DNA of 64,000 bases, taken from Microbotryum silenes-acaulis. Its lineage: Eukaryota > Basidiomycota > Microbotryomycetes > Microbotryales > Microbotryaceae. Both the position numbers and the translations under genes were made by a program. The notes beneath the pieces were generated by a model. That model did not search any database. It was given only the letters and a program-made list of their open reading frames with translations, and was not told the origin of the DNA. The stretch lies in the NCBI GenBank assembly GCA_003665825.1, contig QPFY01000010.1, positions 124,001-188,000 of the forward strand, in the 5' to 3' direction. Positions 1 to 64,000 of this stretch are shown here, piece by piece; the stretch's first letter is position 1; the number at the start of each line of letters is the position of its first letter.

Positions 1-210
1 CCGGCGCCCGACCCGAAAGTCGTGCTAATCGGTCGCCCGAGCACGAGCACGCGATCGCCGAGAAGGCGTGACGCCGATGAGGAGGAGCTTGCGAATCTTG
101 GACACGAAATGTTGCCTAGTCGATCGGAGTGGGGCCATTTGTCAATTCTTAATGCCGACTTTAGGGTGGAGCTCGATTGGTGTGCCGTGTTCCCTCTTTC
201 TCGGCAGTAG
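1..210 (+). CDS. 3' fragment of an unrecognised gene (partial)
   Basis: One frame is open from the first base of the window to a TAG at 208-210, giving 69 residues with no start inside the window that must be used. The peptide is rich in Arg, Ser and acidic residues (an SPRRRDADEEE stretch near residue 20) and shows no domain I recognise. It may be the last exon of a gene entering from the left. A second frame is also open here (68-289), so the choice of frame is weak. The next gene is transcribed towards it from the other strand, so the 210-385 interval would be a convergent 3' intergenic region. Confidence 0.3.
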   Translation, partial: PAPDPKVVLIGRPSTSTRSPRRRDADEEELANLGHEMLPSRSEWGHLSILNADFRVELDWCAVFPLSRQ

Positions 211-385
211 TGGTCGTGTAACGCGTTTCAGGGGTCGAGGTAGACTTTCTCCATTCCGTCGGCCGGCCCCTCGGCTTCGGAGGAGATGAGCCCGAATGTT
301 TCCCTTCCGCTCCTCTAGAAATCCAGGTACATTCATAAAGCATATCATACAACGAAAACAACTACACCTCCCCCTCCCCACCCTC

Positions 386-815
386 TCAAACCAACTTTGG
401 TCTCCCCTCCTCCGTCGTCTGAGTCGCGACCAAGTCTATCCTGCCCTGACCGCCCACAATAGCCTGCTTCGGACTCGCGCCTAGGTCTTCCCCTTGGAGT
501 GTTTTGCCCGGCTGGAGTTGGGTCATAGGGAGGGGTGGTGCGGGAGCTGAGTGATGGTCGTCGGAGGGGCGGAAGGAACCGCCTGTTGAACTGCATACAG
601 AGCAAAGGGGTGAGCTCGAAGGGACTTGAGGGGGAAGGAGAGAGTGGAGGGACTCACGCGGCGTAGGATTCCAACAAGGGTTCTGTGAGGACCCAATGTA
701 TCAGAATTGAGTTGTTGCAAGAGATGGAGGGCGATGTGGACGTACTAAAGATGTAGACACCTGAACCGACGCCGACGAGGATCGCGAGCACGGGCGAGAT
801 GAGACGACCTGACAT
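386..815 (-). CDS. Small single-span membrane protein, probably mitochondrial (99 aa, 3 exons)
   Basis: Three short exons (746-815, 658-682, 386-590) join in frame across two GT..AG introns (683-745 and 591-657) into a 99-residue protein ending at a TGA at 386-388. The ATG at 815-813 follows a CCACC context. Residues 7-23 (SPVLAILVGVGSGVYIF) form one hydrophobic segment right after a short basic N-terminus, followed by KPLLESYA; the rest is polar and Pro-rich with no motif. A short N-in anchor followed by a Lys-Pro is a layout common in small inner-mitochondrial-membrane proteins of fungi, but that location is inference and I cannot name the family. The exons are too short to be obvious as open frames; the evidence is the clean splicing and the continuous frame. 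It is divergent from FCP1, sharing the 816-1330 upstream region. Confidence 0.6.
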
Positions 816-1330
816 GGTGGGTGGGTGCGCTGGTCTTGGAAAGGCTGGAGTTATGCTGCAGGTTGTTGTGGAGGCCAGCGAGTGTTGCGAAAGCGGGGAC
901 AGCGAGTGTGAGATGCCAAGTCGAGCCCGGTCGCTCCTCCCGTCCGCAACATGTGCGCCATAACGAATTTCGACGGTCGGACCCAGAACTGCAGTGCCGG
1001 GGCTGCGGCGGTCAGATTGCACCTCCAACTTTCCTTCAAGGCCTGACTATCGTCAGTAAAATTTTGAGAGATCAAGTCGTCACCAGAAAGGACGGTGCTG
1101 TGGAGCGTGGCCACCTTGGGCGGAACAGGCAGCTCGCAGCCTGGTAGTGCGAGCTCTCGGACCCGGACCAAGTGGGGGCTCCCCACACGCTCTGCTCGGC
1201 GCTCGCGCTCGCGCTCTTCTGCTTCCTCCCTCTCCCCCCGCCCTCTTCGCATACTCCCCTTTCGCTTACCACCCATCGCACCCATCATCAGAGAGCGTTC
1301 AGAATCAGCTCAGCCGTACTCGACAGTGAC
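816..1330. promoter_or_regulatory. Divergent intergenic region between the small membrane protein and FCP1
   Basis: This 515-bp interval separates two divergent start codons. The part next to FCP1 (about 1190-1290) is strongly pyrimidine-rich on the plus strand (runs of CTCTTC and CCCTCTCCCCCC), a usual feature upstream of fungal start sites. I see no clear TATA box and no coding sequence that holds up. Confidence 0.4.
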
Positions 1331-4300
1331 ATGGCGGACCAATCCTCCTTCACGACCCTCTTCGCGCCCTCCTCGCTCCCCTTCCCCATCACGATCCAGC
1401 GTCTACTCGTGCAACAACCCCATAGTCCCATCACCAAGACCCAAGCCCTCTTCACCTATTCGTTTGTTCCCAGAACCGCCGCGCCTGGGCCTAGTGATGG
1501 GAAGGAGGAGCGCTTGTCCAAGGTGTATGAGAGTCCTATCGAGGGACAGTTCGAGGGATGGGCTGAGCGGATCAGACACGGGACTGTCGTGCGGGATACA
1601 AAGTACGTTCATACTTGCTTCGTTCGTGTCTGCGTATCGTGGTCGCTATCATACGCCAACTACCCCCGTGACTCGAACCACCGGATCGACGCGACGGCGG
1701 AATGAAGCGGGGAGGATGAACATCACATTGGGCAAACGAGGCGATGTTCATTCGCGTTTGCATGACCGCAAGCGGATATCGTGTCGCCTTTGTTACAGCA
1801 TCAAGCCCCGACCGACTTGATGACCCTTGCTCCATCCTCCCAGTGTCCCCCTCGTGTACATCAAGGAGGATTGCACCCACGACGTTCAACTTCATGGGCT
1901 GTGTGCGCTCTGCGGAAGGGATCTCACAGGGTCAGCAACATTGAAAAGCATCGCAAAACTCACGTCGAGGAAAAACTCATCCATAACCTACGTCGTTGTT
2001 CAGAACCGACTACACGGGCTTTTCGGAGACATCGAGGGCCAAGATCGCCATGGTTCACGACGTCGGAGGCTTGACCGTTTCTCTCGAGGTAAGTCGAAGC
2101 CTATGAGCATCCCGATATGCGATAGAATGGTTGCGTTGGTAAACTTCAACACTTCTCCGCCTCCATTACCCCATCCTGGCTCCGTCAAACCTCATTCTCG
2201 CCGAGTCCAGGAAGCCTCCCGTCTCGAAGCAGCGACAACCTCTCGCCTCTTATCTGCCAAGAAACTCTCCCTCATCGTCGATCTCGACCAAACGATCGTG
2301 CACGCAACAGTTGATCCAACGGTTGGAGAGTGGCTCGCCGATCCGGACAATCCGAATCATGAGGCTTTGGACGGCGTCAAGAGTTTCCGACTGGGGATGA
2401 CATCGGGGGATCAGAGCGTTGACGATGGGTGCATCTACTATGTCAAGAAAAGGTCAGTCTCGCGGAATGTATCCACAAAGCAAGTGGAAGTGTGGTCTAA
2501 TCACTTTGTCCCGTCGCGTGCTCTATACCTCCTGCAGACCGGGGCTGGATCAATTCTTGGCCGACCTGGCAGAGATTTACGAGATGCACGTTTACACGAT
2601 GGGGACCCGGGCCTACGCGATTGAAGTATGCAACGTCATCGACCCGGATGGAAGACTCTTCGGGGGTAGGATATTGAGTCGTGACGAATCTGGGAGTGAG
2701 TCCATAATGGGATGAAGCGTGGCATCTCTCGAGCCGAGCAGAGACTGACATGCCCTGTGAGCAGGTTTGACCCGGAAATCATTGCAGCGCTTGTTTCCTT
2801 GCGACGATCACATGGTCGTCATTATTGACGATCGGGCAGACGTGTGGGATGGTGTTCCTAATCTAGTCAAAGTCATTCCTTGTACGTGCTGAAAATATGA
2901 TATTCGTTCACGGACGATCGACCCACTGACCCCGCTTCCCACCGTGCTCTGGTTCTCGACAGACGAATTCTTTGTCGGGATCGGTGACATCAATTCGGCG
3001 TTCCTACCTCCAAACCCCTCCCCCTCCCCTTTACTACACCCCTCTTCCACCTCTGTCTCCTCTTCAACCTCCCCTTTGTCCTCGACCGATACAACAGACG
3101 GCTCGACCATCATATCTCTCTCCATGTCGGAAGCCAAAGCCTCAACGGCCCAAGTCCTCACTGAACAAATCGAATCACGACCTTTGGCAGCTAAAGCGCA
3201 TGAACAAGCCAAGAAGGAAGGGTCGTCGTCGTCGTCGTCGTCATCGGTCAAACCCGTCGATCGAGCAGAGCTGGATTCAGACGACGATGATCAAGAAGAC
3301 GAAGAGGAGGAGGAGGATGACGACGAAGAGGATCATTCTACCAAGACATCGGCCCAGGAGGTGGTTAGATCGACGACGCCACCGCCTCGGAAAGCGGTGC
3401 TTAAGGATGATGATAGGGAACTAATACGGCTGTTTGATGTGAGTCTGAGTGAACGAACTTCTCCGCGGTTACCTGGATGCTAAATGCTGGCTCGCGATGC
3501 GATTTGTACAGATCCTCAAAACGATCCGCGACACCTTTTATCGACCTGGCACCTCGTCGACGTCCTCCGACGGAGATCCTACCACCACTTCCGACGTCAA
3601 GAACATCATACCTTCTCTAAAGCGACGCACCTTCTCCTTCACCTCCTTGGTCTTTTCGGGTCTCGTAGCACTCGGAACACCGGCCTCCCAGTCCGAATGG
3701 TGGCGGCTCGCGACCCTTTTCGGAGCCCATTGCGCCGAATCCATCTCCTCCCGCACGACCCACCTCGTAGCTAAAGAAGCAGGGACTGCCAAAGTTCACC
3801 AAACTTTATCAATGAAAAGCATCAAGGTCGTTCGACCGGGTTGGTTGGTCGATAGTATTGCTCGATGGGAGAAGCTGGACGAGAGGGAGTATCTATTGAT
3901 CACGCCTGATGATCCTGATCCTTCGGGACAAGACGAGGAGGACGAAGATGAAGAGAAAGAAGATGTCGAACTTCTGCGATTGGTGGAGGAAGGATTACCT
4001 TTGGGCGGTGGGGATCTCGACGACATCGATGGATTCGATGAAGAGGCCTTGAGAAGGATGGCGGAACAGGATGATCTTGACGCCGAATTGGAAGATGTCG
4101 ATTGGGCCAATGCGGAGAAGGAGATTGATGATGCTTTGGCTGAGAGCGAATACGATTCTGATGCTTCAACGGGAAGCGCGAGGACTTCGAGTTCGGCAAA
4201 GGGGTTGATGGTGGGTTCTTTGGTGGGGAAGGGGAAGAAGAGACCTAGACCGAGCTCATTGAGATCGAATGGAGGGTCATCGACGGATGATGAGGAACGA

Positions 4301-4660
4301 GGAAGTTCGAGCGATTCAAAAATCAAGAGTGGCGCCGGTGGGAAGAAGGGTCAGGCTCTCGCAACTTCCGGTGGCGTCGTCGCGGACAGTCCATTACAAA
4401 AACGAGTCAAGACCTCCCGAATGCGAAGCTCGAACCTCCTCAAGGTCTCCTTCCCCCACGACGTCGAGTTTGATTCGGAAGCCCGAAAAGAAGGTGGAGA
4501 ATCAGGGGGTCCAGGGACGACGAACACCTCGCGCGCGAGCTCACGTAACGGCGAGACGAGTAGCGAACTCGGGAGTGGGGCCGAGGACGACGATGATGAT
4601 GAGGCGTTTTTTGCTAGTATGGCTGAGGAGGTGGAGAAAGAGTGGTCGGGGGAGAATTAG
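1331..4660 (+). CDS. FCP1: RNA polymerase II CTD phosphatase FCP1
   Basis: FCP1 dephosphorylates Ser residues of the RNA polymerase II C-terminal repeat to recycle the polymerase. Exon 1 (1331-1602) encodes the N-terminal region; the next exons give a Cys-containing CALCGRDLTG segment and then the FCPH catalytic domain with the DxDxT acyl-phosphate motif (LIVDLDQTIVHA, about 2274-2310), YTMGTRAYA and the second acidic motif IIDDRADVW (about 2821-2850). After a Ser/Asp/Glu-rich linker with a TCG repeat, a BRCT domain follows (about 3640-3890, ending in VRPGWLVDSIARWEKLDEREY), then a long acidic C-terminal tail. FCPH followed by BRCT is the diagnostic FCP1 order. At least six introns are visible by frame switching, for example 1603 onward, 2090-2210 and 2452-2538. 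Stop is TAG at 4658-4660. Confidence 0.93.
3219..3246 (+). repeat. TCG trinucleotide repeat coding for a Ser run in FCP1
   Basis: About seven to eight tandem TCG units encode a poly-Ser stretch in the linker between the catalytic and BRCT domains. It lies in low-complexity, acidic sequence and probably varies in length. Confidence 0.8.
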
Positions 4661-5472
4661 TGTGTAATAGAAAACGACATGAGCAAACTCTTGATACATC
4701 ACGTGACTGGTGTCTCCGACCCGATCGATCGCATGGAGTCTGCGCGGCCAAGAGGTGACGACGCGTGTACGAGCTTTTGCAGATCCAAACACGACAATTC
4801 CCGAATTCCACGTTTCCGTTTTGCAAGCCTGAATGCTGGGCTTGTCCTGTGACCATTGAGCAATCAGCGAAAGCGCCCTCCGCCCAGGCTTCACGCCAAG
4901 AAAAAGTGAGGCATGTCAAGCTATTTGTCCCACGCGCCACGACGCGCGCGCACGCGCCCGTTCATCGACTCGCCGACCCGATCTTGAGCGCGAGGGCCGC
5001 TTCGACCTTTGTCTTGGGTGGGCATCTCTAATATTCCCTCATCATCTGTTTCTTTCCTCCTCCTCTGTCTCTCCACCCACCTACTCACTTTCACTCTCTC
5101 CGTCCACTCATTCCGCAACAACACCAAAGTACTGGTCTGCTTTGTGTGCCCTCTCCCGTCCCGAGCCGGAACCTCTTCTCCCTCTGAAGGTGAGTCGCGT
5201 CGCGGCGCCCGCCAACTCGGGTTGAGCGAACTCCGAAATGATGCGTCCGCGCGTGCCGCCGCATCGCCCAGAGGTCGAATTTGCAACGGCTGACCCACAA
5301 CTTCGTTTCCACGGTGATTTCACTTGTCCTCTCTATCCAATCCACAGACCGTGCATTGCTTTTCCCTTTCGTTCTTTTTCACGTCGATCCATTCCTTTTA
5401 ACACACAACACGTCTTGACGACGCCTGCACACCCTCGTTCCTGTGTTTCCGTCGCGCTTCAAGTTCCGCACC
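4661..5472. other. Intergenic region with promoter and 5' UTR of the SLT-domain gene
   Basis: No open frame here shows family features. The right half (about 5035-5100) is pyrimidine-rich and probably lies near the transcription start of the next gene. A likely 5' UTR intron occupies 5190-5347. The rest holds nothing I can name. Confidence 0.4.
5190..5347 (+). other. Probable 5' UTR intron of the SLT-domain gene
   Basis: A good donor (AAG|GTGAGT at 5187-5195) and an acceptor (CCAATCCACAG, ending 5347) bracket 158 bp between a pyrimidine-rich leader and the ATG at 5473. The ORFs crossing it do not match the secreted protein, which fits an untranslated leader intron. Confidence 0.45.
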
Positions 5473-7002
5473 ATGCACATTTCTGCGCTGCTCTACTCGC
5501 TCGGCGCCATCTCGACCCTCTTTTCCGGCGTCGTAGCCCACCCCAACCTCGAATGGTATCAAAACCATGGCCTCCTTGGCCAACAAGACGTGGTCCGACC
5601 CAGCACCCTCAACGTCGCGGCGACTGGCGCCGAAGACCCGCACGTCTCTTCGCCTCTGCGCCGACGGTCCTGCGCGGCCAAGGCGAGGCAACGCACGGCT
5701 GTCGCGGCCAAGTCCAGTTCGGATGTGAGACTTCAATTGGCGTCGACTCATATCGGGACCACGACCAAGGTTTCTGCTACGAAGAAGAAGCATACGATCG
5801 CCAGCAAACACCACCGCAAGTCCAAGGCTAAGAAAGTCAAGACACCCGTCCATAAAACTGAGCATCGAACGATCCGCAAGACAACGCCCAAGAAGATGAG
5901 GACAACCAAGAAAAAGACGGTCTCGATCAAGAAGAAGGTGACACACGAGAAGAAGATTACACACAAGAAGAAGAAGGTGACGATCCAGAAGGCGTCCGGC
6001 GTCAAGGCCAAGCTCGATTCCAAGACGGGCAAGAGTTCGAGCAGCGGTTCGGCCGGCACCGTTTTCATGTCCAAGAACAACGGCGATGGTCCCGGCCTCT
6101 TTGGCGTGTCGACGAGTCAGTGCGGTGCTTCGGGTGCTACAGAGTCGATCACCAAGTCGTCTGGACCCAACGGTGCCGAGTCTTGGCTCAACTGCGGATT
6201 CTCGACCTCGAACCCCAACTCGGGCTGGGTACGTCTTGTCATTGGCTGCATCATCCCGAGGGGCCCTGACCGTGAAGCTCACCGTCTCATATCTTCCTCA
6301 TGCAGAACCCTCCCTACATCAAGATTGCGCAGCTCCGTGCGCTGACCATGGAAGAAGCCCTTGCCATGCCCAACTCAGTCTTCTCGGCATGCAAGCCTTA
6401 CGTCTACCTCTTCGAGAAGTACGGGTCGCAGCTCGGCCTGCCGCCCATCTTACTCGCCTCGATCGCGATGCAGGAATCTTCGTGCAACGCCCGAACGATG
6501 GGTGACAACGGTGGAGCTTGGGGTTTGATGCAAATCACGTACGCTTTTTACTTTTCGCCCTCCTCTCGAGAATACACTGTTTTGCTGAACCCTCGCCCTT
6601 CTTTGACGTGACCCTGAATAGCTCCGACAAGTGTGGTGGCGCACCCAACGGCAACTGCGCCGATCCGGACTACAACGTCGGCACGGGTGCTCGATACCTC
6701 AAGGGCCTCTTGGATCAACAGAATGGCGACGTTTTGGTTTCGCTTGGCATGTACAACGGATGGTCAGTCAGGAAAGGCTACGATAAGGGCTTGCCGCTCA
6801 GATCCATTGGTGCTGATGCGCCGCTCTGCCGCCTTTTTTCTGCGATCGCAGGTACCGAGGTTTGACTTACTACGGCGCGACCAAGATCAGGGACTCGTGC
6901 TTCCAGTGCCAGAACAACGGCGACTACCACCAGCAATTGCTCAACGGATGGATGCAAGGCATCGACGGTAGCCAGCTCGGCACGATCCGCAACATCGGCT
7001 AA
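5473..7002 (+). CDS. Secreted protein with Lys-rich middle and SLT-type lytic transglycosylase domain
   Basis: Four exons (5473-6228, 6306-6538, 6622-6762, 6852-7002) join in frame. The start is the ATG at 5473 because it begins a clear signal peptide (MHISALLYSLGAISTLFSG, then VVAHP). A middle part of about 100 residues is extremely rich in Lys, Thr and His (repeats of KKK, KKKVT). The C-terminal ~170 residues look like a transglycosylase SLT/lysozyme-like fold: LLASIAMQESSCN supplies the likely catalytic Glu, followed by GAWGLMQIT, then YNVGTGARYLKGLL and YNGWYRGLTYYGA. Such domains cleave beta-1,4 bonds in peptidoglycan or chitin-like chains; the fungal substrate is not known from sequence. 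Frame continuity is excellent at each splice site. A role against bacteria, or wall binding through the basic middle part, is inference. Confidence 0.85.
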
Positions 7003-7668
7003 ACCCACCCGTCGCGTGTCCGATCGCCTCTTTGGGCTTTTTCGTCGCTCTCCACGCTGCACCCACCTTCGTTCGTCATGTACACATTGCATAATTCGTA
7101 CATGAGATGGCTTGATGCCATACTCTTTCAACCCCATTTTTTTTTCAACTCATGTTTGTGCTCGAATCTTGACTTGAATCGCTCCTCTCCTCTTTATGCC
7201 TTCCCCTTTAACGATCCCCTTGCCGAGCAACCGTGTAGAACAGAATCTGCAATAACTTTCCAATTTCTACTTTGCGCCAGATCAATCCCTGAAGCTCGTT
7301 AGCTCGTTAGAGCTGAAGGTTTCATTTCGAAAAATGGGGGGGGGGGGTCCCAGCCTCGAAAATGGTGCACTTCTGAGATTTTGTTGGACGAAATGGCCGA
7401 AATACCCCGCACGCGCGTGGCTGTTGAAGTCCCATAGGAGAGCCCGATTTCAGCGCCGATTGGTTTAAACAATGCTACCCCTGATAGGGGGAATATTTTG
7501 CATGATTTAAATTTAGCCCAGAGGGAGTAAATAACAATACCTCTAATTACTTACACTGCCTAAGAGCACAATAGGGGAACCCGGTTTCAGCGCCGATCGG
7601 TTTGAACAATGCTCCCCGGATAGGAGGACCTCGCCTGAAGCGCCCCGATCATTAATTCTCCATGGCCA
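7003..7668. other. Intergenic region with a poly-G tract and degenerate direct repeats
   Basis: The start is the 3' region of the SLT gene. From about 7330 the composition changes: a run of about ten G lies near 7336-7346, and two diverged direct copies of about 45 bp (CAGCGCCGATTGGTTTAAAC at about 7452 and its variant at about 7590) mark old repeat DNA. No coding sequence is supported. Confidence 0.5.
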
Positions 7669-9534
7669 GTGGCCACAGGACCCCCGAAAGCCGGGGCGGT
7701 ACCGGTGCCGGGGGGTGCGCGCGCGAGCTGGAGCGTGTCGTCTGTTCTTGTGTTTCTTGCCTTTTGTGCAATGCATTGCATGCAACAACATGCAGCTGTC
7801 ACAACATGCAGGAGGCATTTGTGCGGCTTGTAGAGGTTCTGCAGACGGCATCTCGCAGGGTGGACACGCTCCGAAGGGCGGCAAATTTTTTCTCGGCGTG
7901 TGCGCTCGTGCTGATGATTCGCTCGTCGGGGTAACATGAGGTAAGGTCCGTGGTTAAGCTATATGTAGTCTTTGGCACGCCCAATGACTCGATGACCTGT
8001 CGACCATCTATCCTGCGGAACGGCATAGTGCCATCAATGAGGTGAGTGGAAGAGCATGCTTTCTTGATGAGGCGAAGCTCCTGTACGACGTCATTTGAAA
8101 GTAGAGCCAACGACGCGAGCGTGCCTTGGTTGCAGTGGTTTGTTGTCACTTTGCTGTAGATGTATCGCACTGTAGCAGACAAGACCTGTGTCAAATGAGC
8201 ACGTCACAGCTCAACTGCCACTCTCAAAACAACGTACGTACCAATACCGATGGACAGCGCTTCTTCTCCATCAGCAGTTTGATCGTAGCTGAGTGAATGC
8301 TTGCCACGAGGCCAAAGCAGATCAGAGATCCGATCTCCAATGGTTTGGCAGTGGTTACAGCTCCGCCAAGCGATCCAAATTGAGGATAGCGTTGTGCTAG
8401 TAGCGCTCCGTACTGCTTGTCTCCCACAGGGAGCTTTTCCTAAAAGTATAGGACCAACAAAACATTAGATCCAGTTGCCTTCGTTCCTAAATTCAGCGAC
8501 AACTCACTTGAATGCGGCCATCTCCAATATAAGCATTCTTCTGAATTCTCGTTTGTTGTGAGCGCTCGGGCCATTTGGCCACCTCCTCCAGCGAAAGCTC
8601 TTTGTCGTGCACCCCATGTCTTCGAAGCGAGTTGGTTCCATGGACTGGACCAACCCTTTCAAGACGCGTGAATGTGCTGCACTGCGTCCTTGCTCTGTAT
8701 CGCTAATCCTTACGCCTGCCTCTCCGCGACTTGGGTCGCTCGATACCATCGGCCTCCTTTTGAGTAGAACAGCTCTGAGGTGGCTGCTTCCCTTTTGGTT
8801 TTCTCCCCCTTTTCCCCTACACTTATGAGCAGCTCGATGGGCAATCAGGTTGGCCAGTTCAGCGAGAAATTGGTATCGCGAGCATCGACAACTTGAGGCG
8901 GAAGTTTCAAGTGTGTGGGCTGTGTAGTACCGAACACGCATGAGCTTAGATCGAAATTACGATAGTTGAGTTTGGTAGACGCACGATTGGACGCATGGAG
9001 CTGTTTTGCCTTCTCAATGGCCTCGAGTAGAGGATAAGGTCGAGTACTGGGTAGGCTCGTCTTTGGACAACTCGATGTGAAGAGACGCGCCGTCGGCGGG
9101 AGGGACATCGAAGGCGAGGAGCTCGGCGATCGTCATGTTGGTGAGCGGCGATAATCAATCGAAGTCATTGTTCAAATAGTAGGTCTGCATGAGATCATGT
9201 TGTCGTGCTATGCTCCAATCTCAGACCGAAGTGAAGCGGAACGAAACCTGCGCCCCTTCAATATCAGCAGTGGGAACTATTGGTACCTAATCGGCCTAAT
9301 CCCTAACAGCCAACGAAGTCAAGTAAGTACCGGCTGTGACTTGTTTAAGCGCGAGCCATCGCGAGAAGCGCGTCTCGAAGCGAAGGCAGACGGGCCCAGT
9401 CATGCCGTAGGCTGCTCAGGGGAAAAATGTCAAAATCTGCAAAGGCGCCTCGGGGGCAAAACGTGTGTTTCGTCCCAAAATGTCAATTTTTTGCAATGCG
9501 CCTCCGGCTGGGCTTTCGGGGGTCCTGTGGCCAC
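7669..9534. mobile_element. Candidate DNA transposon bounded by 24-bp perfect inverted repeats
   Basis: The 24 bp at 7669-7692 (GTGGCCACAGGA... to GAAAGCC) recur exactly in inverted orientation at 9511-9534, enclosing 1.87 kb with a minus-strand multi-exon gene. This is the layout of a cut-and-paste element, but the termini are not proven: the flanking bases give only a possible CA duplication. The repeats do not match the pogo/Tigger ends elsewhere in the window. The element sits directly before the Helitron remnant. Confidence 0.4.
7799..9137 (-). CDS. Unrecognised multi-exon gene inside the inverted-repeat segment
   Basis: On the minus strand, exons 8509-8703 (starting after an acceptor GGATTAG), 8242-8439 and 7799-8185 join in frame across introns 8440-8508 and 8186-8241. 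They give about 260 residues with natural-looking sequence, for example FTRLERVGPVHGTNSLRRHG, DKELSLEEVAKWPERS, NAYIGDGRIQEKLPVGDKQ and YGALLAQRYPQFGSLGG, ending at TGA 7799-7801. Upstream pieces (a start MTIAELLAFDVPPADG at about 9137 and an LHASNRASTKLNYRNFDLSS piece at about 8960-9010) are in other frames; I could not join them cleanly, so the 5' part may be damaged or mis-modelled. I recognise no domain and no DDE or helicase motif. It could be a transposase of an unfamiliar class or a captured host gene. Confidence 0.4.
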
Positions 9535-9544
9535 CAGCCCTGTT

Positions 9545-11879
9545 GCTAAACTGCCGAGTCGGCGCACTCAGCACACAGCTTGGGCGTCATCAGCCTCCCG
9601 AGTCCCCACGCCAGAGCGCATTACTAGCGCAGACAAGCGCAAGCTAGCGCACTCAGGCTGGCCTCCGCCGGCAAGTTGCCACCGCCCGCCCCTCTCCTTT
9701 CCGTCTCTGTACTGCCTTGTTCTAACTTGGACCGAGTTTCCTCGCATCTCTAAGACAGGCTATCACACAACCGCTGTCTTGTCACTGCTTTCTGATGTAC
9801 AACTCCGCACCATCGAGGTCAGCCCACAATGCTCGAATCTCGACAACGTGTTAAGCCTCGCGTCGACCACTAGCGACAGCCGATCCTCCCGCCGCACCGA
9901 TCAAGCACGGTATGTGTATTCCGGTCCGCTCTTACGCAACAGTCCAGTGTCAGCACTCGATGATGTGGTTGTCAAATGCAGTCATGGGCAGCTCGTGTGC
10001 AGCAACATCAACTTCAGCATGGATCTCCTGAAGGAGCTTTTTCGGGCGCACCACGTGGAAGGATACTCCAGGCGGAATCCGCTTGCGAAAGAGCCATTCC
10101 TACGAGCGCGCCTTTGGTCGTGCGATCCCAACTGTAATGCTTGTTCAAAATGGGTATGTCTTCAGAAGACAACAAGCCGCGAGTCCCGTGACTCCGCCAC
10201 GACGCCATTGCTTCCCCGAGCACAGAGCATACGCATCAAAACCTGTTGACGTGCTCCAAACCGAACAGAACGAGGAAGCACAGAAGAATCGCGAGAACGT
10301 CTCCGCGACTAACTCTAAACAAACGATGCACAGACGTCCACCGCTGCATCCCGAACCCGAACAAGAAGATCCCGGTAAAGTGACATCGCATTTTGCGCCA
10401 GCATCCGATCAGTTCAAGACCGAGAACCGTTCTGAATGGAATGATTACTTCACCGACGCTCGTTCCCGTCTCTTCTGCTGCCTGGTGTGTTCCGAGAGAG
10501 TCTTCGGGCATAACGTACGATGGGTGCCTGAAGACGACATCAAGCGTGAGGAATCAGGGATTTGGAAGGTATTAACCAACTCTACACTACGGACGGACCT
10601 CCGACCTCCGACTTAAGATTTTTCAGCTTGACGGGGCCCACTCATCCATCCCCGACGTCTTCATCGACCGAGCGATTTGATTGATCAGATCGCGTACTCC
10701 CCCACGAATTACACGCTTCAGTGCTCACTCTGTCCAGACTGCTTCAAACGGTTGTTTCCTACCACAGGGCCACCGACTAAGCCCCCTCGCTCGTTGAGCG
10801 AAGGATTTTATTGCGCACTGGATCACGTCCCCGCTGATGTCCGAGTATGCTTCTCCAACGCAAGTCAGCTTGAGCACCTCGTCACTGCGCGCGCCAGAAC
10901 CTACAAGATCGTGTACAAGCTAACTCGTTTCGGAGATCCCAAAGCTCAACAAGAATTTACGCGCGGAAACACCCTCATCTTCAACCGGAACACCGCTTCA
11001 TTCACCGATGTACTGCCCATGTCAGTCGAGGAACTCGCTGACAGTGTTTGCGTTTTATTCTGCGAAGGGAGCCCCAACCTGGACAAGTGTCGACCCATGA
11101 TCGTGAAGCAGAGTCGGATCCAAAAGATGCTCAGGTGGTTGATCAACGAAAGCAAGAATTCGGCGTACTCTGCCGTCTCCTTTGATGGCGATTGCACAGC
11201 TCGTTCGACGCAGTTCCGGTGCGCTCAACCCGACCTCTCCAGCTTCTACGGCGGTTTCAGCTTCCACTTCGACTTCGGCTTCCGTCTGGGTTGCTCCCCA
11301 AGTATCGGATCGACAAATCGCGGATGGAGACTGTTTCGTGCCCGACGTAGTTTTGACGAATATGGTGACCGCAGAGACAGTGGAACCAACATCATCGCTC
11401 TTTGAAGGCTACGCAACAACGCATAACGACTCTGATGAACCAGTATTCGATCACGTCCATGTGCCGCCAACCCCTACCGACGAGCAAGTCAAACATTTGC
11501 TCAATCTACACGACAGGAATTTTCGATGCGACCCGTCTTTCCCATTCATCGTCTCGAACATGCTCCGCCGACGAGATGTGTTTCGCCAACTCGCTTTTTG
11601 GGTCCCCAAAGAGAAGGTGGCTCGAATCGCAGCAGCACTGCTCGAAATCGGCATGGATGTTTTGTCCAAAATGATCAAAAATCCAAGGACACGAACAGGT
11701 ACAAGGCAACAACCAACCGTATTTTGGCGGAATTGCAAAGTGTCGGAAACAAAATTCACGGCACAACTGCGCAGATGCTCGACATGAGGAATGAGATCCG
11801 CGAATACGTCAACGCGTTCGGTATGTACACCCTATTCATCACCGTCAACCCGGCAGATTTACACTCACCGTTGCGATGA
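9545..11879 (+). pseudogene. Decayed Helitron: N-terminal part of the Rep/helicase polyprotein
   Basis: Open pieces in changing frames carry regions typical of eukaryotic Helitron proteins. Around 10700-11170 a segment resembles the region preceding the Helitron_like_N domain (LTRFGDPKAQQEFTRGN, MSVEELADSVCVLFCEG, LRWLINESKNSAYS). About 11400-11880 matches Helitron_like_N itself: LLNLHDRNFRCDPSFPFIV, NMLRRRDVFRQ and, after a frame change near 11690, MYTLFITVNPADLHSPL. The reading frame is broken several times (stops near 10615, 10677 and 11405; shift near 11700). Nothing downstream shows the HUH Rep motifs or the Pif1-like helicase, so the element is truncated at about 11880. Family assignment rests on these motifs; exact ends are not visible. 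Confidence 0.7.
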
Positions 11880-12426
11880 CGAGGTATCTCACAGCCTTGG
11901 GCGCATCAAGGACAAGTTTCTCGACCAAGCAGATACCGTTTAGGCCAACGACAAAAAGTCATCTAATCGTGGGTTGCAACGCTCTTCCCACTGTGAAAGA
12001 TCTGTGGGGGAATACTGACACTCCATGCCATTTGATTCCCATGTTCCTCAGCGGTGGACACATTCACCACGCCTAGCCAGGCCGTCTCCCGCCCAAGTCG
12101 CTCCCGGAAGTCCCGATCTCTCAACGTCAACTGAAACCACTTCTTATAGCTGACTTCGGTGAACGCGCGATTTGAGTCCCCGGCGCTGACGACCACATGC
12201 GAACACAAACTCGTCCAGACGCGGACTGTGACATGGGCGATGTCGAGGATCTCAACTTATGCATTTACACCCCGGCTCTGGCTTGATCTCGTCTTATCTG
12301 CAATGTTCATTAACGTTTGGCACACTTACACGCCTCATTCATGGAACCGAACTGACTCGCGAACTCGGTGCTGCATACCCGATCCATGGCATGTTCTTAG
12401 TAATACTAGCTGACGCTGTCAGTCGG
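11880..12426. other. Unassigned DNA between the Helitron and LTR-like remnants
   Basis: Short ORFs exist on both strands (a minus one at 11963-12208 and a plus one at about 12259-12420), but none has a recognisable domain or splice context. It is probably old repeat sequence; I see nothing further in it. Confidence 0.4.
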
Positions 12427-12461
12427 TGTAAGGTATGCGCCTCTGATGTTGTTAAAAAAAA

Positions 12462-12611
12462 TGTAAGGCCCAGTCGTGGGGCCTTGCAAGTAACAAGATA
12501 CGAGTATGTATTCCAAAGAATAAACTGGTCAGAAGGGAAGAGAGGGTCTACTTCCCGACAAGGCTTAAGGCCAGACGCGCGTCAGGCCTTGAGTAACTAC
12601 GGAGTATTACA
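12462..12611. repeat. Second LTR-like terminal repeat, 150 bp
   Basis: The segment begins TGTAAGGCCC, ends GGAGTATTACA and so has the 5'-TG...CA-3' ends with TGTAA/TTACA inversion typical of LTRs. It borders the gag-like ORF. No partner copy is found on the other side, so the insertion is incomplete. Confidence 0.45.
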
Positions 12612-12645
12612 CTCTCCACCACCTAAACCAAACCCTCGTCCTCCC

Positions 12646-12927
12646 CTATCTTTTCTCTTCCTTTTCATCTTCCTCTTCTTCCCCATACCATTCTGCCTCA
12701 AAAGCAGCGTCCAGTTCCGAGTCTGATTCCGAATCCGACGATTGGCGATAACCATGCCCCATGTAGTTTAGGTGCTCCTTGAGGTGGTCCCCAACAGTCG
12801 TACTTGGCTTCTTCTTTGGGCATTCCCGGATACTGTGGCCCATCTCACGAAAGTTGAAACAACGGCCCTCGTTGATGCACTCCTGACGCGTGTCGGCCGT
12901 CAAGGGGGTACGCCTGGCCATATTCAA
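12646..12927 (-). pseudogene. Gag-like remnant with a mutated CCHC zinc knuckle
   Basis: This 93-residue minus-strand frame contains GRCFNFREMGHSIRECPKKK, which follows the retroviral-type Cx2Cx4Hx4C zinc-knuckle spacing except that the second Cys is Phe. An acidic tail follows. Gag proteins of LTR retrotransposons use this knuckle to bind RNA. The loss of one ligand and the absence of protease, reverse transcriptase or integrase nearby mark a dead fragment. Confidence 0.6.
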
Positions 12928-13265
12928 CTTGGGATCTGCCGTGAAACTGTTGCCAATGTTACGTGCATAAAATACAATCTGTCGTTCTTGACCGCTAGGC
13001 TAAAAGCAAGTCGTAACTAGAACTCGACAGTTCTATCTACTCAGAGGCTACTTATAGGGCTGTTCTGTAAGGCATCCCCTTACAGTCGGTGTTACTCCGT
13101 CAGAGGTTCAGGGACTCGTCGCCCCCTCCGGAGGCGCGTTAATATGTACTCTCCAACAGTTGAGTAGTGTGGATGATGCGAGGTCTGCCGTCTGCAAATT
13201 GGCAGAGAAATGCAAGTAGTCGACTCCTTCGGCCTCACGGGCACCGCCCACGCCGAGATGACAGA

Positions 13266-13386
13266 ACTCTGTAGGCGCGTGCGCGTCTCACCGACCACGC
13301 GGTCGACTCCCGGTCGAGTCATTCAATCTCAGTCGTTTTGGGTCGGCCGTCGGTTCGAATGCACAATTCGCGAGATAAGCGACTAG
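13266..13386 (+). repeat. 121-bp segment reused as filler in the B-C spacer
   Basis: These 121 bp recur in the same orientation and with identical length at 47643-47763, with a single difference seen (CCCGGTC here, CCCCGTC there). It lies just outside the left pogo terminus, to the left of ABC copy A. It contains a GGTTCGAA box but does not fold as a tRNA. Confidence 0.9.
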
Positions 13387-13397
13387 CGGCATTAAGG

Positions 13398-13425
13398 TAC
13401 AGTCAGACCTGAGAAAATTTATATT
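13398..13425 (+). mobile_element. Left terminal inverted repeat of the pogo/Tigger element
   Basis: TA followed by CAGTCAGACCTGAGAAAATT has the form of pogo/Tigger termini (TA target, CAGT start, AT-rich inner part). A second AT-rich motif (CCCATAAATTAAGACAGG, about 13441-13458) may be a subterminal repeat. The transposase gene lies 270 bp inward on the minus strand. The same terminus recurs at 23954-23985 in the same orientation. Confidence 0.65.
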
Positions 13426-13692
13426 TTCGGTGGACGGATTTCCCATAAATTAAGACAGGTATAAGCTTGGAGAGTTCGGCTTCAGATCACTACATTATGA
13501 CCTGAAACTCCGTTTTTGAGCTTCCTACATCAAATCAAGAATTTTCGTGCATCGTTTGATTCGATACATTGACTTTTAAGGGGGGGGAAATTCAGAAGGC
13601 CCGAATTACTGAATTGCAGCCAATGTACGGCCTCTACTAAGGCATGATGACATCTAACAAGTTTTGAAAGCTCCAAGAAAAAATATCTTGAC

Positions 13693-15702
13693 CTACTGAC
13701 GCTGGAAATACGAAGTCATTGTCGTCTGAATCCTCGCGGCATCCTGCTCGGCAACAAGAGTCCTGCGAATCCTCCTAGCCTCGTCCTCAAAAGAAATCAA
13801 ATCCGTTGGACCTGAGTACCCATTCATAGCAAACCTAAGGAAAACATCAAGCGCTGAGATTGCCTCCTTCAGCGTCGTTCGCTCCGCCGGTCGGAGCTCT
13901 ATCTCCGCTTCCTCCTCTCCTCCTTCTCCCTCGCAATTCTCCTCCAACTCTTCGGCAATGACCAGGTCCACAATCTCCTGATCGGTCATTTCAGCCCCAC
14001 CAGCAAGGTTCTCCTCCTCCACATCGACGAGAAAGTGGATACTCATCTTCTCGTTGCTCGTAACTATCCCCTTTTCGACCAGCTCATCGTTCGCCGTCTT
14101 CAGAGCGTTCATCGCGTTGATGATGCCGCGATCGCCATCGAGAGGCCCGCGACCGTTGGGAAGAGGTGTATGGTCGGTCGATCCTTTGTTCTTGCGATCA
14201 GACAAGATTTGAGCGTGGCGCCAGCAGTTGGCAATCGTTTCGGGGCGGATGTCGTTCCACGCCTGTCTCGCAAGATTCATCGCTCGAAGCTGATCGATTG
14301 CGTAGATATCGTCGCCGATTTGACCATCGTCGAACCTTGCAATAGCATTACGGATGAACTTTTCAAGCAGAGTGCATCATCATTGATCAGATAGGTTGGA
14401 AAACAGTCTCAAACCTCGGGACTCACCTTCTGCGATAGTTTGCCTTGAAGTTCGCAATGATTCCTTGATCGAGCAGCTGAATTCTTGACGTCATATTGGG
14501 TGCAAAGTAATGAACTTCGATGTTGGTGATGGAATCAACATCCCTCGTGTGTCCCGAGAAGTTATCGAGCCAGAGTTGCACTTTTCGGCCCTTGTTGCGA
14601 AGCTCGAGATCCCGGGCTTTCAACCATTCGACGTAAAGCTCGCCAGTCATCCACGCCTTCTTGTTCGATCGATAGTAATGATTGTAGTAGCTGGCTGGTT
14701 TTTTGTTGAAGCTACGAGGCTTCGCCGCGCTACCAATGATGAAGGGAGGGAGCCGTTCCGATCCGTCGGCGTTGACCGTGAAAGCGAAGGTGATGCGAGT
14801 CTTATTCATCTTGACACCATTTCGACCGTTCCGAGCAAGGCCCGTAGACGGACGCATAGCGTAGAAGAGACCGGTTTCGTCCATGTTGAAGATATCACTT
14901 GGGTCGTACTTGTTCGTAAGATCGACGACTCCGTCTTTTGCGCTCCTCTTCGAGTGTTTTCGCATCGACCTTCTCGCCTTCGCCATGGAACTTGTAAGAG
15001 CGAAGATTGTGTCTAAATTCACAAAGAGGAAATTCAGACAATGTAGAACGGCTGACTGGAACAAGAATCACGCGAGTACCTTTTCTTAAAGCCCTGAAGC
15101 CAGCCGTTCGAAAAGGCGAGATCCCGAATCTCGAGTTTGTCGGCAAGTTGTTGACCTTTCAGGCGCAATACATCGGTGGTGATGGTGGTGTTCTGCTCGA
15201 GAGCTTGAGTACACCAGTTTGCCAGCGCCTTTTCCAGGTTCGGGTGCACGACGCTGTTGTTGCGCCTCATACTTCCTTGACCGCTTTCGAGAAGGGCGCG
15301 ATGCTCGTCTTCCTTTTTGCGCCATTGCGTGAGCTTTGGCTGGCTCAAGATCGGGATGTCTCGGTGGTTTGGCGAATTGTTGAAATACTTGACGGTGGCC
15401 GTGAGCGTCAACTTGTGCCGTTTTTGATAGTCAAGGACCTTGACAATCTGCGCGGTGGTCGCCGCGCCCTTCGCTTTCGGTCCAAGCTTTTGAGGCTTGG
15501 GCTTAGCCTTTTGAGACGAGGTCGAGGCTGAAGTCGAGCCCTTTGTATGTCGAGAGAGGGCTTGAGGGATTCGCTTTGTTGGCGATTTTTTTGGAGGCGA
15601 CGAGGTCAGGTCGAGCATGGTGACCTCATTCGCGGCGGTCCGTGCGCCCGACTCCTCTCGGCAAGGCTTCAGAGGCGGCTGTGAAGGTGCCACAGACATC
15701 AT
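13693..15702 (-). pseudogene. pogo/Tigger-type DDE transposase with reading-frame breaks
   Basis: From the ATG at 15702 the N-terminal part has a CENP-B/Tc5-like helix-turn-helix region (ATVKYFNNSPN, LSQPKLTQWRKKEDE, FSNGWLQGFKKR). The DDE catalytic domain follows with the three expected acidic sites: IFNMDETGLFYAMRP, VQLWLDNFSGH and RIQLLDQGIIANFKANYRR. The C-terminal part (13693-14280) is acidic and ends in TTMTSYFQRQ. An intron of about 65 bp follows FKKR, and the natural frame resumes as HNLRSYKFHGEGEKVD, but the DDE exon is one base out of frame from about 14935-14945 (an AAAA run). The last junction near 14425 also fails by one base. The copy is thus probably inactive unless the assembly has single-base errors. 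Its 5' neighbour DNA (15991 onward) belongs to the duplicated block. Confidence 0.8.
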
Positions 15703-15727
15703 CAAAAGGTCTGCAATGCAGCAAGCG

Positions 15728-16039
15728 ATCAGTATGTAAATGAAAACTTACCGGTGGGAGAGGTCCATCCCTTTCGAGTTCGACCAGGTGCTTGCGATAC
15801 GCGTCCCATTCGGCGCGATAGGGGGCAAATTGAGGATCGGCGGTGAGTTGACCATGACGATCCTCAAATTCCGGGAAGGGAATGAGACCATGATGATATG
15901 AAGAGGAATTTTTGATGAGGGCTTCTCGGATTGTGAAGATGTTCATTTCGGCGTCGTTGTCGGCGGAAGAGGAGAGAGAAGCACGTCGCGACTGGCACTC
16001 CTGAGCTCCGTAGATATCCGGCGGATTGTCGGCTAACAT
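15728..16039 (-). CDS. Short ORF upstream of the transposase, cut by the duplication boundary
   Basis: A frame from ATG 16039 encodes MLADNPPDIYGAQECQSRRA and continues to a Pro-rich end (VELERDGPLPP) at a good donor (CCG|GTAAGT); an acceptor (GCATTGCAG) lies 42 bp on, just before the transposase ATG. Splicing there would stop after two codons, so this may be a leader exon, a separate small protein or noise. The duplicated block begins at 15991, inside this ORF: its first ~49 bp also occur, inverted, at the end of the B-C spacer. That stub shows that the spacer copy came from this locus. Confidence 0.35.
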
Positions 16040-16609
16040 TCTAATGTCCTACCTATTTATATATAACGCGGCTACCACCCCTGCGGCGTCATCCAAGAGA
16101 TTGCTTTACTACCTTTGTGTGTAAATTGCGGGCCCGCGACCTAAAATCGCTGTTATCGACTGTATTACGGCCTGGGCCGCCCGAGGTGAATGTGTCAGCA
16201 TACTGCTGAGTCTGCCCTACCTGGAAATAGTCCTAGGTACGGTACCGGTCTGCTTACCTGGACGCTAGCTAGCCTACTGGTTCTACTCACCGGTTGATCT
16301 GTGTCGCTTGATCTGTGTGGGTGATGTAGGTAAACGTGGACTATTGCGAATAGAAGAAGCTCGGACGGGACAGGTGCTGAGGTGGCCGATCGCACCGATC
16401 AAGTCCTCGCGAGAAATGTGAGAGAGTAGGGTATCATCGAGTATCGCAGTCACAAACCGCTCGAGGGAGTCGTCAAAATAATGGGGAGTACTGTCCGAGA
16501 AATGCACGCTTTGCTTCCGTTGATCACGATTGCTTGCGAACGCTGTGAGAGTGGCGAAGGCGAGCCGAGGTGGACGGGCTGCGGCGGGGCGAAGATGACA
16601 GCAAAGGGG
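16040..16609. other. Noncoding DNA inside the duplicated block
   Basis: The interval is duplicated at about 46979-47540. Frames differ between the copies because of the 7-bp indel, and no ORF has recognisable features. I see no functional element in it. Confidence 0.4.
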
Positions 16610-18021
16610 TCAGATCTCGATTAGACACTCGACTCGTACCAAGCACGGAGGCTCAACTCGCACAGACTTGTTGTAACAAAACTTGTTCGCAACATCGGCA
16701 GGGCACTCGCGGTGGTAGTCGGAGCATTGGCAGGGGACACCGTGGACGACGCTGTGCGAGTATCGGAAACCGTCGAATCCACCGCCGCGAATCAGAGGAA
16801 GCCGCACTGGTTGCCGCCCCCAGATGTCGAACGAGGCGCAGCCCCTCAGTACGCGGCGCATGCATCGATGGAAGCACCGGTGACGACGGGCTCGCCGTTC
16901 TTGGTGGTCTGGAAGTTGTCGTAGAAAGAGATCGACTTATTTGCGCAAACGAAATGAAGAACCAGCATCAGTATCTCGTAAGAAAGCAGAGGAGATGGCA
17001 GCGAGAATCTTACGAATCTGGGACACATTGGCCCGAGACCGAGACATTCATGAAGCCTGACTTTCTCTTCCAATCGCATTGGCCGGAGGTGTTGCATATC
17101 GGAGCGCCACGGTTGTCGTCGGGGCAGAGGGCCACTTAGATGCGTCGCAGACAGGGGTCTTGGGGATGCAGACGCCGCTGACCTAATTGTGGTAGCCGGT
17201 GTCGCAGGTGATGTCGCACTTGCCAGCGGAGGTGCAGATCGGGGTCGGGCACTTGATCACGTCGAAGACAGGGGTGTTGGGAAGGCAAGCACCGGTGACT
17301 CTCTTGTAGCCAGTGTTGCAGTTGATGGCACTTGTCGCAGAAATGTTCTCAAGTGGAATCTGATGATGACCACGGTTCAGTCCAATGAACAGGGACGAGA
17401 ACAGAGTGAGGTAAGATTCCAAAGAGCTGACCTGATGATGACCACGAGTCAGTCCAATGAACAGGGACGAGAACAGAGTGGCCAGAGACTAAGGGACAGC
17501 TCGCGGAAGGCTAGAAAGTGAAGCGTAAAGCTAATAAGGAGAGAGCTTAGAGATTAGTAAATTTAAGTAGGGAGATTGAGTGACTAAGGAGTGAATGACA
17601 CGCCGCTAGGCTCAATCCCAAGTACCATAATAGGAACGATAATCAGGTGAAGGACGATACAACCATATTTTCCTGTCAAGCACTTTCCTGAGCTGTTGCA
17701 CGGCGTGCCGTTGCCGTTGGGGCACGAAGGGCACTTGTACGGGTCATATACAGGGGTCTTAGGGACGCAGGTGCTTCCGACCTTGTTGTAGCCAGTGTTA
17801 GTTGATGCCACGAGCTGGTGGTGCATGCGACACCGTTCGATACGGTGGGGCAAAAGGAGACTTTGCATCTGCAGAGATAGGGGATCGAGGGCCGGAGTCA
17901 GTCTCAGTCGGGGGGACAGGGGTAGGCAGACGATACCAAAATGGCGCTGTGCCCAGGAATGACTCAAGTGGGGAAAGGTACTCACGGCATCGATCCAACA
18001 ATTGCGCTTGCGAAGGCGCAT
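16610..18021 (-). pseudogene. Broken gene for a Cys-rich secreted-type protein (copy next to A)
   Basis: Minus-strand pieces encode repeated Cys-rich modules: GYNKVGSTCVPKTPVYDPYK with CPSCPNGNGTPCNSSGKC, then NTGYKRVTGACLPNTPVFD with CPTPICTSAGKCDITCDTGY, then VSVSGQCVPDS in another frame, then FYDNFQTTKNGEP and a Cys-containing end. Modules of the form GY-x(n)-G-x-C-P-K-T-P-x-x-D are clearly repeated. A donor/acceptor pair (GTGAGTACC to CTCTGCAG, about 17870-17985) suggests an original spliced 5' exon. A TAG (about 17186) and several frame changes interrupt the series, so it cannot make one protein. The original function is unknown; secretion is inferred from Cys content. An almost identical inverted copy lies at 45567-46978. 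Confidence 0.6.
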
Positions 18022-18094
18022 GTTGCGAGTCTCAAGTGCTTCGGGGTCGCCACATCAGAAGTGAAGCGGCCTACCAGGTGCGGAGCAGCGGATC

Positions 18095-18241
18095 TGTAAA
18101 GTATGCGCCTCTGATGTGCATGAAATACACTCTCTCGTTCTTGACCGCTAGGCTAAAAGCAAGTCGTAACAAGAACTCGATAATTCTAGCTACTCAAAGG
18201 CTACTTATACTGCTGTTTCCGTAAGGCGTAGTCCCCTTACA
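18095..18241. repeat. Solo LTR-like repeat, 147 bp
   Basis: The segment starts TGTAAAGTATGCGCC and ends CCCCTTACA, giving TGTAA/TTACA inverted ends. It is the intact form of the interrupted repeat at 12427-13084 and is duplicated, inverted, at 45347-45493. No internal retrotransposon genes flank it. Confidence 0.6.
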
Positions 18242-18647
18242 GGATCGGCGTCACGGGCTTACGTAATCCACGGTCGAGTCGCGCTCAGCTCTTTCATCCG
18301 CGGAAGCGTTGGCTACAACCTTGAGAGCAGACCAGTGAATATTCGGTGCAAATTACTCTTCGCTGTAGTTTGTGTAGACGGCGTCAACCAAAGAGGCATG
18401 ATGCTGGCTGTAAGGCTTTTTTAAAGACGCCAACGCGAACGGCAAATATACATGTGATACTTTCACCGATACAGCAAGGGTAGATCTACGTGTTTTTCCG
18501 GTTCATACATGTGCTCCAAACCCAGATAATAAAGGGGTGGGCCAAATGCCCGAATCTCGTTCGAACCCCAATCGTGAATCACTGCGACGCGTCTACCATC
18601 CCACGTCCTCCTTTTATATCATTGAAGTCATTGGCTAACCGGTTGCC

Positions 18648-21600
18648 TTAAAAGGCGGCCTTGCGCAGGATGTCGGCCTCGCTGATGTTGCTGCGGCTGC
18701 ACATCGAAGAGAAGATGCCGTCCTTGTTGCGGAACAGGTTGATCGGCGTGTCGTACTCGGCGACCTGGCCTTCGGACATGACGAGCACGCGATCGCAGTC
18801 GATGATGGTACGCAGTCGGTGCGCAATGATCAGCAACGTCTTGTCGTTGAACTCGCTGCGAATCGTCTGCTGGATGTGGCTGTCGGTCGCGAGATCGACC
18901 GAGGCCGTCGCTTCGTCGAGCACGATCACCCGGCTGTCCTTGACGAGCGCGCGCGCGAGCGAGACTAGACTACGTTGGCCGACGGACAGGTTGAGCCCTT
19001 CGTCCTCGATGACCATGTCGAGCGTGAATCGGCTCGTCGCCGTCGTCGCTGCCGTCACCGCGGTCTCGTCTCCCGTTGCTGCGGTGGCGGTGGCGGTGGC
19101 GGTGGCTGTGTTGGTTGTGGCGGTGGCGGTGGCTGAGGTAACTTCGCCGGCGGGGACCTGGTCGACGAGGTACGCTCGCCTCATCGCGTCCCACAGCACA
19201 CGGTCCTCGTAAACGTTGAACGGGTCGAGGTTCGATCGGAGCGTTCCACTGAACAGAAGCGCATCCTGCGGGATGATCGCAATTTTCTCGCGCAGCTGAT
19301 TCAACCCGAGCTTGGACACGTCAATGCCGTCGATCGAGATCTTGCCCGACTGCAGCTCGACCATGCGAAACAGGCACTGCAGGATCGTCGATTTGCCCGC
19401 ACCGGTCCTGCCGACGACGCCAATCTTCTGCCCGCCCTCGATACGGAGACTGAGCCCCTTGAGGACCGGCGGTAGCTCCGGGCGGTACGACATGAAAACG
19501 TTTTCGAACTCGATCGTGCCGTGCGCAGGCCAGCTGGGGTCCGGGCGTGTCTCCTCGATGTCGGACGGCGCCTCTTGCTCGAGGTTGTTGGCGTAGTGCA
19601 GCATACGCTCGACCGAGTTCATATCGTTGTCTGTGTCGACAGTTGCAACCCAACGTCAGAGAACGAACTCCCAGAAAATGAGGGACCAAAGCTTCAACGC
19701 ACCGACTTGAGCCAACAAGGTGACCAGCCACGAGAATGCCCCCTGGACCGAGATGATGGTTGCCAAAAGTAAACCAGTCTTAGCAGGAGATACCGATTCC
19801 CTCGCGACGACAGTGAACAGAGCTACGAGAAGGACGAGAACGGTGCCGAATGCGTCGAGTCGAACCTGAAGCCACCGCTGATTGATGACCGTCAAGGCGT
19901 ACGCGCGATTTTCGATGTCGATGTACTTTTCATGCACCTTCAGGAACTGTTTCGGCCACATTTGAGAATCAGTCTACGTAAGAATCGTCTGAGGATGTAT
20001 GTTCCCCCGCATGAAAATACCTTGCCAGACTCTCCGAAAGCTCGGATCGTTGCGAGGCCGGTCAAACTCTCGCTGAAGTGCGCGTAGATAGATGACCGCA
20101 GCAAGTTATCTGCAGCGGAAGAATGAAACCCGAGTCAGCCCAGGAAGGGAAACTGCCTCGCTCAACACTGCTAGGCAGTCCATCAATGGTGTGCTCACCC
20201 AGTCGTTTGATCTCGCGTGCCGAGGTCCTATAAAAGCTGCCCACGTAGAAATAGGCACATAGGAGGAAGGCAATGACGACGAGGAAATACGGGACGACGA
20301 TGGATACGAGGATGACAGCCCCGATCACGGAGCCGCTTAATTCGAGCGCCCCTTCTATAGAATCGTTGAGCTCATTGTCGATTGTGTCGATGTCCTTCGA
20401 GAACCTATGCAGGGCACGTGGAAGCGGAACGCTATCAGCAACTCTGACGGACACCGCCGTCAGGCGAGGTTGGCGGAGTTCATGGGCGCACCTGTTCATG
20501 ATGCGACCTAGTGGGGTCGTATCAAAAAATGCCATTGAAGCATGCATGATCGATACAAGCGCCTGCTGGTGCAGAGACTTTGAGGCGTTGTAGCCGAGGA
20601 TGACGACCGCCAAAGTCATAGCGAAAGTCAAAACCGCCTGGGCGACACCGAGAAGGGCGTAAACACCCATGTATAAGCCGTTGGGAGAGTGAAAGTGACT
20701 GAAGCACAGGGGAGGTAGGATTGCTCAGTCCTCGATCAAATATACAACAGCGCCTGGACACATCGCCGCGGAGGGTAAGCAACTCACTCTTCCTGCCACC
20801 ACACGAGCCAATAGGAGCCTAGCACTTGCGCGCCTTGGGCGAGCGCCAGACTGAGGATGAGCAACGGCACCGTGATGTGGCCCTTGGCCGCACGCAGGAA
20901 GGCCATATAAACCCCGCCGTCGACTGCTCCCGTCGCACGCTCCTCCTCTTGCATCAGCCCTTTGCCCTTCTTCTTGCTCTTCTTCGGCGCGTCCACGAGC
21001 TCGCCCCCGGCGGCCGCGATGGCATCCTCCTCAACTTCCTCCTCCTCCTCGCGCTTCTCGGTCGCGTCGCCGCCAAACTCGGCGATCATCTTAGAGAACG
21101 GCCCATCCTTGTCCGCGATCAGATCCGCGTACGTGCCCTCCTGCTGGATCCGGCCCTGGTCGATCGTGATGATCCAATCAACGCGAGGCAAGAAGTGCAC
21201 GGCATGGGTCACGAGCACGCGTGTGCGGTCCTTCAGCGCACCGCAGATCGCATCGTCGAACAGAGCCTTGCCAACGTGAGCATCGACGGCCGAGAGCGGG
21301 TCGTCGAGCAGCACAATGTCCGCGTCAAAGTAGAGCGCACGCGCGATGTTGACGCGCTGCTTCTGCCCACCCGAGAGCGTCACACCCTTCTCGCCGATCT
21401 CGGTCGCGTCACCAAAGGGCAGCATTTCGATATCGGCGTCGAGGCACGCGTTCGTGATCGCGCGTTCGTACCGGGCCTGGTCGTAGGGCTGACCGAAGAG
21501 CACGTTGTCGCGCAACGACACGCTCTGCATCCAGGCGACTTGCGGTGCGTACGCGAGCGAGCCGTTGAAGGTGACCGAGCCCCGAGTGCGCTTCATCTCG

Positions 21601-23517
21601 CCGACCAAGGCCTGCAACAGCGAACTCTTGCCGGCTCCGATGGGGCCGACGATTGCACAAAGCTGACCCTTTGGGATGCGCAAGTTGATATTGCACAACT
21701 GCATCAGCTCCTCTTCCTCGGCCGAAAGATCGTGTTGCGATGGGGATGGTGTATTGACGGGCGGGGAACCTTTTGCTTTCCTTGCCTCGCTCTCGACAAT
21801 ATTCTTCCTTTTAGACGTGGCCTTGTGATTTTTCGATTCGGCCGCGCTCTCGGCAGGAGGTGGTCCTTCCCACTGAAAATCGGCGTCGTGGACTTGAATG
21901 GCGTACGCCGAAGAGCTATCGTACTGGAAACTATCCGCTCTTTTCTCAGCAAGAAGAACCTCGATGATCCTGCCCAACGCGTTGTGTGCATCCATCATGT
22001 GTGCCAGCCCGTTGGGCAGTAGGGTCAGTGGCAGATTGAGCAGATTGAACAAGGTCAACGAGGTGAAGATGATGGCCGGGTTCTGAGAGTGGCCAGTACC
22101 GGCATACACGAGAAAGGCGATGACGCTTGCCAACGTGGGCAGGCATGTGGCGAAAGCGGAACTGGCGGCTCGCATGGCGAGCAATCCTTTGAGGTGGGAC
22201 ATCTCTGCAGCGCGTATTCCACCGACCTTGGCGAGGTATGGTTGTTGCCAGCAGAAGAACTTGATGATAAGCTGGCCTCCGATCAATTCTTGGATATACT
22301 TGGCTCGCTTGTCGGTCCAAACCATGATTCTCTCTCGCGCCGCGAGCATCTTCGTCATTGCCCAAGCTTGCAGAGGGATTGCCAGTGCGAGGAAGAGGAA
22401 GCCAGCGAGCGAACTGGGGCCGAGATTGACGAGCAGTATGATTACGATGACTGCCATTTGAACAGGCGCCGTCCAAGTCATATGGAATAGGAAAACCGCA
22501 TTGTCGATCCTTGAAACGTCGGTCCCAATGTGGTTGACGAGGCGTCCGTTCGTCATGACCGTCCTTGCCTTGGCGGACAGCAACATGGACTGCCGATAAA
22601 TCAAGGCGATGAGAGTACCGCGAGCGAGCACGCCGGTGGTACCGGCACGGGAAAGATGCTGATTATTGCATGTCGAACGAATCAACTGCATGATGCAAAT
22701 GGTAAAGGCGAGACCGAGGCCATATCCGACGGGCTGGGCCTCATAGCCGGGGACGCCCTTGGCATGATTGTAGGCCTTGGTACTGAATTGGATGATGGCC
22801 TTGACGACGAGTGGCGAAGTCACTTGAGCGGTGTCAGCGACGACCTTGATCACACCGGCACTCCAGAACTGATACTTGAACGTGTCGCTCAACGCCAGGG
22901 CCAGGCCCGGCTTCCGTCGTCCATCCGCTGCGCCGAGGCCGATCGAGGCTCGCATTTTCCACCACCCACGACGCAGGACCGACGGCTTAAAAGACCCGTC
23001 ATCAAGCGATTGGTTCCACGCCTCGACCTCTTTGCGGCGACGCTCAAAGTGCTCCATCAGCTGGTCCGCGAGGGGACCGCACTCCATCGACGGAGGCAGC
23101 TTCCACAGGTCCGTCGCGACGAGCGTGCGCTGGTAGCCGACAATGAGCAAAGGTTGGATCCAGTGGAACGTCCATATCGAGAGCAACGACGGTTTGGGCC
23201 AGTCCGCAGCCTCGTCGAGCGAGGGGTAAGGATCACGTGGCTGTACACGTCCGAGGAAGGGGATGCTAGATTTGGACAATGTGGGCAGGGGTCAGCACGA
23301 AAATTCGGAAACCGCGATCACGTTTCCGTGCTCGGGTCGCGAAGGCATCGGCTTTTATTTAGTACGCGGAGTAAGTGCAAACTCACAATCTCGGCCTCGG
23401 CGATTTCACCTGCGGTTTTTCTTGTAGTACCGACGGGTCTTTGAGATCGTCGCCAGATACCGAATCGCCCAGCTCCGACCCCTTTTCGAAGTTGCCTGGG
23501 TATGAGGGTGCCACCAT
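18648..23517 (-). CDS. ABC transporter copy A, ABCC/YOR1-like multidrug exporter
   Basis: A full ABCC-type exporter of about 1,445 residues (TMD1-NBD1-TMD2-NBD2, no extra N-terminal TMD0), expected in plasma or vacuolar membrane, moving organic anions or drugs by ATP hydrolysis. Exon 1 (23387-23517; MVAPSYPGNFEKGSELGDS) was chosen as start because it splices in frame to exon 2 (20788-23265; IPFLGRVQPRDPYPSL). NBD1 has Walker A GPIGAGKSSLL, signature LSGGQKQR and Walker B DIVLLDD, with Asp in place of the catalytic Glu, as is usual for the degenerate ABCC site. NBD2 has GRTGAGKSTIL, LSVGQRS, VIVLDEA and IIAHRLRT. Later exons include 20199-20698, which holds an 87-bp in-frame intron (20405-20491). 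A simple Ala/Thr repeat lies in NBD2. The 5' part equals copy C; the 3' end and downstream flank equal copy B. The substrate cannot be read from sequence. Confidence 0.92.
19081..19135 (-). repeat. GCC/ACC microsatellite coding an Ala-Thr run inside NBD2 of copy A
   Basis: Tandem GCNACC-type codons give an Ala/Thr-rich loop between Walker A and the signature motif. Copy B has the same expansion (about 44455-44507); copy C lacks it and is 15 codons shorter there. It is one of the markers that groups the 3' ends of A and B. Confidence 0.85.
20405..20491 (-). other. 87-bp in-frame intron (exitron-like) in copy A
   Basis: The donor AACAG|GTGCGC and acceptor TGCATAG|GTTC bracket 87 bp, a multiple of three with no stop in frame. 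Removing it restores MNRFSKDIDTID, the conserved ABCC sequence seen uninterrupted in copy B. Retention would add 29 residues to an intracellular loop. Copy C has the same insert at 51222-51308. Confidence 0.75.
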
Positions 23518-23953
23518 TTGTCTCACAGTTTACGCCAATCTGTGGGAACAGGCGAAGCTTAACAGTGTCAGAAACGGCGAGTCGGCAGTAAGGGGTTCGA
23601 TGCACGATGAAGCTTACTATAGATGCCGTGTGGTGCGAGTCGGACTGACAGCGCCTGCTTGATTGCTTGCCCACGTGATCGGGGCTGCCAATAGAGTCGA
23701 AGCCTACCGCCTCCTGTGAGCTACTTTCTGTGTGCAGCACCCTGTGATAGACCAGTTTCGAGCTTCCCTATATCTTTGTAGTGGCACGGAAGCAGGTCGA
23801 TTCGAGTTGAATACCTCGGTAGTGTCGTGAAGTGCCGGGAGAGAAGTGTAGAGTGGCTCGGTGACTGGTGATCGTTCGAGTCATACCCGTGCAACAGCTT
23901 GCGACAGCGTGCGGCGTTTCACTGGAGGGCCTGTCATAAGGAGGTGCCTCTAG

Positions 23954-24115
23954 TACAGTCAGTCAGACCTGAGAAAATTTATATCGCCCAATATTATACC
24001 TGTCAAAATTTATGGACCTTTCAATCTCCCGACTTTTTTGGCTGACAGAACCTGTCCAATCTTATACCTTATAATTTATGGGTTTACAGGTCAAATTATA
24101 AGGTAAGAGAGAGCC
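23954..24115. mobile_element. Orphan pogo-like terminus with AT-rich subterminal repeats
   Basis: TACAGT then CAGTCAGACCTGAGAAAATT repeats the left terminus of the pogo element in the same orientation, with an extra CAGT. It is followed by several AT-rich CCTGTC/AATTTATGG motifs to about 24110. There is no transposase and no inverted partner, so it is a fragment or a remnant of a MITE. It abuts the right end of the duplicated block. Confidence 0.5.
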
Positions 24116-24258
24116 GGAAATGAGCGATTGATCAGGAATTGGCCTCTCCTTCGGCGTTCTTGTTGACGAGCCGCCTGCTGGAAGAGTCCGAAATGCCCCG
24201 AAACAGCCGAGAAGCGAGCACAGGAGAGCAAAGGCGGCGGTTGACACGTTGACAGGCT

Positions 24259-24317
24259 AGTAGCTGGCGGCGGCGCGTGCTGAGATCAAATTGTGGCCGG
24301 TGATCGGCCCGATTACT
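24259..24317 (+). repeat. 59-bp segment reused as filler in the B-C spacer
   Basis: These 59 bp (AGTAGCTGG ... GATTACT) recur in the same orientation and length at 47587-47645. It lies 305 bp outside the right end of the duplicated block A, in the upstream region of the oxidase gene. Confidence 0.9.
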
Positions 24318-24581
24318 ACCGAACTCGGACCGCTCCCGGCGCGCCGTAATCTGAACCCCGGAGTCATGATCGAGCTGCCCGGTGCGGCGCATGGATCGCT
24401 CGCCCCTAAATAAAGGGCCTGAGCTCGAGTTGACCGACGGGCGAAGACGTACGTATCCAACCGCATGGCGGCCTTCGTTTCGTAACCTCCTCCGCCCATC
24501 CTCTTCTCACCGACCTACACTCTCCACCACAGGCCCAATTTCTCGCCCATAAGTCTTTCGCCCTGTGCGCGAGTTGGCAGG

Positions 24582-27428
24582 ATGGTCTACACCCGCCCCC
24601 GCCGCGCCCGCGCAGCTGTATTCGCTTCGGTCGTGCTGTGCTTGATCGTGGTGGTCGTGCCGACGTCCGTTCTCGCACGCGAGACGACAATCGTCACACC
24701 ACCAGCCGGAAACTCCTCCAGGCGTCCAGAGACGGAATACATTCCGACTTTGGCGGGTGCTGAAGATGGTGAGACCTTGTTCCAGCCCAACTCTACCGAA
24801 AGGTCCCCAGAAGAACCCCTCCTCGAGGAACCGCACTGGCTCTCCTTGCTGAAGCGCTCGAGGAGACGCAAACCGCCGTCAGGAGATGCTTGGAGCGGCG
24901 ACACGACGATGAGCATCATTGGTAAACTCGGTATTGGTGCGAGTAAGTGCATTTTAATCCGGCTGGGGTCGCCATTACGCAGTAGAGGCGGAAAACTGAT
25001 TGACCGTGCGTGGGCGATTCAAAAGTGCAAGCGATCCAGTCCTCTGACGACGAGCTGCTGGTGAGACATCGGGCTGCCTTCGGTGTCGAGTCGAGACCCA
25101 GAATTCTGACACGGGGTCACTTTGACTTCTTTGATATGCGGTATCACTACCTTTGACTGTTTCAGAGTGAGTTATCGCTTCTACCATCGATCGCTAATAC
25201 ATCACAGAGACTTCGCTGATTGGCTCGTCATCCCTGTCGAATGACCCCTATCTCGGCATCGGGAGAAAGTGTGAGTACCTCGGCACGGAGGCGCAGAATG
25301 TGCAAGCTAACAACCGGCGCTACTCAGTCTGGACAAGGCTCAGAATAACCCGCTTATGATCGGTAATCATAGTGCTTGGGGTAAGTTTAGCCTTTAGGGC
25401 CCGAAGCTGGTCTGCGCTCGGATGATTGCTCAACTCTCCCCTTGTGCCGTCCCGTAGGTGTCATCTACAACATTCATACAGGGAAACAAACAGTTCTACC
25501 TATGGTCACTAACTCGCAAGTTCGGATTCCTACAAACAAAAAAATAAAATCTTCCTGAAAAATCTCTGATCACTGGTACCCCTTCCTGCTCTTACAGCTT
25601 CTGCGCTGCGGGTACCTTCATTTCGAACGGCGACATCATCAGCGTCGGGGGCCAAACGTCTGAAAACACCGAGCTCGGAAAGCCGGGTGTCGCTCGAGAT
25701 GGCTTCACGGGCCTTCGCGTCTTCCAACCGACGACCCATCAGCTCCTCGACAACCCGAAAAAGGTCCACATCCAATCGGCTCGTTGGTACGCGTCCGTCA
25801 TCCGCGTCATGGACGGCTCGGCTCTCATTATGGGCGGTAGCAAGAAAGGGCAGTACAACAACGACGCGATGGTCGATAACCCTACGATGGAGTTCTTCCC
25901 GAGCAAAGGACCTCAATACTACTCCAAGTTCTTGCATGACGCGCTCGACTCGAATTTGTTCCCCCTTGCGTTCTTGTTGTCCAAGTCGGGCCATGTATTT
26001 GTGATGGCCAACGAGATCGCGATGATCTACGACTGGAAGAATAACCGCGAGTACCGAGTCGAAGGACGTCCAGGCAGGGTCGTGAGCACCTACCCTGCCT
26101 CGGCAACAGGAGTCCTTTTGCCTCTGACGGTCAAGAATAAATGGCTCTCGGAGGTGCTCATCTGCGGCGGCGTGTTCAACACGGTCAACATGACTAACCC
26201 GGGGTTCAACGTTCGAGCCGACGAACCCGTCAGTGATCAATGCGTTCGTACCTCCTTCCCGGGGGGAACCAGAATCTCGGGCTGGCAGATCGAGATCATG
26301 CCGAGCCGTCGTATCATGGGTGAAGCCGTCCTCACTCCTGATCGCAAGTTGCTCATCGTGGGCGGAGCCCAAACGGGCACCGCGGGCTACGGAAACGCGA
26401 TCGGGATGGGTGAGTACGCGCCTGCTGGTCGCAGGTCCTTCACGCCATGAAGGCTCGTGCTTGACTGAGGTGTGCTTTTCTGCCCCAAAATGTCTGCTTT
26501 TTACTACAGTTGGTCACAGTAGTATGTCCAGCCAGAGCCTCCGCGCAGGCGCACTTCCAAGAACTGACTCCGACCTCATCCCCAACTCCTAGATGCCAAA
26601 GTTGCCAATCTTGCTCCCGTCTTGTACGACCCGGACGCGCCCAGGCATCATCGGTTCTCCGACAAGTTCCCGCCGGCCACGATTGAGCGCCTGTACCACT
26701 CTGTCCACGTGCTCACGACCAAAGGAGACATCCTCGCATTGGGCTCGTCTCCGAACCCTCGCGTACTCACCAAATATAAGTACAAGACTCGGTTAGTTTA
26801 CTCCCCTTTCGTTTCGACTAGGATCGCGGGGAGGCTCATCTTAGGGTTTTTCTTTTCAACTTCGCAGGTTCGAGATCGAGTCTATCGCCCCTCCGTATAT
26901 GACCAAGAGGCGAGCGACCATCTTGAATTATCCTCTGCGGCTCAGTGAGTCTATATATCACCTTTAGCTCGGGCCCAGCCGTGTCGCCTCAGACTTCCAT
27001 TACTCCCCTCTTTCCGCAGAGTACGGCGGTCGCTACACCTTGACGATGTCGAACCCCATGGGCTGCGGTAACGCCCGGGTGGTCCTCATCGATGGCGGAT
27101 ACGCGACCCACGGTCTACACATGAATCAACGATTGGTCGAGTTGCCCGTCACTTCGTCCAATCGATCGATAATCACTTTCCGCGGTCCGTGGGATGCGAC
27201 GATTTGGCCTCCTGGTTAGTGGAGAGGTGTGATCTAGTGTCTTTATCATATATTGACAGTTGGTGTCTTGTTCTTATAGGCCCCGCCTTTATATGGGTCA
27301 CCCTCTGTGCGGGCGACATCCCGAGTAAAGGCCACAAGATCATGGTCGGCGACGGCTCGAGTAAATTGAACCTCTTGCTTGATCCAACACGGGATGTGGA
27401 AATCGAAAGACTGACATTTCTCTCTTGA
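24582..27428 (+). CDS. Glyoxal-oxidase-type copper radical oxidase
   Basis: Copper radical oxidases oxidise aldehydes or alcohols while reducing O2 to H2O2, outside the cell or at its surface. The ATG at 24582 starts a basic N-terminus and a hydrophobic segment (AVFASVVLCLIVVVVPTSVLA) suited to a signal peptide or anchor. After several short exons the Kelch-type catalytic region runs from about 25600: FCAAGTFISNGDIISVGG (Cys of the Cys-Tyr cofactor), SARWYASVIRVMDG (its Tyr), PATIERLYHSVHVL (axial Tyr and a Cu-binding His) and ATHGLHMNQRLVEL (second His). The C-terminal domain ends WVTLCAGDIPSKGHKIMVGD and stops at TGA 27426-27428. All copper and radical residues are present. The N-terminal ~150 residues before the catalytic domain, with a basic linker, are longer than in simple secreted glyoxal oxidases. 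Several 5' exon borders are uncertain. Confidence 0.85.
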
Positions 27429-27825
27429 ATTTCTCTCTTGACCGCTTTTGAACCGAACAGACCCCCCCAACTACAAGGTCCCTTTCTAAGATTCCTTTTC
27501 GATTCCTCACGGCCGTTCATACCCACTTCCCCATACCCACTCGACGACTGCGCATTCGAGACTTTCACTTTTCAGCACTAAGTAACGGCTTTTGGGAGGT
27601 TCATATCTCTAATCGCATCTTATCATTCATCCCTTATACTATCATAACTGCAATACTGCATGCATTCCTCGTGCCCCATTATTTCTTGCTCTTTGACTGG
27701 TGGTCCTTCTTCAGTTCCGCGGCGGAGAGCCTCCGCGTCACTCGAAGCGTCCAATTGTTTGATGACGAAAGATAACATTGCATCTCGCTCATCCTTTTCA
27801 TCCACCCAATTCATAACCTCACGCT
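27429..27825. other. Convergent 3' intergenic region, oxidase and aminotransferase
   Basis: The two genes end towards each other. The interval holds both 3' UTRs; ORFs here (for example 27623-27814 minus) have no support as genes. Confidence 0.5.
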
Positions 27826-29847
<2,022 letters not shown>

Positions 29848-30149
29848 AATGTGGTCAGGTGGTTGAAGTGTAGTGAGGCAGGGAGAGGCTCAAGCTGAAA
29901 GCGCGCAGCCCTCGACGTCAACGCGCGAACGCCTCCGGTAGCCTCCGGTTGAGCGGGCCGACCCGACACCCGAGGCAGAGCAAAACTCAAGATCACCCCC
30001 TCGAGCTGTGAGCGTCAAGCCCAGGCAAACAGACCAAGGCAAACAGAACGCAAGGGTCCAATGCAATGCAAAACTACCAAATAAAGCAAACCCCAAACTA
30101 CCAAAGAAATCATACCCAAATATTCCGCTTCCTCGAGAGCCCAAGCCCC
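29848..30149. other. Intergenic region between BDP1 3' end and aminotransferase start
   Basis: Both neighbours are on the minus strand, so this holds the 3' UTR of BDP1 and the promoter of the aminotransferase. No coding signal is seen. An A-rich stretch with repeated CAAACAGA lies at about 30015-30120. Confidence 0.45.
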
Positions 30150-33076
30150 TCACGCCTCCTCGGCCTCGGCGCGCGCAATCTCCTCATCAATTTCGCGCTG
30201 CCTCCTCTCCTCCTCCTCAGCCTCTTCATTATCCTCCCCATCTTCCTCTTCCTCGCCCTCTCCCCCATCCTGCCTGGCCGCCCTCCCCTCCTCCTTTTCA
30301 ACGTCCTCCAATTCGACCTGTCGCCCCGCACCAGGTACACCTCGCTGACGACTTGGGCCACCGTACCCACCAGGCATGACCGAGTTCTCCCTCTCCAGCT
30401 TCTCCGTCTCTTCGCGGTGCTTGTTGATGCGATCCATAGGATCCTCGGGTATAGGCCCTGAAAGATCTTGACCGGTCAAAGCGGCGTAACGATCGAGATC
30501 TGCCAGCACGTTGTTGCACATTCAGCTCCCCAGTCGCCCAGGTCCAATGAACCCAATGCGCACAAAGAAAAAACTGACCAATCTCCTTCTTGTTCATCAA
30601 TGCCGCCGTGATTTTCCTGGGGTTCTCCTTATCCTCCCTCACCCACTTGCTCTTGATCTGTCTCCGCGTCCTAGTAGGGAACAAGCCGGCAATCATCTCG
30701 AAATCCGTTCCAAATTGCCTCAACGCGTCGTAGAAGACCTCCGTCTCGAACGCGGTCCATTTGGCCGTCGCCCTCGCTTTGCCCCAACTCGCCGAATTCG
30801 TATACTTGTTCTGTTGGTTGTCCTCGACCCTCTCCAGAGGCTCTAATTGCGCATTGCGGGCTTGCTGCGCACGATCGACTTCGAGGGAGGCTTCGTCGAT
30901 CTGGAATTGGCCGTCGACGAAGCGCACTTGAGCCGCGTACCCCGTCTCGACGAAACGATCCTCCTCATCGTCGTCATCCTCCCCCTCTTCGGCAGCACCT
31001 TCCTCATTCCCGGTCATGGCACGCATTCGTTCTTCGATCGAAGGTGGTTCAGGTGTCTCAATCTCGACTTGACGAGGGGGTCGCACATCAGTCAGATCCG
31101 GCAACTCCTCCTCTTCATCCGTCGCAATCTCAGGCAATGCATCCCCTCTCTGATGCGCCGCCTCAATGAACCCCATCATGACTTGGCCCTGTTCCTCGTC
31201 CTCCGTATCGCTCGGCAGACCTTCCTGCCTCCTCTTCATGTGCCTCTTCGTGCGTTGGCGCTTCTCTGTTCTCTCCTGCTTGGTCATCTCATGCTTCTTC
31301 AGCAACGCCTTACCCCTCGCAGAGACCCTCCCATCCCATTGATCCTTCCCCGTCGCAATCTCGGACATGGTCGTCAGCGCCGGATCGAGGTCTTTGAGCT
31401 TCTTGTGCGGCACGAAACGGGGTCGAGCTTCTTGCTGAGCAAGGCGACGCGTCTTGTCTTGCAAGCGTTGCTTCTTGGGTTTCTTCTTCCTCTTCTTTTG
31501 AGATCCATCGGCCCCAATCGCGTTGTCTTGAGAATGGTCCGACCCATCCTTATCGCTATCGTTTTCCTCCTCGTCATCCTCATCCTCATCGTCGGAATCG
31601 GTATCATCCGATGTCTCAGGCGCATCGACCCCAGTGCGCGCCACATCATCCGTCATCTGATAGTCCTCATCCTCCGTCGCCGCATTCGCAGCCGCCAACA
31701 AGGCCTGCAAACCCCCACTAGCGGTCTTGTCATTCGCTTTTCCCTTCCCTTTCGCCGGCCTCCGTAAGGCGAATGGTGCGGTTACGCTTTTCTCATGCGG
31801 TTCTGCAGCTTCGTCCGAATCGTCGCTCTCGTCGGCGACTTTGCTCTTCTTCGCAGGTCGGCCGCGTCCACCTTTTACTGTCGAAGATCTCTTCGTCGCC
31901 TTCTTCTTCCCCTTCGCCGCCGTCGTCCGAGGGAGCTCTTCTGCCTCGTCCTCCGAACTCTCCTCAATCATCCTTCCCTTCCCCTTATTCCCCTTCTCCG
32001 GCGATACCACCGTCGCCCTCGTCGACCTCCTCTCCCCGACCCTCGAACCCTTCTTCGCCGCCTGCTTCGTAGTCGCCGCGGTTCCCACCGCCCCCGTCTG
32101 CCCTCGCTTGACCTGCCCGCGTTTCGTCATTTGCAACTTTTTCCCTCTGATAACGCGCTGAGAAGGCGGTTCTTCCTCATCCGAAGAATCCTCTTCTTCT
32201 TCGACGGGCGGAGCTTGTGTAGTCTTGGCCAACGCAATCGCGTTCCTCGGCACGCGTTTCCCCTTTGCGTTCGAAGTGGAACTCCAAGTCGCAGCGACCC
32301 TCTGTTCTTCTTCCTCATCCTCTTCCGCAGTCAGCGTAGGAGGTAATGAAGGATAGCTCGTCGGTTCATCGATCGTGTTCTTGGACGTAGAAGCGACGGG
32401 GGTTTGAGGTCGGGGGAGGGCAGAAATCTTAGGGCCACCGCTCGGGCTGCTCGTGGAAGGCGTAGGGGGTGCGGTCGTCGGTTGAGTCGAAAGTGTTGGA
32501 TCACGAGGGGTGAAGGATAAAGGTCTTGACGTAGTCGGTGCAGTGATCTCGGGGTGGGTAGATGCCGAAACGATCGTAGGTGGTCGAACGGGCGAGGACG
32601 AACCCCCCCTCGTCGCCGGCGTCGTCTCGCGCAAGGTCGGATCCCGGGGTGCGAAACCGTTCCCCTTGCCCGTCGTCGACAAGGTACTGGGCAAAGCCGG
32701 CTCTTTGAACGCCTCCGCATCTCCACCGCGCTCTGTAGTACTAGTCGCCTCTGGATCCAAGTCGAATTCCTCGATCCCTCCTAAAGGGTTCAACCCCGTC
32801 GCTCCAAAGCGAGGTGTCGCCGTCCCTACGGAGGCCAAGGAAGGTGTGGTAGAAGAAGCACGTTGGAATGAGGACGAGATGTTCTTGCGCTTGGGGACGA
32901 ATCGGGTCGTGGATTTGTCTGTGGTGCGAAGGGGAGGGTGTTAGTCGGTTTGGTCGGCAAACTGGGGGAGGGGAGGAGGGGGGTTGTTTGGCACGGCATG
33001 GAAGGGGGTGTACCCACGTGAGGAAGAGGAAGGAGGAAGAAGGGGACGACCTACTTATTCGACTTGTAGTGGACAT
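30150..33076 (-). CDS. BDP1: TFIIIB component B'' (BDP1)
   Basis: BDP1 completes TFIIIB with TBP and BRF1 and recruits RNA polymerase III to tRNA and 5S genes. A tiny first exon (ATG at 33076, MSTTSRI) splices to the main exon so that the frame reads NKSTTRFVPKRKNISSSFQ, a typical BDP1 N-terminus. A long Ser/Pro-rich and acidic low-complexity region follows. The conserved SANT/Myb domain is at about 30590-30790 (AKWTAFETEVFYDALRQFG, FEMIAGLFPTRTRRQIKSKW, NPRKITAALM). The last intron (GTCAGTTTT to GCTGGCAG) leads in frame to DLDRYAALTGQDLSGPIPED and an acidic, charged tail ending at TGA 30150-30152. The SANT block with its FPTRTRRQIK core is diagnostic. Gene order is divergent with ESS2. Confidence 0.9.
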
Positions 33077-33545
33077 CCTGGAGGTTGTGCAAGACACGCC
33101 CCACGCTGGAGGGCGGAACAGGGGAGGCGACGGAACGTGTTGGGCGTGTAGGAGGCTGACCGGTCTGCACAGTCCGAGCGGCGCGTCGACTCGGGGACTG
33201 GCACGGACTGGGCCGTGACTAGTGACTAGTGACTTATGACTAGTGACGATGACTGGGGCCGACGGGGCACGGCACTCTCCAAAGGCCAACAGTGATCGGA
33301 GCCGTGCTTTCACGTACAATTTTTGCGACACTTTGCTTAAGAAATCAAGCCTCGGATCGGATCTATTGAGAAGATACATTCCGAGTGGGGTCGTGCCACT
33401 CATCATTGAACTCCGAGTCGGCAGCCGACCCCGAGGTCCGAGCGTTCCCATCGGCCGCCATCATCATCCTCGTTTCTCTCCGCAGCCCCTCCCTCTTCCC
33501 CACGACGGGTGAGCATCGATCACCTCCTCACTACTCTCAACAACC
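33077..33545. promoter_or_regulatory. Divergent intergenic region BDP1 / ESS2
   Basis: A 469-bp stretch between divergent starts. It contains a tandem ACTAGTGACTAGTGACTTAT-like repeat at about 33219-33247, which might be a regulatory or simple repeat. Otherwise nothing is recognised. Confidence 0.4.
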
Positions 33546-35880
33546 ATGCCACCCTCTGCACCCACCTCCTCCCCCCATCCCTATCGCCACCGCCACGAAG
33601 CCTCGACCTCGACCACTCGTCATCACAACGACGAAACCCACCCCGATTCCGATCTGCAAGTCCTCTCGACGCGAGGCGCGGGCAACACCGCTCGTTCATT
33701 ACTGAAGCAAGAGATCCTGTCCGTACGTCCTCGCCTCCCATACACGATCCTTTCGGCCAGGTTTCCCTTCCCCCCCCCCACCTAGTCGTGTGTCCGTCAC
33801 TTAACGACCTCCCTTACCCCCCTCTCCTCACAGGAAGAAGAATACATCAATCATCTCTCGCACATCATCCAACGAGACTTTTTCCCTTCCCTCGCCAACT
33901 TGGACGCACAACATGAGATCCTCGATGCGTTCGAAAGTGAGGATCCCCAAAAGGTCGAAGAGAGTATCAGGAGGATGAGGATGTTGTGGACGCCTACACC
34001 GGGTAGTACGAGGGGTGGTGATGGGAAGCGGGACAAGAAGAAGAGCGGTGGGTGACGACGATTCATGCACGATGCTCTCCGTCCGTGGCGGGTACTGATA
34101 CGCGAGCAGAACGGGACGGACCCCACAGCTGGCTCAGCGACCCCTCTGACTTGGACAACTCCTTACGACGACTCGACCCCGACCTACTTTGGTCAGACAC
34201 CCCTCCCTACCACCCCTTCCTCAACCACACGACCCCGCGCTTCCCCACCCCAGCCATCCCGTATCGACCCCAACATCAGTCTCGACTCGTTCCAATCGCG
34301 CTACACATCCGAAGACAATTCCTCTTTCGCCGTACTGTTGGCCAGGGACAATGCCGCTCGGAAACAGAAATACGCGTGGGCATGGGAAGCGGAGAAGAAG
34401 GCCAAAGTGTTGGCCATTCGAGGCAGGGAAGCGAGGGAAAGGTTGGTCGATGTCACACGGGATTTGATCGAGGGGAGTGAGGAAGGGAGTGTGAGGATGA
34501 TGGATGGTGGAGCGGGCAGACCGGGGGAGAGGAAATTGATCGTGGGCAAAGGGACGAGGATCGGTAGGGATGATCGGTTGATGATCGCTTCTTCGGGATC
34601 GGAGGGTGGAACTCTTTCGAATCACGCCCTGTTGATCCAAGATACGCCCGAATCCCGACCGCGCGTAGGCGAACTCGAACTGATCAAGCGAGGATCCCAC
34701 AAACTCGCTCCTCAAGGCCCCGACCCAAAAGACCAAGGTCTTCAATACGTCGATTACGACTCGACCACCGTCGAAGAAGACGAATCGAATCGAGCACCTA
34801 CGATCGATCAAGTCCAACCTAGGATGGAGTCGTGGGACTTCAGGAACCGTAATTCGTTCATGTTCCCTCCTGATGCGGATACAGATGCACCTTCCGATCC
34901 GAGTTTGGCCAACGGCGACAAGGGAAAGGGAAGGCTGATCAAGGCGGGGGAGGAGAAGGCCGTTAATTACGGGGCTACAAGGCTGACGAACTTCGAGAGG
35001 GCTCGGGTGGGGGAAGGTGGAGAGGATGATGCGATGACGGAAAGTTCGGGTCCTTCGAGGAGTAGGATCGGCGCGGCGATCGCTGGAACACCTTGTACGT
35101 CCTCGGGTCAACTCCTTCATCACCGTCGTAGATCACAACACTACTAATCAGAAAATCTACCTGACCGCAGACCACACCAACCCAAGTCGCACCCCCAAAG
35201 TATCCGGCTTCTCCTTCGTAGACGCCCTCCCTTCCCCACAAGCCGCGATGCTCCCTCCTCAGGCCTTACAAGAACTCATGACCTGGGGAACGATCGAAGC
35301 TACGCCCGTCACACTTCGATCTTCAACTGAATACGATGGCTCGGTGGGACCTTTTAGGATTCAGGAAGGTTCGAGGAGGGAAGGTTTGGCGCTTCGTATG
35401 GCGACGCAGGCGAAGAGGAGTTTGTCGGATCGGGTGGAGGCGGCTTCGAATGGGAGAGGAAATCGACCAAGGGGTTTGGGGTCCCTGCGTAGTGTTAGGG
35501 GAAGGTCGATCCTCTCCCCTTCTTCTTCCTCCTCCTCTACGAGTAGGACGCAAGTACCCCATACCCCGCGATCAAACTCGACCCTGTCCCTCTCCCCCGC
35601 CGCAGCGTCCATCCTCCACCGAACGAAACAAGGTCGTTCGTTGGGCAAAGGCATGACAAGGACCATGTCCCCTTTACATCCAAGCACCTCTTCCTCCTCG
35701 TCAAGGAAGGGGGATTCAACGATGGATCATTTGATGTTGAAGCGTTTGAAGGCGAAGGTTGAAGCGAGGGAGAAGGAGAGTAAAAGGAGGTTGGAGAGGG
35801 AACGGTGGAGTGCGAGTCCGGCGCCTATTCCGGCACCGGCACCGGCACCCGGTGAAGAGGAGGGGAAAGAAGGTCACTGA
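33546..35880 (+). CDS. ESS2 / DGCR14-family splicing factor
   Basis: ESS2 (ES2, DGCR14) is a nuclear protein that joins late spliceosomes. The ATG at 33546 opens a His/Ser/Thr-rich leader, then TARSLLKQEILS and, after an intron, the family core EEEYINHLSHIIQRDFFP, LANLDAQHEILDAFES and RRMRMLWTPTPG. Later blocks match the family: YTSEDNSSFAVLLARDNAA (about 34306-34362), KYAWAWEAEKKAK, GTPYHTNPSRTPKVSGFSFV across the last intron (about 35093-35170), ALQELMTWGTIEATPVTL and a basic coiled end with LMLKRLKAKVEAREKES. The stop is TGA 35878-35880. The conserved core motifs in order make the assignment strong. The gene is divergent with BDP1 and convergent with the AIM6-like gene. Confidence 0.9.
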
Positions 35881-36206
35881 GGTTGCTTGCGTACTTAAGC
35901 TTGGCTAGCAATGCAGTGATGAAGCATAGCAACGTGTATGATGACATCAAGTAAAGATAGCTTTACGAACAGACAGGGAAAAGGCGATAACGATACACAT
36001 CACAAGTGTAGGGGAATACAAGTATATCAACAGAGCGTCGTTACGAGAGCAAGCGAGCCTGTGTCAAGCATACGATAAAAATAGAGAAGGGGGGTCCTTA
36101 CGTAAGTCCCCGGTTTGGTTCTGGGACGATGATGATGCACACAATAAGGGACAAGCGGATGGAATATAATAGACAATCGATGGTCGATGTTATCGTCGCT
36201 TGCGAA
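35881..36206. other. Convergent 3' intergenic region
   Basis: Both neighbouring genes end here. The sequence is relatively AT-rich and has no supported ORF. Confidence 0.45.
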
Positions 36207-38093
36207 TTAGAAGTAGTCGACGCCTTGTTCGAAAAGCCAGCTTTTCAGCAATTCCCTCGTATGAACGGGGTACCTAGAGTCCACGGAAGATAATCGACCA
36301 ATTTCAATTTCCACGCAGTAAGAGTCTTTACCCCGCTTTGAACTCACTTTGGCAGCCCTTCATACCGAACCTTCACACCCCTTTCTTTCGCCTGTGCGAC
36401 CTGCCTCCTCACTTCCTCCATCTGTTCCTCGTCCAACGTCTCCCTATTCCAGCCCCCCACAGCCCTCCCCAAATCCCCTCCCGCAACAGGACTCAACACC
36501 TTCTCCACCCGATCCAATTCACGCGAACAGATATCAGCTTCGACGAAGAGGAAGCGCGTTGATTCCGAGGACCCTTCGGCTTCGAGCAAGAGTTGACTCC
36601 TCAACGCTTCACCCGTGATCAGCGCCGTGATGGGTCCCTGAGTGAAGAGTTGCGATCGAGGACAATAGGTCGCCAATAATCCCGCATCAAGCAGAGGCGA
36701 CAAGGCATGTCGAATGAATTGGATCGTCATCGCAGGATCGGTTTGGATGTCGAGCAAGAGTAGGAAAGGGTGTGAGGGTGAACAGGCGGTCAGGTAAGCA
36801 GCGCTGCTAGACGAGTTAACCGAGCTGTTCGATAAACGGCGGCGGTGTAAGAAGAAGGTGCCGCTCGAAGCGGCGGGGCTGTCGTTGGATGCTGAGCAGA
36901 CGTCGTTGGATTCCTTTGGCTCGTCGCGGAAGACGGTGATGAGGGGGTCTGTGAGCAGAGTATTTGACGGCGCCAGCTGGCTTAGCAATTCGTCGTCGCC
37001 AGCTCATGACCGCAAAATACTAGAACACTCACCAATGTATGTCGAGGAGAGGGTAGTTTCGGTCAAGGGTTGTGCTCCGCCCTTGACCTGCCAAAGTTTC
37101 CGACGGTCAGTGTCACGCATCGGAAGAATATAGGCCCGAGCGCATTGGTAACAAACCCACCAGCAACTGTCCATCGGCAAGCGCGACTGGTACAACGACA
37201 AACGTGTTGCCATCTCGTAACAATGACCTAAGATTTGATTCGTGCTCGAGTTCTTAGTATGAGAGTGGAGGATGTTAGCATCGCCCAGCGCATCATTCGG
37301 ATCGGTTCTCAGCCCCCACATAGGCCCGTGTGAAAGTGGGGGAGCCACTTGAGACGAGAAACTCACCAGTCGTGTAGAGCTTGAGCGAGCCGAACCCCAA
37401 ACCAGCCGAGCGACTCGACCTCCTCGCTACATCTGGCATCGTTAGTTCGGGAACGCCTCTGACGTCCTCGCTCGAGGTGGAGAAGAGCGAACCCCGACTG
37501 GCCCTCCTCGACTGGGTCCTGGACGATGAGGCAGGAGGTGGCACCGGAGGAGCCTGCGTGTCGTGCGCGTCGTCCTCGGTTCGCTCAGCCTCTTCTTCAA
37601 TAATCTCGTCGAGGAAGGAGCCACCGTCGGGCGTCGGGTACGAAGAGTTCGTGGGTCGCGTGGGTGAGCTGTTGCCAGCCCCGAATGTGACATTGGCACC
37701 GCCGACGATGTTCATCGCTCCTGACTCAGCTGCTCCTCCGTCCCACACGGCGGGAGGAGCGAGCGAATTGCCGCCGGCCGAGCTGGAAACCCACGCGCTT
37801 ATCGAACCCGATGACGGTGAGACCGACGCCGACGAAGGGCTGAGCGGTGGAGGTAGATGATGCAAAGGCCGATGGGGCGAGGCATCGGGTGAAGGATAGT
37901 GCTGCTGGTGGACGTGGGCGTGGTCTTGCACGACTTGCTTCTGCGCCTGCACGGCTTCGTGTCCGACCGATCTAGCTAGCGATCGAATTCGCTCGGCGAG
38001 GGCATCTGGGGTAGCCTGCGGGGGCCGACTAGCGCCGCCGAGCTGATCACCAGCAGCCATAGCGGAGGCTTTGAGAGAGGGGATCGTCAACAT
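36207..38093 (-). CDS. AIM6-like protein (GDPD/PLC-like phosphodiesterase superfamily), catalytic start missing
   Basis: From ATG 38093 (or the internal ATG at 38060) the first ~200 residues are Ser/Pro/Gln-rich with an acidic patch. After the intron ending near 37256 the sequence reads HESNLRSLLRDG, VVVPVALADGQLLVKGG and, two introns on, DPLITVFRDEP. Then come HPFLLLLDIQTDPAMTIQFI, YCPRSQLFTQGPITALITG, STRFLFVEADIC, KERGVKVRYEGLPK and ELLKSWLFEQGVDYF, ending at TAA 36207-36209. This order of blocks (LLLDIQTD, GPITALITG, final EQGVD) resembles fungal AIM6-type proteins, whose N-terminal HxH/E active-site motifs I do not find here. The first ~200 residues may instead be a regulatory extension. 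Assignment is by pattern memory and moderate. Confidence 0.55.
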
Positions 38094-39872
38094 GTCGCAT
38101 AGGGTGAGGTCAGGTCAAGGTGCTAGTCGTGGATCGTCTTGCATGGGCAAAGTGACGTGGATGGTTGCCCGGGCGCAACTTGGATGCGGTGGATGCCAAG
38201 GCGCGACTCGTTCCCCCATCGCGAGGCTTGCTCGTCATTCGAAGCTCGAGAAAGTTGAGGAGCCTTTATCAGGTCGAATATCACTTTCGCTAGCCATTGC
38301 AACGGCCATAATACTAGATGTCGGCCGAGTCTCTTCACGTGAAGCAAAGACACTCAAGGTCATGTTGTTTTTTAGAGAGTCATACACGTCGGTTGTGCAT
38401 GGACTCCCGCTTAAATACCCAAGAAGTTGCTGAGAGTCGAGGCCAAAAAGTGCAACCGAGCCCTTCACGAGCGGCGTCGTGTGATATCCTACGAAGTACG
38501 CGTAGTTCGAAGCGATCATCATGATTTCTACCGTGCATTCCCTACAGGATTTTCCTCTTTTTTTGTGTATGATCTGCACGTGTCACCACCGGACAATTAT
38601 CACGATTCACGGACCGACGGTGGCGACGGGTGGCAGAGAGAGTCGGGAGCGGCTGTGCCATTCGGCGCGCCTCAGCTCATCATGGTCACGTGCCGAGTCG
38701 TCAACTTCCTCTACAGTCCGCATGGACATTCACAAGCTGATCGAAGACAAAGTGCACTCTGTGTCGTGTAGAAGGTAACGTACCGTGGTTCATTGTGTAT
38801 TTGCCTACCTAAGGCTTGAAGGAAGGGGTAGGTATAGATAAGACCTGATGCAAATCGATGCGCTGGGTCGGGCACCGGCCAGGCACGCCGGAGCACGACC
38901 GCACGGAGCGGAACACCCTCGCACCCGAGTTCGGCAGCGACCGATGGGCAATGTGGAGGCCCTCTGCTGCCCTCCGCTCGTCGGAGTCATCGCTGCAGGG
39001 TGTTCGCGATCACTGGAGGGTTTGACGTAAGTCAAGTCAGCCTGAGAACCGATTCGTTACAAATTAAGGTAGGGAGGCACGCCAGATGGGTTGAACGTGT
39101 CAATCGTGTGAATTGAGACCACGACACGGCGCGGATCCGAACCCTCCCTTGTAGGACGAGACAGACCCCTCTCGAAATGGTTTGCTGCTATTTTTGAGCC
39201 GAACTTTGTGAGGACCTGCTGCCGGCACTCGATTGGAGCAAAGAGAGCCCCACAGATGCTTGCAACAATTGTCGATGATTGATGGGCCCATGCTTTGTGG
39301 TGCTTGCTCAGCGCGAGCTGAAAGCTAATTTAATTCGGTGATTCGGAAGCGCGGCCGTCCACTCGGAATCGAGGTTGATTCGAGGCCACCTCGCACGCCA
39401 GGCCTCACACTCCGCCGGACAGTGCTTGTCCCTCTCATGGTAGACTTCCACGCCCGCAGTGACTCGAGTCGCTCCACAACTTCGACGACAAGCTCTGACA
39501 CCGCAGCACCCCTTCCAAGCCACGACGTTCTGCCTCCCTCCCTTCTCACCTCGTCCCGTCCTCTGTATTAGGTGATTATCAGCCTACCTGCATCGCCTGA
39601 CGAGCCTAGCCCCGTATTTCAAAACCCACCACGTGTCTCTCAGCGACGGCGACCGGATTTGTAGGTCGACCTGGCTCACGCTGTCTCAACTCTGCGCCGA
39701 GTGCCAGCCGCGTGCCGTCACGATCGGCCGGCCGCCGGCGGCGGCGGAGACCTGCGGAGACTCGACCCCGTCTACCCGGTTGACCTTTGCTGACCACGCG
39801 CTCCGTTTGGCCTTTCTCACGTTTCCCTCGGTTCCTCAAGTCACAGCAATCAGACCGCCAACAACCGTGGTC
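38094..39872. other. 1.8-kb intergenic region upstream of ABC copy B
   Basis: This separates the AIM6-like start (minus) from copy B (plus), so it holds both promoters. Scattered ORFs (for example 38427-38771 plus and 39338-39571 plus) have no domains. Pyrimidine-rich DNA at about 39520-39565 and 39800-39840 probably marks the leader of copy B. It shares no obvious sequence with the promoter of A/C, so copy B has its own regulation. Confidence 0.45.
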
Positions 39873-42800
39873 ATGGTCGCGAACGTGCCGTCCCCATCAT
39901 CCTCGGTCACACGGGGTGACACAGGCTCCAAGGAGGACGTGGAAAAGCACTCGGAAGAGGGCAGCCACCAAGACGATCTCGCCCACAAGCCGACGTTCGG
40001 AGATCTCGAGAAGCAACAGACGAACGCGACGCAGGCCTCCGCGATCCTGAAGGAGAAGCCCAAGCTGCAAAGGGATAAGCTCAAGTTGTAGGTCCTTTCT
40101 CTCCTCCCACGCTTCATCGTCATAGGGGACATTCGAGCGCATTGCATTTACTGACATGCCATGTACACCTCATACCTTCGTCGCGCACGCCTCCACCCTC
40201 GGGCTTGTTCTCGCTTCGTCATTCCTCGATCCTCGATGCCCTTGCCCGATCCCCGCCGCAAAATTCAATTTGCAGTATCCCCTTCCTCGGACGTGTACAG
40301 CCACGTGATCCTTACCCCTCGCTCGACGAGGCTGCGGACTGGCCCAAACCGTCGTTGCTCTCGATATGGACGTTCCACTGGATCCAACCCTTGCTCATTG
40401 TCGGCTACCAGCGCACGCTCGTCGCGACGGACCTGTGGAAGCTGCCTCCGTCGATGGAGTGCGGTCCCCTCGCGGACCAGCTGATGGAGCACTTTGAGCG
40501 CCGCCGCAAAGAGGTCGAGGCGTGGAACCAATCGCTTGATGACGGGTCTTTTAAGCCGTCGGTCCTGCGTCGTGGGTGGTGGAAAATGCGAGCCTCGATC
40601 GGCCTCGGCGCAGCGGATGGACGACGGAAGCCGGGCCTGGCCCTGGCGTTGAGCGACACGTTCAAGTATCAGTTCTGGAGTGCCGGTGTGATCAAGGTCG
40701 TCGCTGACACCGCTCAAGTGACTTCGCCACTCGTAACCAAGGCTCTTATTCAATTCAGTACCAAGGCCTACTATCATGCCAAGGGCGTTCCCGGCTATGA
40801 GCCGCAGTCGGTCGGCTATGGAGTGGCGCTCGCCATCATCGTCTGGCTTATGCAAGTTATTGCATCGCTCGGGTCCCACCAATTCTTCGCGCGCAGTGCC
40901 AGTACCGGTGTCCTGGCTCGCAGTACCCTCATCGCGTCGATCTACCGCCGGTCAACGACCTTGACGGGCAAGGCGAGGACGGTCATGACCAATGGACGTC
41001 TCGTCAACCACGTCGGCACGGATGTGTCGAGGATCGATTTCGCCGCTGGCTTCTTCCACATGTCTTGGACGGCACCAATTCAGATGATCATCATCATCAT
41101 CATTCTTCTCGTCAACCTCGGCCCCAGTTCGCTCGCAGGCATCTTTTTCCTCTTCTTGTCGATCCCGCCTCAGGGTTGGGCCATGAAGAAGATGTTGGCG
41201 GCCCGCAAGCGTGCCATGGTCTGGACCGACAAGCGCGCCAAACTGATTCAGGAGCTCTTGGGCGGCCAACGCATCATCAAGTTCTTCAGTTGGCAACAGT
41301 CTTACCTTCGCAAGTTGCGCGAAATCCGTGAATCCGAAATGTTCCACGTCCGCAACCTGCTCGCCATCCGCTCGGCGACTTCGGCCGTGTCGATGTCGAT
41401 GCCAGCCATCGCGACCGTCGTCGCCTTCCTCGTCTACTCCGGCACGGGCCACTCGCAGAACTCGGCCATCATCTTCACCTCGCTGACCTTGTTCAACTTG
41501 TTGCGCATGCCGTTGATGATGCTGCCCGTCTCACTCGCGACCATGACCGACGCACACAACGCCTTGGGTCGGATCACCGAAGTATTCCTTGCCGAATCTC
41601 GCTCGGGCACGTACCAATTTGACGCCGCCTCCGAATTTGCAATTCAGGTCGATGACGCTGATTTCCAATGGGAAGGCGCCCCACCCGAGGAAGCAGCCGC
41701 CGGTTCGAAGAAGGAGCAGCAAGCCTTGGTGCACAAGCTCAAGCAGGAGCAGAAGAAGGCGAAGCACGACAAGAAGAAGGGCGAAAAGAAGAAGCTCCCT
41801 GCACCGGAGCAAGTCATCGTCGACGAGAAGAAACCCGGTGTTGCACTCGACCTTGCCAACAAAGCTCCTGCCGACGGTGTCGACGCTGTCGACACGGACG
41901 TCTCGAGGGGGGTGCCTGCACCTGCTGAACCAACCCCTGACGAGTCGCAAGGCGAGTCGCCGGCCGATAAGGAAGAGGACCTCATGCAGCTTAGCCACAT
42001 CAGCCTTCGCATTCCCAAGGGTCAATTGTGCGCGATCGTCGGCCCCGTCGGAGCCGGCAAGAGTTCGCTGTTGCAGGCCTTGGTCGGCGAGATGAAGCGT
42101 ACTCGGGGCTCGGTCACCTTCAACGGCTCGCTCGCGTACGCGCCGCAAGTCGCCTGGATGCAGAGCGTGTCGTTGCGCGACAACGTGCTCTTCGGTCAGC
42201 CCTACGACCAGGCCCGGTACGAACGCGCGATCACGAACGCGTGCCTCGACGCCGATATCGAAATGCTGCCCTTTGGTGACGCGACCGAGATCGGCGAGAA
42301 GGGTGTGACGCTCTCGGGTGGGCAGAAGCAGCGCGTCAACATCGCGCGTGCGCTCTACTTTGACGCGGACATTGTGCTGCTCGACGACCCGCTCTCGGCC
42401 GTCGATGCTCACGTTGGCAAGGCTCTGTTCGACGATGCGATCTGCGGTGCGCTGAAGGACCGCACACGCGTGCTCGTGACCCATGCCGTGCACTTCTTGC
42501 CTCGCGTTGATTGGATCATCACGATCGACCAGGGCCGGATCCAGCAGGAGGGCACGTACGCGGATCTGATCGCGGACAAGGATGGGCCGTTCTCTAAGAT
42601 GATCGCCGAGTTTGGCGGCGACGCGACCGAGAAGCGCGAGGAGGAGGAGGAAGTTGAGGAGGATGCCATCGCGGCCGCCGGGGGCGAGCTCGTGGACGCG
42701 CCGAAGAAGAGCAAGAAGAAGGGCAAAGGGCTGATGCAAGAGGAGGAGCGTGCGACGGGAGCAGTCGACGGCGGGGTTTATATGGCCTTCCTGCGTGCGG

Positions 42801-44940
42801 CCAAGGGCCACATCACGGTGCCGTTGCTCATCCTCAGTCTGGCGCTCGCCCAAGGCGCGCAAGTGCTAGGCTCCTATTGGCTCGTGTGGTGGCAGGAAGA
42901 GTGTGTATTTCTGCTTTCTGCTTTTGACACGCCGTCCGGGCTGTTCCGAAAAGCTGCTCTTGCTGATATGCTTTGCCTTCGTTCATCAGTCACTTCCACA
43001 CCCAGAATGGCTTCTACATGGGCATCTACGCCCTCCTCGGGATACTGCAAGCCGTCTTTTCCTTCCTCGTGGGTTTGGCCTCCGTCTTCATCGGCTACAA
43101 CGCATCTCGTTCGCTTCATCGTGGCGCGATCCAGGGTGTCATGCACGCACCCATGTCCTTCTTCGATACCACCCCTCTTGGGCGCATCATGAACAGGTTT
43201 TCCAAGGACATTGACACCATCGACAACACGCTAAACGACTCTATGCGCATGGCTCTTAACACGTTTGGTTCCGTCCTTGGCGCCATCATCCTGATCTCGA
43301 TTGTCCAGCCCTACTTCCTGATCGTAGTCACCTTCATCTTGTGCTGCTACTTCTACGCTGCCAGCTTTTACCGCACTTCTGCGCGTGAGATCAAGCGATT
43401 GGGTAAGTGCATCACGCGATTCGGTATTCACCGATGGCATGCTGATCTGTCTCGTTTGAGGTCCTCAGACAACTTGCTTCGCTCTTCCCTGTACGCTCAC
43501 TTCAGTGAAACTCTGTCCGGCTTGGCCACCATCCGCGCTTTTGGAGAAACGGACAAGGTCAGCATTAGTCCTACAGTCGGCTGTCCTAGGAGTTTGAGAG
43601 ACTGATTCGGCGTCATATCGCTTTCCCCACACAGTTCTTGAAACGCAACGAAGAGTACATCGACATCGAGAATCGCGCCTACGCCCTCACCGTCATCAAC
43701 CAGCGATGGCTCGGATTTCGTCTCGATATGTTCGGTGGTCTCCTTGTGTTCATCGTCGCGATCTTTGGTGTCGCCACGAGGACCAAAGTGTCACCCGCAC
43801 AGACCGGTTTGATTCTGTCGTACATCCTCTCGATCCAAGCTGCGTTCTCTTGGATGGTTCGTCAACTCGCCGAAGTTGGTATGTACAGGCCTAATGTTTC
43901 GGTTCCCCGCTTTCTAGTAGTCGGTTGTCTGACGTTGGGTTGCAACTGTCGACACAGAAAACGATATGAACTCGGTCGAGCGTATGCTGCACTACGCCAA
44001 CAACCTCGAGCAAGAGGCGCCGTCCGACATCGAGGAGACACGCCCGGACCCCAGCTGGCCTGCGCACGGCGCGATCGAGTTCGAAAACGTTTTCATGTCG
44101 TACCGCCCGGAGCTACCGCCGGTCCTCAAGGGGCTCAGTCTCCGTATCGAGGGCGGGCAGAAGATTGGCGTCGTCGGCAGGACCGGTGCGGGCAAATCGA
44201 CAATCCTGCAGTGCCTGTTTCGCATGGTCGAGCTGCAGTCGGGCAAGATCTCGATCGACGGCATTGACGTGTCCAAGCTCGGGTTGAATCAGCTGCGCGA
44301 GAAAATTGCGATCATCCCGCAGGATGCGCTTCTGTTCAGTGGAACGCTCCGATCGAACCTCGACCCGTTCAACGTTTACGAGGACCGTGTGCTGTGGGAC
44401 GCGATGAGGCGAGCGTACCTCGTCGACCAGGTCCCCGCCGGCGAAGTTACCTCAGCCACCGCCACCGCCACAACCAACACAGCCACCGCCACCGCCACCG
44501 CCACCGCAGCAACGGGAGACGAGACCGCGGTGACGGCAGCGACGACGGCGACGAGCCGATTCACGCTCGACATGGTCATCGAGGACGAAGGGCTCAACCT
44601 GTCCGTCGGCCAACGTAGTCTAGTCTCGCTCGCGCGCGCGCTCGTCAAGGACAGCCGGGTGATCGTGCTCGACGAAGCGACGGCCTCGGTCGATCTCGCG
44701 ACCGACAGCCACATCCAGCAGACGATTCGCAGCGAGTTCAACGACAAGACGTTGCTGATCATTGCGCACCGACTGCGTACCATCATCGACTGCGATCGCG
44801 TGCTCGTCATGTCCGAAGGCCAGGTCGCCGAGTACGACACGCCGATCAACCTGTTCCGCAACAAGGACGGCATCTTCTCTTCGATGTGCAGCCGCAGCAA
44901 CATCAGCGAGGCCGACATCCTGCGCAAGGCCGCCTTTTAA
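39873..44940 (+). CDS. ABC transporter copy B, ABCC/YOR1-like, chimeric gene
   Basis: Six exons (39873-40087, 40276-42900, 42990-43402, 43469-43557, 43635-43878, 43958-44940) join in frame to 1,522 residues. The ATG at 39873 was chosen because exon 1 (MVANVPSPSSSVTRGDTGS...) splices in frame to the shared IPFLGRVQPRDPYPSL. Domain order and motifs are as in copy A, with GPVGAGKSSLL in NBD1. The first ~170 residues of exon 2, all of NBD1 and most of NBD2 are nearly identical to A and C, but TMD1, TMD2 and the TMD1-NBD1 linker differ strongly. The linker is longer and has a Lys-rich run (KKAKHDKKKGEKKK). It lacks the 87-bp intron of A and C. From within NBD2 (after 44071) the sequence and the downstream flank are those of A. 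Its membrane domains probably give a different substrate range. Confidence 0.92.
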
Positions 44941-45346
44941 GGCAACCGGTTAGCCAATGACTTCAATGATATAAAAGGAGGACGTGGGATGGTAGACGCG
45001 TCGCAGTGATTCACGATTGGGGTTCGAACGAGATTCGGGCATTTGGCCCACCCCTTTATTATCTGGGTTTGGAGCACATGTATGAACCGGAAAAACACGT
45101 AGATCTACCCTTGCTGTATCGGTGAAAGTATCACATGTATATTTGCCGTTCGCGTTGGCGTCTTTAAAAAAGCCTTACAGCCAGCATCATGCCTCTTTGG
45201 TTGACGCCGTCTACACAAACTACAGCGAAGAGTAATTTGCACCGAATATTCACTGGTCTGCTCTCAAGGTTGTAGCCAACGCTTCCGCGGATGAAAGAGC
45301 TGAGCGCGACTCGACCGTGGATTACGTAAGCCCGTGACGCCGATCC

Positions 45347-45493
45347 TGTAAGGGGACTACGCCTTACGGAAACAGCAGTATAAGTAGCCTTTGAGTAGCT
45401 AGAATTATCGAGTTCTTGTTACGACTTGCTTTTAGCCTAGCGGTCAAGAACGAGAGAGTGTATTTCATGCACATCAGAGGCGCATACTTTACA
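45347..45493. repeat. Solo LTR-like repeat, inverted copy of 18095-18241
   Basis: This is the same 147 bp in opposite orientation, with the TGTAA/TTACA ends intact. It was carried along in the duplication. Confidence 0.6.
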
Positions 45494-45566
45494 GATCCGC
45501 TGCTCCGCACCTGGTAGGCCGCTTCACTTCTGATGTGGCGACCCCGAAGCACTTGAGACTCGCAAC

Positions 45567-46978
45567 ATGCGCCTTCGCAAGCGCAATTGTTGGATCGATG
45601 CCGTGAGTACCTTTCCCCACTTGAGTCATTCCTGGGCACAGCGCCATTTTGGTATCGTCTGCCTACCCCTGTCCCCCCGACTGAGACTGACTCCGGCCCT
45701 CGATCCCCTATCTCTGCAGATGCAAAGTCTCCTTTTGCCCCACCGTATCGAACGGTGTCGCATGCACCACCAGCTCGTGGCATCAACTAACACTGGCTAC
45801 AACAAGGTCGGAAGCACCTGCGTCCCTAAGACCCCTGTATATGACCCGTACAAGTGTCCTTCGTGCCCCAACGGCAACGGCACGCCGTGCAACAGCTCAG
45901 GAAAGTGCTTGTCAGGAAAATATGGTTGTATCGTCCTTCACCTGATTATCGTTCCTATTATGGTACTTGGGATTGAGCCTAGCGGCGTGTCATTCACTCC
46001 TTAGTCACTCAATCTCCCTACTTAAATTTACTAGTCTCTAAGCTCTCTCCTTATTAGCTTTACGCTTCACTTTCTAGCCTTCCGCGAGCTGTCCCTTAGT
46101 CTCTGGCCACTCTGTTCTCGTCCCTGTTCATTGGACTGACTCGTGGTCATCATCAGGTCAGCTCTTTGGAATCTTACCTCACTCTGTTCTCGTCCCTGTT
46201 CATTGGACTGAGTCGTGGTCATCATCAGATTCCACTTGAGAACATTTCTGCGACAAGTGCCATCAACTGCAACACTGGCTACAAGAGAGTCACCGGTGCT
46301 TGCCTTCCCAACACCCCTGTCTTCGACGTGATCAAGTGCCCGACCCCGATCTGCACCTCCGCTGGCAAGTGCGACATCACCTGCGACACCGGCTACCACA
46401 ATTAGGTCAGCGGCGTCTGCATCCCCAAGACCCCTGTCTGCGACGCATCTAAGTGGCCCTCTGCCCCGACGACAACCGTGGCGCTCCGATATGCAACACC
46501 TCCGGCCAATGCGATTGGAAGAGAAAGTCAGGCTTCATGAATGTCTCGGTCTCGGGCCAATGTGTCCCAGATTCGTGAGATTCTCGCTGCCATCTCCTCT
46601 GCTTTCTTACGAGATACTGATGCTGGTTCTTCATTTCGTTTGCGCAAATAAGTCGATCTCTTTCTACGACAACTTCCAGACCACCAAGAACGGCGAGCCC
46701 GCCGTCACCGGTGCTTCCATCGATGCATGCGCCGCGTACTGAGGGGCTGCGCCTCGTTCGACATCTGGGGGCGGCAACCAGTGCGGCTTCCTCTGATTCG
46801 CGGCGGTGGATTCGACGGTTTCCGATACTCGCACAGCGTCGTCCACGGTGTCCCCTGCCAATGCTCCGACTACCACCGCGAGTGCCCTGCCGATGTTGCG
46901 AACAAGTTTTGTTACAACAAGTCTGTGCGAGTTGAGCCTCCGTGCTTGGTACGAGTCGAGTGTCTAATCGAGATCTGA
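45567..46978 (+). pseudogene. Broken gene for a Cys-rich secreted-type protein (spacer copy)
   Basis: This is the inverted, nearly identical copy of 16610-18021. It shows the same modules in the same order (GYNKVGSTCVPKTPVYDPYK, NTGYKRVTGACLPNTPVFD, CPTPICTSAGKCDITCDTGY) and the same stop after CDTGYHN, so the breaks predate the duplication. Small differences (for example SGKCLSGK against SGKCLTGK, ETAVT-region silent changes aside) are single bases. A spliced 5' exon starting MRLRKRNCWIDA at 45567 is plausible (donor GCC|GTGAGT), but it is not hydrophobic enough to be called a signal peptide. Confidence 0.6.
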
Positions 46979-47586
46979 CCCCTTTGCTGTCATCTTCGCC
47001 CCGCCGCAGCCCGTCCACCTCGGCTCGCCTTCGCCACTCTCACAGCGTTCGCAAGCAATCGTGATCAACGGAAGCAAAGCGTGCATTTCTCGGACAGTAC
47101 TCCCCATTATTTTGACGACTCCCTCGAGCGGTTTGTGACTGCGATACTCGATGATACCCTACTCTCTCACATTTCTCGCGAGGACTTGATCGGTGCGATC
47201 GGCCACCTGTCCCGTCCGAGCTCCTTCTATTCGCAATAGTCCACGTTTACCTACATCACCCACACAGATCAAGCGACACAGATCAACCGGTGAGTAGAAC
47301 CAGTAGGCTAGCTAGCGTCCAGGTAAGCAGACCGGTACCGTACCTAGGACTATTTCCAGGTAGGGCAGACTCAGCAGTATGCTGACACATTCACCTCGGG
47401 CGGCCCAGGCCGTAATACAGTCGATAACAGCGATTTTAGGTCGCGGGCCCGCAATTTACACACAAAGGTAGTAAAGCAATCTCTTGGATGACGCCGCATG
47501 GGTGGTAGCCGCGTTATATATAAATAGGTAGGACATTAGAATTTTAGCCGATAATCCGCCGGATATCTACGGAGCTCAGGAGTGCC

Positions 47587-47645
47587 AGTAGCTGGCGGCG
47601 GCGCGTGCTGAGATCAAATTGTGGCCGGTGATCGGCCCGATTACT
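47587..47645 (+). repeat. Filler piece 1 in the B-C spacer (copy of 24259-24317)
   Basis: The 59 bp match position by position. The left joint shares AGT with the end of the A block (15991-15993 inverted); the right joint shares ACT with the next piece. Confidence 0.9.
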
Positions 47646-47763
47646 CTGTAGGCGCGTGCGCGTCTCACCGACCACGCGGTCGACTCCCCGTCGAGTCATT
47701 CAATCTCAGTCGTTTTGGGTCGGCCGTCGGTTCGAATGCACAATTCGCGAGATAAGCGACTAG
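47643..47763 (+). repeat. Filler piece 2 in the B-C spacer (copy of 13266-13386)
   Basis: The 121 bp match with one substitution. The left joint shares ACT with piece 1; the right joint shares ACTAG with the other end of the A block (23950-23954 inverted). Confidence 0.9.
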
Positions 47764-50700
47764 AGGCACCTCCTTATGACAGGCCCTCCAGTGAAACGCC
47801 GCACGCTGTCGCAAGCTGTTGCACGGGTATGACTCGAACGATCACCAGTCACCGAGCCACTCTACACTTCTCTCCCGGCACTTCACGACACTACCGAGGT
47901 ATTCAACTCGAATCGACCTGCTTCCGTGCCACTACAAAGATATAGGGAAGCTCGAAACTGGTCTATCACAGGGTGCTGCACACAGAAAGTAGCTCACAGG
48001 AGGCGGTAGGCTTCGACTCTATTGGCAGCCCCGATCACGTGGGCAAGCAATCAAGCAGGCGCTGTCAGTCCGACTCGCACCACACGGCATCTATAGTAAG
48101 CTTCATCGTGCATCGAACCCCTTACTGCCGACTCGCCGTTTCTGACACTGTTAAGCTTCGCCTGTTCCCACAGATTGGCGTAAACTGTGAGACAAATGGT
48201 GGCACCCTCATACCCAGGCAACTTCGAAAAGGGGTCGGAGCTGGGCGATTCGGTATCTGGCGACGATCTCAAAGACCCGTCGGTACTACAAGAAAAACCG
48301 CAGGTGAAATCGCCGAGGCCGAGATTGTGAGTTTGCACTTACTCCGCGTACTAAATAAAAGCCGATGCCTTCGCGACCCGAGCACGGAAACGTGATCGCG
48401 GTTTCTGAATTTTCGTGCTGACCCCTGCCCACATTGTCCAAATCTAGCATCCCCTTCCTCGGACGTGTACAGCCACGTGATCCTTACCCCTCGCTCGACG
48501 AGGCTGCGGACTGGCCCAAACCGTCGTTGCTCTCGATATGGACGTTCCACTGGATCCAACCTTTGCTCATTGTCGGCTACCAGCGCACGCTCGTCGCGAC
48601 GGACCTGTGGAAGCTGCCTCCGTCGATGGAGTGCGGTCCCCTCGCGGACCAGCTGATGGAGCACTTTGAGCGCCGCCGCAAAGAGGTCGAGGCGTGGAAC
48701 CAATCGCTTGATGACGGGTCTTTTAAGCCGTCGGTCCTGCGTCGTGGGTGGTGGAAAATGCGAGCCTCGATCGGCCTCGGCGCAGCGGATGGACGACGGA
48801 AGCCGGGCCTGGCCCTGGCGTTGAGCGACACGTTCAAGTATCAGTTCTGGAGTGCCGGTGTGATCAAGGTCGTCGCTGACACCGCTCAAGTGACTTCGCC
48901 ACTCGTCGTCAAGGCCATCATCCAATTCAGTACCAAGGCCTACAATCATGCCAAGGGCGTCCCCGGCTATGAGGCCCAGCCCGTCGGATATGGCCTCGGT
49001 CTCGCCTTTACCATTTGCATCATGCAGTTGATTCGTTCGACATGCAATAATCAGCATCTTTCCCGTGCCGGTACCACCGGCGTGCTCGCTCGCGGTACTC
49101 TCATCGCCTTGATTTATCGGCAGTCCATGTTGCTGTCCGCCAAGGCAAGGACGGTCATGACGAACGGACGCCTCGTCAACCACATTGGGACCGACGTTTC
49201 AAGGATCGACACTGCGGTTTTTCTATTCCATAGGACTTGGGCGGCGCCTGTTCAAATGGCAGTCATCGTAATCATACTGCTCGTCAATCTCGGCCCCAGT
49301 TCGCTCGCTGGCTTCCTCTTCCTCGCACTGGCAATCCCTCTGCAAGCTTGGGCAATGACGAAGATGCTCGCGGCGCGAGAGAGAATCATGGTTTGGACCG
49401 ACAAGCGAGCCAAGTATATCCAAGAATTGATCGGAGGCCAGCTTATCATCAAGTTCTTCTGCTGGCAACAACCATACCTCGCCAAGGTCGGTGGAATACG
49501 CGCTGCAGAGATGTCCCACCTCAAAGGATTGCTCGCCATGCGAGCCGCCAGTTCCGCTTTCGCCACATGCCTGCCCACGTTGGCAAGCGTCATCGCCTTT
49601 CTCGTGTATGCCGGTACTGGCCACTCTCAGAACCCGGCCATCATCTTCACCTCGTTAACCTTGTTCAATCTGCTCAATCTGCCACTGACCCTACTGCCCA
49701 ACGGGCTGGCACACATGATGGACGCACACAACGCGTTGGGCAGGATCATCGAGGTTCTTCTTGCTGAGAAAAGAGCGGATAGTTTCCAGTACGATAGCTC
49801 TTCGGCGTACGCCATTCAAGTCCACGACGCCGATTTTCAGTGGGAAGGACCACCTCCTGCCGAGAGCGCGGCCGAATCGAAAAATCACAAGGCCACGTCT
49901 AAAAGGAAGAATATTGTCGAGAGCGAGGCAAGGAAAGCAAAAGGTTCCCCGCCCGTCAATACACCATCCCCATCGCAACACGATCTTTCGGCCGAGGAAG
50001 AGGAGCTGATGCAGTTGTGCAATATCAACTTGCGCATCCCAAAGGGTCAGCTTTGTGCAATCGTCGGCCCCATCGGAGCCGGCAAGAGTTCGCTGTTGCA
50101 GGCCTTGGTCGGCGAGATGAAGCGCACTCGGGGCTCGGTCACCTTCAACGGCTCGCTCGCGTACGCACCGCAAGTCGCCTGGATGCAGAGCGTGTCGTTG
50201 CGCGACAACGTGCTCTTCGGTCAGCCCTACGACCAGGCCCGGTACGAACGCGCGATCACGAACGCGTGCCTCGACGCCGATATCGAAATGCTGCCCTTTG
50301 GTGACGCGACCGAGATCGGCGAGAAGGGTGTGACGCTCTCGGGTGGGCAGAAGCAGCGCGTCAACATCGCGCGTGCGCTCTACTTTGACGCGGACATTGT
50401 GCTGCTCGACGACCCGCTCTCGGCCGTCGATGCTCACGTTGGCAAGGCTCTGTTCGACGATGCGATCTGCGGTGCGCTGAAGGACCGCACACGCGTGCTC
50501 GTGACCCATGCCGTGCACTTCTTGCCTCGCGTTGATTGGATCATCACGATCGACCAGGGCCGGATCCAGCAGGAGGGCACGTACGCGGATCTGATCGCGG
50601 ACAAGGATGGGCCGTTCTCTAAGATGATCGCCGAGTTTGGCGGCGACGCGACCGAGAAGCGCGAGGAGGAGGAGGAAGTTGAGGAGGATGCCATCGCGGC

Positions 50701-52477
50701 CGCCGGGGGCGAGCTCGTGGACGCGCCGAAGAAGAGCAAGAAGAAGGGCAAAGGGCTGATGCAAGAGGAGGAGCGTGCGACGGGAGCAGTCGACGGCGGG
50801 GTTTATATGGCCTTCCTGCGTGCGGCCAAGGGCCACATCACGGTGCCGTTGCTCATCCTCAGTCTGGCGCTCGCCCAAGGCGCGCAAGTGCTAGGCTCCT
50901 ATTGGCTCGTGTGGTGGCAGGAAGAGTGAGTTGCTTACCCTCCGCGGCGATGTGTCCAGGCGCTGTTGTATATTTGATCGAGGACTGAGCAGTCCTACCT
51001 CCCCTGTGCTTCAGTCACTTTCACTCTCCCAACGGCTTATACATGGGTGTTTACGCCCTTCTCGGTGTCGCCCAGGCGGTTTTGACTTTCGCTATGACTT
51101 TGGCGGTCGTCATCCTCGGCTACAACGCCTCAAAGTCTCTGCACCAGCAGGCGCTTGTATCGATCATGCATGCTTCAATGGCATTTTTTGATACGACCCC
51201 ACTAGGTCGCATCATGAACAGGTGCGCCCATGAACTCCGCCAACCTCGCCTGACGGCGGTGTCCGTCAGAGTTGCTGATAGCGTTCCGCTTCCACGTGCC
51301 CTGCATAGGTTCTCGAAGGACATCGACACAATCGACAATGAGCTCAACGATTCTATAGAAGGGGCGCTCGAATTAAGCGGCTCCGTGATCGGGGCTGTCA
51401 TCCTCGTATCCATCGTCGTCCCGTATTTCCTCGTCGTCATTGCCTTCCTCCTATGTGCCTATTTCTACGTGGGCAGCTTTTATAGGACCTCGGCACGCGA
51501 GATCAAACGACTGGGTGAGCACACCATTGATGGACTGCCTAGCAGTGTTGAGCGAGGCAGTTTCCCTTCCTGGGCTGACTCGGGTTTCATTCTTCCGCTG
51601 CAGATAACTTGCTGCGGTCATCTATCTACGCGCACTTCAGCGAGAGTTTGACCGGCCTCGCAACGATCCGAGCTTTCGGAGAGTCTGGCAAGGTATTTTC
51701 ATGCGGGGGAACATACATCCTCAGACGATTCTTACGTAGACTGATTCTCAAATGTGGCCGAAACAGTTCCTGAAGGTGCATGAAAAGTACATCGACATCG
51801 AAAATCGCGCGTACGCCTTGACGGTCATCAATCAGCGGTGGCTTCAGGTTCGACTCGACGCATTCGGCACCGTTCTCGTCCTTCTCGTAGCTCTGTTCAC
51901 TGTCGTCGCGAGGGAATCGGTGTCTCCTGCTAAGACTGGTTTACTTTTGGCAACCATCATCTCGGTCCAGGGGGCATTCTCGTGGCTGGTCACCTTGTTG
52001 GCTCAAGTCGGTGCGTTGAAGCTACGGTCCCTCATTTTCTGGGAGTTCGTTCTCTGACGTTGGGTTGCAACTGTCGACACAGGAAACGATATGAACTCGG
52101 TCGAGCGTATGCTGCACTACGCCAACAACCTCGAGCAAGAGGCGCCGTCCGACATCGAGGAGACACGCCCGGACCCCAGCTGGCCTGCGCACGGCACGAT
52201 CGAGTTCGAAAACGTTTTCATGTCGTACCGCCCGGAGCTACCGCCGGTCCTCAAGGGGCTCAGTCTCCGTATCGAGGGCGGGCAGAAGATTGGCGTCGTC
52301 GGCAGGACCGGTGCGGGCAAATCGACAATCCTGCAGTGCCTGTTTCGCATGGTCGAGCTGCAGTCGGGCAAGATCTCGATCGACGGCATTGACGTGTCCA
52401 AGCTCGGGTTGAATCAGCTGCGCGAGAAAATTGCGATCATCCCGCAGGATGCGCTTCTGTTCAGTGGAACGCTCCGG
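47759..52477 (+). repeat. Spacer-right part of the duplicated block (5' flank and body of A copied as C)
   Basis: From 47759 the sequence follows the A block inwards from 23954: 675 bp of upstream DNA, then the gene body. Copy C is A-like at 52196 (HGTIEF) and no longer A-like at 52477 (CCGGTC against CCGATC), so the junction with the resident gene lies between these points. Confidence 0.88.
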
Positions 52478-53020
52478 TCGAACCTCGACCCGTTCAACGT
52501 TTACGAGGACCGTGTGCTGTGGGACGCGATGAGGCGAGCGTACCTCGTCGACCAGGTCCCCGCCGGCGAAGTCACCTCGGCCACGGCCACCGCCGTCGCC
52601 ACCGTGGAAAAGGGAGATGGAACGACGGCGACGAGCCGATTTACGCTCGATATGGTCATCGAGGACGAAGGGCTCAACCTGTCCGTCGGCCAACGTAGTC
52701 TAGTCTCGCTCGCGCGCGCGCTCGTCAAGGACAGCCGGGTGATCGTGCTTGACGAAGCGACGGCCTCGGTCGATCTCGCGACCGACAGCCACATCCAGCA
52801 GACGATTCGCAGCGAGTTCAACGACAAGACGTTGCTGATCATTGCGCACCGACTGCGTACCATCATCGACTGCGATCGCGTGCTCGTCATGTCCGAAGGC
52901 CAGGTCGCCGAGTACGACACGCCGATCAACCTGTTCCGCAACAAGGACGGCATCTTCTCTTCGATGTGCAGCCGCAGCAACATCTGCGAGGCCGACATCC
53001 TGCGCAAGGCCGTCTGTTAA
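48196..53020 (+). CDS. ABC transporter copy C, ABCC/YOR1-like, chimeric gene
   Basis: The start (ATG 48196, MVAPSYPGNFEKGSELGDS) and exon plan are those of copy A: exon 1 48196-48326, a ~2.5-kb exon 2 to 50926, the exon with the 87-bp in-frame intron at 51222-51308, two short exons and a last exon ending at TAA 53018-53020. The product is about 1,430 residues. NBD1 and NBD2 motifs are intact (GPIGAGKSSLL, LSGGQKQR, GRTGAGKSTIL, LSVGQRS). It differs from A by few residues in TMD1 (HRTWAAPVQ against HMTWTAPVQ), but after NBD2 Walker A it diverges: no Ala/Thr repeat (AVATVEKGDG instead) and the end CEADILRKAVC. Its downstream DNA is unique. It therefore joins the 5' part of A to the 3' end of an older resident gene. 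Confidence 0.92.
51222..51308 (+). other. 87-bp in-frame intron (exitron-like) in copy C
   Basis: Same sequence and position as 20405-20491 in copy A, open in frame and flanked by GT..AG. It is absent from copy B. Confidence 0.75.
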
Positions 53021-53238
53021 GGCAACCGGGTATCCAATGACGTATAGGGACGGATTTTTCCACATGCAATTACAAAACGTAGATATTAGATTTCTGGACG
53101 GCGAATAGGCTTTGTGACTGCGAGGAACCAAATTGACTTTTGATGGCGCGATGTCAACTGCTGCCGCGCCGACCGAAGAGTCGCGGGAGCTTGTGCGGTG
53201 CGCTGACCTTCGGCATCTCGCTGAGAGCTTGTGACTCG

Positions 53239-56200
53239 ATGTCGTCCAAGACGGAACCACTGGCTTGGACACTCACCACCCCAGCCCAAGACCGCACAGA
53301 TCTGACCACTGCCATGCCTCCCCCCACGTCGACGTCACTGCTTTCGGGCCCACCAACAGGAGCATCACCGTCATCGTCGTCTCCGCCGGCACCGCCGTCA
53401 CTTTCCCCCGCCGACCCAGGTCACGACCAGCCAGCAACCCCTTCAAGAGCCTCGACCTCGACGCCTTCGTTGGATGTGTATGCAGCAAGGAAGCTCGGCT
53501 CAACTTCCCATATCCAGCCCACCGTCGAATTCCGGTTCACGAACCCGCACAGGCCGGCAGGCGCCGTCGCTGGCGTAGGACATACTGCGGGCAGCTCAGC
53601 AGCGAGCGCGCTCGACGAACGCGGTCGTACAAACCCGGCAAGTTTGAGCAAAAGTCATGCACCGAACTTTGAGCGCTTTAGAAAGGATAGCTTCATCAAC
53701 CAATTTCGACTGGCTGCCTCAGGAGGCGTCATCGGCTCGGCCGCTGTGATCGCGAGGCCATTCAGCTCCGCCAACTCCAACCCACGTGCTAGCACCCCCC
53801 AACAAGACACAGGCCGGGGCCACGACTCGAAAGCGTCGACCTGGTCTGTCCCCTCGGCCAAAAAGGATGCTTTAAGGCAAGCTTCGTCTATCGCCGGTGC
53901 TAGTTCGACAAGCGTCGTCACTCAAAACTCCTGCTTGCCGTCTCCCACTGATGTTCAACGGGACGCGACGACACGTTCGGCATCCCCTCAGACACCATCG
54001 AATTCGCGACCTTCATCTGTCGCCCCGCCAGTGGTACCCGAAGGGAAGGAGCATCCAGAAAACAATCCGTCCGCGCCATCAAAGCCCAAGAAGCCCTTCG
54101 CTGAAGATCGCGCCTCTTTGAGCGGCTCCGTTCAGGGCGCCGCACCAACCGGCAGCGGGACGAGCGGGATGTGTCTCCAGAAGCCGGGCGCTGGTCACCG
54201 CGGGCTGGAAAGAAGCAAGGAGGAACCGAAATCCAAAAGGATCAAGACGTCGGGTGGCACTGGTGGTGGAAGTGGGTCTTCCACCGAGACCGGACGGATT
54301 GCTCGTCCAACGACTGCGCAGGACAACCCTTTGGCGATGCAGGCTGGGGTGATGCAGAAAATGAGCACGCAAATGGTGCGTACCATTCTCGGCTGTGCTC
54401 AATCCTACATTACCAAGAGTCTCTTCTTTTATTCCGACAGTACAACGAGAACCTCGAGTACAAGCGTCGATTGGAGCACACCGAGAGGAGGGTTCGCGCG
54501 CTCGAAGGGGAGAAGCAGGAGCTCAAGCAAACCATTCGGACCAAGGTGGAAACCGTGCTGGAAAAGTCAGTTGCACGACTTTCATGTCCCCAAAAGTTGG
54601 GGGCTCAAATGGCTATCTTTTTCTCCAGGTATGGTCGAGCTGGGTTGGCAATGGCTCAAACCCAGAAGAATCTTCAGGACGTGGCGGAGCGGCTCAATCG
54701 TGAAATCGATCTTCGGGAACTTGAGGAATTACGGCGGGAGATTCAGGACTCACTCGGAAGTGAGTTGCACGGAGCGCCTTCACGTTCTCTGGTGACCGAT
54801 TTTATTCATACCTTATTCTTTGGCCTCTGTTTGACAGCTCTGCAGCGAGACTACACCAATCCCTCGGGCAGTCTGACCCTCGAGCGAATTGAATCTACCA
54901 AGCTTGAGGTGATCCGCCAACAACAGCAGGAGCTCAAGAATCGCGACGACGTTATCTCGCTCCTACGAGAGAAACTCGAAATGAACACCGGCTTACTCGC
55001 CGAGGCGAATGTTCAGCGTTCGGCGTTGGAGACTCAAGTTGGCAAACTCGAGGGTCAGGTTGAACATCTTCAGGGAGTGATCCAAGGGTTGGTGTCCAAG
55101 AGCGAAGCGGAGCGAGCGAAGCATTGTCAAGAGGTTCAGGAGCGGGACTCGATAATCGCCGCTACTACCTCCGAGAAGGAGAAGCTGGTGACCGAGTGAG
55201 CAACAATATCATTTTTGAGTTGTATTCTGGACCTGACCTGACACGCACTTTGTACCCCCAGACTCGAAGCGTTGAGAACTCGACATGACACCGTCACTCG
55301 GCGGAAGGAGGAATTGGACCAATCGCACATCAAAAAGGATGATGAGATCAAACAGCTTGAAACAGATCTACACACGTGAGCGAGCACCCTATCCCGCTCA
55401 GAGCGTGCGGCACTCGCTAATTTTTCGGTGTTGATGTTAGCGAGCGAATGGAACTGGGGCGGCTTCGAGGTGAGAACGAAGGGCAGGAAAGGGAGCTGGA
55501 GACGCTGAGACCACTTAGGTAAGTGTGGTCCCTAGTTGTGTATTCCGAACTACCACCATCATAAGGCTAATCGGACGGAAAGCTTGATGCTCTTAGGGAG
55601 GAAATTGAGGAAGCTAGAGCCGAGCTTGCGAAGCACAGGAGCCAGAGCGACCACACCATTCAGGGCCTCCGGGCCGACCTGTCCAAGCTTGAAGATCTGT
55701 AAGTCGTCGAAATGTACGAGGGCTAGCTCCTTTATGACTCATGATCCTCATAATTTCCCGAATCTTCAGAGTCGCAACAAAGGACGAGGAAATACAAAGC
55801 CAAGCTACCACGAACGCGAAGCACGTGGAGCGCATTTCGAATCTCGAAAGGACGGTGTCCAACTTGGAAGCGACGAACCAAACCGTTGCATTGCAAGCTG
55901 TAAACCTCAACAACATACTCGAAGCGTCCCAACAACACGTTCTAGCTCTCCAAGCGGATCTACAACGCCAACGTGATACGAACCTTTCGGATCAACTTGA
56001 ATTGGCTGCCAGTCGTAAGAACGAAATCAACCTCGAACACGAATTGGAGCAAGTCAAGAAAGCGCGCGATGAAGCTTCTGAACGATGTGCGACGCTCGTC
56101 ACGAGACAAGAAGAACGCGAGCGACAAAAGGTCGATGAAGTGATGGCGATGATGGAACGTGAGCTCGCGAAGAGGGATGCTGATTTGGCGAACAAGGAAG

Positions 56201-56577
56201 GGGAATTAAGGCGCGCGCAGAATAGAGTCGGAGTGGAGGAAAGGGCGAAGCAGAAGGCTTTGTTGCAGATTGCCAAGTTGAAGCAGAGGCCGGTGATTGA
56301 GAATGATGTGGGGTCGTCACCTAATGGATCGGCCGTGAAGGAGAGGGAAGGCAGTGGGGAGGACGGTAGCGAACTAACAGGGGTGAGTTTCGATGGTTGA
56401 TATCCAGTTTTGGAAGCTGGCGTCGTGACTGATCGTATTAGATCACAGGCTCAAGCCCACGGCGATTCTCCCACGTTGAATGCCCTAAAACCGCCGGCGA
56501 TCCCCGTCAGAGCTTCACGCGGCAGCGCGAGGCGAGCGGCTCCGGCGACGACGATGGCAAGTAGCAGCAGGCGATAG
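53239..56577 (+). CDS. Long coiled-coil protein of unknown function
   Basis: The ATG at 53239 is one of three in-frame candidates (53140, 53239, 53314). The first ~300 residues are Ser/Pro/Thr-rich and disordered. After an intron near 54170 and further short introns (for example 55196-55261 and 55376-55440), nearly all the rest is heptad-like coiled coil: LEYKRRLEHTERRVRALEGE, NRDDVISLLREKLEMN, LEGQVEHLQGVIQGL, ISNLERTVSNLEATNQ, ELAKRDADLANKEGELRRA. The end is modelled with the acceptor GATCACAG, giving LNALKPPAIPVRASRGSARR and TAG 56575-56577. No head or motor domain is visible. Such proteins often act as scaffolds at spindle poles, bud sites or in meiosis, but nothing here says which. Confidence 0.65.
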
Positions 56578-56842
56578 GAGGAGCAGTTGAGCGCACGGTT
56601 CTGTGTTCTGGGCCGATGTGAATTCGGCTTGTGTTGTGGTACCAGAAGAAGTAATACGCATCTGAAATTTGTGCTAGAGTTGTAATGCCATACCCTCGGT
56701 GGCCTCAGCTTTGACAGTCGTGGTCCGGTAGTGAGAAACATGCGACGAGGTGGCCAATATATTACGAACAAGAACAACCCATGCTACGAACAAACCATGA
56801 CCTAGGGCGGCCGAGCCGCCCATCCAGCATCCGACTCATCCC

Positions 56843-58888
56843 CTACCTCTCCAAGTGCCCACTCAAATTATTCATCGTCACATCGACATGCACGAACGCT
56901 CGATCGACCCCTTCCAGTTGTTCGATCGCGAACTGCGCACTCTCGCCCAAGTTATGAGCGACCGTCAAGGCGGTCGTATGAGGTAAGATCACATCCGCCT
57001 CGACGACGAGATGTTCGCCCGCATGATATAGGGATAGATGTTGGATGCCGGTGATGAGGGGAGAGAAGCGGGAAAGGAGGTACGCGACTCGTTTATGATC
57101 GTCGGGACTGCCTCGACGACCGGACAACTTGGCCGTGTTGTCCAAAAGTGTTCCGGTCCATTCTACGATGATGTACAAGGACAAAACCATACCCCCAATA
57201 GGATCTAATTTGTTCCATCCCAACCATTGACCCATAAAGGGGAACACGAGGGAGAAGAAGTTGAAGACGATGTCGTTTTCCGCATCTTGGGCCAGAGCTT
57301 CGACAGAGGTGTTCTTCACGGCTCGACACCAGACCCAGACGACGACTTTCACGACGATGGTCAGAGCCATGACGATGCCACCAATTAAGGGGATGGTGAC
57401 GGGGGCGGTGGAGGATTTTTCAAATACACGTTGGATCGATTCGATGAAGACCTGGGGAGAAGAGGACAGGGACCAGTGGGGGGTTCAGTCCCAGAAGGAG
57501 GGCCTTTTCCAAGAGTTAGGAGCACCCACCTGAATAAACGCAGCAATCATAAAGACCGAAAACGCAACCACTCCCACAGGCTCCAACCTCCTCTTGCCCG
57601 TGGGCCATTCATATTGCGACTTCCACGTGCGATGTTCAATCACTCGACTTGTGCCAAAGATGATCATGGTCGAGAGCAGGTCCATCGCTGAATCGACTGT
57701 TGATGCGACGAGGGACATGGAGTTGGATAGAAGAACGACGGCAATCTTGCCGGCTAGGAGGACAATGTTCTGTGCGTTCGCGATGGTCCAGTGTAAGAAT
57801 TAGCATCCTTCGCCGACCGAATCAAATTGACGGAGGAGAGCAAACGGACTATCGCAACGTTGACATTGATTATCAACTTGACCTTGTTCGCAAACTCGTC
57901 TTCCCTTTCCTGCGACGGTCTTTTCGGGACGATAGGGGCGAGTTGACCTGTTGCGGCCTCGGCTTCGACGTTGTCGAGGATCTCGTCGACTTCAGCAAAG
58001 CCGTCCAGGAGGTCGTTTTGGGCGCTGTAAAAGTGACGCAGTTTGCGAGACATCTTTTTGAGTTGCTCTTGGGGGACCCTGGGTAGTGAGACGGGGGTGG
58101 AGGTGAGGGCTTTTGTGGGGGATGAGTGCTCCGAGTGTGGGGCCGAGGGGCTCTCACCTAAACTTGTCGTATTCGCCCGCTCGATCATCGATCATGCCCG
58201 TCAACTGAACGATGTCCCCGAGATTTGATCAGTCTCCAAGACGCCAAGTTTGATACCCGTCGCTCGAACTGACCCTCAGTATGCTCTCCTGCCGCTTGAT
58301 CTTGATCCCGCTCGAGGAATATTGACTGCCATTCCCATTCTGTGGCGGTGTCGGTGTTGGAGACCCATCCACCAAAGTGCCATAATTGATCCGATGACTC
58401 GGTTTCGAAGGATTCCGATTCGCGGTCGTTGCTAGAATGACACTCGACTCGTTCTCCCTCTGCCCACCTGATTCGTCGTGATGGTTCGTCGCATCATAGA
58501 CGACATGTTCATGAATCGTTGCAGCCGTCACACCTCTCCCTCGAGACGAAGCCCTCACACTTGTCCCTGTATGCAAGCCCTCTTTGGAAGGTGTGGATTC
58601 ATTGCCCCCGGCTGAGCTGGACGACCAACTGGGACGACCCCTCGATGCAGTGGAAGTGGAAGGGGATGAGGTGCCAAGCGAGTTTTGATAGTTGGCTTCC
58701 AGGTCCGAGTCGTACGGTGTGGGGGAGGCCGATATCTCGAATTTCGGTTGGCGGGAAGGCATGGTCGGGCCCCGAGATGGGAGAGGAGAGGAAGATCTTC
58801 GTCTTCGAAGCGGAGCTGGCGCCAAGGAAAGACGGCCTAATAGAGCGAGTGATGACCACACGTTCGGCAGCGCGCCGCGGTTAGCCAT
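56843..58888 (-). CDS. Cation diffusion facilitator, DxxxD (Mn-CDF-like) type
   Basis: CDF proteins export divalent metals in exchange for protons. The ATG at 58888 or 58760 opens a long Ser-rich cytosolic N-terminus (~200 residues). After an intron near 58200 comes KKMSRKLRHFYSAQNDLLDG, a motif of fungal Mn/Fe-type CDFs. The membrane domain has NSMSLVASTVDSAMDLLSTM (TM2 DxxxD) and EALAQDAENDIVFN (TM5 DxxxD), plus YEWPTGKRRLEPVGVV. Asp-Asp pairs in both helices, instead of the His-Asp of Zn transporters, point to Mn(II) or Fe(II). The C-terminal cytosolic domain (HLVVEADVILPHTTALTVAH, VDRAFVHVDV) ends at a TAG at 56843-56845. Several introns lie between 57370 and 58200. Vacuole, Golgi or mitochondrial location cannot be decided. 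Confidence 0.85.
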
Positions 58889-59063
58889 CCGAAGGAGCGA
58901 TTAGTCTCGAACCTAACCGATTTTCCCCAGCTCGTAATGGCCGCGCAAAGGCAAGTGGGGGCTGAGTGGGGCTCCAGCTCACGTGCTCAAGCTGCTCACT
59001 CGCTGCTCGCTCTTTCTTTCGCCGACACCGCCAACTCCTTTTTCGTCACCGATCGAGCCAAGG

Positions 59064-60256
59064 ATGTGGTCGACCGTCCAAAACTCGGCGTCGGAGAAAG
59101 CCGCGCTCTTCTCTCTTTTGGACGAGTACTTTGCTCCGGATCGAACACCAATGACTACCCGTCATGCACCTACACCATCGCCATCACCAGCGGCTGCTCC
59201 TCGCCTCCCAGGTCGATCGCTTCCCCCTCCTGTCGCACCCACCTCTACACGACCCACACCTGCCTACATTCCTTCAACACGTGCCCCCCAATCGGCTCCA
59301 CCCAGCAGCACCCCCACCTCTTTCCAAACGACCCTAGCCGACCAGGCCCTGCAACAGCCGGCCCTGTCCTCCGCCGCGCTCCGTCACGCAGGTCTCTCAC
59401 CCAAAGCAGCCGGGTTGGCTGCTCAATTCGGGGCTAAACATCACACCGTTCTGGCTCCTCATGTGGCGAATGCCGCGCAGAGGGGGTGGAATGCTCAGCA
59501 GGCCCAGACTGGCGGTGGTGGTGGCGGACAGGAGCAAGAACAGCCACAGCCACAGCCACAGCCACAGCAGCCGAGGATGCCGCCTGCGGTCAGTTGGGGG
59601 AGGGAGGTGTGCTTCGAAACGAGTACGAGCTGATGAGTGGGCTGTGCGTTGACAGAGAGGACCTAAGCCACCGAGTGGATTGAATACGACCACTGCGAAA
59701 TCGGTGAGTCGGTCCGACGAGAGCCGGTTGGCAAAGGACCGAGTCAACTTGCCGAACCACGAAATCGACAACGTCCAGACCAAATTTTCCGTTTACTGAC
59801 ATGTGCACTCTTCATCCGTTTCCTCTCTAGTTCGGCAAGGCCATCACCTCCCTGCAAGCCCCGATGCCGAAACACGACCCCTCCAAGGCGGCCTACACCG
59901 AATCCCTCGCCACGCACGCCCCCATAAAGTCCAACCACCTACCCACCCCGACTTACAGAACTCAAGCCGCTGTTTCTCCACCTCATCGGACGGTCCCGTT
60001 GAACGCCGCTTCGGGTTTGGGGAGGGCGAGAGCGCTGTATGATTATGAAGGCGCTGAGGAGGAAGATTTGCAGATCAGCGAGGGGGAAGTGGTTACCGTT
60101 GTGGAACATAGTGAGTCCTTTTTTCAGGTTCAAAGGTGTTTGCATGTACTCAATCATCTGCTTGCGTTCGCGACAGTCTCGGACGAATGGTGGAAATGCC
60201 AGGCCGAGGATGGGAGAAAGGGGATCGTGCCAAGGGCTTATTTGGAGGCGCTGTGA
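59064..60256 (+). CDS. SH3-domain protein with Pro/Gln-rich middle
   Basis: The ATG at 59064 was chosen because it begins a conserved-looking helix (MWSTVQNSASEKAALFSLLD). A Pro/Ser/Thr/Gln-rich region with a QEQ(PQ)n run follows. Introns remove 59590-59656 (after MPPA), a second interval (59701-59830) and a third before the last exon. The C-terminal SH3 domain reads ARALYDYEGAEEEDLQISEG and, across the last intron, ISDEWWKCQAEDGRKGIVPR with AYLEAL at the end; ALYDY, the WW and the final P-x-x-Y are the ligand-binding residues. The stop is TGA 60254-60256. SH3 proteins of this layout work in cortical actin and endocytosis in fungi; the exact orthologue is not identified. It is divergent from the CDF gene with only about 175 bp between starts. 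Confidence 0.8.
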
Positions 60257-60517
60257 GGACGGAGCAGAGGCTCGCCTGTACTTGTCTTGGAGTACGATAT
60301 AAGCTGCAAATTAGAGCAGATGCAGCTGACGGAGTTTCGCATGCGAAAACTGTTTGACGAGCTCGAAAATTGCCTTTCATGTCGCTCATTTTCGCCAGGT
60401 TTCGGTGATGACGTGCGCCGCGCGCATCGCTTCCGCTTCCGCTTCCGGCTTCGCTTCTTTCCTTCCCCTCTCCCTCTCTCGTACGACCCATCTCTCCAAC
60501 ATAAAATCAACCCCAAC

Positions 60518-61873
60518 ATGTCCGAAACCTACCACCTCACCTCGACCGTAAAACTCAATGACGGCAACTCGATGCCCCGACTCGGGTTGGGAGTCTACGA
60601 ATCCGAACCGGGGGAGGAGTGTTATAATGCGGTGCTGTGGGCGCTGGAAGCGGGGTATAGGGTCAGTTTTGAGGATGGGAGTTGAGGTGGGGTAGCTTGG
60701 CTGACGTTATGCGATATTTGTGTTTTGGACATGTAGCATATCGATGGGGCCGAGTGGTGTGAGTTGGGCTTCGAGGGGTCGGGCTTGCACGGCGGGACTA
60801 AAGAGAGAGCTGCCTACCTTTCACCGTATTGACCCATCACACCACTGTCACTTTCAACGACCAGACGAAAACGAACAAGATTGCGGCAAAGCCATCAACG
60901 CCTTCCTCAGCGCGAACCCCTCCGTGCAGCGCTCCGACATATTCTTCACCTCCAAATTGATGCACAACCAATCCGATCCCCAACGCGTCCTCGATGCCAT
61001 CAAAGTCTCGCTCGAAAAGTCGAAGCAGGATTATTTGGATTTGTACCTGATTCATGGACCTCAAGGGGGTCCGGAGGTGAGGGCCCAGAGTTGGGACGGG
61101 TGTGTGAGGGCCAAGGAAATCGGTTTGGTCAAGAGTATTGGGGTTTCGTGAGTCGGTTCTTCGTAAGCTGATGGGTGCTCTACGGACGAAGCTCTCATCC
61201 TCTTTGCACTCGTTCACTCGTAGCAACTTTGGGATTCAACACCTCACCGATTTACTCGCCTCTCAACCCCGCGCAATCCCCTCCGTGAACCAAGTCGATC
61301 TTCACCCCTTCATGACCCGGGATGACCTCGTCGCTTATTGCGAACAGAACGGCATCGTCCTCGAGGCTTGGGGTCCGTTGGTCAGGGGTCAAAGATTCGA
61401 TCATCCCGAGATTGTAAAGATGGCGCAGAAATACAACAAGTCGCCGGCGCAGGTGTTGATTCGGTGGGGGTTGGAGAGGGTAGGTTCGAATTTCAAGGGT
61501 TCGAGAAAGCGGGAAGGGAGAGGCGCTGATCGCGAGTTCTTGGTTCTACTGTGTACAAATAGGGCTTCGTCGTGATCCCCAAATCGACCAAGAAGGACCG
61601 GATCGCGGATAATGCCAACGTGTTTGATTTCCAAATGTCCAAAGAGGTGAGCTGAGGGACTCGGTCCTGTCTCGGTGATTCGGCGTGATACTGACACCAT
61701 TGATCATGGGTGTGTAGGACGTCGACCACTTGACGTCGTTGGACGAGTTCTTGATCACTGTGAGTTGGTCAGCAGAGGAGATGACCATCTTCGACGAGAG
61801 TTTTCCGAGTCTGACCTGTGGGCCTTGATGTTTTGATCCGATGCAGGATTGGGAAGTGACGACGATCCCCTAG
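60518..61873 (+). CDS. Aldo-keto reductase (NADPH-dependent)
   Basis: The protein starts at ATG 60518 ([20 protein letters not shown]) with RLGLGVYES. The splice GAGTGGT|GTGAGT to CAG|ACGAA rebuilds [18 protein letters not shown], giving catalytic Asp and Tyr. FFTSKLMH supplies the Lys and [13 protein letters not shown] the His, completing the tetrad. Then follow [12 protein letters not shown] across an intron, [45 protein letters not shown] (NADPH-binding region) and the end [10 protein letters not shown], stop TAG 61871-61873. Length is near 300, as usual. About six short introns. It probably reduces carbonyls in the cytosol; the true substrate is unknown. Confidence 0.9.
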
Positions 61874-62263
61874 ACGATGTGTTGATGAGGAAGATGATGA
61901 AATTCATATAGATATGCATATAAACTTCCTTCTTCTCCAAAGCCTGCCGGGCCGGGGCTCCACGGCCGAGTCGATCGATCCGACAAGAAGACCTTGCGTT
62001 CTGCCGAGTCTCATAGCACGCTTTGAATGTCGAACGCGACTTGACATAATCCCGCGGGCTCAACGTAAGGCCCCTTCTGGGTTGCGGTCGCATGGACCGC
62101 TCGGCGTGGCCCTTTTTTCCCAGCCTTTTTTGACTCGATCATTTTCAAGGCGGCGTCGGGTCGGGGTCGTTGTCCGGCCGTTGCCGCTCTCTCTCTCTCT
62201 CTCCGACCGTTCGTCTACGTGCCCGATCGTCTCATCTCGGTACTTCGGGTTCAAGCCGCAAAG
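61874..62263. promoter_or_regulatory. Intergenic region and leader of ARO1 with a CT microsatellite
   Basis: The interval between the reductase stop and the ARO1 start has a perfect (CT)n run at about 62186-62203 close to the ATG, of the kind found in fungal leaders. No gene is seen. Confidence 0.45.

Positions 62264-64000
<1,737 letters not shown>

Follow-up and report, generated by a model that had tools for sequence, protein, structure and literature searches.

An 8.13-kb unit, comprising one ABCC-type transporter gene and its flanks, is present twice in circular permutation in the 64-kb window (the whole stretch of Microbotryum silenes-acaulis DNA analysed here, 64,000 nucleotides), once at gene A and again from the middle of gene B to the middle of gene C. 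This arrangement may have arisen when the unit was copied from A, had its ends sealed and was resolved, as a circle or loop, through an exchange inside the NBD2 of a paralogue nearby, here termed R, with a transposon insertion and an inversion following later at the A locus. We assign this explanation a probability of roughly one half (0.48). Events of this kind are already known, though they are seldom this well preserved.

All three genes are intact and lie on one 1.3-Mb contig. Gene A (18648-23517, minus strand) has a spliced open frame with a start, intron 1 and five later introns; gene B (39873-44940, plus strand) has intron 1 and four later introns; and gene C (48196-53020, plus strand) is A-type up to 52476, followed by its own sequence. 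Gene B carries its own sequence in exon 1, TMD1 and TMD2, and A-type sequence in an N-terminal tract, NBD1 and NBD2. According to the SNP map, the 5' part of gene A resembles C and its 3' part resembles B. Pfam analysis of B and C reported ABC_tran in front and back pieces alike and ABC_membrane in the front ones (TMD2 lay outside the query), and a PDB profile search with A and B returned ABCC-subfamily proteins as the 60 matches listed of 61, with ABCC5 spanning both halves in one stretch. On sequence grounds, A, B and C qualify as predicted ABCC (MRP/YCF1-like) transporters with two TMD-NBD halves; the drug-exporter role that the sequence-only reading gave this family is no more than putative.

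Self-BLAST of the window aligned 18627-23954 (minus) with 47759-53041 (plus) at 98.5% identity, and 15988-20406 (minus) with 43195-47592 (plus) at 93%, a figure lowered by the inclusion of diverged gene B. These alignments, with base-by-base maps, confirm the earlier observation that block 15991-23954 matches, inverted, the interval from NBD2 of B through the spacer to NBD2 of C. The 3' end of B and its downstream DNA (44352-47592, plus) copy 19236-15988 (minus) apart from a single 8-bp gap and 12 differences, of which one sits at the inversion end (47590), while the upstream and 5' part of C (47759-52476, plus) copies 23954-19237 (minus). The unit length, measured from the stop of B to that of C (8,080 bp) plus 45 bp missing in C and 8 bp missing in the spacer, is 8,133 bp; the proposed sum of block A (7,964 bp) and about 169 bp is thereby found to be exact.

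The A unit and the B-C copy differ at 28 of ~8,139 sites (~99.7% alike), and a chance origin of the match is excluded by kilobases at >99% identity. The two halves are of similar age: 16 of 4,839 sites differ between A and C and 12 of 3,300 between A and B (Fisher p 0.85), an equality of rate that fits one event. Homogeneity over eight segments was imperfect (p 0.025), which tells against the preferred explanation, with a segment of NBD1 and TMD2 that is poor in differences (2/1,986), an NBD2 part that is rich in them between A and C (5/466), and four clustered changes in TMD1.

Both switches of sequence type fall in a single interval of NBD2. In the base-by-base map the final B-own base is 44071 and C-own sequence starts at 52477 (equivalent to B 44352), which places the exchange at 44072-44351 in B and at the same place, 52197-52476, in C (both plus strand). 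Each inner bound of this interval is set by one base; without these, the conservative limits in B are 43928-44447, the edges of dense own sequence. The ends of B and C are continuous in A. The diagnostic-SNP alignment thus upholds the proposal of a shared NBD2 switch position in B and C, and the whole unit is flanked by two reciprocal hybrids switching at one point, as is typical of Campbell-type integration. It is the direction of the event that decides which genes count as hybrids. In duplications through a circular intermediate the insertion point is expected to lack homology, whereas here the ends lie in NBD2, which is common to the paralogues; if the direction is reversed, the insertion point becomes a 3-base site rather than NBD2.

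This 3-base site lies in the B-C spacer, where 59 bp (47587-47645, plus), identical at 59/59 positions to 24259-24317, the unit's right outer end at the A locus, are fused to 126 bp (47643-47768, plus) that match 13266-13391, its left outer end, at 98.4%. At the joint, 47643-47645 (plus), the two ends share three bases, and no letter is gained or lost; microhomology is all that the closing joint displays. The ends of one locus are hence joined inside the other, the 24317 side to the 13266 side, in an order flip that constitutes the published signature of a circular duplication. In a genome-wide search that skips very common words, the left end at the A locus (13266-13391, plus) matches only itself and the spacer (both of the two candidates scored), as does the right end (24259-24317, plus) beyond 24264 (all 28 candidates scored). 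The supposed 169-bp filler is therefore native DNA that flanks the A locus on its two outer sides, a match that rules out an insert of templated or foreign origin. Sealed ends were correctly anticipated by the sequence-only reading, while its choice of 15991 and 23954 as the circle ends was mistaken: these positions mark an inversion breakpoint and the site of a transposon insertion, and the unit ends at 13266 and 24317 in pre-inversion order.

What the A locus has and the spacer lacks is a TA-bordered transposon, which we take to be of the pogo/Tigger type. Its larger piece (13398-15987, minus) carries the transposase on the minus strand, with PF03221 (HTH) and PF03184 (DDE transposase) in separate open frames, and its smaller piece (23956-24264), whose last few bases are common to the flank, carries the other terminal inverted repeat. 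A TA stands immediately outside both ends in eight of the nine full-length copies listed, the ninth being shifted. Among the loci retrieved, copies at 17 other places run unbroken through the point at which the A copy is split. The inverted segment (15988-24258) comprises the A block and the small transposon piece, and its ends agree base by base with the order in the spacer, which retains the older arrangement; the inversion postdates the duplication. The inverted orientation of A is a separate, later inversion through the transposon. Apparent filler can thus be explained once later rearrangements are undone.

The near-perfect match of B to A extends outside NBD2, a feature that was overlooked previously. 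It includes tract T1 (40277-40734, plus), where 3 of 459 bases differ from A by codon count (one being the edge base 40735), and tract T2, from NBD1 to the start of TMD2 (42048-42900, plus; 2 of 852). At 4-fold sites, B differs from A at 3/87 in T1, 2/150 in T2 and 1/176 in NBD2, against 63/121 in TMD1 and the linker and 61/83 in TMD2, so that 52-73% of silent sites differ in the membrane domains. Selection at the protein level for the identical tracts is ruled out because their silent sites are nearly identical as well. Ectopic gene conversion between paralogues explains tracts that are A-identical at silent sites beside strongly diverged ones, but by itself can produce neither the joint nor the additional 8 kb. 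The own 3' part of C differs from A at 18 of 540 coding bases and by 45 bp of indels, and 52652-52984 of C is almost identical to A (one difference). A broader scheme of modular exchange, in which recurrent homologous exchange (conversion tracts and the circle-type event) would homogenise the NBDs and the N-terminal segment while the membrane domains stay anciently diverged, new pumps being whole modules joined, is decidedly unlikely in our estimation.

In the explanation that we prefer, A and its flanks, from 13266 to 24317 in pre-inversion order, would have been copied, and the outer ends sealed through the three shared bases to give a circle or circle-equivalent loop. One homologous exchange in NBD2 of R would have resolved it into B, which joins an R front to an A back, and C, the reciprocal combination. 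The pogo-type transposon later entered at a TA immediately upstream of A, and an inversion running from this element to the downstream edge of A turned A round. The sequence demonstrates the permutation, the joint, the single exchange interval, the similar age of the two halves, the transposon and the inversion; the free circle and the direction of donation are inferred. Of the Campbell crossover proposed earlier, the permutation, the single event and the single NBD2 exchange are retained, while A as donor and B and C as the chimeras are not established; all three genes are intact, and the chimeras are either A alone or B and C, according to direction. Every SNP class in this one genome is symmetric between donor directions. 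A is favoured as donor because its unit and gene B lie ~16 kb apart, and local paralogues need no coincidence, while random reinsertion of a popped-out circle into a genome of 29.85 Mb would seldom place it this close. Against A as donor, one would expect a circle derived from A to recombine with A, where it has 8 kb of homology, in preference to R.

The reverse course fits the same map and is possible, if rather doubtful. B and C would be long-standing tandem neighbours held alike by gene conversion, from which a crossover in NBD2 released a circle (C front, B back and spacer) that was opened at 47643-47645 and end-joined between 13265 and 24318, leaving A as the sole chimera. The joint, the exchange interval and the equal ages fit this equally, long identical tracts in direct repeats lend themselves well to pop-out, and tandem neighbours convert readily, which would account for the tracts in T1, T2 and NBD2. 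It does, however, require insertion ~16 kb from the source, through chance or local contact, and no gene or repeat of the kind that could span 13265|24318 at an empty site appeared in the searches made (in one of them, among the best 40 of 156 candidates), an absence that weighs little. Genes or repeats crossing 13265|13266 or 24317|24318, sought as a clue to direction, gave no result; C's 3' flank matched only itself genome-wide; Rfam and tRNA scans gave 0 matches each (ARAGORN with the bacterial code for the latter); and a plasmid tblastn search yielded only matches <60% identity, which were set aside.

An unlikely route dispenses with the circle: a break in NBD2 of R would be repaired by copying A, with the 3-base match allowing a backward jump to the upstream edge of the A locus from its downstream edge (template switching) and an end in NBD2, or by use of a transient tandem A template. 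The product would be identical, and a 3-base microhomology suits a polymerase jump as much as end joining; indeed, the account of human cases by Chicote et al. 2020 (PMC7450558) leaves insertion by NHEJ or MMBIR/FoSTeS open. This route needs ~8 kb of synthesis, one backward jump and exact homologous closure, although the sequence itself holds nothing against it. A simple unequal crossover between A and R was rejected, since it would have put the glyoxal oxidase gene and all else between them into the spacer. Searches with the spacer (best 40 of 200, 40 of 50 and 40 of 93 candidates) recovered the A unit along with three dispersed repeats and several matches of 70-79% to contigs C23, C15 and C2; no hit came from the DNA that lies past 24317 between A and B. 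An assembly artefact through collapsed or mis-joined repeats, which copies ~99.7% alike might invite, is highly improbable, given that A carries a private transposon, a private inversion and scattered private SNPs, that the genes share one contig, and that the joint and inversion ends are exact.

The locus offers a base-resolved fungal case in which a circularly permuted duplication encounters a paralogue instead of neutral sequence, with three transporter genes left intact and open. Circle-type events could thus add gene copies and new domain combinations in a single step, and records of this kind are direction-blind without relatives. No report of circle integration into a fungal ABC paralogue was found in a limited literature search. 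Related events are described in other systems. The human circular-DNA-mediated segmental duplications of Chicote et al. 2020 (PMC7450558) flip the order A-B/C-D to B-A/D-C, with closing joints that are direct or have one inserted base or a 2-base microhomology. There, as here with three shared bases, the ends of one locus are joined inside the other; homology is reported at neither breakpoint in that account, whereas the opening point in the present case falls within a homologous gene, so that one joint is an intragenic exchange. In the human eccDNA-mediated duplications C1-C3 (Takahashi and Innan 2020, PMC7188851), two paralogous regions are likewise related by circular permutation, and the donor is undecided in two of the three; unlike here, homologous exchange within a coding gene is not among the features described. 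The eccDNA pXI2-6 of evolved yeast (PMC4352087) formed without repeats, probably at an 8-nt microhomology, and then integrated in tandem, thereby resembling our case in short microhomology closure and integration; unlike the present event, it was directly observed in an engineered strain and integrated at its own locus. Finally, in the serial KIT translocation of colour-sided cattle (Durkin et al. 2012, as described in PMC3420103), a circle is presumed to have integrated in the second step by homology with a locus that shares its sequence; that circle comprised hundreds of kilobases and returned to its own locus, whereas the present unit is 8 kb, would have entered a paralogue and has intact genes on both sides.

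The assembled genome comprises 88 contigs (29.85 Mb), of which the window covers C10:124001-188000; its intron-bearing genes mark it as eukaryotic, and genome size and the kinds of gene present point to a fungus. It carries three intact, full-length, spliced and intron-bearing transporter genes: gene A on the minus strand (18648-23517), and genes B (39873-44940) and C (48196-53020) on the plus strand, with exon 1 and intron 1 placed by inspection. Pfam analysis, the input for which was pieces of B and C only, outside the TMD2 (membrane domain) regions, identified ABC_membrane and ABC_tran in the front pieces and ABC_tran in the back pieces. All 60 listed of the 61 PDB relatives retrieved with an A+B profile belong to the ABCC subfamily, and include ABCC2, MRP1 and YCF1. 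The closest other gene genome-wide by TMD1 lies on contig C4 (46% TMD1 identity), with ~49-58% identity in NBD1 (ATP-binding domain).

An 8.13-kb unit made up of gene A and its flanks recurs as a second, circularly permuted copy running from mid-B to mid-C, an observation of the sequence-only reading that self-comparison and base-level maps bear out. The B side copies A across 44352-47592 and the C side across 47759-52476. B-own bases end at 44071 in NBD2 and C-own bases start at 52477; the diagnostic-SNP check proposed earlier thus places both switches at the same point of NBD2, these inner limits each depending on one base (conservative B interval, 43928-44447). The unit and its permuted copy differ at 28 of 8,139 aligned sites, a count into which some 14 bases at segment overlaps entered twice. 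By half, 16/4,839 sites differ between A and C, and 12/3,300 between A and B, one of the latter (15990/47590) sitting at an inversion end (Fisher p 0.85). This equal divergence fits one event, while a homogeneity test over eight segments of the unit (p 0.025) counts against perfect uniformity. Four A-C differences fall within 30 bases at 49212-49241 of C (22501-22472 of A), where 3 of 14 TMD1 residues of C are altered; C is probably the changed copy here, since B matches A at three of the four.

The ~169 bp previously regarded as unexplained filler proved to be the left and right outer flanks of the A locus. Within the spacer between B and C, 47587-47645 is identical to 24259-24317 (59/59 bases), and 47643-47768 matches 13266-13391 at 98.4% identity in the self-comparison, the two matches overlapping by 3 bases. 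Hence, the far ends of the A locus sit head to tail in the spacer. The sole matches of the left flank are itself and the spacer (both candidates scored), and the same holds for the right flank past a few transposon-shared bases (28/28 candidates scored). By eye, ~17 bp beside the A-locus transposon site (13387-13399 / 23955), between short direct repeats, are missing at spacer 47763.

Two A-locus stretches are absent from the spacer, at about 13392-15987 and 23955-24258. In the former, separate open frames encode HTH_Tnp_Tc5 and DDE_1, both transposase domains. Each stretch holds a single copy of a terminal repeat of 25 bases, and the two copies now point the same way. Separate searches of each piece revealed that the two directly adjoin each other elsewhere in the genome, and in the loci retrieved a script found 17 distinct sites with the joint unbroken. 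TA stands directly outside both ends in eight of nine full-length copies printed, and is shifted in the ninth. The split pieces, domains and TA borders indicate insertion upstream of A of a transposon, which we take to be pogo-type, followed by an inversion. This inversion, whose ends lay inside the transposon and at A's downstream edge, flipped A; its ends fit the spacer order at every base, with 3 bases common to both, and undoing both events gives A the orientation of B and C. Since both are absent from the spacer, they are most simply later than the duplication. The A block is inverted, as first seen, through this separate event. Two full-length transposon copies, L009 (C4) and L011 (C11), agree with each other over the adjoining 12 letters to the left and to the right, a possible sign that the DNA around them is duplicated between these contigs.

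Codon-by-codon comparison of B with A, tract by tract, revealed 3/459 differing bases in the N-terminal tract (40277-40734; edge base 40735 among them), 2/852 in NBD1 and following (42048-42900) and 2/978 in NBD2; TMD1 plus linker and TMD2 are each ~32% different. The three tracts differ at 3%, 1% and 1% of 4-fold sites, against 52% for TMD1 plus linker and 73% for TMD2. On their outer sides, the first two tracts stop at the two ends of exon 2, and the third starts within an intron. Judged from sequence, these tracts suggest recent gene conversion of conserved domains between old paralogues. Private differences in the first two tracts (three in B, one in A, none in C), small as these counts are, suggest that conversion may predate the A-C split.

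Dispersed repeats occur within the unit. One of ~337 bp (45920-46256; A copy near 17668-17332) has >35 other copies or part-copies among the matches listed genome-wide (40/200 candidates scored). Another of ~120-150 bp (45347-45494, related to 12963-13085), found both inside and beside the A unit, has dozens among the matches listed, and one of ~85 bp (47357-47441) recurs at >30 listed places with 76-84% identity. The spacer stretch 46640-46940 and its surroundings have 70-79% matches at C23:110562, C23:113408, C15:113448 and C2:2241900, and may represent a small gene family; the two C23 matches lie near each other. The adjoining cysteine-rich, coding-like stretch contains three ~71-base direct repeats, and the frames of it tried against Pfam gave no match. 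Repeat-rich DNA left of the A locus includes an open frame with DUF6570 (PF20209; 10632-11402), presumably Helitron-like. To the right lies a glyoxal oxidase gene (PF07250; 25548-26447), which spacer searches did not find in the spacer among candidates scored.

In the excerpts of Chicote et al. (PMC7450558), an A-B/C-D to B-A/D-C flip is the mark of circular intermediates, and the A locus and the B-C interval present the same pattern. A circle derived from the A locus would have closed at the 3-base match of its outer ends and opened within NBD2, one homologous exchange with R, a single resident paralogue, yielding B and C as observed; the pogo-type transposon and then the inversion flipping A would have followed. 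We give this reading, with A as donor and a free circle that we infer, a probability of about 0.48. The map fits the circle-into-paralogue model of the sequence-only reading; the choice of A as donor is less secure, since the reverse direction, in which B and C came first and A arose from a circle released between their NBD2s, produces the same sequence, and an internal feature telling the directions apart was sought and none found. The distance from the A unit to gene B is, however, only ~16 kb, a spacing that would require no coincidence if A and R were local paralogues, whereas an end-joined pop-out would need chance or local contact to land so close to its origin. We therefore lean towards A as donor and consider the reverse rather unlikely. 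Copying with a template jump, with no free circle, would likewise leave the same sequence, and appears more doubtful still, while an assembly artefact is very improbable.

Precedents exist: the excerpted account of cattle KIT (PMC3420103) describes circular intermediates whose integration is presumed to be homologous, and that of yeast reports circle formation at microhomology (PMC4352087). Compared with these cases, as far as those excerpts describe them, the present one is distinguished by an exchange inside a paralogous coding gene, from which three open genes survive.
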